DNA of 64,000 nucleotides from Gayadomonas joobiniege G7 (GTDB lineage Bacteria > Pseudomonadota > Gammaproteobacteria > Enterobacterales > Alteromonadaceae): contig NZ_AMRX01000006.1 in assembly GCF_000300815.1 (NCBI RefSeq), positions 186,001-250,000 on the forward strand. The letters are read 5' to 3'. The notes beneath the pieces are model-generated. The model did no database searches. It was not told where the DNA came from and was given only the letters and a program-made list of their open reading frames with translations. The position numbers and the translations under genes are program-made. Shown one piece after another: positions 1 to 64,000 of this stretch. The stretch's first letter is position 1. Each line of letters opens with the position of its first letter.

Positions 1-127
1 TCAGCCCGATGAAGTGGCAGCGGATATGCCGGGCATTAAAGAAGCTGTCCGAGGGATGGCATTTATCGAGCAGGCCGTTAATAGTAGTCAGTCTGATTTA
101 AAATGGCACGATTTTAAAACCCAATAA
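1..127 (+). CDS. C-terminal end of Gfo/Idh/MocA-like oxidoreductase (partial)
   Basis: Only the last 41 codons are present, in the frame that starts at base 2 and ends with TAA at 125-127. The visible tail, with GIKEAVRGMAFIEQAV near its middle, looks like the C-terminus of NAD(P)-dependent Gfo/Idh/MocA sugar or inositol dehydrogenases. Such enzymes very often sit directly upstream of sugar isomerase/epimerase genes, and the next gene here is one. The family call is therefore part sequence similarity and part context. The dinucleotide-binding domain lies outside the window. Confidence 0.5.
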   Translation, partial: QPDEVAADMPGIKEAVRGMAFIEQAVNSSQSDLKWHDFKTQ

Positions 128-158
128 GAATTTATAAGCACAACAAAGAGGAATGTCT

Positions 159-1223
159 ATGAGTCAAATAAAAGGGCCAGGCATATTTTTAGCTCAATTT
201 GCCGGCGACGAAGCACCATTTAATAGTTTACCGTCAATTTGCAAATGGGCGGCAAATATGGGCTATAAGGCCATTCAAATACCCACTTGGGATGCGCGTT
301 TATTCGACCTTAAACAAGCGGCAGAAAGTAAAAGCTATTGTGAACAAGTGCAGAAAATTGTCGCCGATGCAGGTTTAACCATTAGTGAGCTATCGACTCA
401 CTTACAAGGGCAGTTGGTGGCCGTTCACCCTTGTTATGATACCATGTTTGATGGTTTTGCACCGCCAGAATTACACGGCAAACCGGAGCAACGGCAAGCT
501 TGGGCTAAACAACAGCTATTGTATGCGGCCAAAGCAAGTCAAAATTTAGGTTTAACTGCACATGCAACTTTTAGTGGCGCTTTATTGTGGCAAACGGTTT
601 ACCCTTGGCCACAACGTCCAGCTGGTTTAGTTGATGAAGGTTTTAAAGCACTGGCTGAGATATGGTTACCCATTTTAGATGCTTTTGATGATGCTGGTGT
701 AGACGTTTGTTATGAATTACACCCTGGCGAAGATTTACATGATGGCATTACATTTGAGCGCTTTTTAGCAGCCACCAACAATCACCCTAGAGCGAATATT
801 TTATACGATCCAAGCCACTTCATTTTACAGCAGCTTGATTATTTAGCCTTTATTGATATTTATCATGAGCGCATTAAAGCTTTTCACGTAAAAGATGCCG
901 AGTTTAACGCGACTGGCCGCGCCGGTGTTTACGGGGGATACGCCGATTGGGTCGATCGTCCGGGGCGATTCCGGTCTTTAGGAGATGGGCAAATTAATTT
1001 TAGCGCTATCTTCAGCAAGTTAACTCAATATGGTTTCACCGGTTGGGCGGTGCTTGAGTGGGAGTGTTGTTTAAAACACCCAGAGCAGGGCGCACGTGAA
1101 GGGGCACCATTTATTCAAGCTCACCTTATCGAACGAGCAGAAAAAGCCTTTGACGATTTTGCTTCTGTTGCAGCCGATACCGATCTTAACCGCAGCATTT
1201 TAGGACTAGGAGCCACAAAATGA
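159..1223 (+). CDS. Sugar phosphate isomerase/epimerase family TIM-barrel protein
   Basis: A 354-residue cytoplasmic protein of the AP-endonuclease-2-like TIM-barrel family (xylose isomerase-like), which isomerises or epimerises sugars, or acts on 3-keto sugars, with a divalent metal. Likely metal ligands are in YELHPGED (about 187-194), YDPSHF, FHVKDAE and VLEWE. Two in-frame ATGs occur at 153 and 159. The Shine-Dalgarno AGAGGA ends at 152, so it touches the first but lies six bases from the second, and I prefer 159. The gene follows a Gfo/Idh/MocA-type gene by about 30 bases and overlaps the MFS gene by 4 bp (ATGA). This is a three-gene sugar uptake and catabolism unit. The substrate cannot be read from the sequence. 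Confidence 0.85.
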   Translation: MSQIKGPGIFLAQFAGDEAPFNSLPSICKWAANMGYKAIQIPTWDARLFDLKQAAESKSYCEQVQKIVADAGLTISELSTHLQGQLVAVHPCYDTMFDGFAPPELHGKPEQRQAWAKQQLLYAAKASQNLGLTAHATFSGALLWQTVYPWPQRPAGLVDEGFKALAEIWLPILDAFDDAGVDVCYELHPGEDLHDGITFERFLAATNNHPRANILYDPSHFILQQLDYLAFIDIYHERIKAFHVKDAEFNATGRAGVYGGYADWVDRPGRFRSLGDGQINFSAIFSKLTQYGFTGWAVLEWECCLKHPEQGAREGAPFIQAHLIERAEKAFDDFASVAADTDLNRSILGLGATK

Positions 1224-2443
1224 CACAAACTCAAGGTTCACGTCTATTTACCGCCAGTTGCATTGCGCTGGTAGTGACGGCTATGACCTTTGCTATTCGG
1301 GCTGGTGTATTAGGCCAATTAGGGGATAGCTTTGGCTTAACAGATACCGAGCTGGGCTGGATCAATGCGATGGCGTTTTTTGGCTTTCCTGTAGCCACCA
1401 TGTTTGGCGGTTTATTGTATAACTGGATCGGAGCTAAAAAGCTGCTAATGATTGCATTTGTTGGCCATTTATTAGGGTTAATTTTGACCATTGCAGCTGA
1501 TGGTTTTTGGTTATTATTAATTTCTAGCTTTTTGGTTGGTTTTGCCAATGGTTCCGTTGAAGCAGGTTGCAACCCACTGATCGCTAACATCTATCATACC
1601 AATAAAACGACTATGTTAAACCGTTTTCACGTTTGGTTCCCGGGCGGCATTGTGATTGGTGCACTGGTCTCTCAAGGTATGACAAGTTTTGATATGGGCT
1701 GGCAAATGCAAATTGCCGTGATGTTATTACCTACCTTGATTTATGGTTATATGATGTTTACTCAAACCTTTCCACCCTCAGATCATGTAGATAACTCAAC
1801 TGCTCATAATGTCAAAGCATTAGCCTCACCGTTGTTTATTTTTATGTTAATTTGCATGTCATTAACGGCAACAACTGAACTTGGCACACAACAGTGGATC
1901 GAGCGTATTTTAGGTGCCAGCGGTGTTGCGCCTATGGTTATCATGGCAATGATCACAGGTGTTATGGCTGTCGGGCGTTATTTTGCTGGACCCCTGGTAC
2001 ATAGTTTACACCCAGCCGGCATCTTATTAATGTCTGCAATACTGTCAAGCATTGGTATTTATTTAATGAGTATCGCCAGTGGCGGTATGATTTATTTTGC
2101 AGCGCTATTGTTTGCAATTGGTGTGACTTATTTTTGGCCCACTATGATAGGTTTTATTGCTGAATATCAACCAAGAACCGGTGCATTAGGGATGTCGCTT
2201 ATCGGTGGCGTAGGTATGTTTGCAACTGGGTTATGGAATCCGGTTATCGGTAGTTGGATTGATGCTGGTCGTGCGCAAGCGGCGGAGCAAAACTTAACCG
2301 GCCCAGCGGCGGATATTTTTGCTGGTCAAATTACATTAGCCAACTTAACGATTTTCCCACTTATTTTAATTATTGCTTTCACAGGTTTGTTTGTATATAC
2401 CAAAAAACAAAACCGTAAAGCGCAAGAAAAATCAGCCGCTTAA
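1220..2443 (+). CDS. MFS transporter, probably for a sugar or related solute
   Basis: A 407-residue inner-membrane protein with about twelve hydrophobic segments in two halves, matching the usual 400-residue major facilitator size. The loop after the second helix (LLYNWIGAKKLL) is the expected place for the MFS loop 2-3 motif. The C-terminus is basic and cytoplasmic. The start codon overlaps the stop of the epimerase gene (ATGA), so the two are translationally coupled. The neighbours suggest that it imports the sugar or polyol handled by the upstream oxidoreductase and epimerase. A strong terminator follows at once, so this gene ends the operon. Confidence 0.85.
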   Translation: MTQTQGSRLFTASCIALVVTAMTFAIRAGVLGQLGDSFGLTDTELGWINAMAFFGFPVATMFGGLLYNWIGAKKLLMIAFVGHLLGLILTIAADGFWLLLISSFLVGFANGSVEAGCNPLIANIYHTNKTTMLNRFHVWFPGGIVIGALVSQGMTSFDMGWQMQIAVMLLPTLIYGYMMFTQTFPPSDHVDNSTAHNVKALASPLFIFMLICMSLTATTELGTQQWIERILGASGVAPMVIMAMITGVMAVGRYFAGPLVHSLHPAGILLMSAILSSIGIYLMSIASGGMIYFAALLFAIGVTYFWPTMIGFIAEYQPRTGALGMSLIGGVGMFATGLWNPVIGSWIDAGRAQAAEQNLTGPAADIFAGQITLANLTIFPLILIIAFTGLFVYTKKQNRKAQEKSAA

Positions 2444-2450
2444 AGCGGCC

Positions 2451-2490
2451 ATAGAAGGGTGACAAAATGTTTTGGTGCCCTTCTATTTTT
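2451..2490 (+). terminator. Rho-independent terminator after the sugar operon
   Basis: A stem ATAGAAGGG/CCCTTCTAT is followed after a 3-nt internal mismatch by CAAA/TTTG, and a run of five T closes it. This is a canonical intrinsic terminator eight bases after the MFS stop codon. Confidence 0.9.
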
Positions 2491-2526
2491 GCCTTGTTAG
2501 TTTGTTAACTGTGTCCGCTTATTTGA

Positions 2527-2555
2527 TTGATCTTAGGCTATATTTAAGACGTAAA
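2527..2555 (+). promoter_or_regulatory. Candidate ECF11 (RpoE/ChrR-type) promoter of mlaA-RND
   Basis: TTGATCT at 2527-2533, a 16-nt spacer, then CGTAAA at 2550-2555. It lies 30 bases before the mlaA start, with no other gene between. The same arrangement with the same spacer occurs at 14038 and 22642. It resembles the TGATCC-N18-TAAGA consensus known for Rhodobacter RpoE. Assignment to that sigma class is inference. Confidence 0.6.
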
Positions 2556-2584
2556 CAGCAGTCAAATGGATAAGGAAAGCAGTC

Positions 2585-3427
2585 ATGAAACAAATAACAA
2601 TTATACTCACTTTGTTTGTTGCACTAGCCTCTGGCTGTTCATCTGTGCCCGATGAGCAAACATTATCTAGTCACTCGCAAAATAATTCAGCCTCACAAAC
2701 ACAATCTTCAACAAAGTCACCACAAGAGCAACTCGGGCCTTACGAAAAACCTTTAGACCAGCCAGCCGTCGTCGCTTACGAAGACTATTATGATCCGCTT
2801 GAAAGCATTAACCGTCCGATCTTTGTTTTTAATGATTATGTATACCGATATTTTTTAATACCACTTGCGGAAGGTTATACCTATGTGGTGCCTCAAACAA
2901 TTGATGACAGTGTAGAAAATTTTTTTGATAATTTACGCGAACCCATTTCGTTTTTAAATAATATTGCCCAAGGTAAAATTAAAGACTCTGGTATTAGCTT
3001 GGCCCGCTTTGGCATAAATACAACATTGGGGTTATTAGGCTTGTTTGATACTGCTGACAGCTGGTTTGGTCTTGCTCCCAACGAAGTCGATTTAGCCGAT
3101 ACGCTGGCCTTTTATGGCATGGACTATGGTGCTTATATTGTTTTGCCTTTTATCGGTCCCAGTGATGTGCGAGATACACTTGCGTTTGGTTCAGACTTTT
3201 TTTTACACCCACTCAATAACACAGATGAAGAAACGGCAGGTCGAATATTACTTATTTGGGAGGGTTTTGATGATAACAAAGAATATCTTAAAAAGTACCC
3301 AGATTTAACTGAGCAGAAAAAAGATCCTTATACGTTTGTACGCAACTTTTATTTACAGCAGATCCAGCGAGATCAAGCAGCTAAACGTCGTCAAGAGGCT
3401 GAAAAAAATAATCAGCAAGAGGAATAA
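2585..3427 (+). CDS. mlaA: MlaA (VacJ) family outer-membrane lipoprotein
   Basis: A 280-residue lipoprotein. The signal peptide ends at an ASGC lipobox with Cys18 as the lipidated residue, followed by a Ser/Gln/Thr-rich linker (about 19-50). The family signature DPLESINR is at 70-77, followed by the amphipathic segments typical of MlaA. In E. coli MlaA removes phospholipids from the outer leaflet of the outer membrane together with porins. Shine-Dalgarno AAGGAAA precedes the ATG. The next gene, an RND/MMPL exporter, starts two bases after the stop. No mlaBCDEF genes are nearby, so here MlaA may work with the RND protein. The upstream promoter candidate matches two others in the window. Confidence 0.92.
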   Translation: MKQITIILTLFVALASGCSSVPDEQTLSSHSQNNSASQTQSSTKSPQEQLGPYEKPLDQPAVVAYEDYYDPLESINRPIFVFNDYVYRYFLIPLAEGYTYVVPQTIDDSVENFFDNLREPISFLNNIAQGKIKDSGISLARFGINTTLGLLGLFDTADSWFGLAPNEVDLADTLAFYGMDYGAYIVLPFIGPSDVRDTLAFGSDFFLHPLNNTDEETAGRILLIWEGFDDNKEYLKKYPDLTEQKKDPYTFVRNFYLQQIQRDQAAKRRQEAEKNNQQEE

Positions 3428-3429
3428 AA

Positions 3430-5808
3430 ATGCAAATCACTCAGCCAAAAATGGCGTTATTTATCGTATTGGTTTTTTTCTTTGGTAGTGTTTATTTAGG
3501 GTACCAAAGCCAAAATTTTGAGATGGATGCATCGGCTGATACTTTATTGGTCAAAGATAATAAACATTATATTCGCACCCAACAAGCAAATCAGAAGTAT
3601 GCGCCGGAAGAATTTATTTTAGTGGCTTTTAAACCTAAAGCAGAGGATATTTATAGCGCTGAAGTATTAAACCTGTTAGTAGAGATCTCAAATAAATTTA
3701 AACAACTGGGGCGGGTGAAGAGTGTCACTAACATTACCAATGTCCCCTTGTTTGCTGCCGGCGATATTAGTTTATCCGATAGCTTTAATGCCGATGATTT
3801 GAGCTGGCAAAATGCCAGATACAATGCAAATACCATGCGGTTAACTTTGCAAAAACACCCTTTATACGAAGGTTTATTAGTTAATCCAGCGCATGATGCA
3901 CTGTCGATGCAAATCGTTTTTAAAAACAATCCAGAAATTAGCAAACTAGACAAAAAAATTGTCTCTATTCAAAAAAAAATGCTAACAGGGGAGCTGTCCG
4001 CAGATCAGCAAAACGAACTTGATGAGCTGACTGAGCAGCGAAAGCAGATTAGCCAACAAGTTGATCAAACGCGTAGCGAAGAGATCCGCCAAATTCGTGA
4101 AATACTAACCCCATATCAAGACAAAGGTGAGTTTTACCTTGGTGGGGCTAATTTGCTGGGACACCAATTATTAAAAATTATCTCTAGTGATTTGGTGATA
4201 TTTGGTAGTGCCATTGTCATTGTTGTAACGTTAGTTTTATTAGTTCTGTTTCGCAGTATACGTTTTGCGTTGCTACCTATGCTCTCTTGTGCTGTGGCGG
4301 TGATTTGTACCTTAGGTTTATTGGCTATTTTAGGTCTTAAAGTAACGGTTATTTCAGCCAATGTGATTGCCTTGCAAATTATTTTAACATTGGCGGTAAT
4401 TATTCATATATTGGTTCAATATCAGGAAAACTCTGAACAGGCAAAAGATATTAATCATGCACAATTAATGCAGCAAACTTTGCGAGATAAAGCTAAACCA
4501 TGTTTTTATGCTGCATTAACCACCATGATAGGGTTTGCTTCTTTAATCTTTAGTGGTATTCAACCTGTGATCAGTTTTGGTTATATGATGGTGATTGCCA
4601 TGTCTGTATCATTGTTGATTAGTTTAGTTTTTTTTCCGGCAATATGTAGTTTAGTTTTTAATGACAAACAAAAAATCGTTCGACATAGCTTAATTCATGC
4701 GTTTTTAACTGGCTTAGCAAACGCCAGTAATCGTTTTAGTAAAAGTTTTATTCTGCTCGGGGTTGGTATATTAGCGGTAAGTATGATCGGCGCGCTTAAA
4801 TTAACGGCAGAAAACAGTTTTTTAAATTATTTTGACGAATCAACCGAGGTCTATCAGGAACTCACTTATATCGATCAGGAATTTGGTGGTTCTACTCCGT
4901 TTGATTTAATTTATGATTTGCCTGAGCAGCAGGCAAAACCCGACTTAATCATTTCAGCTGCAAACGCCCAGCAGGTACAAAAGCTCCATGATATTATGGC
5001 ATCAGATCCAGCCATAGGTAGCGTTACTTCAATTGCTGATTTTTTACGAATTGCCCAAGTGGTGCGTGGTAAGCCGGCGACCGAATATGAAATTACAGCA
5101 CTCTACAATACGTTAGATGACGACCTTAAAAACCAGATATTTAATGCCTATTTTTCGATTGATGATCAACAAATACGGATCAGTAGTCGGGTAAAAGATT
5201 CAACCGAAGGATTGAATCGCGAGCAGTTGGTTGCCGATATAAAACAAAAGTTGGCTGATGCTGGCATTGCGGCTGAAGATTATCAACTGACTAATTTGTT
5301 TATTTTATATCAGGATATTCTTTCTCGTTTAATAGATTCTCAAATCAATACCCTAGGGTTAGTTTACCTTGTTATGCTGGTGGTGTTATACCTTATTTTC
5401 CGGTCGTTTCGAATTGCTTTAATTGCGCTGGTGCCAAATTTAATAACCACTGGCGCTATTTTAGGTTTTATGGGGTTCATGGAGATCCCGTTGGATTTAA
5501 TGACATTAACCATAGGGGCTATTGCAATGGGGATATCGGTAGATGACACCATTCATTATATTCACAGATATCAACATGAAATGAAGCAAGGGAGCAATGA
5601 TCTCATTAAAAGTACCAACCAGACGGTTGGTTATGCGCTCTTTTACACAACACTTGTTATTGTGCTCGGTTTTTTTTCTTTGTTTTTTTCCGACTTCGTC
5701 CCCAGCGTCTTATTTGGCGTACTCACTGGCTTTGCGATGATATTAGCGCTTTTAACAGATATTTGTATATTGCCTGCAATGCTTAAAAAGTTTGTCCGCG
5801 CAAAATAA
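3430..5808 (+). CDS. RND/MMPL family exporter, probably lipid-related
   Basis: A 792-residue inner-membrane transporter with the duplicated RND plan: TM1 (about 8-25), a periplasmic domain, five TM helices (about 250-410), TM7 (about 437-458), a second periplasmic domain and five TM helices (about 630-790). The motif GISVDDTIHYIHR in the second half is typical of MMPL/HpnN-like exporters, whose known substrates include hydrophobic lipids. Residues about 168-222 of the first periplasmic domain are highly charged and heptad-like, suggesting an inserted coiled coil. It is co-transcribed with mlaA (two-base gap), suggesting inner-to-outer membrane lipid traffic. The substrate is unknown. Confidence 0.85.
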   Translation: MQITQPKMALFIVLVFFFGSVYLGYQSQNFEMDASADTLLVKDNKHYIRTQQANQKYAPEEFILVAFKPKAEDIYSAEVLNLLVEISNKFKQLGRVKSVTNITNVPLFAAGDISLSDSFNADDLSWQNARYNANTMRLTLQKHPLYEGLLVNPAHDALSMQIVFKNNPEISKLDKKIVSIQKKMLTGELSADQQNELDELTEQRKQISQQVDQTRSEEIRQIREILTPYQDKGEFYLGGANLLGHQLLKIISSDLVIFGSAIVIVVTLVLLVLFRSIRFALLPMLSCAVAVICTLGLLAILGLKVTVISANVIALQIILTLAVIIHILVQYQENSEQAKDINHAQLMQQTLRDKAKPCFYAALTTMIGFASLIFSGIQPVISFGYMMVIAMSVSLLISLVFFPAICSLVFNDKQKIVRHSLIHAFLTGLANASNRFSKSFILLGVGILAVSMIGALKLTAENSFLNYFDESTEVYQELTYIDQEFGGSTPFDLIYDLPEQQAKPDLIISAANAQQVQKLHDIMASDPAIGSVTSIADFLRIAQVVRGKPATEYEITALYNTLDDDLKNQIFNAYFSIDDQQIRISSRVKDSTEGLNREQLVADIKQKLADAGIAAEDYQLTNLFILYQDILSRLIDSQINTLGLVYLVMLVVLYLIFRSFRIALIALVPNLITTGAILGFMGFMEIPLDLMTLTIGAIAMGISVDDTIHYIHRYQHEMKQGSNDLIKSTNQTVGYALFYTTLVIVLGFFSLFFSDFVPSVLFGVLTGFAMILALLTDICILPAMLKKFVRAK

Positions 5809-5838
5809 AGGTGTCGCAAAAATTTCGTTCAGATGTCA

Positions 5839-5885
5839 CTTGTTATTCATCATCTCATTGCAGTATCTGGCTGATGAATAACAAG
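5839..5885 (+). repeat. Perfect 14-bp inverted repeat in the leader of the nuclease gene
   Basis: CTTGTTATTCATCA at 5839-5852 and its exact reverse complement at 5872-5885, with a 19-nt loop. No T-run follows on either strand, so it is not a classic intrinsic terminator. The right arm ends in AACAAG, next to the only upstream Shine-Dalgarno-like AAGG (5883-5886) before the ATG at 5899, so the folded form could hide the ribosome site. Confidence 0.7.
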
Positions 5886-5898
5886 GTTGGGATACAGG

Positions 5899-7761
5899 AT
5901 GAAACTTAAAAAATTATTATTCAGTTGTTTGATAGCAGCCGGTTTTGGTTCGGTGGCACAAGCAGAGGTTATATTTACCGAATACGTTGAAGGCAGTGGA
6001 CATAATAAAGCAATCGAAATTTCTAATTTAGGCAGTAGCCAAGTTGATTTAGGCGCGCAAAAATACCAGGTGCGTTTACATTCAAACGGTACAACCGAAA
6101 ATACTAACAGCTTGGACTTGACCGGGTTTGTTTTACCTGCAGGGGCCAGTTTAGTCATTTATAATTCAAGTGCTGATGCAGAATTTCAGGGCACTAGTGA
6201 TTTCAGCATCTCATCCAGCGTAACCTTTTTTAATGGTGACGATGCGTTAACATTAGTTAAAGATGGCACTATCGTTGATCGAATTGGTCAATTCGGGGTA
6301 GATCCAGGTTCAGCATGGCAGAGCATAAACGACGCTGACTTTTCAACCCGCGATAAAACCATTCGCCGGTTGGATTCTATTTCTAGCGGCGATGAAAACG
6401 CACAAGCTGTATTTCCAAACAGTCCCTTACAGTGGAAAACGTTTGCTCAGAATACCTTCGATGGTTTGGGATGTCCCGGAGAAGGGGCATGCTCGTCAGA
6501 TAGCGGTAACACGGATAACGGCGGCGAATCTGGGGAAGGTAATGGCAGCGGCGATTCATCACAGCCAGCTGTGTGTTTAAACTGCCCAGAGGTAGACAAA
6601 ATTCTCGATAATAGCCAATTAGTGATGAGTGATTATTATGCCGATGCGCTCTCTGCTGACAAGGCTGGACTAAAACAGACGTTAAATCAGATTATTAGCC
6701 GTTCACATAAAAAGCTGACCTATGCACAAGTCTGGACGGTGTTAACCGAATCGGACCAGGACCCAGTCAACAGTAACAATATTATTGAGGTTTATACAGG
6801 CTGGTCAGTGCCAAAAGCCAATAATGCCAGTGGGGCTCAGTCTAGCGATCAGGACGCTTGGAATCGCGAACATATTTGGCCAAGAAGTAGAGGGTTAACC
6901 ACGGACGAAGCTTATGCTTTTACTGATCTGCATCATTTAAAACCGGCAGACGTCAGTGTTAACGCAGCGCGCGCTCATTTTGATTTTGCGCTTGGCGGCG
7001 TGCCATTAGACGAAGCGAGTACAAACTCAATTAATCTAGACGCGCAAACTTTTGCCCCCAGAGATGAGGTCAAAGGAGATATTGCTCGTATCCTGTTTTA
7101 CATGGATACGCGCTACCAAGGGGATAGTTCGGATTTAACACCCGATTTGCAATTAATAGACGATCTTAGTCAACTGTCTGATACAAAAGTGGGTCGACTT
7201 TGCACCTTATTGGCTTGGCATAATCAAGATGTTGTGGATAGTTTTGAGCAAAATCGCAACAAGGTCATTTACGAATACCAAGGCAATCGTAACCCTTTTA
7301 TTGATTATCCAGAATTTGCAAATCTTGTATACGCCCACGAATGTGATTCAGAAACTGACAATCAACTGCCCGATATTGTTTTTAACCATGAGATCAGAGT
7401 AAATGCAGGTGAGTACGTCAACTTGGACGCTAGACCTAAACAACACCCTGTAGGTACACAGATTAAGTATCACTGGCAACAAATTGGTGGCAGTCAGGTG
7501 AGCTTTAAACCTGAGCTATCGGCGCTTTATTTTAAGGCCCCAATGGACGCGCAAACGTTAACTTTTTTGTTAGTACTGGATTACGGTCATACTAAGCTTG
7601 ATAAAACAGTCGCAATTACAGTCGTAGAAAATGACAAGGCTGAAAACGAGCAAAATACAGATCAATCAGATACAGAGCAATACAGCATCAGATCTGGCAG
7701 TAGTAGTTTTGCTTTTATACTCTTTTTTATCATTTTAATGTTCAACCGCCGCTTAAAATAA
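5899..7761 (+). CDS. Secreted endonuclease I family protein with lamin-tail domain
   Basis: A 620-residue exported nuclease. The signal peptide (1-22) ends at AQA. A lamin-tail (LTD) beta domain spans about 23-160, a Gly/Ser/Asp-rich linker about 198-222, the endonuclease I domain about 235-480, and a PKD/Ig-like segment about 490-580. The nuclease core shows WNREHIWPRS (about 321-330) and DLHHLKPADVSVNAARAHFDF-type residues, as in EndA/Vvn nucleases, which degrade DNA non-specifically. The C-terminus has Ser/Gly, a hydrophobic helix and NRRLK, like GlyGly-CTERM sorting tails cleaved by rhombosortase (inferred). ATG 5899 is chosen over TTG 5887 because the signal peptide begins there. Probable role: extracellular DNA use. 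Confidence 0.85.
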   Translation: MKLKKLLFSCLIAAGFGSVAQAEVIFTEYVEGSGHNKAIEISNLGSSQVDLGAQKYQVRLHSNGTTENTNSLDLTGFVLPAGASLVIYNSSADAEFQGTSDFSISSSVTFFNGDDALTLVKDGTIVDRIGQFGVDPGSAWQSINDADFSTRDKTIRRLDSISSGDENAQAVFPNSPLQWKTFAQNTFDGLGCPGEGACSSDSGNTDNGGESGEGNGSGDSSQPAVCLNCPEVDKILDNSQLVMSDYYADALSADKAGLKQTLNQIISRSHKKLTYAQVWTVLTESDQDPVNSNNIIEVYTGWSVPKANNASGAQSSDQDAWNREHIWPRSRGLTTDEAYAFTDLHHLKPADVSVNAARAHFDFALGGVPLDEASTNSINLDAQTFAPRDEVKGDIARILFYMDTRYQGDSSDLTPDLQLIDDLSQLSDTKVGRLCTLLAWHNQDVVDSFEQNRNKVIYEYQGNRNPFIDYPEFANLVYAHECDSETDNQLPDIVFNHEIRVNAGEYVNLDARPKQHPVGTQIKYHWQQIGGSQVSFKPELSALYFKAPMDAQTLTFLLVLDYGHTKLDKTVAITVVENDKAENEQNTDQSDTEQYSIRSGSSSFAFILFFIILMFNRRLK

Positions 7762-7768
7762 CGATCTT

Positions 7769-7808
7769 AGGTAGCTGGCGTAAAAGCTAAACTTTGCGCC
7801 AGATACCT
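7769..7808 (+). terminator. Hairpin after the nuclease gene, possible terminator
   Basis: AGGTAGCTGGCG (7769-7780) pairs with CGCCAGATACCT (7797-7808) with one mismatch. It starts a few bases after the nuclease stop codon. There is no good T-run, so termination may be weak or the structure may only protect the mRNA end. Confidence 0.5.
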
Positions 7809-7820
7809 GACAATTTCACA

Positions 7821-7848
7821 TGATCTTAAGCCCTTTTTCAGGCTATAA
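7821..7848 (+). promoter_or_regulatory. Weak copy of the ECF11-like promoter before the HopJ gene
   Basis: TGATCT at 7821-7826, a 16-nt spacer and CTATAA at 7843-7848, about 30 bases before the HopJ start. The -35-like element and the spacer match the three stronger sites, but the CG of the -10 element is CT here. CTATAA could equally be part of an ordinary sigma-70 -10 box. Confidence 0.3.
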
Positions 7849-7879
7849 TCAGCTTTTTAAGTTATCTTTTGAGTGTGAT

Positions 7880-8227
7880 ATGTCGTTGTTACCAGCCTTA
7901 CTGAAACAAATTAAACAAAATCCAGCTAGCATTCAGTTTAAACAAGTGATTGAAGTGATCGAAAGTGAGTATGTATTTACTCCACAGGCATTTAAAAATG
8001 GCGATTTAGAAAATACAGCAGAGCAAAACCAAGGGTCTTGTAAAATTCTATCGTTTGCCAAATTACATCAATTAAACGAAGCTCAAACACTCCATTTATT
8101 CGGCGATTATTACCGTCAAGATGTACTTCAGAACCCAAACGGCAGTGATCATCAAAATATCCGTAACTTTATGCAAACCGGTTGGCAAGGCGTGGATTTT
8201 TCAGCAGTCGCCCTGCAGGAAAAATAA
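7880..8227 (+). CDS. HopJ family protein
   Basis: A 115-residue soluble protein that matches the HopJ type III effector family over its whole length, with the conserved YVFTPQAFKNG and FGDYYRQDV segments and the usual length. Despite the name, the family is widespread in free-living marine bacteria without type III secretion, and its function there is unknown. The ATG at 7880 is used because homologues start MSL-ALL. An upstream in-frame ATG at 7820 would add 20 atypical residues. The ABC exporter starts four bases after the stop codon, so the two genes form one unit. Confidence 0.8.
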   Translation: MSLLPALLKQIKQNPASIQFKQVIEVIESEYVFTPQAFKNGDLENTAEQNQGSCKILSFAKLHQLNEAQTLHLFGDYYRQDVLQNPNGSDHQNIRNFMQTGWQGVDFSAVALQEK

Positions 8228-8231
8228 CCCT

Positions 8232-10058
8232 ATGTTTAAATTTTTTGAAGGTCTAGTTGCTGCTTTCCCTGAAGAAACTGCTTCTACGCCACCAAAAACC
8301 TTGTTTGCTTTTTGCCGGCACTACACCAAAGGCTGTGAAAAATACTTGTTCTTAATGGCCACTTTGACCGCGGGGTTGGCCATTATCGAAGCCTATTTGA
8401 TGGCTTATTTAGGTGATTTGGTTGACAAGCTGACCCAAAACACCCCAGAAACCTTTTTTAACCAGTTTCAAAACGAGCTGATTGGGGTGGCTTTGTTGGT
8501 GCTTGTCATTGCCCCTTTGGTAATATTTTTTCACGCTGTGATTGTGCATCAAACCTTGCTGGGGAACTACCCGATGAGGATACGTTGGCTATCACATAAA
8601 TATATGTTGGGGCAAAGTGTCGGTTTTTTTCAAAATGATTTTGCCGGCCGTATTTCAACTAAAGTGATGCAGACTGCGTTGGCAGTTCGAGAAAGTGTCA
8701 TGAAACTTTTAGATGTATTTGTATACATTATTATCTACTTTGTCAGCATGTTGGTTTTGATAGCGCAAGCTGATTGGCGGTTAGTGCTCCCTATTTTAGT
8801 TTGGTTAGTTCTTTATATCGGCATTCAATTGTTTTTTATCCCTAAATTAAAACAGGCTTCGATGCAACAAGCGGATGCAAGAGCAGACATGACAGGGCGT
8901 ATTGTTGATAGTTATACCAATATCAACACAGTTAAATTGTTTGCCCATACTAAACAAGAAGCTGACTATGCTCGCGCTGGCATGCAAGGTTTTTTAACCA
9001 CAGTGTATCGTCAAATGCGATTGGCAACCGGGATGATTTCATTGGTGCAGATTAGCAATTATTTGTTGTTATTTGTCATTGGTGCTATGTCGATTTGGTT
9101 GTGGAATTTAAGTTTAATTAGTGTTGGTGCAATTGCGGTGGCTGTGAGTTTGTCGCTGCGCCTAAATGGTATGTCTCAGTGGATCATGTGGGAAGTGAGT
9201 TCGCTATTTGAAAACATAGGGACAGCCACTGACGGCATGCATACTTTGAGTCAAACACGCGACGTCCAAGATAAACCACAGGCCTCGCCTCTTAAAATTG
9301 AAAAAGGTGCGATTGAGTTTAATCAAGTGTCTTTTAGGTATGGTGATATTGACGTTTTTAATCGGCTAAATTTGAACATTAAAGCTGGCGAAAAGGTTGG
9401 CATTGTTGGTCGATCTGGAGCCGGCAAATCAACCCTGGTTAATTTGTTATTGCGCTTTTTTGATATTCAAGCTGGCAGCATTAAAATTGATGGGCAAGAT
9501 ATCAGTCAAGTTCAGCAAGAAAGTTTGCGTGCACAAATCGGCATGGTCACCCAAGATACATCTTTGCTGCATCGTTCGGTGCGAGAAAATATTTTATATG
9601 GGCGGAATAACGCCAGCGAAGCTGAGCTTATAACAGCGGCCAAACAAGCTGAAGCACACCAATTTATTGAAACCTTATCCGATTTAAAAGGGCGTGTTGG
9701 TTATGATGCTCAAGTTGGTGAGCGTGGCGTTAAACTGAGTGGTGGACAACGCCAGCGCATTGCGATAGCGCGGGTGTTATTAAAAGATGCGCCAATACTA
9801 GTGCTTGATGAAGCGACTTCAGCATTAGATTCAGAAGTTGAAGCAGCGATTCAAACCAGCCTGTATCAGTTAATGGAAGGTAAAACTGTCATTGCAATTG
9901 CACACAGATTATCTACGATCGCAGCGATGGACCGTCTAATTGTTTTAGATCAAGGAAAAATTGCTGAGCAGGGGACTCATCAAGAATTGCTCGACAAAGG
10001 CGGGATTTATGCTCAATTATGGTCGCATCAGACAGGTGGTTTTATTGGCACTGAATAA
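8232..10058 (+). CDS. ABC exporter, fused permease and ATPase (MsbA-like)
   Basis: A 608-residue half-transporter with a six-helix type I exporter membrane domain (about 30-330) and a C-terminal nucleotide-binding domain. Walker A GRSGAGKST is at about 393-401, the signature LSGGQRQR at about 503, Walker B ILVLDEATSALD at about 522, and the H-loop in IAIAHRLSTI. It would work as a homodimer in the inner membrane, exporting a lipid, peptide or drug. The substrate is not readable. The start MFKFFEGL at 8232 was chosen because it follows the HopJ stop by four bases; an upstream extension would run inside HopJ in another frame. Confidence 0.88.
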   Translation: MFKFFEGLVAAFPEETASTPPKTLFAFCRHYTKGCEKYLFLMATLTAGLAIIEAYLMAYLGDLVDKLTQNTPETFFNQFQNELIGVALLVLVIAPLVIFFHAVIVHQTLLGNYPMRIRWLSHKYMLGQSVGFFQNDFAGRISTKVMQTALAVRESVMKLLDVFVYIIIYFVSMLVLIAQADWRLVLPILVWLVLYIGIQLFFIPKLKQASMQQADARADMTGRIVDSYTNINTVKLFAHTKQEADYARAGMQGFLTTVYRQMRLATGMISLVQISNYLLLFVIGAMSIWLWNLSLISVGAIAVAVSLSLRLNGMSQWIMWEVSSLFENIGTATDGMHTLSQTRDVQDKPQASPLKIEKGAIEFNQVSFRYGDIDVFNRLNLNIKAGEKVGIVGRSGAGKSTLVNLLLRFFDIQAGSIKIDGQDISQVQQESLRAQIGMVTQDTSLLHRSVRENILYGRNNASEAELITAAKQAEAHQFIETLSDLKGRVGYDAQVGERGVKLSGGQRQRIAIARVLLKDAPILVLDEATSALDSEVEAAIQTSLYQLMEGKTVIAIAHRLSTIAAMDRLIVLDQGKIAEQGTHQELLDKGGIYAQLWSHQTGGFIGTE

Positions 10059-10138
10059 AACCAAATAAAGTTGTAACTTTTTAAGTATTAACAAGGTCTT
10101 ATTAAGGTCGTAAACGTAGAATTAATAGTGGATGAATT

Positions 10139-10855
10139 ATGATTAAAAATTTTTGGCGTAAAACCGCACTGGCCGCCAGTTTATTAAGCAGCGCTTTTAT
10201 TGTGTCTGCCGCAGACTCAAACGAAAAAATTAAACAAGCCGTTGAAGAGCGAGTGGGTTTGGCGGTTGAAAAAATATTGCCATCACCGGTTTCAGGCTTG
10301 TCAGCGGTGTTAACCAATCGTGGTTTGTTTTATGTGAGCAATGATGGCAGCTTTTTTATTCATGGTCAGATGTATGATATGGATAAAGGCATGGCCAATT
10401 ATTCGGAAAATATTTTAACCGATGTGCGCAAGCAAGGGTTAAAAGATTTTTCTGGCCAAATGATTAGTTATAAAGCGAAAGATGAAAAATATCAGATTAA
10501 TGTATTTACTGACATTACCTGTGGTTATTGCCGAAAAATGCATAAACAAATCGAAGAATACAATGCGCTTGGCATTACGGTTAATTATTTAGCGTTTCCA
10601 CGTAATGGTATTAATAGTAAATCTTTTAGTGATATGGTCAGCGTTTGGTGTGCGGACGACGAGCAACAAGCGTTAACCGATGCTAAGTTACATGGCGACG
10701 TAAAACAAAAACAATGTAAAAACCCAGTCAAAGATCAATACGAGTTTGGTCAACAAGTTGGGGTCAGTGGCACACCCGCGGTATTATTGCAAGATGGTCA
10801 GCTGGTGCCGGGTTATCGGCCACCCGCTGATATGTTAAAAATATTACAAGGCTAA
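10139..10855 (+). CDS. dsbC: Thiol:disulfide isomerase DsbC
   Basis: A 238-residue periplasmic disulfide isomerase. The signal peptide (1-24) ends in VSA, followed by an N-terminal dimerisation domain (about 25-85) and a thioredoxin-fold domain with the active site CGYC at 128-131. The structural cysteines are Cys171 and Cys193, and the cis-proline loop GTPA is at about 211-214. It reshuffles wrong disulfides in periplasmic proteins. The stop codon is one base before the recJ start, the same dsbC-recJ order as in E. coli. Confidence 0.95.
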   Translation: MIKNFWRKTALAASLLSSAFIVSAADSNEKIKQAVEERVGLAVEKILPSPVSGLSAVLTNRGLFYVSNDGSFFIHGQMYDMDKGMANYSENILTDVRKQGLKDFSGQMISYKAKDEKYQINVFTDITCGYCRKMHKQIEEYNALGITVNYLAFPRNGINSKSFSDMVSVWCADDEQQALTDAKLHGDVKQKQCKNPVKDQYEFGQQVGVSGTPAVLLQDGQLVPGYRPPADMLKILQG

Positions 10856-10856
10856 A

Positions 10857-12560
10857 ATGCGTATAGTAAGACGTCAACTGGCTGGACAAAGAGTGTCCAG
10901 CCCTGCATTTCATCCGATTTTGCAAAGAGTATTAGCGCATCGGGGTTTACAAGATGAAGAAACAGAGCTTACCCTAAAACGTTTGAGTCCTCCCAAACTT
11001 GCTGATTTAGATAAAGCCTGTGACTGTTTATACCAAGCATTGCTGAGCCAAAAAAAAATTTTGATTGTTGGCGATTTTGATGCCGACGGTGCCACCAGTA
11101 CTGCACTTTGCCTTGAAGCCTTGCAGCAAATGGGCTCGCAAGCACTCGACTTTTTAGTACCCAACCGATTTGAGTTTGGTTACGGTTTATCCGTGCCTTT
11201 GGTGGACATTGCCCATCAACAAGGGGCCCAATTGATTGTCACTGTAGATAACGGTATTTCTTGTCATTCTGGCGTGCAGCGGGCAAAAGAGCTGGGCATG
11301 CAGGTCATTATTACTGATCACCATTTGCCCGGTGACTGTTTACCTGAAGCAGATGCTATCGTGAATCCCAATAGGAAAGATTGTCAGTTCCCAAGCAAAT
11401 GCATTGCCGGAGTTGGGGTTGCTTTTTATTTGATGATGGCATTACGTAGTTATTTACGTCAGCGAAATTATTTTACCGAGCGTGGCCTGCAAGAGCCTAA
11501 TTTAGCCAGCTTGTTAGATTTAGTTGCGTTAGGCACAGTGGCTGATGTTGTGCCATTAGATGATATTAATCGGATATTGGTCCAGCAAGGCATCAATCGC
11601 ATCCGCAGTGGTTATGTCAGGCCAGGGATTCGGGCACTTTTGGATGTGAGTAAAAGAGATCCGCGTCAACTGGTATCAGCAGACTTTGGTTTTGCTGTTG
11701 CACCTAGGTTAAATGCGGCGGGCCGGTTAGATGATATCTCAGTTGGCATTCATTGTTTATTAAGCAACGATTATCAACAAGCATTTCGGTTGGCGGCCTC
11801 ACTTGATAATTTAAACCATGAACGCAAAGCCATTGAAAGCAGCATGCAGCAAGAAGCGTTGAAAAGTTTACAAAACATTCAATTGACTCGTTTGCCCAGT
11901 GCTATCGCTATGTACCAAAACGACTGGCATCAAGGCGTAATTGGTATTTTGGCCGGGCGTTTAAAAGAAAGATACCACAGGCCGGTTGCTGTATTCGCTG
12001 CTGATGACAATGGGTTGATTAAAGGTTCTTGTCGTTCCATTAAAGGCATCCATATACGCGACTTATTAGAGCGTATTAATACCGAAAAGCCGGGTTTAAT
12101 TCATAAATTTGGTGGCCACGCCATGGCGGCTGGTTTGACGATTAGCGAAGCAGATTTTGAACACTTTAAAAATGCATTTGAAAAAACTGTTGACCAAGTA
12201 GCAGATGCCAGCGTATTCGATGATGTTTGTTGGTCAGATGGCCCACTTAAAGCAGCCGACTATACGTTAGAATTAGCTCAAATATTAAAAAGTGCGATGC
12301 CTTGGGGTCAAGCATTTGAAAAACCTGTTTTTGATGACACATTTAAGGTGGTTCAGGACAGAGTTTTGCAAGATAAACATCTAAAGCTGGTGTTGCAACA
12401 CCCATCGGGTGACTTATTTGATGCCATTTGGTTTAATTATAATCCGGACATTTGGCATAGCAGTGCTGAGCAAGCGCATGTTGCTTTTACGCTGGACATT
12501 AATGAGTTTAGAGGGCAAAAATCAGTTCAGTTATTGGTTGAGGCGGCGTTACCTGTATGA
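10857..12560 (+). CDS. recJ: Single-strand-specific 5'-3' exonuclease RecJ
   Basis: A 567-residue DHH-family exonuclease, the normal length. Motifs include GDFDADGATST (about 72-82), the metal-binding VDNG (about 125) and TDHHLPG (about 146), and the DHHA1 domain with KFGGHAMAAG (about 418). It degrades single-stranded DNA 5' to 3' in recombination and mismatch repair. It starts one base after the dsbC stop and overlaps tadA by 4 bp (ATGA). Confidence 0.95.
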   Translation: MRIVRRQLAGQRVSSPAFHPILQRVLAHRGLQDEETELTLKRLSPPKLADLDKACDCLYQALLSQKKILIVGDFDADGATSTALCLEALQQMGSQALDFLVPNRFEFGYGLSVPLVDIAHQQGAQLIVTVDNGISCHSGVQRAKELGMQVIITDHHLPGDCLPEADAIVNPNRKDCQFPSKCIAGVGVAFYLMMALRSYLRQRNYFTERGLQEPNLASLLDLVALGTVADVVPLDDINRILVQQGINRIRSGYVRPGIRALLDVSKRDPRQLVSADFGFAVAPRLNAAGRLDDISVGIHCLLSNDYQQAFRLAASLDNLNHERKAIESSMQQEALKSLQNIQLTRLPSAIAMYQNDWHQGVIGILAGRLKERYHRPVAVFAADDNGLIKGSCRSIKGIHIRDLLERINTEKPGLIHKFGGHAMAAGLTISEADFEHFKNAFEKTVDQVADASVFDDVCWSDGPLKAADYTLELAQILKSAMPWGQAFEKPVFDDTFKVVQDRVLQDKHLKLVLQHPSGDLFDAIWFNYNPDIWHSSAEQAHVAFTLDINEFRGQKSVQLLVEAALPV

Positions 12561-13090
12561 CAGAGCAGAACTTGATAGACGAATACTGGATGCAACAAGC
12601 ATTAGATTGCGCCCAAATGGCTTGGGACGCAGGCGAAGTTCCAGTAGGGGCTGTAGTGGTTAAAGACAATGAATTAGTCAGTCAAGCCTTTAACCAGACG
12701 ATTAGTTTACATGACCCGTCCGCTCATGCAGAAGTTTTGGCGATCCGGCGAGCCGGTCAGATGCTAAAAAACTATCGCTTATTGGGTTGTACTTTATATG
12801 TTACTTTGGAGCCCTGCGCTATGTGCAGTGGCATGTTGGTGCATAGTCGTATCCAGCGGCTGGTGGTCGGTGCAAGCGATCTAAAAACAGGCGCTTGTGG
12901 CTCTGCTTTGAACCTGTTGCAACACTCGTCGATGAACCATAAAATTGCGTTTACGCGAGGCATTTTGGCTGAGCAATGCGGCCAAAAGTTGTCCGATTTT
13001 TTTGCCTATAGACGTCAACAAATTAAAGCTAAAAAGCAGCAGCAAAAAGTGCTCGACGCTGAAACAGCCGCAAACATCATGTTAAAATGA
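12557..13090 (+). CDS. tadA: tRNA-specific adenosine deaminase TadA
   Basis: A 177-residue zinc enzyme that converts A34 of tRNA-Arg(ACG) to inosine. The catalytic set falls at the same residue numbers as in E. coli: His57 and Glu59 (HAE) and Cys87/Cys90 (PCAMC). The C-terminal tail is Lys/Gln-rich. Its start overlaps the recJ stop, so it is the last gene of dsbC-recJ-tadA. This linkage to recJ differs from E. coli, where tadA is elsewhere. Confidence 0.95.
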   Translation: MTEQNLIDEYWMQQALDCAQMAWDAGEVPVGAVVVKDNELVSQAFNQTISLHDPSAHAEVLAIRRAGQMLKNYRLLGCTLYVTLEPCAMCSGMLVHSRIQRLVVGASDLKTGACGSALNLLQHSSMNHKIAFTRGILAEQCGQKLSDFFAYRRQQIKAKKQQQKVLDAETAANIMLK

Positions 13091-13188
13091 AGACCAACAA
13101 ATCGGATATTCAGTAATATATTATATGAGGTTTAACAGTTGACTCAGTGGCATGTTCGGAGAGGGTTAAAGAGGGGAGGCTGAGGAAA

Positions 13189-13314
13189 CTATACAACAGC
13201 TTCCTCCATTTGAATATTCGCATAAGATTTGCGACGAGAAATTACTTTATTGTGAATTTTTTTCAGCATCAGTTTACGACGACCTGAATTTGTATTAATA
13301 CGTCTTCTTTTCAT
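13189..13314 (-). CDS. Small, very basic protein of 41 residues, unrecognised
   Basis: ATG at 13314 reading leftwards to TAG at 13189. The protein begins MKRRRINTNSGRRKLMLKK and ends QMEEAVV. It has 13 Lys/Arg against two Glu, all basic charge before residue 30, and no Cys. A perfect Shine-Dalgarno AAGGAG lies six bases before the ATG, the main reason to believe it is translated. I do not recognise the family. Its size and charge recall small ribosomal or RNA-binding proteins such as L34, but without the L34 motif. It lies downstream of nsrR on the same strand with a 156-bp gap. Confidence 0.55.
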   Translation of the reverse strand: MKRRRINTNSGRRKLMLKKIHNKVISRRKSYANIQMEEAVV

Positions 13315-13363
13315 TAGAGACTCCTTTTGTTTAAATTAAATCCTAGAGATTAAAACACTATAT

Positions 13364-13394
13364 AATGACATTCGCATGATGGGGATATGTCATT
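13364..13394. repeat. 8-bp inverted repeat upstream of the small basic ORF
   Basis: AATGACAT (13364-13371) and ATGTCATT (13387-13394), a perfect dyad with a 15-nt spacer, 50-80 bases before the start of the 41-aa gene on the minus strand. It could be an operator or a leader hairpin. No known binding site is recognised. Confidence 0.4.
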
Positions 13395-13470
13395 TAGGTT
13401 ACACTCTTGTTAGTAAGTTATCACAAATTAATAAAAGCTCAAACTATAATAATCTGTTTAATTTGTTTAA

Positions 13471-13908
13471 CTATACGACGTCTAACGTTAAAAGATCACT
13501 TACATTGCCAGGTCCTTTGTAAGCGACCTGCGCCAACGTTTTTTGATCAAGTTTCGTTAAAAATGCTTGAGCAGCATCATAAAATAGGCTGCGCAATTGA
13601 CACGAAGTGGTAATTGGACAGCCGTTATTGTCACAATCCACCGGTTCTAACGAGGGTTCCATATTGCGCACGACCTCACCAATAGTGAGTGCGTGAGGAT
13701 CGATCAATAAACTTATTCCGCCCTGTTTCCCGCGAACAGAATCAAGATATCCGAGTTGCACCAATTTTTGACTGACTTTTTGCAAATGATGCAGATTCAT
13801 ATTAAAAAATTCTGCTAGTTGGCCAAGAGAAATTTTAAAACCTGTTGGCTTCTCCGCTAAAAAAATCAAAGTTCGCAAAGAATAATCGGTAAAAAGCGTT
13901 ATTTGCAT
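13471..13908 (-). CDS. nsrR: Rrf2-family nitric-oxide-sensing repressor NsrR
   Basis: A 145-residue winged-helix regulator beginning MQITLFTDYSLRTL, very close to the NsrR consensus, with the recognition region about 25-60 and RGKQGGI (about 59-65). Three cysteines, Cys92, Cys97 and Cys103, have the C-x4-C-x5-C spacing of NsrR that binds a nitric-oxide-sensitive Fe-S cluster. IscR spacing differs. NsrR represses detoxification genes such as hmp until nitric oxide destroys the cluster. No hmp or nor gene is adjacent, so its targets lie elsewhere. A palindrome CTACTAGTAG at 13924-13933 lies just upstream and could be an autoregulatory site (inference). Confidence 0.85.
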   Translation of the reverse strand: MQITLFTDYSLRTLIFLAEKPTGFKISLGQLAEFFNMNLHHLQKVSQKLVQLGYLDSVRGKQGGISLLIDPHALTIGEVVRNMEPSLEPVDCDNNGCPITTSCQLRSLFYDAAQAFLTKLDQKTLAQVAYKGPGNVSDLLTLDVV

Positions 13909-13923
13909 AAGTCTACTTAACTA

Positions 13924-13933
13924 CTACTAGTAG
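13924..13933. promoter_or_regulatory. Palindrome upstream of nsrR, possible operator
   Basis: CTACTAGTAG is a perfect 10-bp palindrome 16 bases before the nsrR start. It does not match the published NsrR box well, so the role is uncertain. Confidence 0.3.
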
Positions 13934-14037
13934 CTTACAAAATAGCAGGTCTTAAATATTTTGCAACGATTAGCTGAGTCTGGTCGTCGTTTAAAAATGT
14001 GACCTTGTTAACTTTTTACTTTTCCATGCAAAAAAAA

Positions 14038-14066
14038 TTGATCTGATTCATTTTGGTGCACGTTGA
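14038..14066 (+). promoter_or_regulatory. Candidate ECF11 (RpoE/ChrR-type) promoter of the barrel gene
   Basis: TTGATCT at 14038-14044, a 16-nt spacer, then CGTTGA at 14061-14066, 75 bases before the barrel protein start. Spacing and -35-like element are identical to the sites at 2527 and 22642. The class assignment is inference. Confidence 0.55.
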
Positions 14067-14074
14067 AAATATCG

Positions 14075-14095
14075 AAACCAGCAAAAAACTGGTTT
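14075..14095 (+). repeat. Hairpin at the predicted 5' end of the barrel mRNA
   Basis: AAACCAG (14075-14081) and CTGGTTT (14089-14095) with a 7-nt loop. If transcription starts just after the promoter candidate ending at 14066, this stem-loop would sit at the extreme 5' end of the mRNA, as in the stabilising leader of ompA. Confidence 0.4.
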
Positions 14096-14140
14096 AAATT
14101 CATTGTTTAACTCTTTGATTAACCAAGGTAAGGATATTAT

Positions 14141-14671
14141 ATGCTTAATAAAACGATGGCTTCTTTAGTATTAGCGTTAAGTTCATTTTCTGCGAGCGCC
14201 GCTTGGGTCGGTGGGATAGATTATACTTATTTTTCTAATGACGTTGAAGACTCGGATGTAAGCGTTGACGCGGTTACCGCGAGTTTGGGTTACAAGATGC
14301 CAATTCAAAACGGTTTTTCTATTATGCCGGAAGTTCGTTTAGGAACAGGGGTTGGTAACGACAATCTGGTGATTGGAGATACAGACACAGAAGTTGAGTT
14401 AGACATGTATAAAGCAGTTGCTTTACGGGCTCAATTTGAAACTGACTCAGGATTTTACGCATTTGTTGCCCCTTCTTATTCTCAAGCCGAGTACGAATAT
14501 GATTTTGCCGGCAATACGATAGAATGGGATGGTCAGGACGATGACGATTGGGAAGCAGGTTTAGGCGCGGGTATCGGCATGCAGTTTACGTCGGCATCAG
14601 CGGTTGAATTAAAGTACGAAGAAATTGATGAGGTTGAAGTGGCCAGTATTGGTCTAAAGTTTGGTTTCTAA
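14141..14671 (+). CDS. Small outer-membrane beta-barrel protein
   Basis: A 176-residue precursor with a signal peptide (1-20, ending SASA). The mature part alternates polar and hydrophobic residues in about eight strands, is rich in Asp/Glu/Tyr, and ends IGLKFGF, with the C-terminal Phe typical of BAM-assembled outer-membrane proteins. This matches the OmpA/OmpW-like 8-strand class in size, but no specific family is recognised. Acidic loops (around 32-40 and 120-130) may bind cations. Shine-Dalgarno AAGGTAAGGA lies before the ATG. The promoter candidate at 14038 links it to the stress regulon proposed here. Confidence 0.75.
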   Translation: MLNKTMASLVLALSSFSASAAWVGGIDYTYFSNDVEDSDVSVDAVTASLGYKMPIQNGFSIMPEVRLGTGVGNDNLVIGDTDTEVELDMYKAVALRAQFETDSGFYAFVAPSYSQAEYEYDFAGNTIEWDGQDDDDWEAGLGAGIGMQFTSASAVELKYEEIDEVEVASIGLKFGF

Positions 14672-14678
14672 ATACAAT

Positions 14679-14708
14679 AAGCAGATAAGGCAGCAGCCTT
14701 ATCTGCTT
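14679..14708. terminator. Bidirectional hairpin between the barrel gene and prs
   Basis: A perfect 13-bp stem AAGCAGATAAGGC/GCCTTATCTGCTT with a 4-nt loop, between two convergent genes. T-rich sequence follows on both sides, though without a long T-run. Probably a shared terminator. Confidence 0.75.
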
Positions 14709-14721
14709 GTGTTGATTCGTT

Positions 14722-15669
14722 TTAGCTTTCAAACATTGCAGAAATAGACTCTTCATTGCTGACGCGGCGAATTGCTTCCGCTAGCATAGAGCTTAGGGTC
14801 AACTGTTCAACTTTATCCACCGCGCGCATTTCAGTCGATAGAGGGATACTGTCGGTCACAATTAATTTATCGATTTGAGATTGACTGATGTTTTCAACTG
14901 CATTGCCCGAAAATACAGGGTGAGTCGCGTAAGCAAAAACTTGGCGTGCGCCTTTTTCTTTTAATGCTGCCGCTGCTTTACACAAGGTACCACCCGTATC
15001 TATCATATCATCGACAATGATACAGTCACGGTTTTCAACTTCACCAATCAGGTGCATAACTTGAGCAACGTTCGCACGAGGTCGTCGTTTATCGATAATC
15101 GCTAAATCACAGTCATCGAACTGTTTGGCAATTGCTCGAGCTCTGACAACACCGCCGATATCTGGAGATACAACAACAGGGTTATCAAATTTTTGCTCAC
15201 GCATATGTTCAATTAAAATTGGGCTGCCAAATACGTTATCTACAGGTACGTCAAAAAAGCCCTGAATCTGTTCAGCGTGTAAATCAACAGTCAAAACGCG
15301 GTCCACACCAACGTTTGATAAGAAGTCTGCAACGACTTTAGCTGTGATAGGTACTCGGGCAGAGCGGACGCGTCGGTCTTGGCGCGCATAACCAAAATAA
15401 GGGATAACCGCAGTGATACGACCTGCAGATGCACGGCGTAAGGCATCTATCATCACAATCAATTCCATTAGATTGTCATTGGTTGGCGCGCACGTTGATT
15501 GAATAATAAAAACGTCAGCACCCCGCACGTTTTCATTAATTTGGACGCTGATTTCACCATCACTAAAACGGCCACAAACAGAGGATCCTAAACGGGTATA
15601 TAAACGGTTGGCAATGCGTTGCGCCAATTCTGGAGTAGCATTTCCGGTGAAGATTTTCATGTCAGGCAC
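14722..15669 (-). CDS. prs: Ribose-phosphate pyrophosphokinase
   Basis: A 315-residue enzyme that makes PRPP from ribose 5-phosphate and ATP for purine, pyrimidine, His, Trp and NAD synthesis. It is nearly collinear with E. coli Prs: GRFSDGEI (about 33-40), the flexible loop [10 protein letters not shown] (about 93-102), and the PRPP-binding [11 protein letters not shown] (about 219-229). Translation starts at a GTG giving (M)PDMKIF, as in E. coli, with Shine-Dalgarno GAGGT eight bases before. It follows ispE by 42 bases on the same strand. Confidence 0.97.
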
Positions 15670-15711
15670 AGTGATGGACCTCAGGTGATTTTACTAAGTT
15701 ATACATAATTA

Positions 15712-16593
15712 TTAACTGTAGTCAGGTTCAGTTAATGACGAAAATTCTTCCATAATTTGTTTATGGACAGGTGACGATGGCAAGGTTTGCACAACATAAG
15801 AGGTTAATCCTTGTGGCGTACTATCGGCTATTTTTTGCGCGTGTTGTTGGCTCTCACAAACAGCAAAACAGCATGCACCTGTGCCAGTCAGTCTAGCTGG
15901 CGCGTATTCTACCAACCAGTCTAAGGTTTTGGCAACCGATGGATACAAAGTCCGTGCAATCGGCTCAAAATCATTGTGGCTATTTGCGAACGAATACTGA
16001 TCTGGATGCACAATAGTGCTACTGCGATTTAGATTTTCCGCGGCAAACATTTTTGCGGTACTGATATGGCATTTTTTATCAATCGCTAATACCAGCCATT
16101 GGCTGGTTATATTTGCAGGTGTTAATATGTCGCCAGTTCCTGTTGCGAATGCAGTTTCCCCACGAACAAAAACAGGCACATCGGCACCTAATGTTTGTCC
16201 AAGCTCGGCCAGTTTATCTATCGACAAATGTGCTTGCCAGATTTGGTTCAACATTAACAAAACGCTTGCTGCATTTGATGATCCCCCCCCTAAACCAGCG
16301 CCCTGTGGGATCACTTTTTTGATATTTATAGAAACACCTGCATGGGTATTTTGGGCGAAAGGTTTAATTAATTTTGCGGCTCGGTAAACCAGGTTGTCAT
16401 TGACACTGGTGCCGCTAAGATCACCGGTTAAATTAATTTTGCCAGATTGTTCGGGATTAAAAATCAATTCATCGGCGAGGCTGACAAACTGAAACAAAGT
16501 GCTTAAATCATGATAACCATCAGCTCTTTTTTTGGTGATGTGCAAAAACCAGTTGATTTTGGCAGGGGACAGACACACGTACTGAGATTTCAT
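15712..16593 (-). CDS. ispE: 4-diphosphocytidyl-2-C-methyl-D-erythritol kinase
   Basis: A 293-residue GHMP kinase of the MEP isoprenoid pathway. It begins MKSQYVCLSPAKINWFLHI; the SPAKIN motif (about 9-14) carries the catalytic Lys, and the ATP loop PQGAGLGGGSSNAA is at about 94-107. The start chosen at 16593 overlaps the lolB stop as ATGA, a coupled start. An alternative ATG at 16611 would add six residues but overlaps lolB by 22 bases. The order lolB-ispE-prs is the standard gammaproteobacterial one. Confidence 0.95.
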   Translation of the reverse strand: MKSQYVCLSPAKINWFLHITKKRADGYHDLSTLFQFVSLADELIFNPEQSGKINLTGDLSGTSVNDNLVYRAAKLIKPFAQNTHAGVSINIKKVIPQGAGLGGGSSNAASVLLMLNQIWQAHLSIDKLAELGQTLGADVPVFVRGETAFATGTGDILTPANITSQWLVLAIDKKCHISTAKMFAAENLNRSSTIVHPDQYSFANSHNDFEPIARTLYPSVAKTLDWLVEYAPARLTGTGACCFAVCESQQHAQKIADSTPQGLTSYVVQTLPSSPVHKQIMEEFSSLTEPDYS

Positions 16594-17186
16594 TGGCTTA
16601 GTTCGCTCCATTGATTTATTTTTAAAATAAGCCGATTTTGATAGCGTTCACATTCAATTCTACCGGGGAGTTCAATGTTGCCAATTTTTTTATAATCATG
16701 ATAGGTCAGCATCCATTCTTCATCTGCATTAATGCGAACCAAAACTTTTTTTGCACGTTTATCTTGATCAACACTCATAACAACACCTTGATGGCGTCCG
16801 AGCACCCAGTTGGCGAGTTGATCAACCGGAATCGGCCAGCCGATGACATTTTCAACTAAACGATTGGGCGCATTTGATTGATAAGTTTCACCGTCGGCTT
16901 GAATTTTAATTTGTTGGCGTCCACCCTCTATTTTAGCCAGCGAAATGCCTAATAACGTGGTTAAACGGATATCATAGTTATTTTGCACTTGTCGCCAATA
17001 TAAGTTTGCAGAGTGGCGTTTTTGTGGGTTAATAAAAGCTATTTTTCCAGTTAGGTGAAACTGATTGATTTGTCTGATATCTGTGATTTGGGTGTCATTA
17101 GATGAATCGGGCAAACTACTACAGGCGCTCAGAAAAACAGCGATCAATAAGATTAAAGTGCGAATGGGTATGTGAAAAGCTTTCAA
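16590..17186 (-). CDS. lolB: Outer-membrane lipoprotein receptor LolB
   Basis: A 198-residue lipoprotein with lipobox LSAC (Cys22). It receives lipoproteins from LolA in the periplasm and inserts them into the outer membrane. FHLTGKIAF (about 43-51) and GWPIPVDQLANWVLGR (about 115-130) are typical LolB segments. It is divergent from hemA across a 70-bp gap that must hold both promoters, as in E. coli, and is coupled to ispE by a 4-bp overlap. Confidence 0.93.
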   Translation of the reverse strand: MKAFHIPIRTLILLIAVFLSACSSLPDSSNDTQITDIRQINQFHLTGKIAFINPQKRHSANLYWRQVQNNYDIRLTTLLGISLAKIEGGRQQIKIQADGETYQSNAPNRLVENVIGWPIPVDQLANWVLGRHQGVVMSVDQDKRAKKVLVRINADEEWMLTYHDYKKIGNIELPGRIECERYQNRLILKINQWSELSQ

Positions 17187-17256
17187 TCTGACCGTCCATC
17201 TCGTAAAATTAACAAATTATCTTAAACTGAATCTACAGGCAAACTCAACATAATCA

Positions 17257-18510
17257 ATGGCTTTATTTTCTTTCGGCATTAGCTATAAAACAGCTCCGGT
17301 TAGCGTACGGGAGAAAATAGCGTTTTCATCAGACAGAATTGCAGAAGCAGCGGACTCTTTGGGCGCTAGATTTGGCGCGTTGGAAGTTGTTATCGTTTCT
17401 ACCTGCAACAGAACTGAAATTTATCTTAACGCCGAAGCCCTCGACAAAGCTAACGCCATCGACTGGCTGACTGAGTTTCATGGTATGGAAACAAACGAAT
17501 TAGAGGATTGTTTATATTTTTATCAATCCGATACCACTGAGCATTTGATGCGAGTGGCTTGCGGGCTTGACTCTATGGTATTAGGTGAACCGCAGATTTT
17601 AGGGCAACTTAAACAATCGTTTGCACAGGCCCGCCAGTTGGAAGCTTTGGGCACCAGTTTGTCGCGTTTATTTGAGCATAGTTTTTCGGTCGCTAAACGT
17701 GTTCGCACAGAAACTGGTATTGGTGAGTCGGCGGTTTCGGTTGCATTTGCTGCGGTGAGTTTAAGTAAACATATTTTTGCCGACTTACAGAAAGTTAAAG
17801 TATTACTGGTGGGGGCGGGTGAAACCACGGAATTGGTTGCACGCCACCTAAGCGAAGCAGGTGTGACTCAAATGATAGTGGCCAATCGTAGCTTGCAGCG
17901 GGCGAAATTGCTCGCGGAAAGTTTTAACGCCGAAACAGCCACTTTATCAGCAATCCCAGAGTTAATGGAAGACGTTGACATTGTGGTCAGTTCAACCGCC
18001 AGTACTTTGCCCCTGATTGGTAAAGGTATGGTTGAAAATGCAATGGAAAAGCGTCGAAACCGTCCTATGTTTATGGTAGACCTTGCAGTGCCCAGAGACA
18101 TAGAAACACGGGTAAACGACGTTGATAACGTATACTTATATACGGTTGATGATCTGCAATCGATAGTACAAAAAAATCAGCAAAAGCGTGAACAAGCGGC
18201 CGCACAAGCAGAGTTAATTATCGCACAAGAAGCTGAGCAATTTAGAGCTTGGTTAAGCTCCCGTGCAGCGCTCGACTATGTTAAAAACTACCGTCATCAA
18301 GCTGACGAGATACGTGCCGGTTTAGAAGCGAAAGCATTGCGTCAACTGGCCCGCGGGGTTGACCCAGAAAAAGTTATAACCGAGCTTGCAAATAAATTAA
18401 CCAATCAGCTAGTCCATCCGCCAACAATGGCGTTGCGACAAGCGGCCCGAAATCAAGATCAAACGAATATAGAATTTCTTGCCGAGCATTTTGGCATAGA
18501 GTCAGACTAA
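17257..18510 (+). CDS. hemA: Glutamyl-tRNA reductase
   Basis: A 417-residue enzyme, first step of C5-pathway tetrapyrrole (heme) synthesis. The catalytic Cys50 lies in [26 protein letters not shown] covers about 105-121, the NADPH-binding [10 protein letters not shown] is about 188-197, and the C-terminal dimerisation helices are about 315-415. It is the first gene of hemA-prfA-prmC-sirB1. prfA begins ten bases after its stop. Heme made here feeds the ccm cytochrome c system at the right end of the window, but that is only a pathway link. Confidence 0.97.
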
Positions 18511-18520
18511 ACAGGACATT

Positions 18521-19609
18521 ATGAAAGAATCCATTTTACGAAAACTTGAAGCGCTTGTAGAGCGCTACGAAGAAGTGCAGGCTTTACTGGGTGATAGTGA
18601 AGTGATCTCAAACCAGGATAAATTCCGAGCCTTGTCAAAAGAGTACAGTCAGTTAGAAGAAGTTGTAAAGAGCTTTCAAAACTACCAGCAGATGCAAGCA
18701 GATATGGCGGCCGCTGAAGAAATGCTGTCAGAAGATGACGCCGAAATGAAAGAAATGGCACAAGAAGAGATCAAGTCGATTAAAGAAGGCCTTGAGCGCA
18801 TAAAAGACGAATTGCAGATTTTATTATTGCCGCGTGATCCCAACGACGAGCGCAACTGTTTTGTTGAGATCCGAGCGGGTGCTGGCGGCGATGAAGCTGG
18901 GATTTTTGCCGGTGATCTTTTCCGTATGTATTCACGCTATTGCGAGCGCCGCGGTTGGCGCATTGAGTTGGTTAATGCAAATGAAAGTGAACAAGGCGGT
19001 TACAAAGAAGTGGTTGCGCGCATCACAGGAGACGGTGCGTATGGCCAGCTTAAGTTTGAGTCGGGTGGTCACCGCGTGCAGCGAGTGCCTGAGACTGAGT
19101 CACAAGGGCGCATCCATACGTCAGCATGTACAGTTGCCATTTTACCCGAAATCCCAGAATCGGAAGCGATCGAAATTAACCCAGCCGAACTTAGAATTGA
19201 TACTTACCGTGCTTCTGGGGCTGGTGGTCAGCACGTAAATAAAACGGATTCGGCGGTTCGCATTACTCACTTACCCACTGGTGTTGTGGTTGAATGTCAG
19301 GATGAGCGCTCACAGCATAAAAATAAAGCCAAAGCTATGTCAGTTTTGGTCGCTCGGTTACAAGCGGCCGAAGACGAAAAACGCCGTAGTCAAGAAGCGG
19401 ATACCAGAAGAAGTATCATAGGCAGTGGTGACCGTTCAGAGCGTATTCGCACTTATAATTACCCGCAAAGCCGGATCACCGATCACCGTATTAATCTAAC
19501 TTTGTATCGCTTAAATGAAGTGATGGAAGGTGATTTAGACGTAGTGATTGATCCACTAGTACAAGAACACCAAGCCGATCAACTAGCGGCCCTGGCACAG
19601 GATAATTAA
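18521..19609 (+). CDS. prfA: Peptide chain release factor 1
   Basis: A 362-residue class I release factor that reads UAA and UAG. The stop-recognition tripeptide P-x-T is PET at 190-192 (E. coli has PAT), and the catalytic GGQ is at 235-237. The glutamine Q237 is the methylation target of PrmC, encoded next. Its TAA overlaps the prmC ATG by one base. Confidence 0.97.
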
Positions 19610-20448
19610 TGCAAATTGAGCAAGCTTGGCGGCTGGCGAGTCGGCAAATTCAATCCGACTCGGCCATTTTAGATGCACAGCTTTTGTTATTAGCGGTTTT
19701 GCAAAAAGCGGACCGGAGTTATTTATTAACATGGCCAGATAAACCGTTAAGCTTGCAACAGGAAGCAGCTTATCAAAGCTTACTTAAAAGGCGTCTACAA
19801 GGTGAGCCGATTGCGCATATTTTAGGGTATCGTGAATTTTGGGGGCTCAACTTAAAAGTTAATGCTAGTACCCTTATCCCTCGTCCTGATACTGAAACTT
19901 TGGTCGCATGTACGTTAGCCTTGATTAGCCAAACACCACAAAAAAATGGTGTTTTATTAGATTTGGGCACAGGGACAGGCGCGATAGCTTTAGCGTTAAA
20001 ATCGGAATTACCGGACTGGGAAATTGATGCAGTTGAGTTTAATGCCGAAGCTGCAGAGTTGGCCCGAGAAAATTCAAAAGCCCTTAAGCTGCCAATAAAT
20101 ATTTATCAAGGGAGTTGGTTCAAGCCGCTGGCGAGCCAGACATACCATTTCATCGTTAGCAATCCCCCTTATATTGACGCAGACGATCCGCATTTATCAC
20201 AGGGGGATGTAAGATTTGAACCCAAATCAGCATTAGTGGCCCATGAGCACGGGTTAGCCGATTTTATTCAAATAGCCCGCGAAGCCCGGTCTTATTTAAA
20301 ATGCAAAGGGTATTTGTTGTTTGAACATGGTTATTCACAAAGTGATCAGGTTCAACAGATTTTGCAAGAAGCTGGTTATACTGATATCGCAAGCCACCGA
20401 GACCTGGCCGGGCAAGCAAGAGTGACAGTCGGGCAATTGAAAAAATAA
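19609..20448 (+). CDS. prmC: Release factor glutamine methyltransferase PrmC
   Basis: A 279-residue SAM-dependent enzyme that N5-methylates the GGQ glutamine of RF1 and RF2. The N-terminal helical domain is about 1-80, PRPDTETLV about 92-100, the SAM motif LDLGTGTGAIAL about 117-128, and the substrate motif NPPY at 185-188. It overlaps prfA by one base (TAATG), and its partner RF1 is directly upstream. Confidence 0.95.
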   Translation: MQIEQAWRLASRQIQSDSAILDAQLLLLAVLQKADRSYLLTWPDKPLSLQQEAAYQSLLKRRLQGEPIAHILGYREFWGLNLKVNASTLIPRPDTETLVACTLALISQTPQKNGVLLDLGTGTGAIALALKSELPDWEIDAVEFNAEAAELARENSKALKLPINIYQGSWFKPLASQTYHFIVSNPPYIDADDPHLSQGDVRFEPKSALVAHEHGLADFIQIAREARSYLKCKGYLLFEHGYSQSDQVQQILQEAGYTDIASHRDLAGQARVTVGQLKK

Positions 20449-20496
20449 AGTTCACCCATATATGGCTAATGAGCAAGCTAGTTTGGATGAAAAACA

Positions 20497-21264
20497 TTGA
20501 AAACACCAGTTTATATCATTGATACTTATTTAACTTTGGCGCAAAAGTTGTACTCAGGCCATGAACTGTCGCAAGCAACTTCGGCTTTTGAATCGCTAAA
20601 AAAAGGCGTGCAATCTATTTGCGCAGGCAAAATTAAAGACGTAGATAAAATTCAACAGGTTCTTGAATACTTTTATACTGAGCAACTATTTAGTTTGCCG
20701 CCACGTGATAAAACACTTGCGGCTTTTGATTTGCTTCAAGCCGTAACAAGTCATACTGGTACAGCCCCTGTTATGACAGTGATTTTAAGCGATTGTTTAC
20801 GTTCAATTGGGTTAGCTGCTGATCCTGTTATTGCAGGTCAAAAGCTTTTGCTGCGAATTGATATGGGCGAAAACCAATACGTTTTTATTGAAGCAAGCCA
20901 AGGACAAAGCCTAGAGTGGGCCCAGGTTGAAGCCTATTTAGGGAAAGTGCGCAAAGATAAAAAAATCGAAGTACCGCAAGCAAATTCAATCGTACTCCTT
21001 TTATTATCCTTATACAAAGCTGCCTGCATTGATGCTGAAGACTATGCAAAAGCATTGGCAATTACAGATTTATTAGTTGCCCAAGAACCTGATAACCCTT
21101 ACGAACGACGCGATCGTGGTTTTTTATTGCAGCAATTAGACTGCGACGCGTTTGCGGTTGAAGACTATAAATTTTTTGTGCAAAAATGCCCAAGCGATCC
21201 GAGTGCACAAATTATTCAGTTACAATTAGAAAATATCAACCGAAATACTCAGCCAATACATTAA
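20497..21264 (+). CDS. sirB1: SirB1 family protein
   Basis: A 255-residue cytoplasmic protein of the SirB1 family: a transglutaminase-like N-terminal half with an Ala/Pro-rich core (about 80-150) followed by a TPR-like C-terminal region (about 165-250). Its function is unclear in all bacteria, but the gene follows prmC in many gammaproteobacteria, as here; sirB2 is absent from this position. It begins with TTG (KTPVYIIDTY follows), preceded by GGATGA about nine bases upstream, and no in-frame ATG lies nearby. Confidence 0.8.
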   Translation: MKTPVYIIDTYLTLAQKLYSGHELSQATSAFESLKKGVQSICAGKIKDVDKIQQVLEYFYTEQLFSLPPRDKTLAAFDLLQAVTSHTGTAPVMTVILSDCLRSIGLAADPVIAGQKLLLRIDMGENQYVFIEASQGQSLEWAQVEAYLGKVRKDKKIEVPQANSIVLLLLSLYKAACIDAEDYAKALAITDLLVAQEPDNPYERRDRGFLLQQLDCDAFAVEDYKFFVQKCPSDPSAQIIQLQLENINRNTQPIH

Positions 21265-21274
21265 GCAGGATGTC

Positions 21275-22021
21275 ATGCAGCCGGTAAATTTAGATAAACA
21301 AAATAAACAAGTTATTATCCGCAAACAATCACCTAAAAGAGTGTTTGATTGGTATAAAGCGGGTTTTAACTTATTCAAAGCAGACAAATTTAATTGGATC
21401 AGCATAAGTATTGCTGCTTGGGTGATGGCGCTCCTTGCAACCCTAATTCCTTTTATTGGTGAAATAGTGTTAAGTCTATTATTGCCGGGTGTGTTTGCGA
21501 TAGCGCATCATAGCGATCGCGAACAAGATTTTAAAGCTGAATTATTATTTGCTGGTTTTAAACATAGGTTGGGACCGCTTTTGCAGCTGTTTGTTATAAA
21601 CTTTGCATTTTCTATCATTTGTGTTTTGATAACCGGCTCAATTACTGGGATTGATTTATCTGCGTTGGCTGATACTCAGCAGTGGCTGTATTTTATGCAA
21701 GTGGCTGGGCTGGTGTATTTGCCGTTTTTTGTGTTAGTGGTGCTAACCGCTGGCATTATCATGCTTTATGACCTTAAATGTTGGCCAGCTTTTAAACTTG
21801 CAATTCAAGGCGGCTTGGCAAATTTACCTGGTTTATTGATATTTACCTTAGTCACCTTGTTTGCTGCTATGTTGGCCAGTATTCCAATGTTTCTTGGTTT
21901 GCTGGTATTCATACCTATCTTACATGCGACAATTTATTATTTGGTCAGTGATATTTTTTATTGCCGCGAGCAATTTAAGGTACCCTATGAAAAATCAGCA
22001 GAAGACAGTTTTTATGTATAA
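21275..22021 (+). CDS. BPSS1780-like integral membrane protein
   Basis: A 248-residue protein with about five or six hydrophobic helices (about 40-60, 62-85, 108-128, 145-175, 190-235), short loops and a cytoplasmic N-terminus containing RVFDWYKAGFNLFK. It resembles the BPSS1780/DUF2189-like family of inner-membrane proteins of unknown function. It starts ten bases after sirB1 with AGGATG as ribosome site, and a nitroreductase gene starts 14 bases after its stop, so it belongs to the hemA operon tail. Confidence 0.65.
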   Translation: MQPVNLDKQNKQVIIRKQSPKRVFDWYKAGFNLFKADKFNWISISIAAWVMALLATLIPFIGEIVLSLLLPGVFAIAHHSDREQDFKAELLFAGFKHRLGPLLQLFVINFAFSIICVLITGSITGIDLSALADTQQWLYFMQVAGLVYLPFFVLVVLTAGIIMLYDLKCWPAFKLAIQGGLANLPGLLIFTLVTLFAAMLASIPMFLGLLVFIPILHATIYYLVSDIFYCREQFKVPYEKSAEDSFYV

Positions 22022-22035
22022 AAAAGGAAGTTAGC

Positions 22036-22584
22036 ATGCAGGCATTACAACTTTTATTAAATCGAACGTCATACAATAAATTAGCCGAACCTGCGCCTAC
22101 TGGCGAAGCATTAGATAATATTTTTAAAGCGGCAGTCGCAGTGCCTGATCATGGCGCTTTAACCCCATACAGGTTTATTGTTTTTAAAGATAAAGCGTTA
22201 ACCGATCTTGGCGAAATTTTTGCCGAAGCGGCTGAAGCAGAACAGGCGGATTGTGAGCAAATAGAAAAAGCTAAACAGATGCCTCAACGGGCACCTTTAG
22301 TGATTGCGGTTGTTGTGAGTTTGACCCCAGACCATAAAATTCCAGAAAGTGAACAGAGGTTAACCGCGGGCTGCGCAGCCCATGCAATGCAAATGGCTGC
22401 GGTTGCGCAAGGATTTCAAGGGATTTGGCGATCAGGTGCGTACAGTTATAACGCCCACGTTAAGCAACAGCTAAAACTGTCTGAAAATGAACATATTGTT
22501 GGTTTTTTATACTTAGGTAGTGCCATTGGCGAAGTACCAGAAAAATCTCGTCCAGATGTAAAAAACTATATTCAATATTGGTGA
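22036..22584 (+). CDS. ydjA: Nitroreductase family protein, YdjA-like
   Basis: A 182-residue minimal nitroreductase matching YdjA of E. coli in length and in AVAVPDHGALTPYRF (about 35-49). It binds FMN as a homodimer and reduces nitro compounds or quinones with NAD(P)H; the physiological substrate is unknown. It lies 14 bases after the membrane protein gene with AAAGGAAG as Shine-Dalgarno, and is last in the run that begins at hemA. Confidence 0.85.
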   Translation: MQALQLLLNRTSYNKLAEPAPTGEALDNIFKAAVAVPDHGALTPYRFIVFKDKALTDLGEIFAEAAEAEQADCEQIEKAKQMPQRAPLVIAVVVSLTPDHKIPESEQRLTAGCAAHAMQMAAVAQGFQGIWRSGAYSYNAHVKQQLKLSENEHIVGFLYLGSAIGEVPEKSRPDVKNYIQYW

Positions 22585-22641
22585 TCCCTTCTTTTTAAAG
22601 ATTTTGTTTTTGACCATCACCTAAAAATAACCTTTTTGGAT

Positions 22642-22670
22642 TTGATCTGTGCTAACTTTTAATTCGTTAA
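22642..22670 (+). promoter_or_regulatory. Candidate ECF11 (RpoE/ChrR-type) promoter of the photolyase-CFA operon
   Basis: TTGATCT at 22642-22648, a 16-nt spacer, then CGTTAA at 22665-22670, 25 bases before the first gene of the operon. The same element precedes mlaA and the barrel gene. Operons of this content are known ChrR/RpoE targets in other proteobacteria, which makes this the best supported of the sites. Confidence 0.65.
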
Positions 22671-22694
22671 AGCAGGAGATACCAAGAGGTTGCT

Positions 22695-23648
22695 ATGAAT
22701 AATAATTTTAATAAAGTCGACATAGGCATTAGTGCTTGTTTGTTAGGTGACAATGTTCGTTTTGATGGCGGGCACAAAAATCTTATATTTGCCAATAAAG
22801 TTCTTAATCAGTATGCCAATTACCACAGAATTTGCCCGGAGGTAGGCATCGGCCTGCCGGTTCCCCGGCCGACGATCCGTTTAGTGGAAGAAAACGGTCA
22901 AACCTATTTACGTGATAGTAAAACGGGTCTGAATGACTACACCGAAACAATGCGTCAGTTTAGTCTTCATAAATGTCAACATATGGCGCATTTAAACGGT
23001 TTTATTGTCACCTCTAAATCCCCCAGTTGTGGCATGGAAAGACTAAAAGTTTTTGATGTTGATGGTCACCAACAGCATAAAAATGGGGTGGGTATTTTTA
23101 CCCAAACCCTAATGGAACAACATCCAAATTTACCGGTGGAAGAAGACGGCCGGTTGAATGATTTACCATTAAGAGAGAATTTTATCGAGCGTGTATATAC
23201 GCACAAAGACTGGCAAGAGAATGTGGCGGGCTCAGATGAAATTAAAGACCTTATTGACTTTCACTCACGACGAAAGTATCAGATTATGGCACATAGTTAT
23301 CAAGCTTATAAAAGTTTAGGTAAAGTGGTTGCCAACCATTCTAAAGCACCACTTGATGAGCTAAAAACAGAATATTTTAGTACGTTAATGCTAGCGATGA
23401 AAAATATTGCTACTCGTAAACGTCATTGCAATGTGATGCAGCATATTCAAGGGTATTTTAAAAAGCAGTTGAGCACTGATGATAAAGCAGAACTGACCGC
23501 GTTAATTATACAATATAAACGAGGCTTAGTGCCTTTACTCGCCCCATTGACTTTAATTAAACACTTTTTAAAAAATTATCCAAACAATTATTTAGAGCAA
23601 CAAACGTATTTTAACCCTTATCCGTTAGATATGGGGTTAAACGGTTAA
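22695..23648 (+). CDS. DUF523 and DUF1722 (YbgA) fusion protein
   Basis: A 317-residue protein with an N-terminal DUF523 domain (about 6-160; ISACLLGDNVRFDGGHK and TSKSPSCGMERLKV, with conserved cysteines that may hold a metal or cluster) and a C-terminal DUF1722/YbgA domain (about 190-305; FHSRRKYQIMAHSYQAYKSLG). The biochemical role is unknown. The family is strongly linked to photolyase genes and to the singlet-oxygen response, as here, where phrB overlaps it by one base (TAATG). The ribosome site AGAGG precedes the ATG. Confidence 0.88.
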   Translation: MNNNFNKVDIGISACLLGDNVRFDGGHKNLIFANKVLNQYANYHRICPEVGIGLPVPRPTIRLVEENGQTYLRDSKTGLNDYTETMRQFSLHKCQHMAHLNGFIVTSKSPSCGMERLKVFDVDGHQQHKNGVGIFTQTLMEQHPNLPVEEDGRLNDLPLRENFIERVYTHKDWQENVAGSDEIKDLIDFHSRRKYQIMAHSYQAYKSLGKVVANHSKAPLDELKTEYFSTLMLAMKNIATRKRHCNVMQHIQGYFKKQLSTDDKAELTALIIQYKRGLVPLLAPLTLIKHFLKNYPNNYLEQQTYFNPYPLDMGLNG

Positions 23649-25099
23649 TGCACTTAGTCATTTATAGAAACGATTTACGAACCTATGATCATGCTGGTCT
23701 GGACAAGGCACTAGCAAGCGGACAGCCTGTGATTGCTCTTTTTCAGGCTTGCAGCAAACAATGGCGGCAACATGAGTTAGGCAATTATAAATTGGGCTTC
23801 ATCTGGCGGCGTTTACAAGCTTTAAAACTCGAATTAAAACAACTTAAAATACCGCTCATAATTAGTGAAGAACAAACCTTTAGCGCTGCAAACAAAGCAC
23901 TCGAAAAGTGGCTGTCAAACACTCAATTCGAGCATTTGCATTATAGTTGTGATTATGAGTTGAATGAACGCCGCAGAGACGAGCAGATTAAAGTTCTAGC
24001 TCATAGGTATCAGGTGGTTCCGCACGAGCACCATGACTCGGTTATTTTTGCACCTGATGAAGTGGTTAAAGCAGATGGTGACATGTATCAAGTGTTTACG
24101 CCATTTAAAAAACAGTGGCTTAAGCAACTGAATCAAAATTGGCCTCAATGTTATGCTAAACCTAAACCCCAAAGTCATGCGGCTTGCCAGCAAGCCGAAG
24201 CGGTAGCGGCAAGCTACCCATTAAATGAATTTAGTGATCCCGCTAAAAAGTACGCACAGCAGCTTGCAAACTGGTCAGCAGAACAAGAAGCTGTTTTACA
24301 GCAGGCTGCATGTTTTTGCCGTGAACAAGTTGCAGATTATCAAAAACAGAGGGATTTTCCAGCACTGGAACAAACTAGCCGTTTGTCAGCCGCTTTCAGT
24401 CTTGGCATATTATCACCACGACAAGTCCTGAATCGATTGTTATTAGAGCAAGGAGATAGGGTATGGCAGCCTGATTCAGGGCCCGCGGTTTGGCTAAGTG
24501 AGTTAGTGTGGCGAGAATTTTATCGCCACTGGGTTGCGCTGAATGACACTATTAGTATGGGCCAAGCAGTCAAAGCGGAATATAACAATATTAAATGGCG
24601 TTATAACTCTGCGGACTTTAAGGCTTGGTGTGACGGCCAAACAGGCTATCCTATAGTAGATGCCGCCATGCGTCAGTTGAATGAGACGGGGTGGATGCAT
24701 AATAGATTAAGAATGATAGCTGCTAGCTTTTTAGTAAAGGATTTGCAAATTGACTGGCGTTGGGGCGAAGCTTATTTTTTACAAAACTTAGTAGATGCTG
24801 ATTTTGCTGCAAATAACGGTGGTTGGCAATGGAGCGCTTCATCAGGGTATGACGCAGCACCCTATTTTAGAATTTTTAATCCGACCACGCAAAGCGAGCG
24901 GTTCGACCCGAGAGGCCGCTTTATTCGCCGGTTTTGTCCAGAACTGGCAGAAGTACCTGATAAATACATCCACCAACCCGCCTCTTATAAATCAGAATTT
25001 GCCGGCAAAACCTATCCGGCTGAGATAGTGGTTCACAAAGAGGCCCGTGAAAAAACCTTAAAAATATATAAAGACGCGCTCAACAAAACATTAAAATGA
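23648..25099 (+). CDS. phrB: Deoxyribodipyrimidine photolyase
   Basis: A 483-residue class I CPD photolyase. The N-terminal antenna domain is about 1-135 and the FAD-binding domain about 200-475. Typical motifs are ELVWREFYRHW (about 286-296), PIVDAAMRQLNETGWMHNRL (about 336-355) and NNGGWQWSASSGYDAAPYF (about 395-413). It uses blue light to split UV-made pyrimidine dimers. It is coupled to the DUF523/DUF1722 gene, and the next gene starts eight bases after its stop. Confidence 0.95.
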   Translation: MHLVIYRNDLRTYDHAGLDKALASGQPVIALFQACSKQWRQHELGNYKLGFIWRRLQALKLELKQLKIPLIISEEQTFSAANKALEKWLSNTQFEHLHYSCDYELNERRRDEQIKVLAHRYQVVPHEHHDSVIFAPDEVVKADGDMYQVFTPFKKQWLKQLNQNWPQCYAKPKPQSHAACQQAEAVAASYPLNEFSDPAKKYAQQLANWSAEQEAVLQQAACFCREQVADYQKQRDFPALEQTSRLSAAFSLGILSPRQVLNRLLLEQGDRVWQPDSGPAVWLSELVWREFYRHWVALNDTISMGQAVKAEYNNIKWRYNSADFKAWCDGQTGYPIVDAAMRQLNETGWMHNRLRMIAASFLVKDLQIDWRWGEAYFLQNLVDADFAANNGGWQWSASSGYDAAPYFRIFNPTTQSERFDPRGRFIRRFCPELAEVPDKYIHQPASYKSEFAGKTYPAEIVVHKEAREKTLKIYKDALNKTLK

Positions 25100-25106
25100 G
25101 GCCACT

Positions 25107-25541
25107 ATGGTTCAGAGTCATCGAGTGAATTATTTTTTTTCTGTTTATCAATCATTAAGTTACGAAACACTGGAACAACTCAATTTGATTTATTCAGACC
25201 ACATAGAGTTTATTGATCCACTCCATCATATTCAAGGGCGTGATCAGCTCAGACGGTATTTCGCTTATATGTATAAAAATACGATTAGTAGCGAATTTAG
25301 CCAAGGATCGGTAGTCGAAATCCAAGATACTGCGGTAATTGAATGGACCATGAGGATCAAGCACAAAAGTTTAAATAATGGAAAACAAATAGCTGTTGAT
25401 GGCATCAGCAAACTTATTTTTGAGGGTGACAAAGTCGTTTTTCACAGAGATTATTTCGATTTAAGCCAGTTTTTGTTTGATCAATTGCCGGTTGTTAGAC
25501 GTATTTCAAGATATGTTAAAAACAAAGCGGCAAAGTATTAA
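25107..25541 (+). CDS. NTF2-like (SnoaL-type) protein
   Basis: A 144-residue protein with the NTF2-like cone fold: an N-terminal helix, YSDHIEFIDPLHHIQGRDQLRRYF (about 29-52) and C-terminal strands with VFHRDYFDLSQFLFDQLP. Such proteins are small ligand-binding proteins or isomerase-like enzymes. The specific role is unknown, but the gene is a regular member of the phr-SDR-FAD oxidoreductase-DUF1365-CFA cluster. The SDR gene starts two bases after its stop. Confidence 0.8.
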   Translation: MVQSHRVNYFFSVYQSLSYETLEQLNLIYSDHIEFIDPLHHIQGRDQLRRYFAYMYKNTISSEFSQGSVVEIQDTAVIEWTMRIKHKSLNNGKQIAVDGISKLIFEGDKVVFHRDYFDLSQFLFDQLPVVRRISRYVKNKAAKY

Positions 25542-25542
25542 C

Positions 25543-26289
25543 ATGATAAATCAAACCGTTCTGATAACGGGTGCAACGTCTGGTATAGGTCAAGCATTAG
25601 CCTATTTATACCATCGCCAAGGTTTTAATGTCATTGCGGTGGGCCGCAATCCCGATAAATTATTCGAGCTAGATCAAAAGGGCATAGATACCATTGCCTG
25701 TGATTTAGCGAATAAAAATGAAATAGATAGGTTAACTAAAAGGTTGCAGCAGTTAGACGTGACGCTCAATCTAGTAATTTTGGCAGCAGGTGGCTGCATC
25801 TATTTGGAAGAAAATAAATTTTCTGCTGACACAATAGAAAAAAATATACATGTTAACTTAACCACGACACTTAATTGCATAGAAGCTTTATTACCCCAGC
25901 TTTGCCGTCAACAGTCAGAAAAAAAAGCTTGTTTGGCGGTTGTCGGCAGCCTAGCGAGTCAAATGCCATTTACACTCGCCGAAGGGTATGCTGGCAGCAA
26001 AGCAGCGGTGGCTTATATTACCGATTCCCTGAGAGTAGATTATGGCGACCAAATTGATGTTTGTTTAATCGAACCCGGCTTTGTAGATACGCCGCTGACG
26101 CGTCAAAATAGCTTTGCAATGCCAGGGCAGATTTCGGCAGAGCAAGCCGCAGTCCGTATAAAAAATGGTTTAGATAAACGTAAAATGCATATCGCGTTCC
26201 CAAGACGCCTAGCATGGCCATTAAAAATAATTCATTGTCTGCCGATCCAACTGCAGCACTTCCTTTCCCGCAAGCTAGCCAAAAAGTAG
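25543..26289 (+). CDS. Short-chain dehydrogenase/reductase
   Basis: A 248-residue Rossmann-fold oxidoreductase. TGATSGIG (about 8-15) is the NAD(P)-binding motif, AAGG (about 86) the structural motif, and Ser with Y-A-G-S-K (about 153-157) the catalytic residues. ATG 25543 is used because the fold begins there and it follows the upstream stop by two bases. In this operon it probably acts on a fatty acid or lipid-derived carbonyl (inference from context). Confidence 0.88.
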   Translation: MINQTVLITGATSGIGQALAYLYHRQGFNVIAVGRNPDKLFELDQKGIDTIACDLANKNEIDRLTKRLQQLDVTLNLVILAAGGCIYLEENKFSADTIEKNIHVNLTTTLNCIEALLPQLCRQQSEKKACLAVVGSLASQMPFTLAEGYAGSKAAVAYITDSLRVDYGDQIDVCLIEPGFVDTPLTRQNSFAMPGQISAEQAAVRIKNGLDKRKMHIAFPRRLAWPLKIIHCLPIQLQHFLSRKLAKK

Positions 26290-26313
26290 CTGGTTTTTTA
26301 TTGAGCACACATT

Positions 26314-27564
26314 ATGAAAATAGCGATTATCGGTTCAGGTATCTCTGGGCTGTTTGCATGCTGGGCACTAAATAAACAACATCAAGTCACACTGTTTGAG
26401 AAGGACACCAGGTTAGGGGGGCATACAGCAACGCACGAATTTGAGTTTGCCGGAAAACAGTATGCGATAGACACAGGGTTTATTGTTTTTAATGATTGGA
26501 CTTATCCTAATTTTAATCGATTTATTGATCATTTAGGTGTCACAGCTGAAGATACTGAAATGAGCTTCAGTGTTAAAAATAGTGAAACCGGATTGGAATA
26601 TAACGGGCATAATTTAAATACTCTATTTGCACAAAGACGACAATTAGCCAGCCCCAAGTTTTATCATTTTTTATATGAAATTACCCGATTTAATAAAACG
26701 GGTAAAAGCTTATTAGCGAACCAAGATCCTGATCTAAATTTGTCTCTGGGGGATTTTCTAAAAAAATACCGTTTTTCAGACTATTTTGCACGTAACTATA
26801 TTTTAGCGATGGGCGCGGCCATATGGTCTTCGGGATTAACGGCCATGCAGGCTTTCCCACTGCATTTTTTTATGCGCTTTTTTAATAATCACGGTTTGTT
26901 AAATATTTCCGAGCGGCCGCAGTGGAAAGTGATTAAAGGTGGCTCACAAAGATATATCGATGCGATGCGCCCAGCGATAGAAAAAAATGTACGTTTAAAC
27001 AGTCACATATTATCGGTAAAAAGAGAGCAAAATCAGGTGGTTCTTCAATTTTCTGATCATCAACAAAGTTATGACCAAGTAATTTTCGCTTGTCATTCTG
27101 ACCAAGCATTGTCTTTGTTAGCGGATCCGAGTGTGTCGGAACAAGCGATTTTGTCAGCCTTGCCGTATCAGAAAAATCAGGTGATATTACATACGGATAC
27201 AGCTTTGTTGCCGCAGCGAAAACGGGCTTGGGCAGCTTGGAATTATGCACTGACTGCAGCAGATCCAGATTTTCCTACGTTGACTTATAACATGAATATT
27301 TTGCAGAATATCAAAAGCGAACACACCTTTTGTGTGACGTTAAACCAAACAGCTCAGATTAAAACTGAATCAATCTTGGCAAAATTTGAGTACGCGCATC
27401 CTGTTTATAGTAACGAGAGTATTCTTGCGCAGCAAAAACGTAACCAAATTAACGGGCTTAACAACACTTGGTATGCTGGTGCCTACTGGTACAATGGTTT
27501 TCATGAAGACGGATTAACAAGTGCGCTGGATATTGTGCGGGCGATGGGAATCGAGCCGCTATGA
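26314..27564 (+). CDS. FAD-dependent amine-oxidase-like oxidoreductase
   Basis: A 416-residue flavoprotein. The N-terminal dinucleotide-binding motif IGSGISGLFACWAL (about 5-18) and LFEKDTRLGGHTAT (about 28-41) are typical of the NAD(P)-binding Rossmann/amine oxidase family. The C-terminal GAYWYNGFHEDGLTSAL (about 389-405) completes the FAD site. Homologues in Rhodobacter in a matching cluster act with the CFA-like methyltransferase in making methylated furan fatty acids; whether this one does so is inference. It overlaps the DUF1365 gene by 4 bp. Confidence 0.87.
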   Translation: MKIAIIGSGISGLFACWALNKQHQVTLFEKDTRLGGHTATHEFEFAGKQYAIDTGFIVFNDWTYPNFNRFIDHLGVTAEDTEMSFSVKNSETGLEYNGHNLNTLFAQRRQLASPKFYHFLYEITRFNKTGKSLLANQDPDLNLSLGDFLKKYRFSDYFARNYILAMGAAIWSSGLTAMQAFPLHFFMRFFNNHGLLNISERPQWKVIKGGSQRYIDAMRPAIEKNVRLNSHILSVKREQNQVVLQFSDHQQSYDQVIFACHSDQALSLLADPSVSEQAILSALPYQKNQVILHTDTALLPQRKRAWAAWNYALTAADPDFPTLTYNMNILQNIKSEHTFCVTLNQTAQIKTESILAKFEYAHPVYSNESILAQQKRNQINGLNNTWYAGAYWYNGFHEDGLTSALDIVRAMGIEPL

Positions 27565-28319
27565 GCCAGTCTAATTTTAACAGTGCAATCTACTATGGAA
27601 AAACTTGGCACAGGCGCTGGTCACCTAAACCTCATCAATTTTTTTATAAATTTTTTATGCTCTGGTTAGATCTGGATGAGTTTGAATTACTCAATCGTCA
27701 GTTATTTGGGTTTTCATCCAAAGGGATAAGCTGGGGACGATTTAAATTAACCGACCATTTTAATGACGAAAAAGATGTTAAAAAAGCGGTCATGGCAAAA
27801 ACCAAATCTTTAGGCGGCGAATTACAGGGTGATGAAAAAATATATTATTTGGGACATCTACGCTATTTAGGCTGCTATTTCAGCCCGTTAAATTTGTATT
27901 ATATCTTCAGCCGCAATGGCGAACTTGCTTATCTATTAGCAGAAGTCAGTAATACACCCTGGAATGAAAAACATTTTTATTTATTAAAAAATACGAATGG
28001 CCGTTTCGCTCACACCAAAACATTTCAGGTGTCTCCGTTCAATCATCAAAAAACTATGTATCAGTGGCAGTTTAACTCGCCTTGCGAACATTTGAGTATT
28101 GAAGTTGCAAATTATGCCCAGCACAAAAAATATTTTGCCGCCGGAATGCAGTTAACAAAAAAGCCTTTGAATCAAAAAAATTACCTCTCACTCTTGATCA
28201 GATTCCCTGTCATGAGCGTATCTATCTTGTGTGCCATTTACTGGCAGGCATGTAAGACATGGGTAAAAGGCAACCCGTTTTACGGGTATCACAAAGCGTA
28301 TAAAAAGAGTGAAAAATAA
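27561..28319 (+). CDS. DUF1365 family protein
   Basis: A 252-residue protein of the DUF1365 family, with YYGKTWHRRWSPKPHQFFYK near the N-terminus (about 11-30), RYLGCYFSPLNLYYIF (about 98-113) and EVSNTPWNEKHFYLL (about 124-138). It is thought to act on fatty acyl chains because it is nearly always encoded between an amine-oxidase-like flavoprotein and a CFA-like methyltransferase, as here. The enzymatic role is unproven. A C-terminal hydrophobic stretch (about 214-232) may bind the membrane. Confidence 0.88.
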   Translation: MSQSNFNSAIYYGKTWHRRWSPKPHQFFYKFFMLWLDLDEFELLNRQLFGFSSKGISWGRFKLTDHFNDEKDVKKAVMAKTKSLGGELQGDEKIYYLGHLRYLGCYFSPLNLYYIFSRNGELAYLLAEVSNTPWNEKHFYLLKNTNGRFAHTKTFQVSPFNHQKTMYQWQFNSPCEHLSIEVANYAQHKKYFAAGMQLTKKPLNQKNYLSLLIRFPVMSVSILCAIYWQACKTWVKGNPFYGYHKAYKKSEK

Positions 28320-28320
28320 A

Positions 28321-29565
28321 ATGGCCGAAGCGCAAATAGGCAGTCGACTTTCGCAAGCCAGTCTCTGGCAAAAATATTGCCGAAGTCAAATTTTAGACAG
28401 GTTGGTTGAGTTGCCGTCTGGTTTTTTAAAAGTTAAAGAAGCGGGTGAGGTGTTCTATTTTGGTGATGAGTCTCAGGATCTTCATGCGGAAATCATCATC
28501 AATGATATCAGCTTTTATTCACGTATCATTTTGGGCGGCAGTCTCGGTGCTGGTGAGGCCTACATGGAAGGGCTTTGGTCATCGCCAGACTTAACAAAAG
28601 CGGTTCAGTTGTTTGCTAAAAATCAGGCACTTTGCGACCAAATTGATTCAGGTCTCGCACGGTTTTCAGGCCCGTTGCGCCGTATCGGCCACTGGTTTAA
28701 TCGAAATACTAAAATAAACGCTAAAAGAAATATTTCAGCGCATTATGATCTGGGCAATGATTTTTATCAGCTGTTTTTGGATCCTTCATTGATGTATTCA
28801 GCTGCGGTTTACCCCACTCAAGACGCTAGTTTAGCAGAGGCATCACAATATAAACTAGCGTTAATTTGTCAAAAGCTGGATTTGAAAGCCGAACATCATT
28901 TAATTGAAATTGGTACAGGGTGGGGAGCAATGGCTATTTATGCGGCTAAGCATTATGGCTGTAAGGTGACCACGACCACTTTATCTCAGCGGCAGTATGA
29001 ATATGCTTGCGCGCAGGTCAAAAAAGCCGGATTAACACAGCAGGTTAGTGTACTCAAACAAGATTATAGGGATCTCACCGGTCAGTACGATAGATTGGTG
29101 AGCATTGAGATGATTGAAGCCGTTGGTGCTGAATACTACAGTGATTATTTTTCTAAATGTTCGAGTTTGCTCAAAGATGATGGCCGCATGTTGTTGCAAG
29201 CCATTACGATAAAAGATCAAAGATACGATTATTATTTAAATAATGTTGATTTTATTCAAAAGTATATTTTTCCTGGTGGTGCTTTGCCTTCTTTGCAGGT
29301 GATGATGGCACAGACAGCTGGGCATACCGACATGTTGGTCTCTGAGGTGACTGATATAGGTTTACACTATGCCGACACTCTGGCCGATTGGCGAACGGCT
29401 TTTGTCAGCCAAATTGAAGCCGTCCGCAAATTAGGTTTCGAACAAAGATTTATTCGCATGTGGTTATTTTATTTAGCTTATTGCGAAGGCGGTTTTCGCG
29501 AACGTGTGATCTCCACTGTTCATTTTGTGGCAGATAAACCTTTGTATAGAGCAACTGTAGAATGA
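28321..29565 (+). CDS. cfa: Cyclopropane-fatty-acyl-phospholipid synthase-type methyltransferase
   Basis: A 414-residue SAM-dependent enzyme acting on unsaturated acyl chains of membrane phospholipids. HYDLGNDFYQLFLDPSLMYS (about 141-160) and the SAM motif LIEIGTGWGAMA (about 194-205) mark the family. The product may be a cyclopropane or a methylated fatty acid; in this operon type the latter is plausible. ATG 28321 lies one base after the DUF1365 stop and is preferred to GTG 28309, which has no free ribosome site. The next gene overlaps by 4 bp. Confidence 0.9.
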   Translation: MAEAQIGSRLSQASLWQKYCRSQILDRLVELPSGFLKVKEAGEVFYFGDESQDLHAEIIINDISFYSRIILGGSLGAGEAYMEGLWSSPDLTKAVQLFAKNQALCDQIDSGLARFSGPLRRIGHWFNRNTKINAKRNISAHYDLGNDFYQLFLDPSLMYSAAVYPTQDASLAEASQYKLALICQKLDLKAEHHLIEIGTGWGAMAIYAAKHYGCKVTTTTLSQRQYEYACAQVKKAGLTQQVSVLKQDYRDLTGQYDRLVSIEMIEAVGAEYYSDYFSKCSSLLKDDGRMLLQAITIKDQRYDYYLNNVDFIQKYIFPGGALPSLQVMMAQTAGHTDMLVSEVTDIGLHYADTLADWRTAFVSQIEAVRKLGFEQRFIRMWLFYLAYCEGGFRERVISTVHFVADKPLYRATVE

Positions 29566-30062
29566 ACAAACTGACTTTTTTGGTTAGTGTATTTTTGTTG
29601 AGTGCGTCTCTTGGTACCTTTCAGGCTGCGGCAGAGCAGCCGTTTTGGAAAACTCAGCCAGCGTTAGGAAATGCGCGCCTATCAGTGTTATTTTGGGATA
29701 TTTATGACGCTTGGTATTTTCGCAGTCAAAACGAACAAGCACTTAAACTCACCTACTTGCGTGATTTTTCGAAACGCGCTTTAGTCAAAGAAACCGCTTC
29801 ACAGTGGCAACGGATGTCGCTCCTACATCCACTCAATAACGTTTGGTTAGCGCAACTGGAAAACATGTGGCCGGACATCGATAAAGGTGATACGTTAGTT
29901 TGCCATTTAAACCCTCAAGGTCAGAGTGTTTTTTACCACAACGGTAAACGCATAGGACAAGTTGATGACCCGGATTTTGGCCCCCAATTTTTGTCGATTT
30001 GGATAGGGCCTGAAGCTGAATATCAATCGATCAGAAAACAATTATTGAACCTATCGCCTTAA
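29562..30062 (+). CDS. Chalcone-isomerase-like periplasmic protein
   Basis: A 166-residue exported protein: a signal peptide (about 1-24, ending AAA) followed by a chalcone-isomerase-like fold with SVLFWDIYDAWYF (about 42-54), LTYLRDFSKRALV (about 63-75) and YHNGKRIG (about 126-133). In bacteria the fold is thought to bind fatty acids or lipids rather than flavonoids. It overlaps cfa by 4 bp and is the last gene of the operon, placing a periplasmic lipid-binding protein beside a membrane-lipid-modifying enzyme. Confidence 0.75.
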   Translation: MNKLTFLVSVFLLSASLGTFQAAAEQPFWKTQPALGNARLSVLFWDIYDAWYFRSQNEQALKLTYLRDFSKRALVKETASQWQRMSLLHPLNNVWLAQLENMWPDIDKGDTLVCHLNPQGQSVFYHNGKRIGQVDDPDFGPQFLSIWIGPEAEYQSIRKQLLNLSP

Positions 30063-30155
30063 ACTCAGACTAACGTAAGGAATTGTTACCGGCACTTGTA
30101 TAGAAGCAGCGTTTTGATACGCTCACCAATAATAAACTTCTTATGGAACTAAACT

Positions 30156-30554
30156 ATGTTAAAAACTTTTCGATTTACATGGATAGGTTTATCAGCCAGC
30201 TTTTTAATGGCTTGTAGCAATGAACCACCACAAGGTGCTTGGCAATTGGATAGCCTTTTAGGCGACTCTTTGCTAAAAGAAAGTAAAATTACCTTAGAGT
30301 TTGCTGAAGATGAACGGGTTTTTGGCAATAGTGGATGTAATCAATATACAGGAAGCTATCGTTTCACCGACGGTAAGCTCGATGTTGGCCAGTTGGCAAG
30401 CACTAAACGTGCCTGTGTTGGGCCAGTGATGGAACAAGAAACTAAGTTTTTAAAAGCACTTGAAAATAGCGTAGAATTTAAAGAACAAGCGGGTCAAATG
30501 TTGGCTTATGATGCCGATGGGAATGCCTTATTTGTTATGTCTTCTGCCGAATAA
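30156..30554 (+). CDS. META domain lipoprotein, HslJ-like
   Basis: A 132-residue lipoprotein with lipobox LMAC (Cys20), then a META domain (about 26-128) with FGNSGCNQYTGSYRF (about 56-70) and a second Cys in KRACVGP (about 89). HslJ-type META proteins are linked to heat shock and novobiocin resistance; the mechanism is unknown. It has its own leader 93 bases after the operon before it and ends at a strong terminator. Confidence 0.85.
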   Translation: MLKTFRFTWIGLSASFLMACSNEPPQGAWQLDSLLGDSLLKESKITLEFAEDERVFGNSGCNQYTGSYRFTDGKLDVGQLASTKRACVGPVMEQETKFLKALENSVEFKEQAGQMLAYDADGNALFVMSSAE

Positions 30555-30557
30555 AAA

Positions 30558-30590
30558 ATAATGGCTTGCAGTTTGTTTGCAAGCCATTTT
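30558..30590. terminator. Bidirectional terminator
   Basis: AATGGCTTGCA/TGCAAGCCATT, an 11-bp perfect stem with a 7-nt loop. It is followed by TTTT on the plus strand and by a six-T run on the minus strand, between two convergent lipoprotein genes. Confidence 0.88.
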
Positions 30591-30608
30591 AGTGGATGGG
30601 TGTCGGTT

Positions 30609-32513
30609 TTAATTTAACTTAAATTCGTCAAAAAGTTTTACCTCTGAATCGCTATCCGCAACATCAAATACATAGCTTTTAACGGTGCCAGAGGCTGTAT
30701 CTAAAATAGAAAATACGGTTAACTGGTTAGACGCCACAAAAGGTAAATTTGGATAGTCATTGTTTTCAGCATCCATAGGGCTAAACAGGCTTGGGTATTG
30801 CATTGCGCGCTCGTGTGGGTCGCCACTGGCTGGATAATCTGATTTTAACCAATGAGGATTGTTTTGTTCGAGTGCTTGCCAAAAATCAGCATAACTACTG
30901 CGAACATTTTTTTGATAGACCCCACTGGTATCATCAAAGTATGCGCCATATGAGTTACCCACATTCGAAGTTTCTAGATAATTTAATGAATCTACTTTAG
31001 CTCGGTTCCATACGTGTGAGTGGCCGACATGCACTAAATCAACACCCTTTTCAATGAGCAGAGGTTCAATATCGTTTAACCAGATATCTTTGTTGAGTGG
31101 GTATTGGTAGCGGATTTCAGACAGCTTATCTAACTTAGCTACCACTTGTTCTTGCCATTGTTGCTGACTTATCGGCATGGATAATTCAGTAATAGTTTCT
31201 TCACCCTGGGCACTTGTTTCTACTAATTGCATAATAGGGTTAGTTAACACAGGCACACTATTGTCGCCTAAACCAAAAACACTTTGGTGAGCCATTAAAA
31301 CCTTGTATTTTGAGTTTTGAAACGCGTCTGAGTTAAGTGTTTCGACGAGCCAGTTATATTGAGTTGATCCTTTATCAAAACGCTCAAATAAAAACTCACC
31401 AAACCCCCATTGTTCTGGGTTTTTCAATTGGCTTAGCTGTTCTACAAACTTGCTTTTATTATTGCCACTGACTGACCAAGCGCGCCAAATTCTGGAAACA
31501 TTCATTGAAATGATAAAAACATCGCCAAACTGAGTTGCATAATAAGACTCACCTGCTGGACCGTCATCGGGAAAGCTAAAAATATCTAAAAAACTCATTT
31601 GGTTGTGCGATTGATCCTGAATCCAGGTTTTTTTAACCAAGGGATCATTTGTTGGGTTGATTTGCTCTTTAAGATTCTGATAGGCAATTTCAGCATACCA
31701 TTTAGGCTGAGGGTCATTAAAGGCTGCATTAATTTTATAATCTTCAGATGGCTGAAAGCGGCCCATGACTTCATGGTTACCAATGGTGCCAAATAAAGGT
31801 GCATACTGAAGAATCGCGCCGCCCGTATACTCTGATTCAGGCATATACTGTTGGTAACGGCCTTGTAAAGCTGGAAAAAAGGCAGGCGCGTCGTTTTTGG
31901 CTTGGTCAAACCATTCAGAAGCGCGATCAGGTATATTAACAAAGTCACCGGCAAATAAAACAGCATCGGGGTGGCCAATGGTTTCAACAACTTTTTGGTA
32001 ATTAGCAACGACGTTTTTCTTCGATTGCAGGTCTGAGGTTAATAATATTTTTAGGCTGCTGCCGGAAGCGGGGGCAGGTGTAAGTGAATAACTCCCGCTG
32101 GCAAATGTTTGGCCCGCTTGATCTATGCTACGAACAAAATAAGTTTCCCGTTGACCAGCCGTTAAATCACTCGCGACTGCCTCGTGGCGGTAAACCGTTC
32201 GAAACGTGGCGTTTTTGTATTCTTTTCCTAATTGCCGTGAGTCAGCATCTTCCATCATACGTGTAAGTTTAGTGGTTGTCGCATCAACCACCTGTGATCC
32301 TGCATAAATAAGTTGATGTTGTTTGCCTTTGAAGTTGGTAAACCAAACCACGTTGACAGAGTCAGAGCTTGGTTTTTGTAAAAAGGGTTCAGTTAATAAA
32401 CTATGTTCAGGGTTAGACGGCTGTGGGTTTTGAGTGTTGTCAACCTCAATACTAAGATTGCACGCCGATAATATAAAAGCCGTTAAAAGTATTAGAAACT
32501 GTCGGGTGTTCAT
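30609..32513 (-). CDS. Calcineurin-like phosphoesterase lipoprotein
   Basis: A 634-residue lipoprotein (lipobox LSAC, Cys18). An N-terminal Ig/FN3-like domain (about 35-145), like that of purple acid phosphatases, precedes a metallophosphoesterase domain (about 150-530) with LLTSDLQ, FAGDFVN, GTIGNHE, MAHQSVFG and VGHSHVWNR as the five metal-binding blocks. Two metal ions would hydrolyse phosphomonoesters or diesters at the cell surface or in the periplasm. Shine-Dalgarno GAGGAGG precedes the start. It is a single gene, divergent from htpX; a role in phosphate scavenging is inferred. Confidence 0.82.
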   Translation of the reverse strand: MNTRQFLILLTAFILSACNLSIEVDNTQNPQPSNPEHSLLTEPFLQKPSSDSVNVVWFTNFKGKQHQLIYAGSQVVDATTTKLTRMMEDADSRQLGKEYKNATFRTVYRHEAVASDLTAGQRETYFVRSIDQAGQTFASGSYSLTPAPASGSSLKILLTSDLQSKKNVVANYQKVVETIGHPDAVLFAGDFVNIPDRASEWFDQAKNDAPAFFPALQGRYQQYMPESEYTGGAILQYAPLFGTIGNHEVMGRFQPSEDYKINAAFNDPQPKWYAEIAYQNLKEQINPTNDPLVKKTWIQDQSHNQMSFLDIFSFPDDGPAGESYYATQFGDVFIISMNVSRIWRAWSVSGNNKSKFVEQLSQLKNPEQWGFGEFLFERFDKGSTQYNWLVETLNSDAFQNSKYKVLMAHQSVFGLGDNSVPVLTNPIMQLVETSAQGEETITELSMPISQQQWQEQVVAKLDKLSEIRYQYPLNKDIWLNDIEPLLIEKGVDLVHVGHSHVWNRAKVDSLNYLETSNVGNSYGAYFDDTSGVYQKNVRSSYADFWQALEQNNPHWLKSDYPASGDPHERAMQYPSLFSPMDAENNDYPNLPFVASNQLTVFSILDTASGTVKSYVFDVADSDSEVKLFDEFKLN

Positions 32514-32701
32514 TATTCTTTCCTCCTCAGGGGGGGTATTTTTAAATTAAAAGCCTGGTCGGTTTCAGTTAAGCAAAGTTAAAATGACAGTCTCTAGATT
32601 AAGGTTTATTAATGAAACTTTGTTTACTATCTAATGACGCTTAGCTGACTAAAAATCAAAGTAAAAAAATTTAATTTTTAACTATTGTATTTCCCTAAAT
32701 T

Positions 32702-32716
32702 AGACATATTATGTCT
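32702..32716. promoter_or_regulatory. Perfect palindrome upstream of htpX
   Basis: AGACATA-T-TATGTCT, 29 bases before the htpX start codon. It could be an operator or a short leader hairpin. No known regulator site is recognised. Confidence 0.35.
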
Positions 32717-32744
32717 TTGTCGGTTTCTATCTAGGAGCAACTCA

Positions 32745-33617
32745 ATGCAACGAATCATATTATTTTTGTTAACCAATTTAGCCATCATGGTGACCTTAGG
32801 TATATCCATGAGCATTATTTTTAATCTGTTTGGTTTATCGACCCAGAACATGTCAGGTTTGTTGGTATTTGCAGCCATTTTTGGTTTTGGTGGCGCTTTT
32901 ATTAGCTTGTTAATGTCTAAATGGATCGCAAAACGCTCAACCGGTGCTAGAGTTATCGAAAGGGCCACCACTGGAACCGAACAATGGCTGTTAGATACAG
33001 TGGCCAGACAGGCAAAAGCGGCAGGTATTGGGATGCCAGAAGTGGCTATTTTTGATTCGCCCGAAATGAATGCTTTTGCGACGGGTGCGAATAAAAATGA
33101 AGCCTTGGTGGCAGTGAGTACCGGGCTGTTAAATAATATGAATCAGCAGCAGGTTGAAGCTGTACTCGGCCATGAAGTTAGCCATATTGCTAACGGCGAT
33201 ATGGTGACCTTGACTTTGATTCAAGGTGTTGTAAATACGTTTGTTATATTTTTAGCCCGAGTGATCGCTGGTATTATTAATAATGCCTCGCGTGGGAATG
33301 ATCAAAATTCTGGTTTAGGCGGCGTAGGTTATTTTGTCACTGTTTTTATATTAGAAATTTTATTAGGCATATTAGCCAGTATGATAGTGGCATGGTTTTC
33401 ACGCCGGCGCGAATTTAGAGCGGATGCGGGCGGTGCAAAATTAGCGGGACAGCCTTCTATGATCAGTGCGTTAGAAAAGCTCAAACAAAGCCAAGAAAGC
33501 CGATTAGAAGGCAGTATGATGGCGTTTGGCATCAATGGCAAGGGCAAACTAATGAACTTGTTAGCGAGCCACCCACCACTAGATCAACGTATTCGGGCGC
33601 TAAAAAGCACCCGATAA
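32745..33617 (+). CDS. htpX: Membrane zinc metalloprotease HtpX
   Basis: A 290-residue inner-membrane M48 protease that, with FtsH, degrades damaged membrane proteins. Two N-terminal TM helices (about 4-25, 33-55), the zinc motif HEVSH (about 140-144) followed by IANGD, two further hydrophobic helices (about 155-175, 190-215), and the third zinc ligand in [14 protein letters not shown] 32745 follows Shine-Dalgarno TAGGAG and gives the usual HtpX N-terminus [11 protein letters not shown]; an upstream ATG at 32685 would add 20 atypical residues. Confidence 0.95.
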
Positions 33618-33634
33618 CTGGATAATTTTGTGAT

Positions 33635-34954
33635 TTATTGGTCGGTTAAACTATTAATGGCTAATATATCATCGTCGGTTAGCCGGCCAGAGGCACTTTT
33701 TAGTGCAACAATCGCCCGAATATAGTCATAACGGGCGGCTGCTAAACTGCTGCGGGCACTATATAACACCTGTGTGCTATTGAGGACATCGACGATGGTG
33801 CGGGTGCCCACTCTAAAGCCAGCTTGTGTTGCATCCAGTGCGCTTTCGGCAGAAATGACCGATTGTTTGAGCGCATCAATACGTGCGTTTGCCGCTTTAA
33901 CATTGTTATAAGCACTGCGCACATTTTTAATCACGCCGCGGTGAATTTGCTGCAAACCCTGCGCCGAAATAACATATTGTGCAGCTGCTTGTTTACTGGC
34001 AGCTGTGACCCGACCACCGGTATAAATAGGAATATCGACAGAGACTGTCCAAGCCAAACCATCACGCTGGGTATTTAAAGTTTGCATGGCACCAGTTTGT
34101 GAGTTAACCACTTGCCCTTCGGTATCCGCCCATGAATAATTGGCAGAAAAATTAGCGTTTGGTAAATGACCTGCTTCAGCAATGTCTATCTCAGTTTTGG
34201 CAATTTGCATTGCTAATTTTTGTTGTTGGATTTGGGGATTACTGGTTTCGGCTAACTTGAGCCAGTCGGTGACTGCCTGAGGATCTATTTTGGGCGGCGT
34301 AAAATCATCGGTTTTTAATGGATCTATTTCGATATAATATTGGCCGGTAATTTCACGAAGGTTCTCACGTGCTAATTCGATTTCGTTCTCGGCGCTTATT
34401 TCTTCGGCTACCGAAGCGTCAAACTGAGCTTGGGCTTCATGCAGGTTAGTGACGGCTGCAATACCCACTTTGAGCTGTTCTCTGGTTCGTTCAAGCTCTC
34501 GCTGAATGGCTTCTTTTTCAGCCTGCACAAAGGTTAAATTGTCTTGTGCCAACAAGAGATCTAAATAGGCATTTACAACTCTGTTTATTAAATCATATTG
34601 GTTTAATTGCAGCACATAACGACTTTGTGCAATTTGTTTGTCAGCTTTACTCAAGTTTAACCAATTGTCATGCTGGTAAATGCTTTGCACCAAACCTATA
34701 GTTGCAGCGGTTTGCTGTTGGTTTTGCAAATTGTCATCTGAATAACTCAAGCTGCCATTGATTTGCGGTAATAGGGCGGACCGAGATAAATCGTCTAACT
34801 GCTCAGCGGCTCTAAATTCCGCCTCAGCTTGTTTTATGAGTGGGTCTTGCTCTTTTGCCAGTTGGTAAACTTGAACTAAATCGGCGGCTTTGAGCTGGGT
34901 GCTGAAACATAGTCCAGCCACAATAAGTGCTAAACTTTTAACTGGGCTTTTCAT
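33635..34954 (-). CDS. tolC: TolC family outer-membrane channel
   Basis: A 439-residue precursor: signal peptide (1-23, ending LKA), then the duplicated TolC helical-barrel repeat with long coiled-coil helices (about 100-220 and 310-420). The NxxQ/IYTGGRVTA segment (about 302-310) and DVLNSTQVLYSA (about 387-398) are typical of TolC itself. It is the shared exit duct for multidrug and type I export. It is divergent from nudF, exactly as in E. coli, which supports tolC over a dedicated efflux channel; a separate NodT-type channel is at 46168. Confidence 0.92.
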   Translation of the reverse strand: MKSPVKSLALIVAGLCFSTQLKAADLVQVYQLAKEQDPLIKQAEAEFRAAEQLDDLSRSALLPQINGSLSYSDDNLQNQQQTAATIGLVQSIYQHDNWLNLSKADKQIAQSRYVLQLNQYDLINRVVNAYLDLLLAQDNLTFVQAEKEAIQRELERTREQLKVGIAAVTNLHEAQAQFDASVAEEISAENEIELARENLREITGQYYIEIDPLKTDDFTPPKIDPQAVTDWLKLAETSNPQIQQQKLAMQIAKTEIDIAEAGHLPNANFSANYSWADTEGQVVNSQTGAMQTLNTQRDGLAWTVSVDIPIYTGGRVTAASKQAAAQYVISAQGLQQIHRGVIKNVRSAYNNVKAANARIDALKQSVISAESALDATQAGFRVGTRTIVDVLNSTQVLYSARSSLAAARYDYIRAIVALKSASGRLTDDDILAINSLTDQ

Positions 34955-34990
34955 TAAAGCTGTATCCTTATTTTAAAAAGACAATCACCC

Positions 34991-35013
34991 GAGTATAACC
35001 ACATGGTATACTC
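34991..35013. promoter_or_regulatory. Palindrome in the tolC-nudF divergent promoter region
   Basis: GAGTATA (34991-34997) and TATACTC (35007-35013) with a 9-nt centre that itself extends the symmetry (ACC..TGG). It lies between two divergent genes and has the form of a dimeric regulator site; the regulator is unknown. Confidence 0.45.
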
Positions 35014-35046
35014 ATGATATGCAAAACTCTGTGCGATAGGATAACC

Positions 35047-35691
35047 ATGCCAATAAAAAAATCAAAACTACCTTACAGTTTTAGTCAAAAAGATTTGCAA
35101 ATAACGGCGAAAAAAGAGTTATTTTCACGATTTTTTAAAATTTCTTTGATTACTTTTAAACATCGCTTGTTTGCTGGCGGTTGGTCACAGGAAGTTCAGC
35201 GCGAATTATTCCAGCGCGGAGATGCAGTGGTGGTATTACCGTTTGACCCAGTCGCTGATAAAATAATAATGTTGGAACAAATTCGCATTGGTTGTATCGA
35301 AAATGCAAACCATCCTTGGTCTTTTGAATTTGTTGGCGGCATGATTGAACCCGGCGAAAGCATCCAGGCAGTGGCGGAGCGAGAAACATTAGAAGAAACT
35401 GGCATGCAATTGCAGGCTATGATACCTGTGCAAAGCTATTTAACGAGTTGTGGCGGTACCAGTGAGCGAATCCATGTTTTTATCGGCCGGGTCAATGCCG
35501 ATGAGGCCTCTGAAATATGCGGTTTGCCGGAAGAGCACGAAGATATCAGGGTACATGCTTTTGACAGTCAAATGGTTATGCAATGGTTGGATGAAGGACT
35601 TATTGAAAACGCCTCACCACTGATTGCACTGCAGTGGCTGAAGTTAAACTTTGTTAAAGTACGTCAACAATGGCGAGAGAAGAGTGAATAA
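35047..35691 (+). CDS. nudF: ADP-ribose pyrophosphatase
   Basis: A 214-residue Nudix hydrolase that cleaves ADP-ribose to AMP and ribose 5-phosphate. The full Nudix box, from GGMIEPGE to REtlEETGM, is at about 97-119. ATG 35047 has AGGATA upstream; an in-frame ATG at 35014 would overlap the predicted promoter region and is not used. It is the first gene of nudF-yqiB-cpdA-yqiA-parE. Confidence 0.93.
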   Translation: MPIKKSKLPYSFSQKDLQITAKKELFSRFFKISLITFKHRLFAGGWSQEVQRELFQRGDAVVVLPFDPVADKIIMLEQIRIGCIENANHPWSFEFVGGMIEPGESIQAVAERETLEETGMQLQAMIPVQSYLTSCGGTSERIHVFIGRVNADEASEICGLPEEHEDIRVHAFDSQMVMQWLDEGLIENASPLIALQWLKLNFVKVRQQWREKSE

Positions 35692-36124
35692 AGTCGCAAA
35701 AAAATACATTCCAGATATCGCATTAATGAACCGAGTATGTGAGCAAAATTATTTTTTGCTTAGCGGTTTAGTTAGTAATTGGCGATTAGATCATATTGAA
35801 GCCTTTGAAACTGGCCCACAAGCGGTTTTTCAAATTCGTGTTCAGCATAGTAGTCGTTTCACGAATGAGATTGAAATGCGCCAATTATCTAATAGCATGC
35901 CGGATATCATGCAACCCAAAGTGCGCATTCGAGTGTATCATGACGCAAAAATGGCTGAAGTGATTGCCAGTCAAAATATGACCCGTATTCAACCGAGTTA
36001 TATTTATCCTAATCCGCATATGCATCAACCAGACGAAAAAATGCAAATAAACCAATTTTTATACGATTGGTTAAGTTATTGCCACGAGCACGGTATGGCC
36101 TTACCAGATCAGGTATTTAGTTAA
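35684..36124 (+). CDS. yqiB: DUF1249 family protein YqiB
   Basis: A 146-residue protein matching YqiB along its length: KKYIPDIALMNRVCEQNY near the start, VRIRVYHDAKMAEV (about 83-96) and the C-terminal QINQFLYDWLSYC (about 124-136). Function unknown; always in this operon. GTG 35684 is chosen because it overlaps the nudF stop by eight bases, has GAGAAGA upstream, and yields the correct N-terminus. The stop overlaps the cpdA ATG by one base. Confidence 0.88.
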   Translation: MNKVAKKYIPDIALMNRVCEQNYFLLSGLVSNWRLDHIEAFETGPQAVFQIRVQHSSRFTNEIEMRQLSNSMPDIMQPKVRIRVYHDAKMAEVIASQNMTRIQPSYIYPNPHMHQPDEKMQINQFLYDWLSYCHEHGMALPDQVFS

Positions 36125-36864
36125 TGTCTGTGACTATTGCTCAAGTAACTGATTGTCATTTGATGGCGGAACCAGAGGCCTTATTTTGCCAAATTAATCC
36201 GGCTGAACGTTTGCAAAAAGTATTGGCTGACATAAAAAACTTGCCAAATACGCCGGATTTTATTGTTTTTACCGGTGATATAGTGCAGCAAGAAACTGCT
36301 GAAAGTTATCAGCTTTTTGCCAATATAGTCGCTAACGCAAAATTACCACAAAAAAAATTTTTATTGCCTGGTAATCATGATTTGCCTGCTGAAATCGCTG
36401 CGTTGAAACGTTCTGAATTGTTTGTTGATAGTGATCACTTCAGTGCTTCAGGTTGGCAGTTTTTATTGTTAGACAGTTACCTTGAAGAGGGGCGAGGTGC
36501 TGGAAGCGTGGATTGCACAGTTTTAAATAAACGGTTAGAACAGGCTGATCATAGTGCTCACCTGGCGCTCTTTGTGCATCATCATATCGCTGAGTTTAAA
36601 AGCTTTATCGATAATTACCCGTTAAACAACGCTTTAGAGCTGCGCCAGGCAATCGCCAAAATAGAAAATTTTAAAGGGCTTTTTCATGGCCATGTACATG
36701 CCTATCAACAAGGTTTAACCGATGGTATTGCTTGGTTTGCCTGCCCTGCCAGTTCAGTGCAATTTGATCACCAAGGAGATAAAAACTATCTGCCAGATTT
36801 TGGTTATCAAGTGATCAAGTGTCAGGCTGATGGCAGAATACAAACAAGCGTGCGCTGGTTATAA
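36124..36864 (+). CDS. cpdA: 3',5'-cyclic AMP phosphodiesterase CpdA
   Basis: A 246-residue class III phosphodiesterase that lowers cAMP and so tunes CRP regulation. The metal-binding blocks are QVTDCHLM (about 7-14), TGDIVQ (about 50), GNHDLP (about 83), HHH near 157 and GHVHAY (about 193). The operon position (between yqiB and yqiA) is that of E. coli cpdA, which supports this over a generic phosphoesterase. Confidence 0.92.
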   Translation: MSVTIAQVTDCHLMAEPEALFCQINPAERLQKVLADIKNLPNTPDFIVFTGDIVQQETAESYQLFANIVANAKLPQKKFLLPGNHDLPAEIAALKRSELFVDSDHFSASGWQFLLLDSYLEEGRGAGSVDCTVLNKRLEQADHSAHLALFVHHHIAEFKSFIDNYPLNNALELRQAIAKIENFKGLFHGHVHAYQQGLTDGIAWFACPASSVQFDHQGDKNYLPDFGYQVIKCQADGRIQTSVRWL

Positions 36865-36865
36865 T

Positions 36866-37447
36866 ATGACAACAAAAAAGATTATATATTTACATGGTTT
36901 TTTAAGCTCACCACAGTCGATGAAGGCTGAGCTAACTAAACAGTGGTTTTACACCCATTATCCTGATATTAAGTTAATTATTCCGCAGCTAGCAAATGAG
37001 CCCAATGCGATCAGAGCACAACTAGAAGCACTACTTCACAAACATAAAAATCAGCTGATAGGATTTATCGGCAGTTCTCTAGGAGGCTTTTTAGCGGCTT
37101 GGTGTGCCCGGCAGAATAATTTGCCGGCAGTGTTGATAAATCCAGCCGCTTACCCTTGGCGATTATTAAATGAGTATTTAGGTCAGCATACCAACCCTTA
37201 CACTAAACAAACCTTTTTCGTTACCGAGGATTATAATCAGTCGTTAAAACAGTTTGATTGTTTACCTAATTTGCAAACGCTAATGGTTTTATTGCAAACT
37301 GGCGACCAAACATTGGATTATCGTGAAGCCGAACAAAAATATCAGGGCTGCAGTATGCAAGTGATCCCAGACGGTGACCACGCTTTTATTAATTACCAGG
37401 ATTATTTACCTAAAATCAGTCAATTTTTATTGTCTAAATCGAGCTAA
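36866..37447 (+). CDS. yqiA: Alpha/beta hydrolase YqiA
   Basis: A 193-residue esterase of the YqiA/YcfP family. The oxyanion motif YLHGFLSSP is near residue 8, the nucleophile elbow GSSLGG at about 69-74, and the catalytic His probably in DGDHAF (about 170). It starts one base after the cpdA stop (TAATATG) and ends three bases before parE. An in-frame ATG at 36830 inside cpdA is rejected. The natural substrate is unknown. Confidence 0.9.
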   Translation: MTTKKIIYLHGFLSSPQSMKAELTKQWFYTHYPDIKLIIPQLANEPNAIRAQLEALLHKHKNQLIGFIGSSLGGFLAAWCARQNNLPAVLINPAAYPWRLLNEYLGQHTNPYTKQTFFVTEDYNQSLKQFDCLPNLQTLMVLLQTGDQTLDYREAEQKYQGCSMQVIPDGDHAFINYQDYLPKISQFLLSKSS

Positions 37448-37450
37448 AGT

Positions 37451-39343
37451 ATGACACAAGAATATAATGCACAGGCAATTGAAGTATTAAGTGGCTTAGA
37501 ACCTGTCCGTCGTCGACCGGGCATGTATACAGATACCACACGCCCGAATCATTTAGGGCAAGAAGTAATAGATAACTCAGTTGATGAGGCGATGGGCGGT
37601 CATGCCAGTCAAATCAAAGTTATTTTGCACCCAGACCAATCCCTCGAAGTTTCCGACAATGGCCGTGGGATGCCAGTTGATATCCACCCAGAGCAAGGGG
37701 TACCAGGGGTAGAGCTGATTCTAACTAAGCTGCACGCAGGCGGCAAATTCTCTAATAAAAACTATGAATTTTCAGGCGGTCTGCATGGTGTTGGGGTTTC
37801 GGTTGTTAATGCGTTATCCACGCGAGTTGAAGTGACGGTAAAAAGAAATGGTGTTGTTTATCAAATTGCGTTTGAAAACGGCGATAAAGTTTCAGATCTT
37901 AGTGAAATAGGCACTTGCGGCAAAAGAAATACAGGCACCTCAGTGCACTTTTGGCCCGATGCAGAATTTTTTGATTCTGCAAAATTTAGCTCAGCCAAGC
38001 TAAAACATGTGCTAAAAGCTAAAGCTGTGCTTTGCCCTGGCCTTGAAATTGAATTTCAGGACAAAGTCACAAACGAAACACATAAATGGTGCTATCAGGA
38101 TGGCCTGCAAGACTATTTAATGCAATCGGTAGAAGGTTTTGAAAGTTTGCCCAAAACGCCTTTTGTCGGAGAGTTTAAAAGTAAAACCGAAAGCGCTGAG
38201 TGGGCCGTTACTTGGTTGGTTGAAGGGGGAGAAGGTCTCTATGAAAGTTATGTCAATCTTATCCCAACCGCTCAGGGCGGGACTCACGTAAATGGTTTGC
38301 GGCAAGGTTTGTTAGATGCAGTCAGAGAGTTTTGTGAGTTTAGAAATTTGATCCCTCGTGGCGTTAAATTAACGCCAGACGATGTTTGGGAGCGCTGCAG
38401 TTACATTTTGTCTGTAAAAATGCAGGATCCTCAATTTGCCGGTCAAACTAAAGAAAGGCTGTCTTCCAGGCAATGTTCTGCGTTTGTATCAGGTGTCGTG
38501 AAAGATGCGTTTAGCTTGTGGCTGAATGAACATACGGATATTGCCGAACAATTAGTTGAAAGTTTTATCGCTAATGCACAAAAGCGAATGCGCGCGGCTA
38601 AAAAAGTGGTGCGCAAAAAGATCACCCAAGGTCCTGCACTGCCTGGTAAGTTGACTGATTGTACCTCGCAAGAGTCGTTACGTTCAGAACTTTTTTTAGT
38701 AGAAGGTGACTCGGCTGGTGGCAGTGCCAAACAAGCAAGAGATAGAGAGTTTCAGGCCATTATGCCGCTGCGCGGCAAAATCTTAAATACTTGGGAAGTT
38801 GAATCTGGTCAGATTTTATCATCGCAAGAAATTCACGATATTTCAGTTGCAATCGGGCTGGATCCGGACAGTCCAGATTTATCTGGTTTACGTTACAACA
38901 AGGTGTGTATTTTGGCTGATGCCGACTCGGATGGGCTTCATATCGCGACGCTGTTATGTGCACTGTTTACCCGTCATTTTAGACCGCTAGTTGAAAACGG
39001 GCATGTTTATGTTGCTATGCCACCGCTGTACCGAATTGATGTTGGTAAAGAAGTTTTTTATGCGTTAGACGAGGATGAAAAAAATGGGATTTTGGATCGC
39101 ATTGAAGCTGAAAAGAAACGCGGTAAAATTAATGTGCAGCGTTTTAAAGGCTTAGGGGAAATGAATCCTTTGCAGCTACGAGAAACCACTATGGACCCTA
39201 ATACAAGGCGTTTGGTCCGCTTAACGATTGATGAAAATGAGTCGACACAAGAGTTAATGGATATGTTGCTGGCCAAAAAGCGCAGCTCAGATCGTAAAGC
39301 TTGGTTAGAGAGTAAAGGCGATCAAGCCGAGATACTGGTTTAA
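37451..39343 (+). CDS. parE: DNA topoisomerase IV subunit B
   Basis: A 630-residue GHKL ATPase subunit of topoisomerase IV, which with ParC separates linked daughter chromosomes. VSDNGRGMPVDIHP (about 68-81) and GGLHGVGVSVVNALS (about 112-126) form the ATP site, EGDSAGGSAKQARDR (about 418-432) and DADSDGLHI (about 495-503) the TOPRIM metal site. The length and the position after yqiA distinguish it from GyrB. Last gene of its operon. Confidence 0.97.
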   Translation: MTQEYNAQAIEVLSGLEPVRRRPGMYTDTTRPNHLGQEVIDNSVDEAMGGHASQIKVILHPDQSLEVSDNGRGMPVDIHPEQGVPGVELILTKLHAGGKFSNKNYEFSGGLHGVGVSVVNALSTRVEVTVKRNGVVYQIAFENGDKVSDLSEIGTCGKRNTGTSVHFWPDAEFFDSAKFSSAKLKHVLKAKAVLCPGLEIEFQDKVTNETHKWCYQDGLQDYLMQSVEGFESLPKTPFVGEFKSKTESAEWAVTWLVEGGEGLYESYVNLIPTAQGGTHVNGLRQGLLDAVREFCEFRNLIPRGVKLTPDDVWERCSYILSVKMQDPQFAGQTKERLSSRQCSAFVSGVVKDAFSLWLNEHTDIAEQLVESFIANAQKRMRAAKKVVRKKITQGPALPGKLTDCTSQESLRSELFLVEGDSAGGSAKQARDREFQAIMPLRGKILNTWEVESGQILSSQEIHDISVAIGLDPDSPDLSGLRYNKVCILADADSDGLHIATLLCALFTRHFRPLVENGHVYVAMPPLYRIDVGKEVFYALDEDEKNGILDRIEAEKKRGKINVQRFKGLGEMNPLQLRETTMDPNTRRLVRLTIDENESTQELMDMLLAKKRSSDRKAWLESKGDQAEILV

Positions 39344-39433
39344 TAAACTTTGATATAAATCTGGCAGTTTTAAAAATATCAGCCACACTGTGTATAGGAA
39401 TTAAGCTGTTTTTCCTGATTCAACTGGGTAATA

Positions 39434-39512
39434 CGCAATGGCTTATGACTTATTTCTAAAACTGGCGTCAGGAGCACGGCCAGCATTGCGTTTTTCAATG
39501 CGTGCTCCGGAG
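39434..39512 (+). repeat. Structured leader with competing hairpins before the GST gene
   Basis: GGAGCAC (39471-39477) pairs with GTGCTCC (39502-39508), and inside it GCATTG (39483-39488) pairs with CAATGC (39496-39501). Upstream, CGCAATG (39434-39440) can instead pair with CATTGCG (39484-39490), so the two folds exclude each other. The Shine-Dalgarno GGAG (39509-39512) abuts the outer stem. No T-run follows, so this is not a standard parE terminator. Confidence 0.55.
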
Positions 39513-39519
39513 CAGATTT

Positions 39520-40155
39520 ATGATAGATTTTTACACATGGAATACCCCAAACGGCCGTAAACTTTCTATTATGTTCGCTGAAACAGGTTTAGCGTACCAG
39601 CTAAAACCTATTAATATCCGTAAAAGCGAACAAAAACAGCCTGAATTTTTAAAAATTAATCCTAATGGTCGTATCCCAGCACTTTTTGATCATGAAACGG
39701 GTCAACGTGTATTTGAATCTGGCGCAGGGTTAATTTATTTAGCTGAAAAATCGGGGCAATTTTTTCAACAATCACAAAAACAAGAAATCCTTAGTTGGTT
39801 GTTTTGGCAAGCGGGGGGATTAGGCCCTATGTTGGGCCAATACAATCATTTTAAGTCGCTGAAAGATAAACAAGCGTATAGCGAAAAGCACTTTCTCTGC
39901 GAAAGTTTTCGTTTGCTTGCGGTAATGGAGTGTACCCTAAAAGAGCAGCCTTATCTTGCCGGCAAGGAGTATTCTATTGCCGATATTATGTGTTATCCAT
40001 GGGCATCCTCGGCAATGAAAGGATTTACCCAAAGTCACCCGCAACATGTTCAAAATTATCCATTTTTACAAGGTTGGTTAAATCAAATCCGGCAACGTCC
40101 GGGTGTTCAACAAGGCAATGCTGTACTTGCCGAACTGAGTCAATCTCTTTATTAA
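39520..40155 (+). CDS. yfcG: Glutathione S-transferase, YfcG-like
   Basis: A 211-residue protein resembling YfcG, the E. coli disulfide-bond oxidoreductase of the Nu-class GST family. N-terminal thioredoxin-like domain with TPNGRKLS (about 8-15) and NPNGRIPAL (about 46-54), ESGAGLIYLAE (about 66-76), then an all-helical C-terminal domain with WLFWQAGGLGPMLGQ (about 93-107). Nu-class enzymes bind two glutathiones and reduce disulfides. ATG 39520 has GGAG seven bases upstream and matches the family start. Confidence 0.85.
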   Translation: MIDFYTWNTPNGRKLSIMFAETGLAYQLKPINIRKSEQKQPEFLKINPNGRIPALFDHETGQRVFESGAGLIYLAEKSGQFFQQSQKQEILSWLFWQAGGLGPMLGQYNHFKSLKDKQAYSEKHFLCESFRLLAVMECTLKEQPYLAGKEYSIADIMCYPWASSAMKGFTQSHPQHVQNYPFLQGWLNQIRQRPGVQQGNAVLAELSQSLY

Positions 40156-40179
40156 TTATTTTTCGTACAGGATCCAATC

Positions 40180-41760
40180 ATGAAAAAAGTCATTATTGTT
40201 GGCAGTATATTGGTTGTTATTAGTCTAGTTGTGCTTTATTTTTCTGGTTTTTTAGACGCTGAAGAACGGATTAGAGTCGCGAGCAACCCGCCCCAAGTGC
40301 AACCATTTAAAGAAATTCAAATGAATTTTACTCATCAGCCAGCGGAGGGGCGTTTTCCTTTTTTAGGTGGTGCTGCGATTGATGTTGATAGTGATGGTGC
40401 GATGGAAATTTTTGTTTCTGGTTCAAAAGGGCAAAACAGCGCATTATTCCAATTTAAACAAGGTGCTATGGTTAACATAGCTGAGCAAGTGAATTTAAAA
40501 ACCACAGAAGCAGTGTTTGGTGCGCTAGCCATTGATATAGACAATGATGGGGCGACTGACTTAGTGACCGCTCAGCAAGATGGTCCTTGGTTGTATCATA
40601 ATAAAAACGGTCGTTTTGTTGCTCAAAAAATCAATGTAGTTATGCCCAAAAATAGTTTTGCGAATGCGATAGCAACAGCAGACATTAATAAAGATGGCTT
40701 GCCTGATTTGTACGTGAGTAACTTTGTTGATGCGGCCAACTTTGTCACTGCAACGTTTAACGATCCTGACCATGCAAAACCCAACTTAATGTTATTAAAT
40801 TTAGGTGATGGCCGTTTTAAGGACGTCACGGTTCAAACAGGCACCCAAGGCAGCCAAAATACGTTTGTGTCCGGTTTTGTGGATTTAGATGGTGATCGTT
40901 TACAAGATTTAGTGGTTGCAAATAATACTGGCACCGTAGAAATTTTTAAAAATCAAGGCGCTTTAAGGTTCACTAAAACGACTTATGAAAGTGGTTTAGG
41001 GTATTGGATGGGATTAGGTATAGGAGATATCGACAAGGATGGCGATCAAGATTTGTATATCTCTAATATTGGTTCGTCAATACCAGAGTCTTTAGTACGA
41101 GGTGATCTGACAGAGCAACAGGTCATCAAACTTGAATGGCTGTTATTACAAAATGATGGGGATATGCGATTTAGTGATGCTACTAAAAAATACAAACTTG
41201 ATGGATATGGTTTTGCGTGGGGCGGCGTTTTTGAAGATGTTAATCTGGATGGAGAGTTAGATTTACTGGTCGCACAAAACTATATTAAGTGGCCTGGTCA
41301 TAAAGTAAATAAATTACCTGGCAAAGCTTTTATTCGGTTAACCGGAAATGAACAAAATGGTTTTTATCATATGGATGAATTAGGACTGAATAATCTAAAT
41401 TACGGTCAATCGGCACTTATCGCTGATATAAACAATGATAATCGGCCGGATGTATTTTGGTTGAATATGGCTGGCAAAGTTCGAGGGTTTATTAATCAGA
41501 GTCAAGTGGATGCTATCAAAGTATTAGTACCAGACCGAGCTGACTATCTTGGTGCCGAAATAAAAGCAACGTTTGCCGATGGTGAGGTGATTACAAAACA
41601 AGTAACTTCAGGTCAAGGCATGGGGACCGATTCTAGCCCGAATGTGTTTTTTGCTGTGCCAGCAGGGCGTGAAGTTGCCAGTATTCAAGTCATTAAAGTT
41701 GATGGCAGTGTCAAAACTTTCCCCTCCCCAAAAACAAATGCAATCTTGTATTTAAACTAA
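40180..41760 (+). CDS. Membrane-anchored CRTAC1-like VCBS/FG-GAP repeat protein
   Basis: A 526-residue protein with an N-terminal TM anchor (about 4-23) and the rest in the periplasm or outside. Seven Ca-binding-like loops of the form D-x-D-x-D-G occur at about 68, 119, 168, 235, 283, 353 and 416, forming an FG-GAP/VCBS beta-propeller. The C-terminal part (about 448-526) matches an ASPIC/UnbV domain, as in CRTAC1 proteins. Function unknown; such proteins bind calcium and probably other macromolecules. It begins 24 bases after the GST stop and may be co-transcribed with it. Confidence 0.8.
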   Translation: MKKVIIVGSILVVISLVVLYFSGFLDAEERIRVASNPPQVQPFKEIQMNFTHQPAEGRFPFLGGAAIDVDSDGAMEIFVSGSKGQNSALFQFKQGAMVNIAEQVNLKTTEAVFGALAIDIDNDGATDLVTAQQDGPWLYHNKNGRFVAQKINVVMPKNSFANAIATADINKDGLPDLYVSNFVDAANFVTATFNDPDHAKPNLMLLNLGDGRFKDVTVQTGTQGSQNTFVSGFVDLDGDRLQDLVVANNTGTVEIFKNQGALRFTKTTYESGLGYWMGLGIGDIDKDGDQDLYISNIGSSIPESLVRGDLTEQQVIKLEWLLLQNDGDMRFSDATKKYKLDGYGFAWGGVFEDVNLDGELDLLVAQNYIKWPGHKVNKLPGKAFIRLTGNEQNGFYHMDELGLNNLNYGQSALIADINNDNRPDVFWLNMAGKVRGFINQSQVDAIKVLVPDRADYLGAEIKATFADGEVITKQVTSGQGMGTDSSPNVFFAVPAGREVASIQVIKVDGSVKTFPSPKTNAILYLN

Positions 41761-41773
41761 AGAGTATCTTAAC

Positions 41774-41806
41774 GCCATCTATTACACTGTCCGGTGAATA
41801 GATGGC
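41774..41806. terminator. Hairpin between convergent genes
   Basis: GCCATCTATT (41774-41783) pairs with AATAGATGGC (41797-41806), with CAC/GTG continuing the stem after one bulged base. Flanked by short TTAA on both sides; a probable shared terminator with weak T-runs. Confidence 0.6.
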
Positions 41807-41829
41807 TTAATAGAGTCAATATAGTGATA

Positions 41830-42624
41830 TCAAAAATGCAGTTCTCTTGGGTTTAGAATTGCCGGCACCAGTGGCGGTTTGTTTGTATCTGCTGGTAAAT
41901 AGGCGGCCACTCTTTTTACCCATAACCTGATATTGGAAAAGTTTAAAAAATCATCCATATGATACAAATTTAGTTGGTAGGGCCCTACGATTTGTGACCA
42001 TGCAGATAAATCAGCCAGTGTGGGATGCTCTGTATCAGCTAAAAATGATTTACTTTGTAGTTTGTTTTCTAGCGTTAATAAGACTGACTTCCTGTGCTCT
42101 GACGCTGTTTTTTTTGCCGCTAGAGGCTCTATTAACCGACGAATAAAAGCCGCACGGTTTAACAATAGTGGCCACAGGTATCTAAGGCCAGCTGGAAAAC
42201 CATGGTGAGTTGTTTGCGCGACACAACGACCTAATTGCATAGCGGCCGGCCAACATTGCCGCAAGCTGCTAGGCTGAAAAAACTTAGGGTATACACTAAA
42301 AAATATTGATGGGATCAAGTGCTCGCTAACCCACTGGTCAATCGTTAAAACCCGATTTTTAACAGCGACTTGTGCTGGCATGAGTGGCCGCTCTGAGATA
42401 CATTGATCAAGCCATAATCCAATTGGCGTCGAGTCGTTGCGTGCTTTTTGCCCTATTTTAAGCACGGGAATGCTGCGACCAAATGGTAATTCACGCTCTG
42501 GGTGGGTTGGGTTCACGTAATATACCTGAAACGGGATCTGTTTATACAATAAAAAGCTGTGAACCTTCATCGCGTAAGGGCTAGTCACATAAGCATAAAG
42601 TGTAACAGGCTCATTGTTTGTCAT
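41830..42624 (-). CDS. Glutathione S-transferase family protein
   Basis: A 264-residue protein with an N-terminal thioredoxin-like GST domain (about 5-80; TSPYAMKVHSFLLYKQIPFQ, IPVLKIG) and a helical C-terminal domain (about 95-255; FLADTEHPTLADLSAW). SPYAMKV places a Ser near the glutathione site as in zeta- or omega-like bacterial classes. Start 42624 overlaps the upstream small membrane-protein gene by 14 bases with AAGGGA upstream; an ATG at 42669 would add 15 residues and overlap more. Substrate unknown. Confidence 0.75.
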   Translation of the reverse strand: MTNNEPVTLYAYVTSPYAMKVHSFLLYKQIPFQVYYVNPTHPERELPFGRSIPVLKIGQKARNDSTPIGLWLDQCISERPLMPAQVAVKNRVLTIDQWVSEHLIPSIFFSVYPKFFQPSSLRQCWPAAMQLGRCVAQTTHHGFPAGLRYLWPLLLNRAAFIRRLIEPLAAKKTASEHRKSVLLTLENKLQSKSFLADTEHPTLADLSAWSQIVGPYQLNLYHMDDFLNFSNIRLWVKRVAAYLPADTNKPPLVPAILNPRELHF

Positions 42625-42988
42625 TTGCTTTGTTTTCCCTTTGTTCGTGTTTAAGATGAAAGCGGACATACTCGCTATGGCTAAGTGATTTGTCCGTGGT
42701 GTCGGGTAAGGGTTGGGTTTTGGCTAGCGTTTCACCAAGCACTTTAATTTTGTTGCCAATTTTATTTTGTAACCAATTAAACGAGCGGTGTACCCAAGGC
42801 AAGCGGCTGCGAGCCCATTGAATACAAAGGCGCATTTTGGGGCTGGCGTAGATTAACAAAGATAGACCGGTTGCTAACAGGATAACAGTGCCAGGTAGCG
42901 GGGTAACTAAAGTTAGCAGGCCAAGTAAGGTTATAAACCAAGCTAATATTTCTAATAACCGACATTTAAGCGAGCGTTGAGGGTTCAT
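42611..42988 (-). CDS. Small membrane protein, PGPGW-like
   Basis: A 125-residue protein with two close hydrophobic helices (about 10-28 and 31-47) joined by TPLPG, then a basic amphipathic segment and a charged C-terminal tail. The Pro-Gly turn between two helices resembles the PGPGW family of putative membrane proteins, but the full motif is not present. It overlaps the GST gene by 14 bases, so the two are co-translated. Function unknown. Confidence 0.6.
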   Translation of the reverse strand: MNPQRSLKCRLLEILAWFITLLGLLTLVTPLPGTVILLATGLSLLIYASPKMRLCIQWARSRLPWVHRSFNWLQNKIGNKIKVLGETLAKTQPLPDTTDKSLSHSEYVRFHLKHEQRENKANDKQ

Positions 42989-43225
42989 AATTAACCTTTT
43001 GTTTTATTAAAAACAAGGATTGATACCTTCAAACGCCGTCAATCTCTATGAGTATAGTGGTTTTATATGAATTTATGCAAAATCGCTAACAGAAAATCAA
43101 ACATTTGATAATGATGCAAAAGCGGCTTTTTGTAATGCTATACTCTCCCTTAGTTAACCTGACTAAATACGATAACGTAAAATATGCCCCAATTAAAAAT
43201 GTGTTTTATTGAGGTAGATACGGTT

Positions 43226-44416
43226 ATGAGGCAATTGAATACCCCTGTTGCTAGCACAAATTTCGCGATTTTTATGATTGCGATCGGTACTTTTATTTTA
43301 GGATTGACTGAATTTTCAAGTATGCCCTTATTGCCGTTAATCGCGCAAAGTTATCAAGTCACACCAGCAATAGCAGGGCAAGTGATCAGTGCATACGCGC
43401 TTGGGGTTGTTGTTGGTGCCCCCTTGTTAATGTTAATGACTAATAAAATAAAACGTCGTAATGCACTCATCATATTTACCCTATTAATGTGTATTGGCAA
43501 TGGTTTAAGTGCGTTAGCGGGTTCTATTACTGAGTTGAGCATTTATCGATTTATCAGCGGTTTGCCGCATGGCGCATATTTTGGCACTGGTTTGTTGCTG
43601 GCTGCTGAGTTAGCACCTAAGCATAAACGTGCTAGCAATATGGCAAAGATCTTTTTTGGTTTAACGATAGCCACTATTGTGGGGGTACCAAGTGCAACTT
43701 TGGTTGGCCAATATCTCGGTTGGCAGACAATTATGGCAGCGGCGTCAGTGCTGTCTGTGTTGACTAGCCTACTCATTTATCTTTTTGTTCCGGCGCGCGC
43801 GATCGAAAACGTTGATAAATTTAGCGATCAGATTAATGTGCTGGGAAATAAGTTGGTTTGGACCATTTTAGCGATAGTGATTGTCGGATTTGGTGGGGTT
43901 TTTTGTATCTATACTTATTTAGCCGATACTATCTTAAATGTCACTCAGACCTCTGCTGAGAGTATCTCTGTGGCCATGGTGATGTTTGGTGTCGGGATGA
44001 CAGTCGGGAATTGGATATGTGGTCAGCTGGCTGATCGTCATCCTATTTATACAACCGGAGGGGCACTCGCCTGTTCGATCATTTTTGCTGTGATATATGT
44101 CTACAGCGCATACAACATTTGGTTATTATATATTACTGTCTTTTTACTTGGTGGCAGTGTTGGCATAGCCGCAGTAATTCAATCTATGTTAATGGATGTA
44201 GCGCCTCAGGCCCACTCTATGATAGGGGCACTAGTGCAATGCTCGTTTAATACTGCCAACGCAATTGGTCCTTGGGTAGGTGGGATGGCGCTAAGTGCTG
44301 GTGCAGGCTTCAATCAAACGGGCTATGTTGCTGCTGCTTTGTTTGCTGGTGGTTTGTTTATGTGGTTTTGCAGTTATTTACAGATGAGAAAACCCACAAT
44401 ACTCGCGGAGCAATAA
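43226..44416 (+). CDS. MFS transporter, DHA1 family (AraJ/YdhP-like)
   Basis: A 396-residue inner-membrane protein with twelve predicted TM helices. GTFILGLTEFSSMPLLPLIA in TM1 and GLPHGAYFGTGLLLAAELAP in TM4 (motif C-like region) are typical of the AraJ/YdhP branch of drug:proton antiporters, which export drugs, purines or sugars. ATG 43226 has GAGGT ten bases upstream; ATG 43184 would add 14 polar residues without a ribosome site. A strong terminator follows. Confidence 0.82.
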   Translation: MRQLNTPVASTNFAIFMIAIGTFILGLTEFSSMPLLPLIAQSYQVTPAIAGQVISAYALGVVVGAPLLMLMTNKIKRRNALIIFTLLMCIGNGLSALAGSITELSIYRFISGLPHGAYFGTGLLLAAELAPKHKRASNMAKIFFGLTIATIVGVPSATLVGQYLGWQTIMAAASVLSVLTSLLIYLFVPARAIENVDKFSDQINVLGNKLVWTILAIVIVGFGGVFCIYTYLADTILNVTQTSAESISVAMVMFGVGMTVGNWICGQLADRHPIYTTGGALACSIIFAVIYVYSAYNIWLLYITVFLLGGSVGIAAVIQSMLMDVAPQAHSMIGALVQCSFNTANAIGPWVGGMALSAGAGFNQTGYVAAALFAGGLFMWFCSYLQMRKPTILAEQ

Positions 44417-44442
44417 AAAAGGCAGCGCAAAGCTGCCTTTTT
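44416..44442. terminator. Bidirectional rho-independent terminator
   Basis: AAAAAGGCAGC/GCTGCCTTTTT with a 5-nt loop, ending in T5 on both strands, between the convergent MFS and nhaD genes. Confidence 0.95.
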
Positions 44443-44467
44443 GATGTTGAAATAATTGATCTAGGGA

Positions 44468-45925
44468 TTAGGTACCATTAAGCCATAAATGACATAAAAT
44501 TGAAGCGATATAACCAAGCGCAATCGCCCAGCTCCATTTTAAGTGGCCAAAAAACGAATAATTGCCTTTTGATTGCCCCATCAAAGCGACCCCAGCTGCC
44601 GAGCCGACAGATAATAAACTACCACCGACACCGGCAGTCATAGTCACCAGTAGCCATTGGTTAATATCCATTGCCGGGTTCATGCTGATAACCGCAAACA
44701 TGACAGGGATGTTATCTACTATCGCTGACATCACACCTGCTGCGATATTGGCATAGGTTGGATCCCAATTTGAATACATGGCCTCAGAAATCAAGGTGAG
44801 ATAACCGATAAAACCTAACCCACCAACGCACATAACCACACCGAAGAAAAACAGCAAGGTATCCCACTCCGCTTGAGCAATTTTGGTAAATACATCAAAA
44901 GGGACCACCTGACCTAAACGACGAAGTTCTTTTTCATCTTTCCGTTTTTCGGCCTCCGAGCGTTTTTTCTCAAGCGATCTGGGTAATGAGCGACGCAAAT
45001 AATAACCAAAGAATTTTAAATAGCCCAAACCTGTCATCATGCCTAATACTGGCGGCATACCAAACCAGCTATGCGCGATAACAGAAGTAATTATGGTTAA
45101 AATAAATAAAGCGACAATGCGTTTTGCACCTCGTTTCATCGTGAATTCTTCACGTACGACCTGACTGGGTTCAGTGCTGATAAATAAACTCATTAAAACG
45201 GCTGGAACGGCAAAGTTAACTACTGAAGGTAAAAACAGAACAAAAAATTCACTAAATTTTACTAAGCCTGCTTGCCACACCATTAAGGTGGTAATGTCAC
45301 CAAACGGACTGAAAGCACCGCCAGCATTTGATGCAACGACTATGTTAATACACGCAATATTGATAAAAACTTTATTGCCTTTGGCCACTTTTAAAACGAT
45401 GGCACACATCAGCATAGCAGTCGTGAGGTTGTTGGCAAAAGAAGAGATTAAAAAGGCCATGATCCCAGTTAACCAAAATAGAGATCGTAAACTCAGGCCT
45501 TTAGATATCATCCAAACACGGATGGCATCAAATACTTTGCGCTCTTCCATCGCGTTAATATAAGTCATGGCAACAAGCAAGAAGAGAAGTAGCTCAGCAT
45601 ATTCTAATAAGTTATGCTCAAATACCTCTTTCGCAAGCTCTGACATACCATGTTGAGTATAAATATACCCAAGCAAAAACCAAATTAAACCGGCTGCAAC
45701 CAAAACAGGTTTAGATTTTCGCATATGTAAATAGTCTTCTGCGATCACTAGACTATAAGCCACAACAAATAAGGCAACTGATAAATAGCCAACATAATGT
45801 TGCGTTAAATCCAATTGATGCTCTGCGGTCGCCGCAAAAACAGAAGGAGATAAGAAGGTTAAAAAAGCGCATAGCCAGAAAAACAATGTTTTAGACCGGC
45901 TGGAGGCGGGTAGGGTTAATGGCAT
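44468..45925 (-). CDS. nhaD: Na+/H+ antiporter NhaD
   Basis: A 485-residue antiporter of the ion-transporter superfamily with about 12-13 TM helices and a signal-like first helix (about 12-32). ISSFANNLTTAMLM (about 160-173) and VASNAGGAFSPFGDITTLMVW (around 198-218) are the NhaD ion-binding hairpins. It exports Na+ at alkaline pH and suits a marine habitat. It is alone in its transcription unit. The 240-bp region shared with the divergent efflux operon carries a palindrome TGCAATTGCA at 46011-46020 of unknown role. Confidence 0.93.
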   Translation of the reverse strand: MPLTLPASSRSKTLFFWLCAFLTFLSPSVFAATAEHQLDLTQHYVGYLSVALFVVAYSLVIAEDYLHMRKSKPVLVAAGLIWFLLGYIYTQHGMSELAKEVFEHNLLEYAELLLFLLVAMTYINAMEERKVFDAIRVWMISKGLSLRSLFWLTGIMAFLISSFANNLTTAMLMCAIVLKVAKGNKVFINIACINIVVASNAGGAFSPFGDITTLMVWQAGLVKFSEFFVLFLPSVVNFAVPAVLMSLFISTEPSQVVREEFTMKRGAKRIVALFILTIITSVIAHSWFGMPPVLGMMTGLGYLKFFGYYLRRSLPRSLEKKRSEAEKRKDEKELRRLGQVVPFDVFTKIAQAEWDTLLFFFGVVMCVGGLGFIGYLTLISEAMYSNWDPTYANIAAGVMSAIVDNIPVMFAVISMNPAMDINQWLLVTMTAGVGGSLLSVGSAAGVALMGQSKGNYSFFGHLKWSWAIALGYIASILCHLWLNGT

Positions 45926-46167
45926 CTTAATTAATACTCCGAGCTTTTTGTGTTGTAAATTGGTCTTACCAAGAGCGGTACTTTAACATAATTGTCATGC
46001 TCGGCAAACGTGCAATTGCAAGAGATTTAGAATAAGTTTGCACCATAATGGGGATTATTGGCGCAAGGTGATTAAATTAAAATTAATCGTAAATTTTTAG
46101 TAAAGGGCCTTAATTTAAAACAGTATTTAATGTTTAATAACCGCTAAACTTGATAACAATTTCCAAT

Positions 46168-47574
46168 ATGCAAAACGTTCAAATTACAACAAAATGGATA
46201 CTGATTTCGTTTCTGTTGGGTGGCTGTCAAACACCGAACCTTGCTAAATTCGAGCAACCAGAGAATTTACCTGAACACTGGTACGCTGAGTTTAAACAAA
46301 ACGAACAAGCTTTAACTGGCGAGAGATTAAAGCTAAAAATGGATTTGCCTATACCATTGTTGAATTTACTCGAGCACGCCCAGCAAAATAACCAAGATAT
46401 AAACCAAGCTCAATTAGATCTTGAAAAAGCCAACGCCCAGCTTAAACGTGCAGGTGCAGCCCTATGGCCCGAATTAGATCTTTCTGCTGGGGCAGGCCGA
46501 AGCGGAAATACGGCTAGCCAGGCAGCGCCTGAAAACAGTTTTTCGCTTGGTTTGACGGCAAGTTACGATATCGACATTTGGGGTAAAATCAGTGACGCGG
46601 AAAAAATTGCCCAGCTGAGCTTAAAACAAAGTGAACTAGCATTGGCTGATGTCAGCTTACACTTGGATGCGCAGATTGCCGATCTCTGGTATCAGAAAGC
46701 CGCGGCACAGGCATTAGTTGATTTGTATCAAAAACGCGTAAGCAATGTGCAAAACAACTTATCTACGATCGAAAACGGTTATCAGACAGGGGTCAGTGCA
46801 GCGGTTGACGTGTATTTAACTCGAAATACGCTTGCCAGTGAACAATCCAGCCTGCTGGCACAGCAGAATCAATTGCAAGACCTGCATCGCCAGTTGAATT
46901 TATTAACGGGTGAATATCCTAACCATGAAGTGGTCGGTGATGCAGTTCTTAAAATGCCAGAGGTGCAGGTGCCCAAAAAAATTCCGGTCGAGTGGGTTAC
47001 CGAAAGACCCGATGTTCAGCAGGCATGGTTAAATATTTTATCAAAGAGTGCTGAGTTAGCGATTGCGCATAAAAATCGGTTTCCAAGCTTTTTTTTATCA
47101 GCGTCAGTGACAGATTCAGAAACAAGGTTAGCAGATTTATTAACCGGTGGTTTTGCTTGGTCAATTGCCGCGTCGATTAGCCAGCCTATTTTTGATGCTG
47201 GCAGTTTAAAAGCAGCTGAATCAATTGCTAAAAGTAGCCTTAAACAAGCCGAATATGCTTATGTAAAAACTGTTTACCAGGCCTGTTTAGAAGTTGAAAA
47301 CCTCTTAGCTGATATTGACACATTAGCGGCCCGATTAGCCTTTGCAAAGCTTTCTTTGCAAAATGCAGAAAATGCCGAAAAACTCTCTTTTAATCAATAT
47401 TTGTCGGGTATTTCAAATTACACTGCGTATTTAGAAGCTCAGCGGCGCTTATATTCGGCTCAAGCATCCTATATTGAGCTCAACCGACAATACATTAGTG
47501 CGTATATTTATCTTATTCAGTCGCTCGGTGGTCAGCAAGGTATCACATCGCCAGAGTTAAGGAGTCCAGCTTGA
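46168..47574 (+). CDS. NodT/OprM-type outer-membrane efflux lipoprotein
   Basis: A 468-residue outer-membrane factor with lipobox LLGGC (Cys20) and the duplicated TolC-like helical hairpins. SYDIDIWGK (about 130) and the GYQTGVSAAVDVYLTR segment are family hallmarks. It forms the exit channel of the RND pump encoded by the next two genes. ATG 46168 is preferred over TTG 46150, which would put six extra residues before the signal. The adaptor gene's TTG overlaps its stop. Confidence 0.9.
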   Translation: MQNVQITTKWILISFLLGGCQTPNLAKFEQPENLPEHWYAEFKQNEQALTGERLKLKMDLPIPLLNLLEHAQQNNQDINQAQLDLEKANAQLKRAGAALWPELDLSAGAGRSGNTASQAAPENSFSLGLTASYDIDIWGKISDAEKIAQLSLKQSELALADVSLHLDAQIADLWYQKAAAQALVDLYQKRVSNVQNNLSTIENGYQTGVSAAVDVYLTRNTLASEQSSLLAQQNQLQDLHRQLNLLTGEYPNHEVVGDAVLKMPEVQVPKKIPVEWVTERPDVQQAWLNILSKSAELAIAHKNRFPSFFLSASVTDSETRLADLLTGGFAWSIAASISQPIFDAGSLKAAESIAKSSLKQAEYAYVKTVYQACLEVENLLADIDTLAARLAFAKLSLQNAENAEKLSFNQYLSGISNYTAYLEAQRRLYSAQASYIELNRQYISAYIYLIQSLGGQQGITSPELRSPA

Positions 47575-48803
47575 ACGTCAATAAAAAACACATAGTTAGC
47601 ATCCTATTAATTGCCATTGTTTGTTTTATTATTTGGTTTATGTTTTTTAACAAACCACAAGCATTTAGAGGAAAACCGCCTCAAGTCGCTCGTATTTCGG
47701 TAGAAGTAGAAACGATTAAGCCAGCTGATTATGTCGTCAAGATAGCCTCGTATGGCCGAATAAATGCACTCCGTCAAAGTGAGTTAAGCGCGCAAGTTTC
47801 TGGTCGTGTTGTTTATGTTGCCGAATCAATGCGCAGCGGTGGATTTTTTGCCGCAAACGAAGTTTTGGTTAAATTAGAAGATACTGATTATAAAGCACAA
47901 TTGCAGGTTGCTTATGCGCAGATGATTGAAGCTGAGCAGGGACTGATTGAAGAAAAAGCATTAGCAGAACAAGCAAAAGGTGACTGGCAACGACTTGGAA
48001 ACAAAGATAAACCCAATGCATTGGTATTGCGGGAGCCTCAGCTAGCAGCGGCCAAAGCACAATATGAATCAGCCAAAGCGAGTTATGAATTGGCAAAAGT
48101 GAATTTGCAACGTACCGAAATTAAAGCACCGTATCAAGGTCGAGTATTGAGTAAAAATGTAGATATAGGGCAATTAGTTAGTAGTAATACTATAGTTGGT
48201 GAGGTCTATGCAACAGACGCACTTGAGATAGAGTTACCAGTTAAGAATAGCGAAATTCCGTTATTAGATTTACCTGAATCTTATATGCAAACTCAGCAGC
48301 AAAATAAGCTGACGGCAACCATCATCTCTAGTCTCTCCGGCAGAGCCGAGCGCTGGCAAGGACATATTGTACGCACTGCTAGTGCGATTGATGAACAAAC
48401 CCGTCAATTGCATTTAATCGCCCGTATTAATGACCCGTTTGGGGAAAAAGCACATGGTCGTTTACCATTAAAAATAGGCCAATATGTAACGGCTGAAATT
48501 AATGGGAAAACCATTAAAGATGCGATCACCATTAGTAACAAAACCATCTATCAGGGCAAATATGTGTATTTGTATAAAGACGGTGTTCTCCAGCGACAAA
48601 ATATCTCGATTTTATGGCAAAACCAAGACACAACTATCGTAGCTGAGGGTTTAAAAGCGGGCGACCAAATTGTTACCACGCCTTTAGGTCAGGTGATCAG
48701 CGGCACGCCAGTTAAAATTAAAGGAGAGTCAGCTGAAGAAAAACACCCGCGGGGTCAAAAAAAGCCTCTGGCGAACGCTGACAAACAGGGTGGTGCGGCA
48801 TGA
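47571..48803 (+). CDS. RND efflux periplasmic adaptor (membrane fusion protein)
   Basis: A 410-residue HlyD/MFP-family adaptor anchored by one N-terminal TM helix (about 8-25). Biotinyl-lipoyl halves (about 60-95 and 165-195; IKAPYQGRVLSKNVDIGQLV), an alpha-hairpin between them (about 96-160), then beta-barrel and membrane-proximal domains. Translation starts at TTG: AAGGAG lies six bases before it and it overlaps the previous stop (TTGA), so the rare start is well supported. The C-terminal tail is basic. Confidence 0.92.
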   Translation: MNVNKKHIVSILLIAIVCFIIWFMFFNKPQAFRGKPPQVARISVEVETIKPADYVVKIASYGRINALRQSELSAQVSGRVVYVAESMRSGGFFAANEVLVKLEDTDYKAQLQVAYAQMIEAEQGLIEEKALAEQAKGDWQRLGNKDKPNALVLREPQLAAAKAQYESAKASYELAKVNLQRTEIKAPYQGRVLSKNVDIGQLVSSNTIVGEVYATDALEIELPVKNSEIPLLDLPESYMQTQQQNKLTATIISSLSGRAERWQGHIVRTASAIDEQTRQLHLIARINDPFGEKAHGRLPLKIGQYVTAEINGKTIKDAITISNKTIYQGKYVYLYKDGVLQRQNISILWQNQDTTIVAEGLKAGDQIVTTPLGQVISGTPVKIKGESAEEKHPRGQKKPLANADKQGGAA

Positions 48804-51800
48804 TAGCTTGGTTTACGCGCAATCACGTAGCTGCCAACTTATTATTAATTACCATAGTCGCAGCGGGTATTTTTAGCATCTCAAGTCGCATCCCGCTTGA
48901 GATATTCCCAAGCTTTGAAACCGACATGATAGATGTGAGTGTGACACTGCGTGGCTCAACCCCAGAAGATGCTGAATTATCGGTTGCCAGTCGGGTAGAA
49001 GAGGCACTATTTGACCTGGAAGGAGTGCGTCATATTTATAGCCGCTCAAGTGAAGGGGGCTCAACTATCCAAGTCGAAGTAGAGCCGGGGTATGAGCCTC
49101 GCGAGTTATTAAATGATGTTAAAAGTCGGGTGGATTCTATTAATACCTTTCCAGGGGAAGCAGAACGGCCGATTATTGCACTACAAATTCGTAAACGTAA
49201 TGTCATAGATGTCACCATTTCGGGTGATGTGAGTGAAACTGAAATTCGTCAACAAGCTGAAAAAGTTCGAGACGATTTATTACGCATCGACGGTGTGACT
49301 CAGGTTGAAGTGTCAGGTGTGAGGGACTATGAAATTGCAATTGAAGTGTCGCAGGATAAGTTACGTGAATTCGATCTGAGTTTAGAACAAGTCGCCAGCG
49401 CAATTCAAAATAGTTCTTTAGATTTATCAGCTGGTAATGTTCGCACCGAAGGTGGAGACGTATTGATACGCTCAAAAGGCCAAGCTTATCGACAAGACGA
49501 GTTTGAACAGATCGTGCTTAAAACCAGCGAATCCGGAAGTATTCTAACTCTGGGGGATATTGCTAATGTTAACGACGGATTTGAAGAAACAGCGCTTAGA
49601 TCAAGATTTGACGGTGAATTAGCCGCTTTTATCCGAGTCTACCGAGTGGGTACACAGAGCGCGATTGAAGTTGCAAATTTGGTTAAAAACTATATTGAAC
49701 AAGAGCAACAAAAATTACCGTCAGGTATACAGCTAAGTTATTGGGATGATGACTCAGAAATTGTTCGTAAACGTATTTCTACATTAGTTAGCAATGCAAT
49801 CCAAGGCAGTATTCTGGTCCTTATCTTGTTAGGTCTATTTTTACGTCCATCCGTTGCATTTTGGGTATTTATTGGCGTTCCGGTTAGTTTTTTAGGTGCT
49901 TTTGCTTTAATGCCTTTTTTAGGGGTGACGATTAATATCATCAGTTTGTTTGGTTTTATTGTGGTGCTTGGTATCGTGGTAGATGATGCGATAGTGACAG
50001 GGGAAAATGTGTATCGGCATCTGCAAACCTCTGAAACCGGCTTACAAGCTGCCATCAATGGGACCAAAGAGGTGGCAACGCCCGTGACATTTGGCGTGCT
50101 GACGACAGTTGCGGCTTTTGTACCACTATTGTTTATTGGCGGTCAACGAGGTCAGCTTTTTGCGCAAATTCCTGCGGTTGTGATCCCTGTTTTATTATTT
50201 TCATTGATTGAATCTAAGTTCGTATTGCCGGCTCATTTAAAATACTTAAAAGCAAAGGGGCAGCACCAAAATGCCGGTGGTTTCGCTCGTTTCCAGCAAA
50301 GGTTTGCTGACGGGTTTGAAGGCGCGATATTAAAATATTATCAACCATTTTTGGAAAAATGTTTGCGCAATAAACTCAATACCTTGTTGTTGTTTATTGG
50401 TGGAGTTTCTATCATAGTCGCTTCTTTGATGACGGGCTACAGCAAATTTATCTTTTTTCCGCGCGTACCCAGCGAAACCGTAACAGTTGAATTAACCATG
50501 CCCAATGGTACGCCGTTTGAAGTCACAGATAGCCATATAAAAACCATTACTGACAAAGCCATCGAGTTGCAGCAAAAACACCAGGATCCAGAAACAGGTG
50601 AAAGCATTATTTTGCACATTTTGTCTCAATCTGGTGGCCGTGGTGGCAACTCAGCGTGGGGGCGGGTAAGGTTTGAGATCACACCACCGGAAAGCCGCGC
50701 GACCGACGTTAATGGTTTAGATTTATCAAAAGAGTGGCGGCAAATGATCGGTGAGATCCCAGGTGCTGAAGAGCTTACGTTTAGAGCCGAAATAGGCCGT
50801 GCCGGTGATCCGGTTGATGTGCAACTCTCGGGCAATGATTTTCAGCAGCTAAATCAAGTGGCCGAAAAGGTAAAACAAAGGCTGGCGACTTATCCTGAAA
50901 TATTTGATATTCGTGACTCTTTGGCAGATGGTAAAGACGAGATTCAAATTGAGTTGAAACCACAAGCGCATTTGCTGGGTATTAGCCGCCAGCAGGTGAT
51001 TAGCCAAGTTAGGCAAGCCTTTTTTGGTGTACAAGCACAGAGGATCCAGCGTGGCCGCGACGACGTTCGAGTCATGGTGCGCTTTCCGCGAGATGAACGT
51101 GACTCTATTGACCACCTCAGCAATATGTTGATCACCACGAGCAGTGGAAAGTCAGTTCCATTGAGTCAAATTGTTGAGTTTAGATCAGGTAAAAGTCCGA
51201 CTTCCATTTACCGCATTGATGGAAACAGAGTGATAAGCGTCTTAGCTGATGTTGATAAAAATAATGCCAATATGACAGTGATAAATGCCGACTTACGCGA
51301 CTATTTAAGCGAATTAACGGCTCAGTATCCTGGCGTTAACTATGAACTCGAAGGGGAAGCTCGTGAACAAGAGGAGTCATTCGGCTCTATGGCATGGGGT
51401 GTGCTTGGGGTGTTTTTTGCTATTTACGCTTTGCTTGCCATTCCATTAGCTTCGTATTCGATTCCGTTAGTGGTGATGTCTGTGATCCCTTTTGGCGCGA
51501 TTGGTGCTGTGGTTGGCCATTGGATTATGGCAATGCCGCTGACCCAAATGAGCATCATGGGGGGATTGGCACTATTGGGGGTCGTCGTGAACGACTCGTT
51601 GGTTTTAACCGACTACATTGGTAAAAAACGCCAACAAGGTATGGCGGTTTATCAAGCCGTGGTGACTGCTGGCGCAGCACGTTTTAGACCGGTTATATTG
51701 ACCTCGTTGACGACTTTTATTGGGTTAATGCCGCTCTTGTTTGAAAAGTCTACTCAAGCGCAATTTTTAATACCTATGGCCGTATCACTTGGATTTGGGA

Positions 51801-51886
51801 TTATTTTTGCAACTTTTGTCACCCTGTTGTTAGTGCCTGTCAATTATATGATGGCCTATCAGGTAAAACATTGGTGGTCAAAATAA
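48800..51886 (+). CDS. RND efflux pump, HAE1-like inner-membrane permease
   Basis: A 1028-residue trimeric proton-driven pump of the AcrB/MexB superfamily with 12 TM helices and two large porter/docking domains. TM4 carries VVLGIVVDDAIVTGENV (about 390-407) with the paired Asp of the proton relay; the C-terminal half repeats the fold. It belongs to the branch with very short loops typical of environmental gammaproteobacteria, whose substrates are mostly unknown. It overlaps the adaptor by 4 bp; the three genes encode a complete tripartite pump. No local regulator gene is present. Confidence 0.93.
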   Translation: MIAWFTRNHVAANLLLITIVAAGIFSISSRIPLEIFPSFETDMIDVSVTLRGSTPEDAELSVASRVEEALFDLEGVRHIYSRSSEGGSTIQVEVEPGYEPRELLNDVKSRVDSINTFPGEAERPIIALQIRKRNVIDVTISGDVSETEIRQQAEKVRDDLLRIDGVTQVEVSGVRDYEIAIEVSQDKLREFDLSLEQVASAIQNSSLDLSAGNVRTEGGDVLIRSKGQAYRQDEFEQIVLKTSESGSILTLGDIANVNDGFEETALRSRFDGELAAFIRVYRVGTQSAIEVANLVKNYIEQEQQKLPSGIQLSYWDDDSEIVRKRISTLVSNAIQGSILVLILLGLFLRPSVAFWVFIGVPVSFLGAFALMPFLGVTINIISLFGFIVVLGIVVDDAIVTGENVYRHLQTSETGLQAAINGTKEVATPVTFGVLTTVAAFVPLLFIGGQRGQLFAQIPAVVIPVLLFSLIESKFVLPAHLKYLKAKGQHQNAGGFARFQQRFADGFEGAILKYYQPFLEKCLRNKLNTLLLFIGGVSIIVASLMTGYSKFIFFPRVPSETVTVELTMPNGTPFEVTDSHIKTITDKAIELQQKHQDPETGESIILHILSQSGGRGGNSAWGRVRFEITPPESRATDVNGLDLSKEWRQMIGEIPGAEELTFRAEIGRAGDPVDVQLSGNDFQQLNQVAEKVKQRLATYPEIFDIRDSLADGKDEIQIELKPQAHLLGISRQQVISQVRQAFFGVQAQRIQRGRDDVRVMVRFPRDERDSIDHLSNMLITTSSGKSVPLSQIVEFRSGKSPTSIYRIDGNRVISVLADVDKNNANMTVINADLRDYLSELTAQYPGVNYELEGEAREQEESFGSMAWGVLGVFFAIYALLAIPLASYSIPLVVMSVIPFGAIGAVVGHWIMAMPLTQMSIMGGLALLGVVVNDSLVLTDYIGKKRQQGMAVYQAVVTAGAARFRPVILTSLTTFIGLMPLLFEKSTQAQFLIPMAVSLGFGIIFATFVTLLLVPVNYMMAYQVKHWWSK

Positions 51887-51899
51887 CCTTAGAATTTGC

Positions 51900-51936
51900 A
51901 TGCCGTTTGATGCACTTTAGCTGTGGCAAACGGTAT
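51900..51936. terminator. Hairpin between the RND operon and the GGDEF-EAL gene
   Basis: ATGCCGTTTG (51900-51909) pairs with CAAACGGTAT (51927-51936) including one G-T pair. It lies between convergent genes; T-runs are poor, so it is a probable but not canonical terminator. Confidence 0.55.
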
Positions 51937-51945
51937 GTATTCAAC

Positions 51946-53664
51946 TTATGCACTCGATAATGGTACTACTGTATCTCGCCGCTCAAGACGGTTAATAGTT
52001 TTAATAATCTGGTCGGCTGACACCGCTGGTGAGTAATAATAACCTTGTAAATAATCACAGCCTGAGTTAAATAAAAACTCACTTTGACTGGCGTTTTCAA
52101 CGCCTTCTGCAACGACTTGCATGTTTAAACTATGAGCGAGTTGAATAATGGCTTGCGTGATTTTTTGATCGTTTTCATTATTAAATAGATTGTTAATGAA
52201 AAACTTATCAATTTTTAAAGTATCGGCACGAATCTGAGTTAAATAACTCATGGAAGAATACCCAGTGCCAAAGTCATCAAGTGCAATCTTGCAACCCATT
52301 TTTCGGATTTCATCAACGGCTCTTCGAGCTTCTCTAAAATTGTGCATATATGCCGATTCGGTAATTTCAAATTCAATCAGATTCAGGTCAAGATCTGATG
52401 ATTTAAATAGGTGTCTAATTGCTCTTAAAGTGGACTCGCTGAAGATATCTAATGTGGATAAATTAAATGCAAACTGCAGTTTACGCCAATAGGATTTTTG
52501 AATGTACTCAATATCAGAAATCCCGCGTTTGATAACCCACTTGGTTAATTGATTAATTTTGCCTAATTGCTCGGCAATTGGAATAAATTCAGCCGGGGAA
52601 ACATCACCAAGTTGGGGTGAATACCAACGTAATAAAGCTTCAAAACCAATTACAGTGCCACCTTTATCCAATTTAGGTTGGTAAAGCAAATTGAGTTCAT
52701 TGGCTTGAATGGCCTGTTCAAATGAGCTGGCGATGGTTAAACGGCGTTTTTGCATAACATCCATTTCTTGCACGTATTCAATGTACTGATTGCGCCCTTT
52801 AATTTTGGCGCGATATAAAGCGATATCGGCTTGTGTGATCAAATCTTCTTCGTTGGTGGTGATCTCAGAGTGATAGGCAACACCAATACTGGCGCTGAGT
52901 TGAACCGGCCAATTTTTGATTTTTATCGGAAATGATAACGCTTTAAATATTTGCCGACATAGCGCCGGTGCTTTTATTTTATGGTAAGTTTCGGGTATCA
53001 CGATGGCGAACTCATCACCACCGATACGAGCAATAATTTGGTCTTTGGTTAACAGGGACGCTAATCGGCGGCTCACTTCAATAATAAGGTCATTGCCGAG
53101 CTCGTGACCAACAGCATCGTTGACAATTTTAAAGTTATCCATGTCTAACATTAAAACGGCAATATTGGCGTATTTAAGACCCACGGCTTGACGTTGGCTG
53201 TTGACAATCTCGCTAAATTTTAACCGGTTGGGCAGGCCTGTTAAGCGGTCAAAGTTGGCGATCCTCTCTAGCGAGTTCTGATTGTCTATTAATTGCTGCG
53301 TATAGCGTTGGTTGTTTTCTTCTTGTTTTTTTATCGTATTACGCAAATTTTGCATATTGGCTGCAAGCTGACTGATTTCGTCTTTAACGATAACGACTTG
53401 GTTTTTGTTGCTTGGTTCGGCTTGGTTTAAATCATGCGCGGTGTCAGCGAGCACTCGCAGGCGTTTAAATATAAAATATTGAGCACAGTAGCCACAAGCA
53501 GCAAAAAGAATAAATAACCAGAACAGAGGTTCTGCTTTTTGCTCCCACAGCTCATTTAAAGACTGATAGTGATCAGAAAACAAAACCGCTGTTGTTGCTA
53601 TGCTGGCAAAGCAGACAAGACAGGTTATAATGATGAGCTTTGCTCTGATACTTATGAAAAACAT
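51946..53664 (-). CDS. Membrane-bound GGDEF-EAL cyclic di-GMP protein
   Basis: A 572-residue protein with two TM helices (about 9-28 and 46-66), a HAMP-like linker and coiled coil (about 67-135), a GGDEF domain (about 136-296; intact GGDEF at 215-219) and an EAL domain (about 315-560; intact EAL at 342-344 and DDFGTGYSS). Both active sites look complete, so it could make or break c-di-GMP. No RxxD inhibitory site precedes GGDEF (LTKD is there instead). The short periplasmic loop (about 29-45) has no recognisable sensor domain. Confidence 0.9.
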   Translation of the reverse strand: MFFISIRAKLIIITCLVCFASIATTAVLFSDHYQSLNELWEQKAEPLFWLFILFAACGYCAQYFIFKRLRVLADTAHDLNQAEPSNKNQVVIVKDEISQLAANMQNLRNTIKKQEENNQRYTQQLIDNQNSLERIANFDRLTGLPNRLKFSEIVNSQRQAVGLKYANIAVLMLDMDNFKIVNDAVGHELGNDLIIEVSRRLASLLTKDQIIARIGGDEFAIVIPETYHKIKAPALCRQIFKALSFPIKIKNWPVQLSASIGVAYHSEITTNEEDLITQADIALYRAKIKGRNQYIEYVQEMDVMQKRRLTIASSFEQAIQANELNLLYQPKLDKGGTVIGFEALLRWYSPQLGDVSPAEFIPIAEQLGKINQLTKWVIKRGISDIEYIQKSYWRKLQFAFNLSTLDIFSESTLRAIRHLFKSSDLDLNLIEFEITESAYMHNFREARRAVDEIRKMGCKIALDDFGTGYSSMSYLTQIRADTLKIDKFFINNLFNNENDQKITQAIIQLAHSLNMQVVAEGVENASQSEFLFNSGCDYLQGYYYSPAVSADQIIKTINRLERRDTVVPLSSA

Positions 53665-53822
53665 GGTATTTATTGAATGCCTAACTCATAAGGGTTAGAG
53701 AGATAAGTTAACTATGCGCAAAACAGCAGGGTTAATCAACCATAAAACGCAATTTTATTACTTTGTAAAAAAATTACGGTACAATGACGCAAAAACATTA
53801 CCTTGAGAGGAATTCTTAAAAT

Positions 53823-55490
53823 ATGGCCGACTCAACTGCTCGACCGAGCAATTTTATTCGCACCATTATCGATCAAGACTTGGCCGCCGGTAAACACCAA
53901 CAGGTGCAAACCCGTTTTCCACCTGAGCCTAATGGATATTTACATATCGGCCATGCCAAATCTATTTGTTTAAATTTTGGTTTAGCTGATGACTATCAGG
54001 GGCATTGTAATCTGAGGTTTGATGATACCAATCCAGAAAAAGAAAATTTGGATTATGTTCGTGCGATCGAGAATGACGTGAAATGGTTGGGTTTTGAATG
54101 GCAAGGTGAACCCTGTTATTCGTCTAATTATTTTGATCAATTGCATGCCTATGCAGTAGAGCTGATTGAAGCGGGTAAGGCTTATGTGTGTTTTTTAAAT
54201 AATGAAGAAATGCGGGCTTATCGTGGAACATTAACCGAGCCTGGCAAAAATAGCCCTTATCGCGATACCCCGATTGCTGAAAACTTGGCTTTGTTTGAAA
54301 AGATGCGCCTCGGCGAGTTTAAAGAGGGTGAATGTTCTCTGCGAGCTAAAATTGATATGAGCTCACCATTCATGTGTATGCGAGATCCGGTGTTATACCG
54401 TATCAAGTTTGCCGATCACCATCAAACGGGTGACAAATGGTGCATCTATCCTATGTATGATTTTACTCATTGCATCTCGGATGCGATCGAAAACGTTACC
54501 CACTCATTATGTACTCTTGAGTTCCAGGATAACCGCCGATTGTACGACTGGGTACTAGATAACATTTCAATTACCAGCCGACCTCATCAATATGAGTTTT
54601 CACGTTTAAATTTAGAGTACACAGTACTCAGCAAGCGTAAATTGATTGCTCTGGTAGAAAACAATCATGTTGATGGTTGGGACGATCCTCGCATGCCGAC
54701 CATTGCTGGTTTACGCCGTCGTGGATACACGCCTGCATCCATCCGAGAATTTTGTCAGCGGATAGGGGTGACTAAAATGGACAATATGGTCGAAATGGCC
54801 ATGTTAGAAGCTTGCATCCGAGATGATTTAAATGAAAACGCACCGCGAGCAATGGCAGTGCTGGATCCAATAAAGTTGGTTATCGAAAACTACCCAAGCG
54901 ATCAAAGTGAAACGCTAAAAGTGGTAAATCATCCCCAAAATGAAGCTTTTGGCACTCGAGAAGTCACTTTTTCTAAAGAGTTGTATATTGAACGAGAAGA
55001 CTTTCGCGAATCAGCCAATAAAAAGTTTAAACGTTTAGTATTAGATAAAGAAGTCCGTTTACGCGGTGCTTATGTGGTTAAAGCTTTACGCTGTGAAAAA
55101 GACGCAGATGGCAATGTGACCACAGTCTATTGTCAATACGATGCTGATACTTTAGGTAAAAATCCGGCTGACGGACGTTCAGTTAAAGGGGTTATTCATT
55201 GGGTCGATGCTAAGACAGCAAAACCGGCTGAAGTCCGACTATATGACCGCCTATTTAAGGTGCCAAATCCAGCGGCGGAAGAGGATTTTTCGGCAGCCTT
55301 AAACGAAAATAGCTTGCAGATACTCAACAATTGTTTTGTTGAAGCGTCATTAGCGCACGCAGAGACTGATAAACCTGTCCAGTTTGAGCGCACTGGCTAT
55401 TTTGTCCGTGACATCAAACCCAGTGATAAGCTGGTTTTTAATCGAACTGTGACACTTAGAGACAGTTGGGCGAAAGTAGAAAATAAATAA
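53823..55490 (+). CDS. glnS: Glutaminyl-tRNA synthetase
   Basis: A 555-residue class I synthetase, E. coli-like in length. [15 protein letters not shown] (about 33-47) holds the HIGH motif, VLSKRKL (about 266) is the KMSKS variant of GlnRS, and the C-terminal anticodon-binding beta-barrels occupy about 340-550. It charges tRNA-Gln directly. GAGAGGA about ten bases upstream is the ribosome site. A -10-like TACAAT lies about 40 bases before the start. Confidence 0.97.
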
Positions 55491-55518
55491 ATTTTATTTT
55501 AAATGCGGCCAAAAGCCA

Positions 55519-55561
55519 ATTTACCTCGTACTATTAATTAAATCCCTAGTGCGAGGTAAAT
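55519..55561 (+). repeat. 10-bp inverted repeat covering the yaeQ ribosome site
   Basis: ATTTACCTCG (55519-55528) and CGAGGTAAAT (55552-55561), perfect, with a 23-nt loop. The right arm contains the Shine-Dalgarno GAGG (55553-55556) nine bases before the yaeQ ATG, so the folded mRNA would hide it. No T-run for termination of glnS. Confidence 0.65.
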
Positions 55562-55564
55562 ATT

Positions 55565-56122
55565 ATGGCCGACGCATCACGGCTGTTTAAAGTCGATTTT
55601 CATGTAACTCACTTAGACTCAGATACTTTTGTCCAGCGCAGCGGTCAGATTGCCTCACACCAGACTGAAAGTGACGGTCATCTAGTGCAGAGATTATTAG
55701 CTTGGGCAATTTTTCAAGACCATCAAATAACCTTGAGCCGTTCGGTTTGTATCGGCCAAGAGCCAGATTTATATGTTCGTCGCAACGCATTTCAGTATAA
55801 ACACTGGATCCAAGTCGATAGCCTTCAATTGGATAGGTTAGAAAAAGCAGAAGCTAAATCAGAGCATGTTTGGTTGTTTTATTGCCAGCCAGATAAGGGG
55901 GCAAAATTACTTAAACAAATTAATAAACACCCTATGTTGCAACTCGTTGAGATAGACCCAACTTTGATTGAGCGTTTGAGTCATCAACTGACCCATCATT
56001 TGCAATGGAGTATATTTGTTGAGCATGAGCAAATTAGAGTGGCCACTGAAACTGATTATATTGAAGCCGGTTATTGTTTGCATCATCCGTTAACGGTCCC
56101 AGCGCTTGATCTAATCAGTTAA
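55565..56122 (+). CDS. yaeQ: YaeQ family protein
   Basis: A 185-residue protein of the YaeQ family, which has a PD-(D/E)XK nuclease-like fold. Matches include QRLLAWAIF (about 41-49), SVCIGQEPDLYVR (about 59-71) and HKWIQVD-like strands. The family was once thought to affect transcript elongation; its biochemical role is unproven. It lies 74 bases after glnS, and its stop overlaps the convergent FlhB-like gene by four bases. Confidence 0.82.
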   Translation: MADASRLFKVDFHVTHLDSDTFVQRSGQIASHQTESDGHLVQRLLAWAIFQDHQITLSRSVCIGQEPDLYVRRNAFQYKHWIQVDSLQLDRLEKAEAKSEHVWLFYCQPDKGAKLLKQINKHPMLQLVEIDPTLIERLSHQLTHHLQWSIFVEHEQIRVATETDYIEAGYCLHHPLTVPALDLIS

Positions 56123-56421
56123 ACCTTATCATCTACCTTATTATGATGGTTAGTCCAGCTATCTGGTTTTAACCCACGCATAATATATGACCAAGCGATT
56201 AACTCAGCAATAATCAAGTAAGCGTCGGGGTCAATCTGGCTACCGATATCAAGCGTGCAAAGATAATCGGCTAATTGACTGTCTTCATGAACTAATAAAC
56301 CCTGTTCACGGGCTGTGTTTATAATATCATCGGCATTCTGTTGATAACCCTTAGCAGCTATTTTGGGCGCATCCGGTGCTGGGTAATAAATAGAGACAGC
56401 TTTTTTGATTGGCGGTTTCAT
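56119..56421 (-). CDS. FlhB C-terminal-domain-like export switch protein
   Basis: A 100-residue soluble protein equivalent to the part of FlhB/YscU after the autocleavage site: AVSIYYPAPDAPKIAAKGY at about 8-26, then helices and strands to about 90. It has neither the membrane domain nor the NPTH cleavage motif. Such stand-alone proteins (FlhX-like) can in some bacteria substitute for the cleaved FlhB C-terminus. Its start overlaps the FliK-like gene stop by one base, so the two are coupled. Confidence 0.8.
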   Translation of the reverse strand: MKPPIKKAVSIYYPAPDAPKIAAKGYQQNADDIINTAREQGLLVHEDSQLADYLCTLDIGSQIDPDAYLIIAELIAWSYIMRGLKPDSWTNHHNKVDDKV

Positions 56422-58589
56422 TATTTGTAATACCTAATTTGAAATGCTTGGGTACTGGGTTCGTCGCTTATTTTTGACATACTGAAATCTATCCCGTCAA
56501 GGGTGAAGTGGCCAGCTAAGCGGCGCCTGAGATCCGTTTCGTATTGCTTGCATAATTGCTGCAAATGTTCAGTTTCACTATATATATGGATACGTAAAGC
56601 AGCATCGACGAGGACACATTTAATTAGTAGTTTTTCGCCATCTGAAAAACTAAAGCGTAAACTAAGGCGAAGTGTTTTAAGCGACTTGTTTGGCTCAGCC
56701 TGGGCTTGTTCATCGGTTTCTATCGTTAAATCTAGCTGCGCTGGTAGTTCTGGATGCAGCAGTGGCAGACTGACAGAGACCTGTGAGTGGCCGTTTGTTT
56801 GGTTGAGTGCTGATTTAACAAAATTTTGTTGTTGGTGCTTTAACGCTTTTATCGAATTTTGCAGGAGCTTGTGCTGCTCGTTTGAATTTTGTTGTTTGAA
56901 CAAGCGTTGAAATACAGTCACCAACTGGGCAGCTAAGTTATCCTTTGCACCGCTATCACCGGCTTTTACTGTTAATTGCTGATACGTGATTTGGTTTAAA
57001 ATTTGCTCCGCCAAATGATCCGCCTGGGTGATTGATGGCAGTGCAAATTTTAGTTTCAGCGGGGCTGTTTCTCGGCTTGTCAGAGGAGAGACTGCGCTAT
57101 TAAATAACTGCTTCATTAGTTCTGGCAAGTTTGCATTAGTGGGCGCAGATTTTAATAACGCTTGTAACTGTATGCGGATGGCTTGCGGCTCTGTTAACTC
57201 ATTATTATGTAAACTTTGCTGCATGCGCGCAGACTCAGACACCTTAGTTTGACTAGCCGCTTGAGCTGTTGCTCCCGAAATTGTCCAACCCATTGTTTTT
57301 AATTGACTTATTAAGTCTGCATTCAAGGGGAGTTTAAGCAGCGGTTGGTATTTGACGCGTATTGATAAAGAGCTATCGGGCTCCAGTTGATATTTTACCT
57401 GAACGCCGTCATGGTCAACGCGGGACAGTATTTTAAGCTGGTTAGTTATTTGATCGAGTGTTTTTTTATTCCGCTCAGTAGAAGCATTGGCCAATGCGGT
57501 TAATATTTTTATTTGCTCAATTAGCGCACTTTTGCTGAGCGTCTGCAAAAACTGCTGAATGATTTTTTTTTCGGGTAATAAAAACGGAATTTTATCTTGG
57601 TTGGCCGTAATAATCTGATTTTGATCACCATTTAAGTGCAAACTAACCACCATAGGCGCAGCCGTTATTTTGGCGGCTTGAGTATTGGATAAGGTGAGCT
57701 GATGTTGTGTTTCGGCTAAGCTAAAAGATAGTTGCGAGCCTTGTGGCGTTTGTTGTAACTGCACGGGTTTGAGTAAATAAATACCTTTAGCGAACGGGTT
57801 AAGAAGTTTTTCAAATAGTGCCTGTCCCTTGCTTGATAATTTATATTGAGCAATTTCTATCGGTGCGGTATCTGTCCGGCTGAGTGATATTAAATTGATT
57901 TTTTTATCAGATATTTTTACTTGGTAAATGTCGTCGGGCAAGTTAGCCAATTGCAGATCTTTTTTGCTGTCTAACTGGGTACCTGATAGTTGCATTAATT
58001 GGTTAGTGACTTTAACGGTTGCCAATTGACTGAAATCGGTTTTATGAACCCCTTGTAGATCTTGCACCTGCCAGCGGCTCGGATGATTTGAAACTTTAGT
58101 AATTAACAGCCAGTTTTGACTTTGATTGAGGTTCTGTTGTGCAAGGGGTTTGGGCAAAGGGTACTCGATGTCGGCGATATTCACATGAGCGCCTTGAGCA
58201 TTAGCTTGACTACGAACAATAAGGCCATAGGGTGTTGTTTTTTCACCAAGGCTAATGGCCAGTGGGAGCACTTGTTGGAGTATGGTTCTGGGTACCCATT
58301 GTTCTATAATTTGTTTGGCCGCTGTGCTTAAGGTTAAATAACCTGCGGCGAGTTTAACTTGCACTGGATTTACCGACTGTCCAGTTTGCAGCAAGCCTTG
58401 TAACTGATTCGCGGGTAAGTTAACGGTTAGATGTTTGTTTTGCGGTAAATGCAGCACAGCCGACTGCTTATCAATGATTTGCAATTGTCCATTTACGGTT
58501 TCATTGACAAACGATTGGTGAGTGGTTTTTGGGGTGAGGTTAACATCAGTTTGACCTCGACCTGTGGTTTTATCAGCTTTATCCATCAT
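56421..58589 (-). CDS. FliK-like hook-length-control domain protein
   Basis: A 722-residue Gln/Leu-rich protein without signal peptide. The C-terminal region (about 610-710; SVSLPLLHPELPAQLDLTI, LRLSLRFSFSDGEKLLIKCVL) resembles the flagellar hook-length control (Flg_hook) domain; the long N-terminal part is low-complexity and helical and looks ruler-like. FliK normally tells FlhB when to switch export substrates, and an FlhB-C-like gene is coupled to it. It diverges from ccmA, an arrangement also known in pseudomonads. No other flagellar gene is in the window. Confidence 0.75.
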   Translation of the reverse strand: MMDKADKTTGRGQTDVNLTPKTTHQSFVNETVNGQLQIIDKQSAVLHLPQNKHLTVNLPANQLQGLLQTGQSVNPVQVKLAAGYLTLSTAAKQIIEQWVPRTILQQVLPLAISLGEKTTPYGLIVRSQANAQGAHVNIADIEYPLPKPLAQQNLNQSQNWLLITKVSNHPSRWQVQDLQGVHKTDFSQLATVKVTNQLMQLSGTQLDSKKDLQLANLPDDIYQVKISDKKINLISLSRTDTAPIEIAQYKLSSKGQALFEKLLNPFAKGIYLLKPVQLQQTPQGSQLSFSLAETQHQLTLSNTQAAKITAAPMVVSLHLNGDQNQIITANQDKIPFLLPEKKIIQQFLQTLSKSALIEQIKILTALANASTERNKKTLDQITNQLKILSRVDHDGVQVKYQLEPDSSLSIRVKYQPLLKLPLNADLISQLKTMGWTISGATAQAASQTKVSESARMQQSLHNNELTEPQAIRIQLQALLKSAPTNANLPELMKQLFNSAVSPLTSRETAPLKLKFALPSITQADHLAEQILNQITYQQLTVKAGDSGAKDNLAAQLVTVFQRLFKQQNSNEQHKLLQNSIKALKHQQQNFVKSALNQTNGHSQVSVSLPLLHPELPAQLDLTIETDEQAQAEPNKSLKTLRLSLRFSFSDGEKLLIKCVLVDAALRIHIYSETEHLQQLCKQYETDLRRRLAGHFTLDGIDFSMSKISDEPSTQAFQIRYYK

Positions 58590-58687
58590 GTTTTAATAAC
58601 GTGAATTTTATGCCCTTTTACTGTGGTCAAGCGCCAGATTATGATAACATCCACCGCCAAATATTATATTAAAATTGGTATCCTATT

Positions 58688-59287
58688 GTGTTATCGGCCA
58701 AAGGCCTTGTTTGCATTAGAAATGAACGAATTTTATTTGACGGCCTGACCTTTGAGTTAGAGTCAGGTCAGTTGATGTATTTAACTGGCGCAAATGGTGC
58801 CGGAAAATCAAGTTTAATGCGGTGTTTGGCCGGATTGCATCAGCCCCAGGAAGGGCAAATCCGCTTATTCGGGCAAGATATAAAAGACAGTGGTGACAAA
58901 ATTTTATTTATTGGCCACAAAACTGCCATCAATGAATGGCTAAGTGCGCGTTTAAACCTTCGCTATTGGCTCAGCCTAAGTCAATTGGCGGGTGATGAAG
59001 AAACTTTGTTAAACAAAGTGGGTTTATTGCCGTTAGCTGATATTCCCACCCGCTACCTGTCTGCGGGACAAAAAAGACGGGTAGCGCTATTACGTATGTG
59101 GGTGAGCCAAGCAAAATTATGGCTGTTAGATGAACCTTTTACCTCGATAGATGTCTCTGGTATAGCCGTATTACAGCAGTTGTTTAAACGCCATACAGAT
59201 TCAGGTGGTAGCATTATTGTAACCAGCCACCAAATATTGCCAGACGATCTGGTCGATCGGCGGTTAGAGTTGGAGTACCGTTTTTAA
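58688..59287 (+). CDS. ccmA: Cytochrome c biogenesis ATPase CcmA
   Basis: A 199-residue ABC ATPase that, with CcmB, releases holo-CcmE from the CcmC heme-loading complex. Walker A GANGAGKSS (about 34-42), signature LSAGQKRR (about 123-130), Walker B LWLLDEPF (about 142-149). The start is GTG at 58688, giving the usual CcmA N-terminus (M)LSAKGLVCIRNER; no strong ribosome site is visible. First gene of ccmABCDEFGH. Confidence 0.93.
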   Translation: MLSAKGLVCIRNERILFDGLTFELESGQLMYLTGANGAGKSSLMRCLAGLHQPQEGQIRLFGQDIKDSGDKILFIGHKTAINEWLSARLNLRYWLSLSQLAGDEETLLNKVGLLPLADIPTRYLSAGQKRRVALLRMWVSQAKLWLLDEPFTSIDVSGIAVLQQLFKRHTDSGGSIIVTSHQILPDDLVDRRLELEYRF

Positions 59288-59964
59288 TGGCGAATCTGGT
59301 CAACTATTATATTCAGTTTATAAAACGAGATTTACAGCTCGCTGTCCGGCAAAAACACGAGTTTGTTTTACCGCTACTATTTTTTGTTTTAATTTTGATT
59401 TTATTTCCCGTTACGGTTGGACCTGAAAGCGGTTTATTGGCACGCCTTGCCCCGGCGGTCGGTTGGATTAATTTGATTTTATCGCTGCTGATAGCACTGC
59501 CACGGATGTTTTCAGAAGATTATGAAAATGGCTGGCTTGAGCAAGTATTTTTAGCGGCGGTATCACCAAGCTTTTTTATACTAACCAGGATCTTGAGTTT
59601 TTGGTTGTTATATTGTTTGCCTTTAGTGATTTGTAGCGTGTTGCTGGTGCCTTTTATGTCGTTGCCGTTTGATATTTGGTGGGTACTCGCACAAACCTTG
59701 TTTTTAGGTAGTTTATTGGTCGCAGCGTTAGGCTCAGTGGCAAGCGCTTTGTTGGTCGCAAGTCGCAAAGGCAGTGGCGTACTTGCACTGCTATTATTGC
59801 CCATGTTAATTCCTGCGTTAATATTCGGCTCTGCTGTGATAGAAGCGGCCCAGCAATCGCTGCCGTATTTATCGCCGATGTTATTATTAGCCGCTCTGGC
59901 GGTGTTTTGTTTGACTATAGCGCCTGTTGCCGCGGCACAGGCTATAAAAATAAATTTAGGGTAA
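59287..59964 (+). CDS. ccmB: Heme exporter membrane protein CcmB
   Basis: A 225-residue inner-membrane protein with six TM helices, the usual CcmB length. RMFSEDYENGWLEQ (about 73-86) is the conserved cytoplasmic motif that contacts CcmA. It overlaps ccmA by one base (TAATG) and ends three bases before ccmC. Confidence 0.95.
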   Translation: MANLVNYYIQFIKRDLQLAVRQKHEFVLPLLFFVLILILFPVTVGPESGLLARLAPAVGWINLILSLLIALPRMFSEDYENGWLEQVFLAAVSPSFFILTRILSFWLLYCLPLVICSVLLVPFMSLPFDIWWVLAQTLFLGSLLVAALGSVASALLVASRKGSGVLALLLLPMLIPALIFGSAVIEAAQQSLPYLSPMLLLAALAVFCLTIAPVAAAQAIKINLG

Positions 59965-59967
59965 CAG

Positions 59968-60699
59968 ATGTTTAAATGGCTACATCCTTACGCAAAACCT
60001 GAACGCGCCTATGCGCTAGCTAACCGCCTTTATCTGTGGTTATGGCCGCTGGCTTTAATTGGATTGTTTACCGGCTCTTTATGGGGGTTAATGTTTGCCC
60101 CCTCAGACTACCAACAAAGTGATTCGTTTAGAATTATGTATATTCATGTGCCTGCCGCTATTTGGTCGATGGGCATTTATATGTCGATGGGTATTGCCGG
60201 TATTTGTGCTTTAGTCTGGCAAATGCGTAGTTTTGAGTTAAGTGTGCTGGCAATGGCTCCGATAGGTGCTGTGTTTACCGCCATTGCACTATTCACCGGC
60301 TCGTTTTGGGGCAAACCTATGTGGGGGACTTGGTGGGTATGGGATGCCAGACTGACCTCAGAGTTGATTTTATTATTTTTGTACTTAGGCGTATTTGCGC
60401 TTTTTTATAGTTTTGACGATAAAAGAGCTGGCGCTAAAGCCGCTTGTATTTTAGCCATTATCGGTATGATTAACGTGCCGATTATTCATTATTCGGTAGA
60501 GTGGTGGAACTCTTTGCATCAAGGGGCCAGCATTACTAAATTTGATAAGCCGTCAATTGCTAAAGAAATGTTATGGCCACTGCTGATTAACATATTTTCT
60601 TGTCTGTTGCTGTTTATCGCACTGACATGTTATCGCTTTGCAACTGAGTTGCTGGCATCGGAAAGCCACCGAAAGTGGGTTACAAAGATTATTCAATAA
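59968..60699 (+). CDS. ccmC: Heme-handling protein CcmC
   Basis: A 243-residue inner-membrane protein with six TM helices and the tryptophan-rich WWD motif WGTWWVWDARLTS (about 124-136), flanked by the heme-ligand His residues in YIHVPAA (about 58) and HYSVEWW (about 175). It attaches heme covalently to CcmE on the periplasmic side. Confidence 0.96.
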   Translation: MFKWLHPYAKPERAYALANRLYLWLWPLALIGLFTGSLWGLMFAPSDYQQSDSFRIMYIHVPAAIWSMGIYMSMGIAGICALVWQMRSFELSVLAMAPIGAVFTAIALFTGSFWGKPMWGTWWVWDARLTSELILLFLYLGVFALFYSFDDKRAGAKAACILAIIGMINVPIIHYSVEWWNSLHQGASITKFDKPSIAKEMLWPLLINIFSCLLLFIALTCYRFATELLASESHRKWVTKIIQ

Positions 60700-60714
60700 G
60701 ATAAAGATTAAGTC

Positions 60715-60924
60715 ATGGGTCAATTTAATAATTTTGCTGAATTTTTAGCAATGGATGGTTATGCATTTTACGTTTGGATGTCGTACGGGTTAGCCATATT
60801 GTCGGTTGTAGCACTGGTGATTTATAGCCGCTGGGCGCGCAAAAAGGTGGTGGCTAATATTAAACGCCAACAGACGGTGGCGCGCTATCGCCAAAATAAA
60901 CCACAATCGGAGATGCACCTGTGA
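60715..60924 (+). CDS. ccmD: Heme exporter accessory protein CcmD
   Basis: A 69-residue protein with one TM helix (about 18-38), the typical [12 protein letters not shown] segment (about 16-27) and a basic cytoplasmic tail. It is needed for release of heme-loaded CcmE from CcmABCD. The stop overlaps the ccmE GTG by four bases (GTGA). Confidence 0.92.
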
Positions 60925-61409
60925 TCACACGTCGACAAAAACGCTTTTACACTATTATGGCTTTGTTTGCGGGATTAGCGTTAACCGTCTCATTAGTTTT
61001 ATATGCTCTGAGCGAAAACATTGATTTATTTTATACACCGTCTGAAATTATTAACGGCAAAAACGAAACTGGCATCAAACCTAGTATTGGTCAGCGGCTT
61101 AGAATTGGCGGCATGGTGGTAGAGGGCAGCGTTAAGCGTGATCCAGATACCTTATTGGTCGAATTTAAAGTGACGGATACAGGGCCAGAAGTGACCATTA
61201 GTTATGAAGGCATTTTGCCCGATTTATTTAGAGAAGGTCAGGGCATTGTCGCAAACGGCCATTTAATTGATTCGAATACGGTCGAAGCGTTTGAAGTATT
61301 AGCAAAACATGATGAAGAATATATGCCGCCAGAATTAGCCGAAGCGATGAAAGGTATAAAACATGTTAAACCTTCTGAAAATCCGGCATTGCAGGGTGGT
61401 CAGCCATGA
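60921..61409 (+). CDS. ccmE: Periplasmic heme chaperone CcmE
   Basis: A 162-residue membrane-anchored protein (TM about 8-30) with an OB-fold domain. The covalent heme ligand His130 and Tyr134 lie in AKHDEEYMP, at the same positions as in E. coli. The start is GTG overlapping ccmD, and the stop overlaps ccmF by 4 bp. Confidence 0.96.
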
Positions 61410-63331
61410 TCCCAGAAATTGGACACTTTACTTTATTAATTAGCTTAGTGTTTGCCACTTTATTAGGCACAGTTCCGCTAATCGGTGCGCAAAAAAATAT
61501 TGCCGCTTTTATTCACCTTGCTAAACCGTTGGTTTGGGGCATATTTGCACTGCTTTCTATCTCGCTGTTTTGCTTAGCCTGGGCTTTTTATTTTAACGAC
61601 TTTAGCGTTTATTATGTTGCGATGAACTCTAATAGCGCTTTGCCTTGGTATTATCGTTTATCTGCAGTTTGGGGAGCGCACGAAGGTTCTTTATTGTTAT
61701 GGGTTTGGATATTGGCCTTGTGGACCTTGGCGGTGGCTATTTTTAGCCGTCGTATGGATGAAGTCGATGTTGCCCGAGTGCTCAGCGTGATGGGAATTAT
61801 TGCAATTGGGTTTTTAGCATTTGTTATTTTTACCTCAAACCCGTTTGAACGCACCTTTCCTTCATTTCCAGTAGATGGCCGAGATTTAAATCCGTTACTG
61901 CAAGACATTGGTCTTATTATTCATCCACCGATGTTATATATGGGCTATGTGGGTTTCTCGGTGGCGTTTGCCTTTGCCATTGCTGCTTTGTTAGCGGGTA
62001 AATTAGATTCAACTTGGGCGCGTTGGTCACGTCCGTGGACGCTCGCGGCTTGGGGCTTTTTAACGGCTGGTATTACCTTAGGTAGCTGGTGGGCTTATTA
62101 CGAACTTGGCTGGGGCGGCTGGTGGTTTTGGGACCCGGTTGAAAATGCCTCGTTTATGCCTTGGTTAGCGGGCACTGCATTAATTCACTCGTTAGCGGTG
62201 ACCGAAAAACGAAACGCATTTAAAAGCTGGACGGTTTTATTGGCCATTAGTGCGTTTTCGTTAAGTTTGTTAGGCACCTTTTTAGTACGCTCCGGTATTT
62301 TGGTCTCGGTGCACGCCTTTGCCAGCGACCCAACACGGGGTTTATTTATTTTAATTTACCTGTTAATTGTGATTGGCGGTGCCTTAACCCTATATGCCGT
62401 GAGAGCCTCAAATGTTGTGAGCTCGCACAGGTACAAACTATTTTCACGTGAAGTATTATTATTTGTAAATAATATTTTTTTAGTGGCCGCCTTATTGGTG
62501 GTATTGCTTGGTACTTTGCTGCCGTTGGTCCACAAAGAAATTGGTTTAGGTTCAATTTCAATTGGCGCACCGTTTTTTGATCGCATTGCATCTTATTGGG
62601 TGATCCCCTTTGCTATTGTCCTCTCCATAGCACCTTTGGTACGCTGGAAACAAGACAAATTATCTCGCTTAAAAGGCAGTTTAGCGCCCGCTATTCTGAT
62701 TACTGCGCTCATATCATTGACTGTTTATTTAACTTTTAACATCAATAGTTTTATTCACTTGCTGGGCGTGTGTTTAGCTGCGTGGATTTTTGCCATGACC
62801 GCCTATGAGCTGGTCATCAGCCGGCAAAAAACCAAGTTACCCTTGTCTCATTGGGGCATGACAATGGCGCACTGGGGATTTGCAGCTTTAGTGATTGGTG
62901 TGGCTGTCACACAATTTGCCAGCAAAGAAGAAGACGTTAGATTAATGCCGGGCGAGAGTGTGAGTTTAAACGAATATAACTTTAAATTTATCGATGTTAA
63001 ACAAGTTACCGGACCTAATTATACGGCTTATAAAGGCAGCTTTCTGGTCACACGAGGTAATTCAGAATATCAACTGCATGCCGAAAAACGCTATTACAAG
63101 GTGCAATCAAATGTTATGACTGAAGCCGGTATTGATGCTGGCCTATGGCGTGATTTATATGTTTCACTGGGTGAAAATTTAGAAAATGGCGCTTGGGCGG
63201 TTAAAGTGCATGTTAAACCTTTTGTCCGTTGGTTATGGTTAGGCGGTATTTTAATGGTGATGGGGTCTGCACTATGCATAGCAGATAAAAGATATCGTCG
63301 AGTATTAAGTGCCAGCAAAGGCCAAATATAG
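61406..63331 (+). CDS. ccmF: Cytochrome c heme lyase subunit CcmF
   Basis: A 641-residue inner-membrane protein with about 14-15 TM helices and the WWD motif [19 protein letters not shown] (about 231-249). It takes heme from CcmE and joins it to the CXXCH thiols of apocytochromes together with CcmH. A large periplasmic domain precedes the last helix (about 505-605). Confidence 0.96.
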
Positions 63332-63355
63332 GTCACTAAACTAGGTAACTCAACA

Positions 63356-63925
63356 ATGAAACATCTTAAACTTTTTATTCCAGTTGCCGCATTTTTAGCG
63401 GCCAGTGTATTTTTTTATATGGGATTGTTTAGCGATCCGACCGATGTGAAAAATGCCAACTTACAGCGACCTATGCCCGAATTTAGTCTGCCGGATTTAA
63501 TGCAACCCGAAAAAACATATCACCGCGAGGATCTGTTAGGCGAGGTCACGTTAATTAATGTTTGGGGCACTTGGTGTGTGACCTGTCGGGTAGAATTACC
63601 CTATATGACAAAATTACGCCAACAGGGTATTAAAATTGTAGGGGTCTATTATGACAATGCCGCTGAAGCTGAGTTTTCTGGCATTAATTTGCAGCAAACG
63701 CAAGCAGACGTTAAACAAATGCTGGCAAATTTAGGTAACCCTTTTGTGTTTAATATTTATGATAAAGACAGAGATTTATCATTAGATTTGGGGGTTACAG
63801 GGGCGCCAGAGAGCTTTTTAATAGACCCAGAGGGGCAGATCATTGCTCATCGGCGTGGAGCCATTGATGAGCGAGTTTGGCAGCGGGATTTTGCTCCATT
63901 AGTGGCTCAATATCAGGGTAAATAA
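63356..63925 (+). CDS. ccmG: Thiol:disulfide interchange protein CcmG/DsbE
   Basis: A 189-residue periplasmic thioredoxin-like protein anchored by an N-terminal TM helix (about 6-24). The active site WCVTC is at 73-77, in the context NVWGTWC; the cis-proline loop is in VTGAPESF (about 143-150). It keeps apocytochrome c thiols reduced for heme attachment. Confidence 0.95.
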   Translation: MKHLKLFIPVAAFLAASVFFYMGLFSDPTDVKNANLQRPMPEFSLPDLMQPEKTYHREDLLGEVTLINVWGTWCVTCRVELPYMTKLRQQGIKIVGVYYDNAAEAEFSGINLQQTQADVKQMLANLGNPFVFNIYDKDRDLSLDLGVTGAPESFLIDPEGQIIAHRRGAIDERVWQRDFAPLVAQYQGK

Positions 63926-63927
63926 TT

Positions 63928-64000
63928 ATGAAATACTTGATCTTAATTATGCTTAGTTTAGTTAGCTTAACGTTAACTGCTGCCGAGCAAAATTACCCGT
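63928..64000 (+). CDS. ccmH: CcmH N-terminus (partial)
   Basis: Only the first 24 codons are inside the window: a signal peptide of the form MKYLILIMLSLVSLTLTAAE starting two bases after the ccmG stop. Position and signal peptide fit CcmH, the apocytochrome c thiol reductase with an LRCxxC motif, which would lie beyond the edge. Confidence 0.75.
   Translation, partial: MKYLILIMLSLVSLTLTAAEQNYP

Follow-up and report, generated by a model that had tools for sequence, protein, structure and literature searches.

A predicted ECF11 RpoE-ChrR regulon in Gayadomonas joobiniege with candidate species-level promoters at an mlaA-RND unit and an outer-membrane barrel gene

Three copies of one promoter element in the DNA of the marine bacterium Gayadomonas joobiniege G7 are most probably read by an ECF11-type RpoE sigma factor that is held by its anti-sigma factor ChrR; one copy lies ahead of a core operon of the regulon, and the other two would make an mlaA-RND transporter unit and a small outer-membrane barrel gene species-level recruits beside it. 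The sigma switch and the core are known, while the handling of singlet-oxygen damage at the outer membrane is much less clear. The stretch that we analysed (the window, 64,000 nt) is G000:C7:186001-250000 of the organism's own assembly, G000 (3.91 Mb, 8 contigs).

Three promoter elements in the window

The window contains exactly three copies of TTGATCT-N16-CGTWRA, all of them on the plus strand, against an expectation of 0.03; none of 100 shuffles of the window gave three. The elements are real and exceed chance, and each lies precisely where the initial annotation had placed it:

2527..2555, plus strand: predicted ECF11-type promoter of the mlaA-RND unit, TTGATCT-N16-CGTAAA; 14.8 bits, rank 3 in the window
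14038..14066, plus strand: predicted ECF11-type promoter of the barrel gene, TTGATCT-N16-CGTTGA; 17.0 bits, rank 1 in the window
22642..22670, plus strand: ECF11-type promoter of the DUF523-phrB-ufa operon, TTGATCT-N16-CGTTAA; 16.4 bits, rank 2 in the window

Between the element's final base and the start codon lie 29 nt for mlaA, 74 nt for the barrel and 24 nt for DUF523. The element had first been likened to the Rhodobacter consensus TGATCC-N18-TAAGA; the better match is TGATCC-N16-CGTAWT, the gammaproteobacterial form given for Shewanella RpoE2 in excerpts of PMC4336711. A simple sigma-70 consensus scan, which is a weak test, found no plus-strand match ahead of the mlaA, barrel or DUF523 start, and an Rfam scan of window positions 1-32000 returned nothing at gathering score.

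Since the motif was defined from the same three sites that it counts, the non-circular tests are a matrix built from other genomes and a set of spacing controls. The matrix was trained on 28 promoters (17 of rpoE and 11 of DUF523), none of them from G. joobiniege and all limited to exact TGATC, N16 and CGT. Scored over every position of the window, it places the barrel, DUF523 and mlaA sites first, second and third with the bit scores listed above. Three window sites reach at least 14 bits where 0.27 are expected; seven of 30 random windows contained a single site of that strength.

Position rather than number distinguishes the motif

Could the DUF523-phrB site be the only working ECF11 promoter, with the mlaA and barrel sites being chance matches that happen to fall upstream of genes? 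The motif was chosen after the sites had been seen, and raw counts across the genome barely exceed those of the reversed control: TGATCT-N16-CGT is present 21 times and its reversed pattern 15 times, and another raw count gave 8 against 4. Pooled over spacings 12-20, the genome holds 113 places against 79 for the reversed pattern; among the 100 of these 113 that were listed (TGATCT-N12..20-CGTW), spacing 16 accounts for 14 and each other spacing for 8 to 14. We rejected genome-wide counts as proof of a regulon by themselves.

Raw counts are not decisive; what is enriched is position, directly upstream of genes in the sense direction. A site counts as being in promoter position when no open frame covers it and a sense start follows at short distance; the gene calls used here are open frames and not annotation. 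In nine of the 21 copies of TGATCT-N16-CGT the site is clear of open frames and a sense start follows within 140 nt. For TGATCT-N16-CGTW, promoter position is occupied by nine of 15 sites, as against two of the 76 control sites with spacings 12-15 and 17-20 that lie 800 nt or more from the end of a stretch, nine other listed places of these spacings being left out (Fisher p 3e-7; 4e-5 without the window's three sites). The enrichment upstream of genes that the initial annotation had anticipated thus holds for position and not for raw number. The related form TGATC[ACG]-N16-CGTW is present at 43 sites and its reversed pattern at 23; of the 33 sites of this form that could be placed, two are in promoter position.

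A half-site version of the matrix, run at 13 spacings over 283 kb with distinct promoter-position sites counted, gives three sites of at least 14 bits, all of them at spacing 16; the 12 other spacings yield none. With the threshold lowered to 12 bits the counts are four at spacing 16 against two in all at the others, and at 10 bits, a weaker control, five against ten in all. Both the rarity of wrong-spacing matches in promoter position, with none at 14 bits or above, and the ranking by an independent matrix count against a chance origin of the mlaA and barrel sites.

An ECF11 sigma factor and ChrR encoded in the same genome

An ECF11 RpoE-ChrR pair had been predicted for this genome, and it was found on contig C8 with the same promoter form ahead of it. 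The ECF sigma gene overlaps the start of the ChrR gene with its 3' end (ATGATTAA). Its product carries PF04542 and PF04545 (regions 2 and 4), and its closest PDB match is Rhodobacter RpoE (2Q1Z chain A, 6e-34; next best 4e-14). The ChrR protein matches TIGR02451 with 190 bits (cut-off 124.5) as well as Cupin_7, and its residues 2-217 of 232 align to the structure of Rhodobacter ChrR, 2z2s. It retains the motifs HLEYCKDC, HTHKSLE and EHSP, which contain the residues that excerpts of PMC6852236 name as zinc ligands in Rhodobacter ChrR. Directly ahead of the sigma gene stands TGATCTagtgtttaaatccactCGTAGG; the TGATCT-N16-CGT element (17.1 bits) is 33 nt away from the start of that gene.

ChrR scores above the family cut-off in 41 of 60 related genomes, G. 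joobiniege included. In 23 of 30 ChrR loci examined (again with its own) TGATC-N15..17-CGT stands ahead of the sigma gene, at a distance of about 675-830 nt from the ChrR match; the other seven have no such element there. By homology and motif, then, the genome encodes an ECF11 sigma factor with a zinc-cupin anti-sigma factor ChrR, under a predicted autoregulatory TGATC-N16-CGT promoter. A second, weak ChrR match at G000:C4:223606 is a cupin protein whose neighbouring frames of at least 100 aa do not look sigma-like.

The DUF523-phrB-ufa operon is a predicted core target

The 22642..22670 element precedes a tight operon:

22695..23648, plus strand: fusion of DUF523 (TudS-like) and DUF1722 (YbgA-like); PF04463, PF08349
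23648..25099, plus strand: phrB, DNA photolyase family; PF03441, PF00875
25107..25541, plus strand: SnoaL-like protein; PF12680
25543..26289, plus strand: short-chain dehydrogenase; PF00106 (scanned from 25540, start picked by eye)
26314..27564, plus strand: FAD amine-oxidase-like protein, likely UfaD (methyl-fatty-acid desaturase); PF01593, with order and family as in excerpts of PMC7380195 and PMC5507510
27561..28319, plus strand: DUF1365 protein, likely UfaO (furan-ring formation); PF07103, 219 bits
28309..29565, plus strand: CFA-synthase-like SAM methyltransferase, likely UfaM; PF02353, 285 bits
29562..30062, plus strand: chalcone-isomerase-like protein, last gene of the operon; PF16036

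Furan fatty acids of Rhodobacter are made by UfaD (RSP1091), UfaO (RSP1090, DUF1365) and UfaM (RSP2144), according to excerpts of PMC7380195. Because the families and gene order of 26314-29565 agree with ufaD-ufaO-ufaM, a comparison with the Rhodobacter proteins by family and order only, this block is likely better read as a set of furan-fatty-acid genes. The phrB operon was correctly recognised by the initial annotation as a known kind of target; it is the label 'CFA' that gives way to furan-lipid synthesis.

Conservation was followed through 30 DUF523 loci examined among 44 genomes with a match. Twelve of them have the site 52-100 nt upstream, in eight the operon follows immediately on rpoE-chrR, so that the site found is the promoter of that pair, and the remaining ten show neither an own site nor rpoE-chrR ahead. 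Within the genus the site is present in seven of eight genomes, G. joobiniege included, G004 being the one without it; the seven congeners are 63-72% identical to G. joobiniege in DUF523. The genus as used here includes Catenovulum: two loci match Catenovulum agarivorans DS-2 (G006) and C. sediminis (G002) without a difference over 200 nt. Control of a phrB operon by an ECF11-type sigma factor has already been published for Shewanella (PMC4336711) and Pseudomonas syringae (PMC5507510), both cited from excerpts. Judged by promoter and gene content, the phrB-ufa operon is a core target of the predicted regulon.

Other sites in the genome

Six of the 21 genomic sites score at least 14.8 bits, and all six are among the nine in promoter position; the next score is 12.8 bits. 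Outside the window, sites were placed as follows:

G000:C7:990610-990634: site at a short-chain dehydrogenase gene; 20.7 bits, the strongest scored in the genome
G000:C2:357750: site at a gene for a DUF2878 membrane protein; 18.6 bits
C8: site at rpoE-chrR; 17.1 bits
G000:C4:346349: site ahead of an azurin-like gene, at a distance of about 40 nt; weak, 10-11 bits
site at a GNAT gene ahead of an aminotransferase gene; weak, 10-11 bits
site at an MCP gene; weak, 10-11 bits

The aminotransferase behind the GNAT gene is one that we take to be EctB-like. With 10-11 bits only, the azurin gene, the GNAT/ectoine-like operon and the MCP gene were rejected as secure members; three homologues of the azurin-like gene lack the site, and seven congeners gave no match for the gene.

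For the dehydrogenase, variant sites with one base of TGATC changed stand about 60 nt upstream in four of the 15 relatives scored (G016 16.8, G002 14.5, G005 11.4 and G004 9.9 bits), and the remaining ones, among them G006 and G007, do not exceed 4.8 bits. The DUF2878 site recurs in G005 (18.7 bits), G007 (13.0) and weakly in G002 (7.8), and in G001 in a form with spacing 17. It was not found in G003, G004 or G006; there the DUF2878 gene lies on the ChrR contig, on the same strand, about 4.6-5.4 kb downstream. In the matrix comparisons among relatives, here and for mlaA2 and the barrel below, the upstream stretches start at the protein match and not at a verified start codon. Since some congeners keep the DUF2878 and dehydrogenase sites, missing conservation sets the mlaA and barrel sites apart.

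The predicted mlaA-RND and barrel promoters lack conservation in relatives

The two units in question, with the hairpin that precedes the first, are:

2451..2491, plus strand: hairpin with U-run that probably terminates the preceding unit (RNA fold over 2436-2500 with -23.5 kcal/mol and z -3.8)
2585..3427, plus strand: mlaA2, MlaA-family lipoprotein; PF04333, 209 bits
3430..5808, plus strand: RND/MMPL-family transporter, starting 2 nt after mlaA; PF03176, 126 bits
14141..14671, plus strand: 176-aa outer-membrane beta-barrel; PF13505, with a signal-peptide-like start and C-terminal F by eye

As the likely terminator at 2451-2491 ends the upstream unit (sugar-isomerase-like/MFS-like by eye), mlaA would need a promoter of its own; the plus-strand output of a simple terminator scan did not contain this hairpin. 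The transporter also matches HAE3 and HpnN in part, with scores below the respective cut-offs. G. joobiniege has two MlaA homologues, the other one lying at G000:C7:252511-253086, just beyond the window.

A predicted promoter of the family stands upstream of mlaA with the correct spacing and position, and no strict site was found shortly upstream of mlaA2 in any of ten assessable loci of relatives (one more ends at a contig edge). One weak candidate comes from G001, of the same genus, where TGAACC-N16-CGTATAAA (13.2 bits) lies in the 182-nt gap before mlaA2 (locus L019 2591-2410); the other nine relatives score at most 5.4 bits. Nor does any of 37 mlaA-RND pairs from public genomes exceed 10.0 bits upstream; these pairs were drawn from 80 loci, the best of 562 candidates in a MlaA alignment scan, and five of the 80 also belong to genomes of the related set. 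A single-protein MlaA scan of public genome contigs gave no match. A copy of TGATCT-N16-CGT close to an mlaA gene of G012 was set aside, as it lies within the last part of the preceding gene's coding sequence.

The mlaA2-RND pair also occurs in Alteromonas, Colwellia, Rheinheimera and Paraglaciecola, and G020 has mlaA2 and no ChrR match. Given its presence in several genera and in this genome, the pair is wider than its ECF11 promoter.

The barrel gene likewise has a predicted family promoter upstream in correct spacing and position, the open frame before it being divergent, and homologues do not share it: none of the 15 examined, out of 16 other matches, carries the promoter, and 13 homologues that were scored (the own paralogue included) reach at most 6.5 bits. 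That paralogue, 44% identical and without the promoter, lies at G000:C2:666131. Between the barrel gene and the next, opposite gene there is a 13-pair hairpin (14679-14708), terminator-like on the minus strand and a weaker match on the plus strand.

That both sites are unconserved speaks for chance matches, and we weigh this against the matrix ranks and spacing controls above; on balance a chance origin is unlikely. A variant that is compatible with our main reading makes the mlaA-RND link older: an ancestral ECF11 promoter of mlaA2 would have decayed in most congeners. The G001 candidate is what favours it, its 13.2 bits standing next to a null 99.9 percentile of 13.4 bits for such a stretch. 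It is one locus of ten, however, with a mismatch in the -35 element and a longer leader, and none of the four remaining congeners that have mlaA2 exceeds 4.7 bits; as ten relatives and 37 further pairs were scored, a single value of this size is not far from what so many tests would be expected to give, and we regard such decay as quite improbable.

Outer-membrane proteins are classical targets of envelope stress, which counts for a second sigma factor with an overlapping consensus, for example an RseA-type envelope-stress sigma-E, reading the mlaA and barrel sites. This is very improbable, since Shewanella RpoE sites begin with GAACTT and end GTCTAT-like, unlike TGATCT-N16-CGT (PMC4336711, excerpts), and here the same element stands ahead of rpoE-chrR and the phrB operon.

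The reading that we prefer has all three elements as ECF11 RpoE-ChrR promoters, with mlaA-RND and the barrel as likely members of a known regulon at the level of this species, and we read both recruits as young. Their proposal as new regulon members by the initial annotation is upheld for G. joobiniege itself, where well-placed sites that score like those of the core make membership likely, and not across its relatives: conservation favours the phrB operon and fails for the other two units. The findings do not extend to a general connection between the regulon and lipid transport at the outer membrane.

Proposed response

We suggest that singlet oxygen or organic peroxides would disable ChrR and free the sigma factor, which would then read TGATCT-N16-CGTWRA and raise its own operon. 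The conserved DUF523-phrB-ufaD-ufaO-ufaM operon would follow, providing DNA photorepair and furan-fatty-acid synthesis, and, if polymerase uses the two further sites, so would the MlaA-RND pair and the small barrel that this species may have recruited. MlaA draws misplaced phospholipid from the outer leaflet; the MlaA-RND pair might thus clear damaged phospholipids at the outer membrane or exchange remodelled ones. The simplest reading is a response to membrane photo-oxidation that supplies new lipids together with an outer-membrane route by which lipids may be moved or cleared.

A more specific version is doubtful: the regulon would make furan fatty acids and also switch on a dedicated MlaA-RND route and barrel that move oxidised or furan-bearing phospholipids between the membranes. 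Furan lipids have been proposed to participate in ChrR turnover (PMC6852236, excerpts), so that such a transporter would also tune the signal.

If mlaA-RND does answer to RpoE-ChrR, the regulon would not only produce protective lipids but also put them in place or clear them away, the recurrent gammaproteobacterial MlaA-RND pair would gain a condition under which it can be tested, and the case would exemplify a regulon acquiring species-specific targets.

Comparison with known RpoE-ChrR systems

The cross-species core regulon reportedly goes back to Dufour 2008, as cited by later papers. In the open-licence literature we found no paper that combines ChrR with VacJ, ChrR with singlet oxygen and MlaA, or MlaA with MMPL, RND and operon; singlet oxygen, MlaA and sigma factor occur together, once each, in one paper, which by its title has another subject.

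Shewanella oneidensis RpoE2-ChrR, as described in excerpts of PMC4336711, is alike in the rpoE2-chrR overlap (ATGATTAA), the TGATC-N16-CGT promoters, autoregulation and a ybgA-phrB-...-cfa target. Its -35 elements mostly end in C, whereas those here end in T, and the available part of Table 1 in the same paper lists rpoE2, a Lon-domain gene, pgpD, ybgA-phrB-cfa and phr/csgA, with no mlaA-RND or barrel. Vibrio cholerae RpoE-ChrR (PMC5241685, excerpts) shares the motif, as TGATC-N16-18-CGTAW, and has a blue-light response in which CFA synthase is raised; its predicted regulon is large, and VacJ and RND are absent from the main text.

Rhodobacter sphaeroides RpoE-ChrR (excerpts of PMC6852236 and PMC7380195) resembles the present system in its zinc-cupin anti-sigma factor, photolyase, ufaD-ufaO-ufaM and short-chain dehydrogenase. 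There the target genes are spread over several loci, whereas here they form one operon, with mlaA-RND and the barrel as additions. The PSPTO_1043/1042 system of Pseudomonas syringae (PMC5507510, excerpts) likewise has a phrB-...-amine oxidase-hypothetical-cfa locus and TGATCC-N16-CGTA promoters. It also has extra targets that are specific to the species, although these differ from the ones proposed here and include a diguanylate cyclase, a glyoxalase and others.
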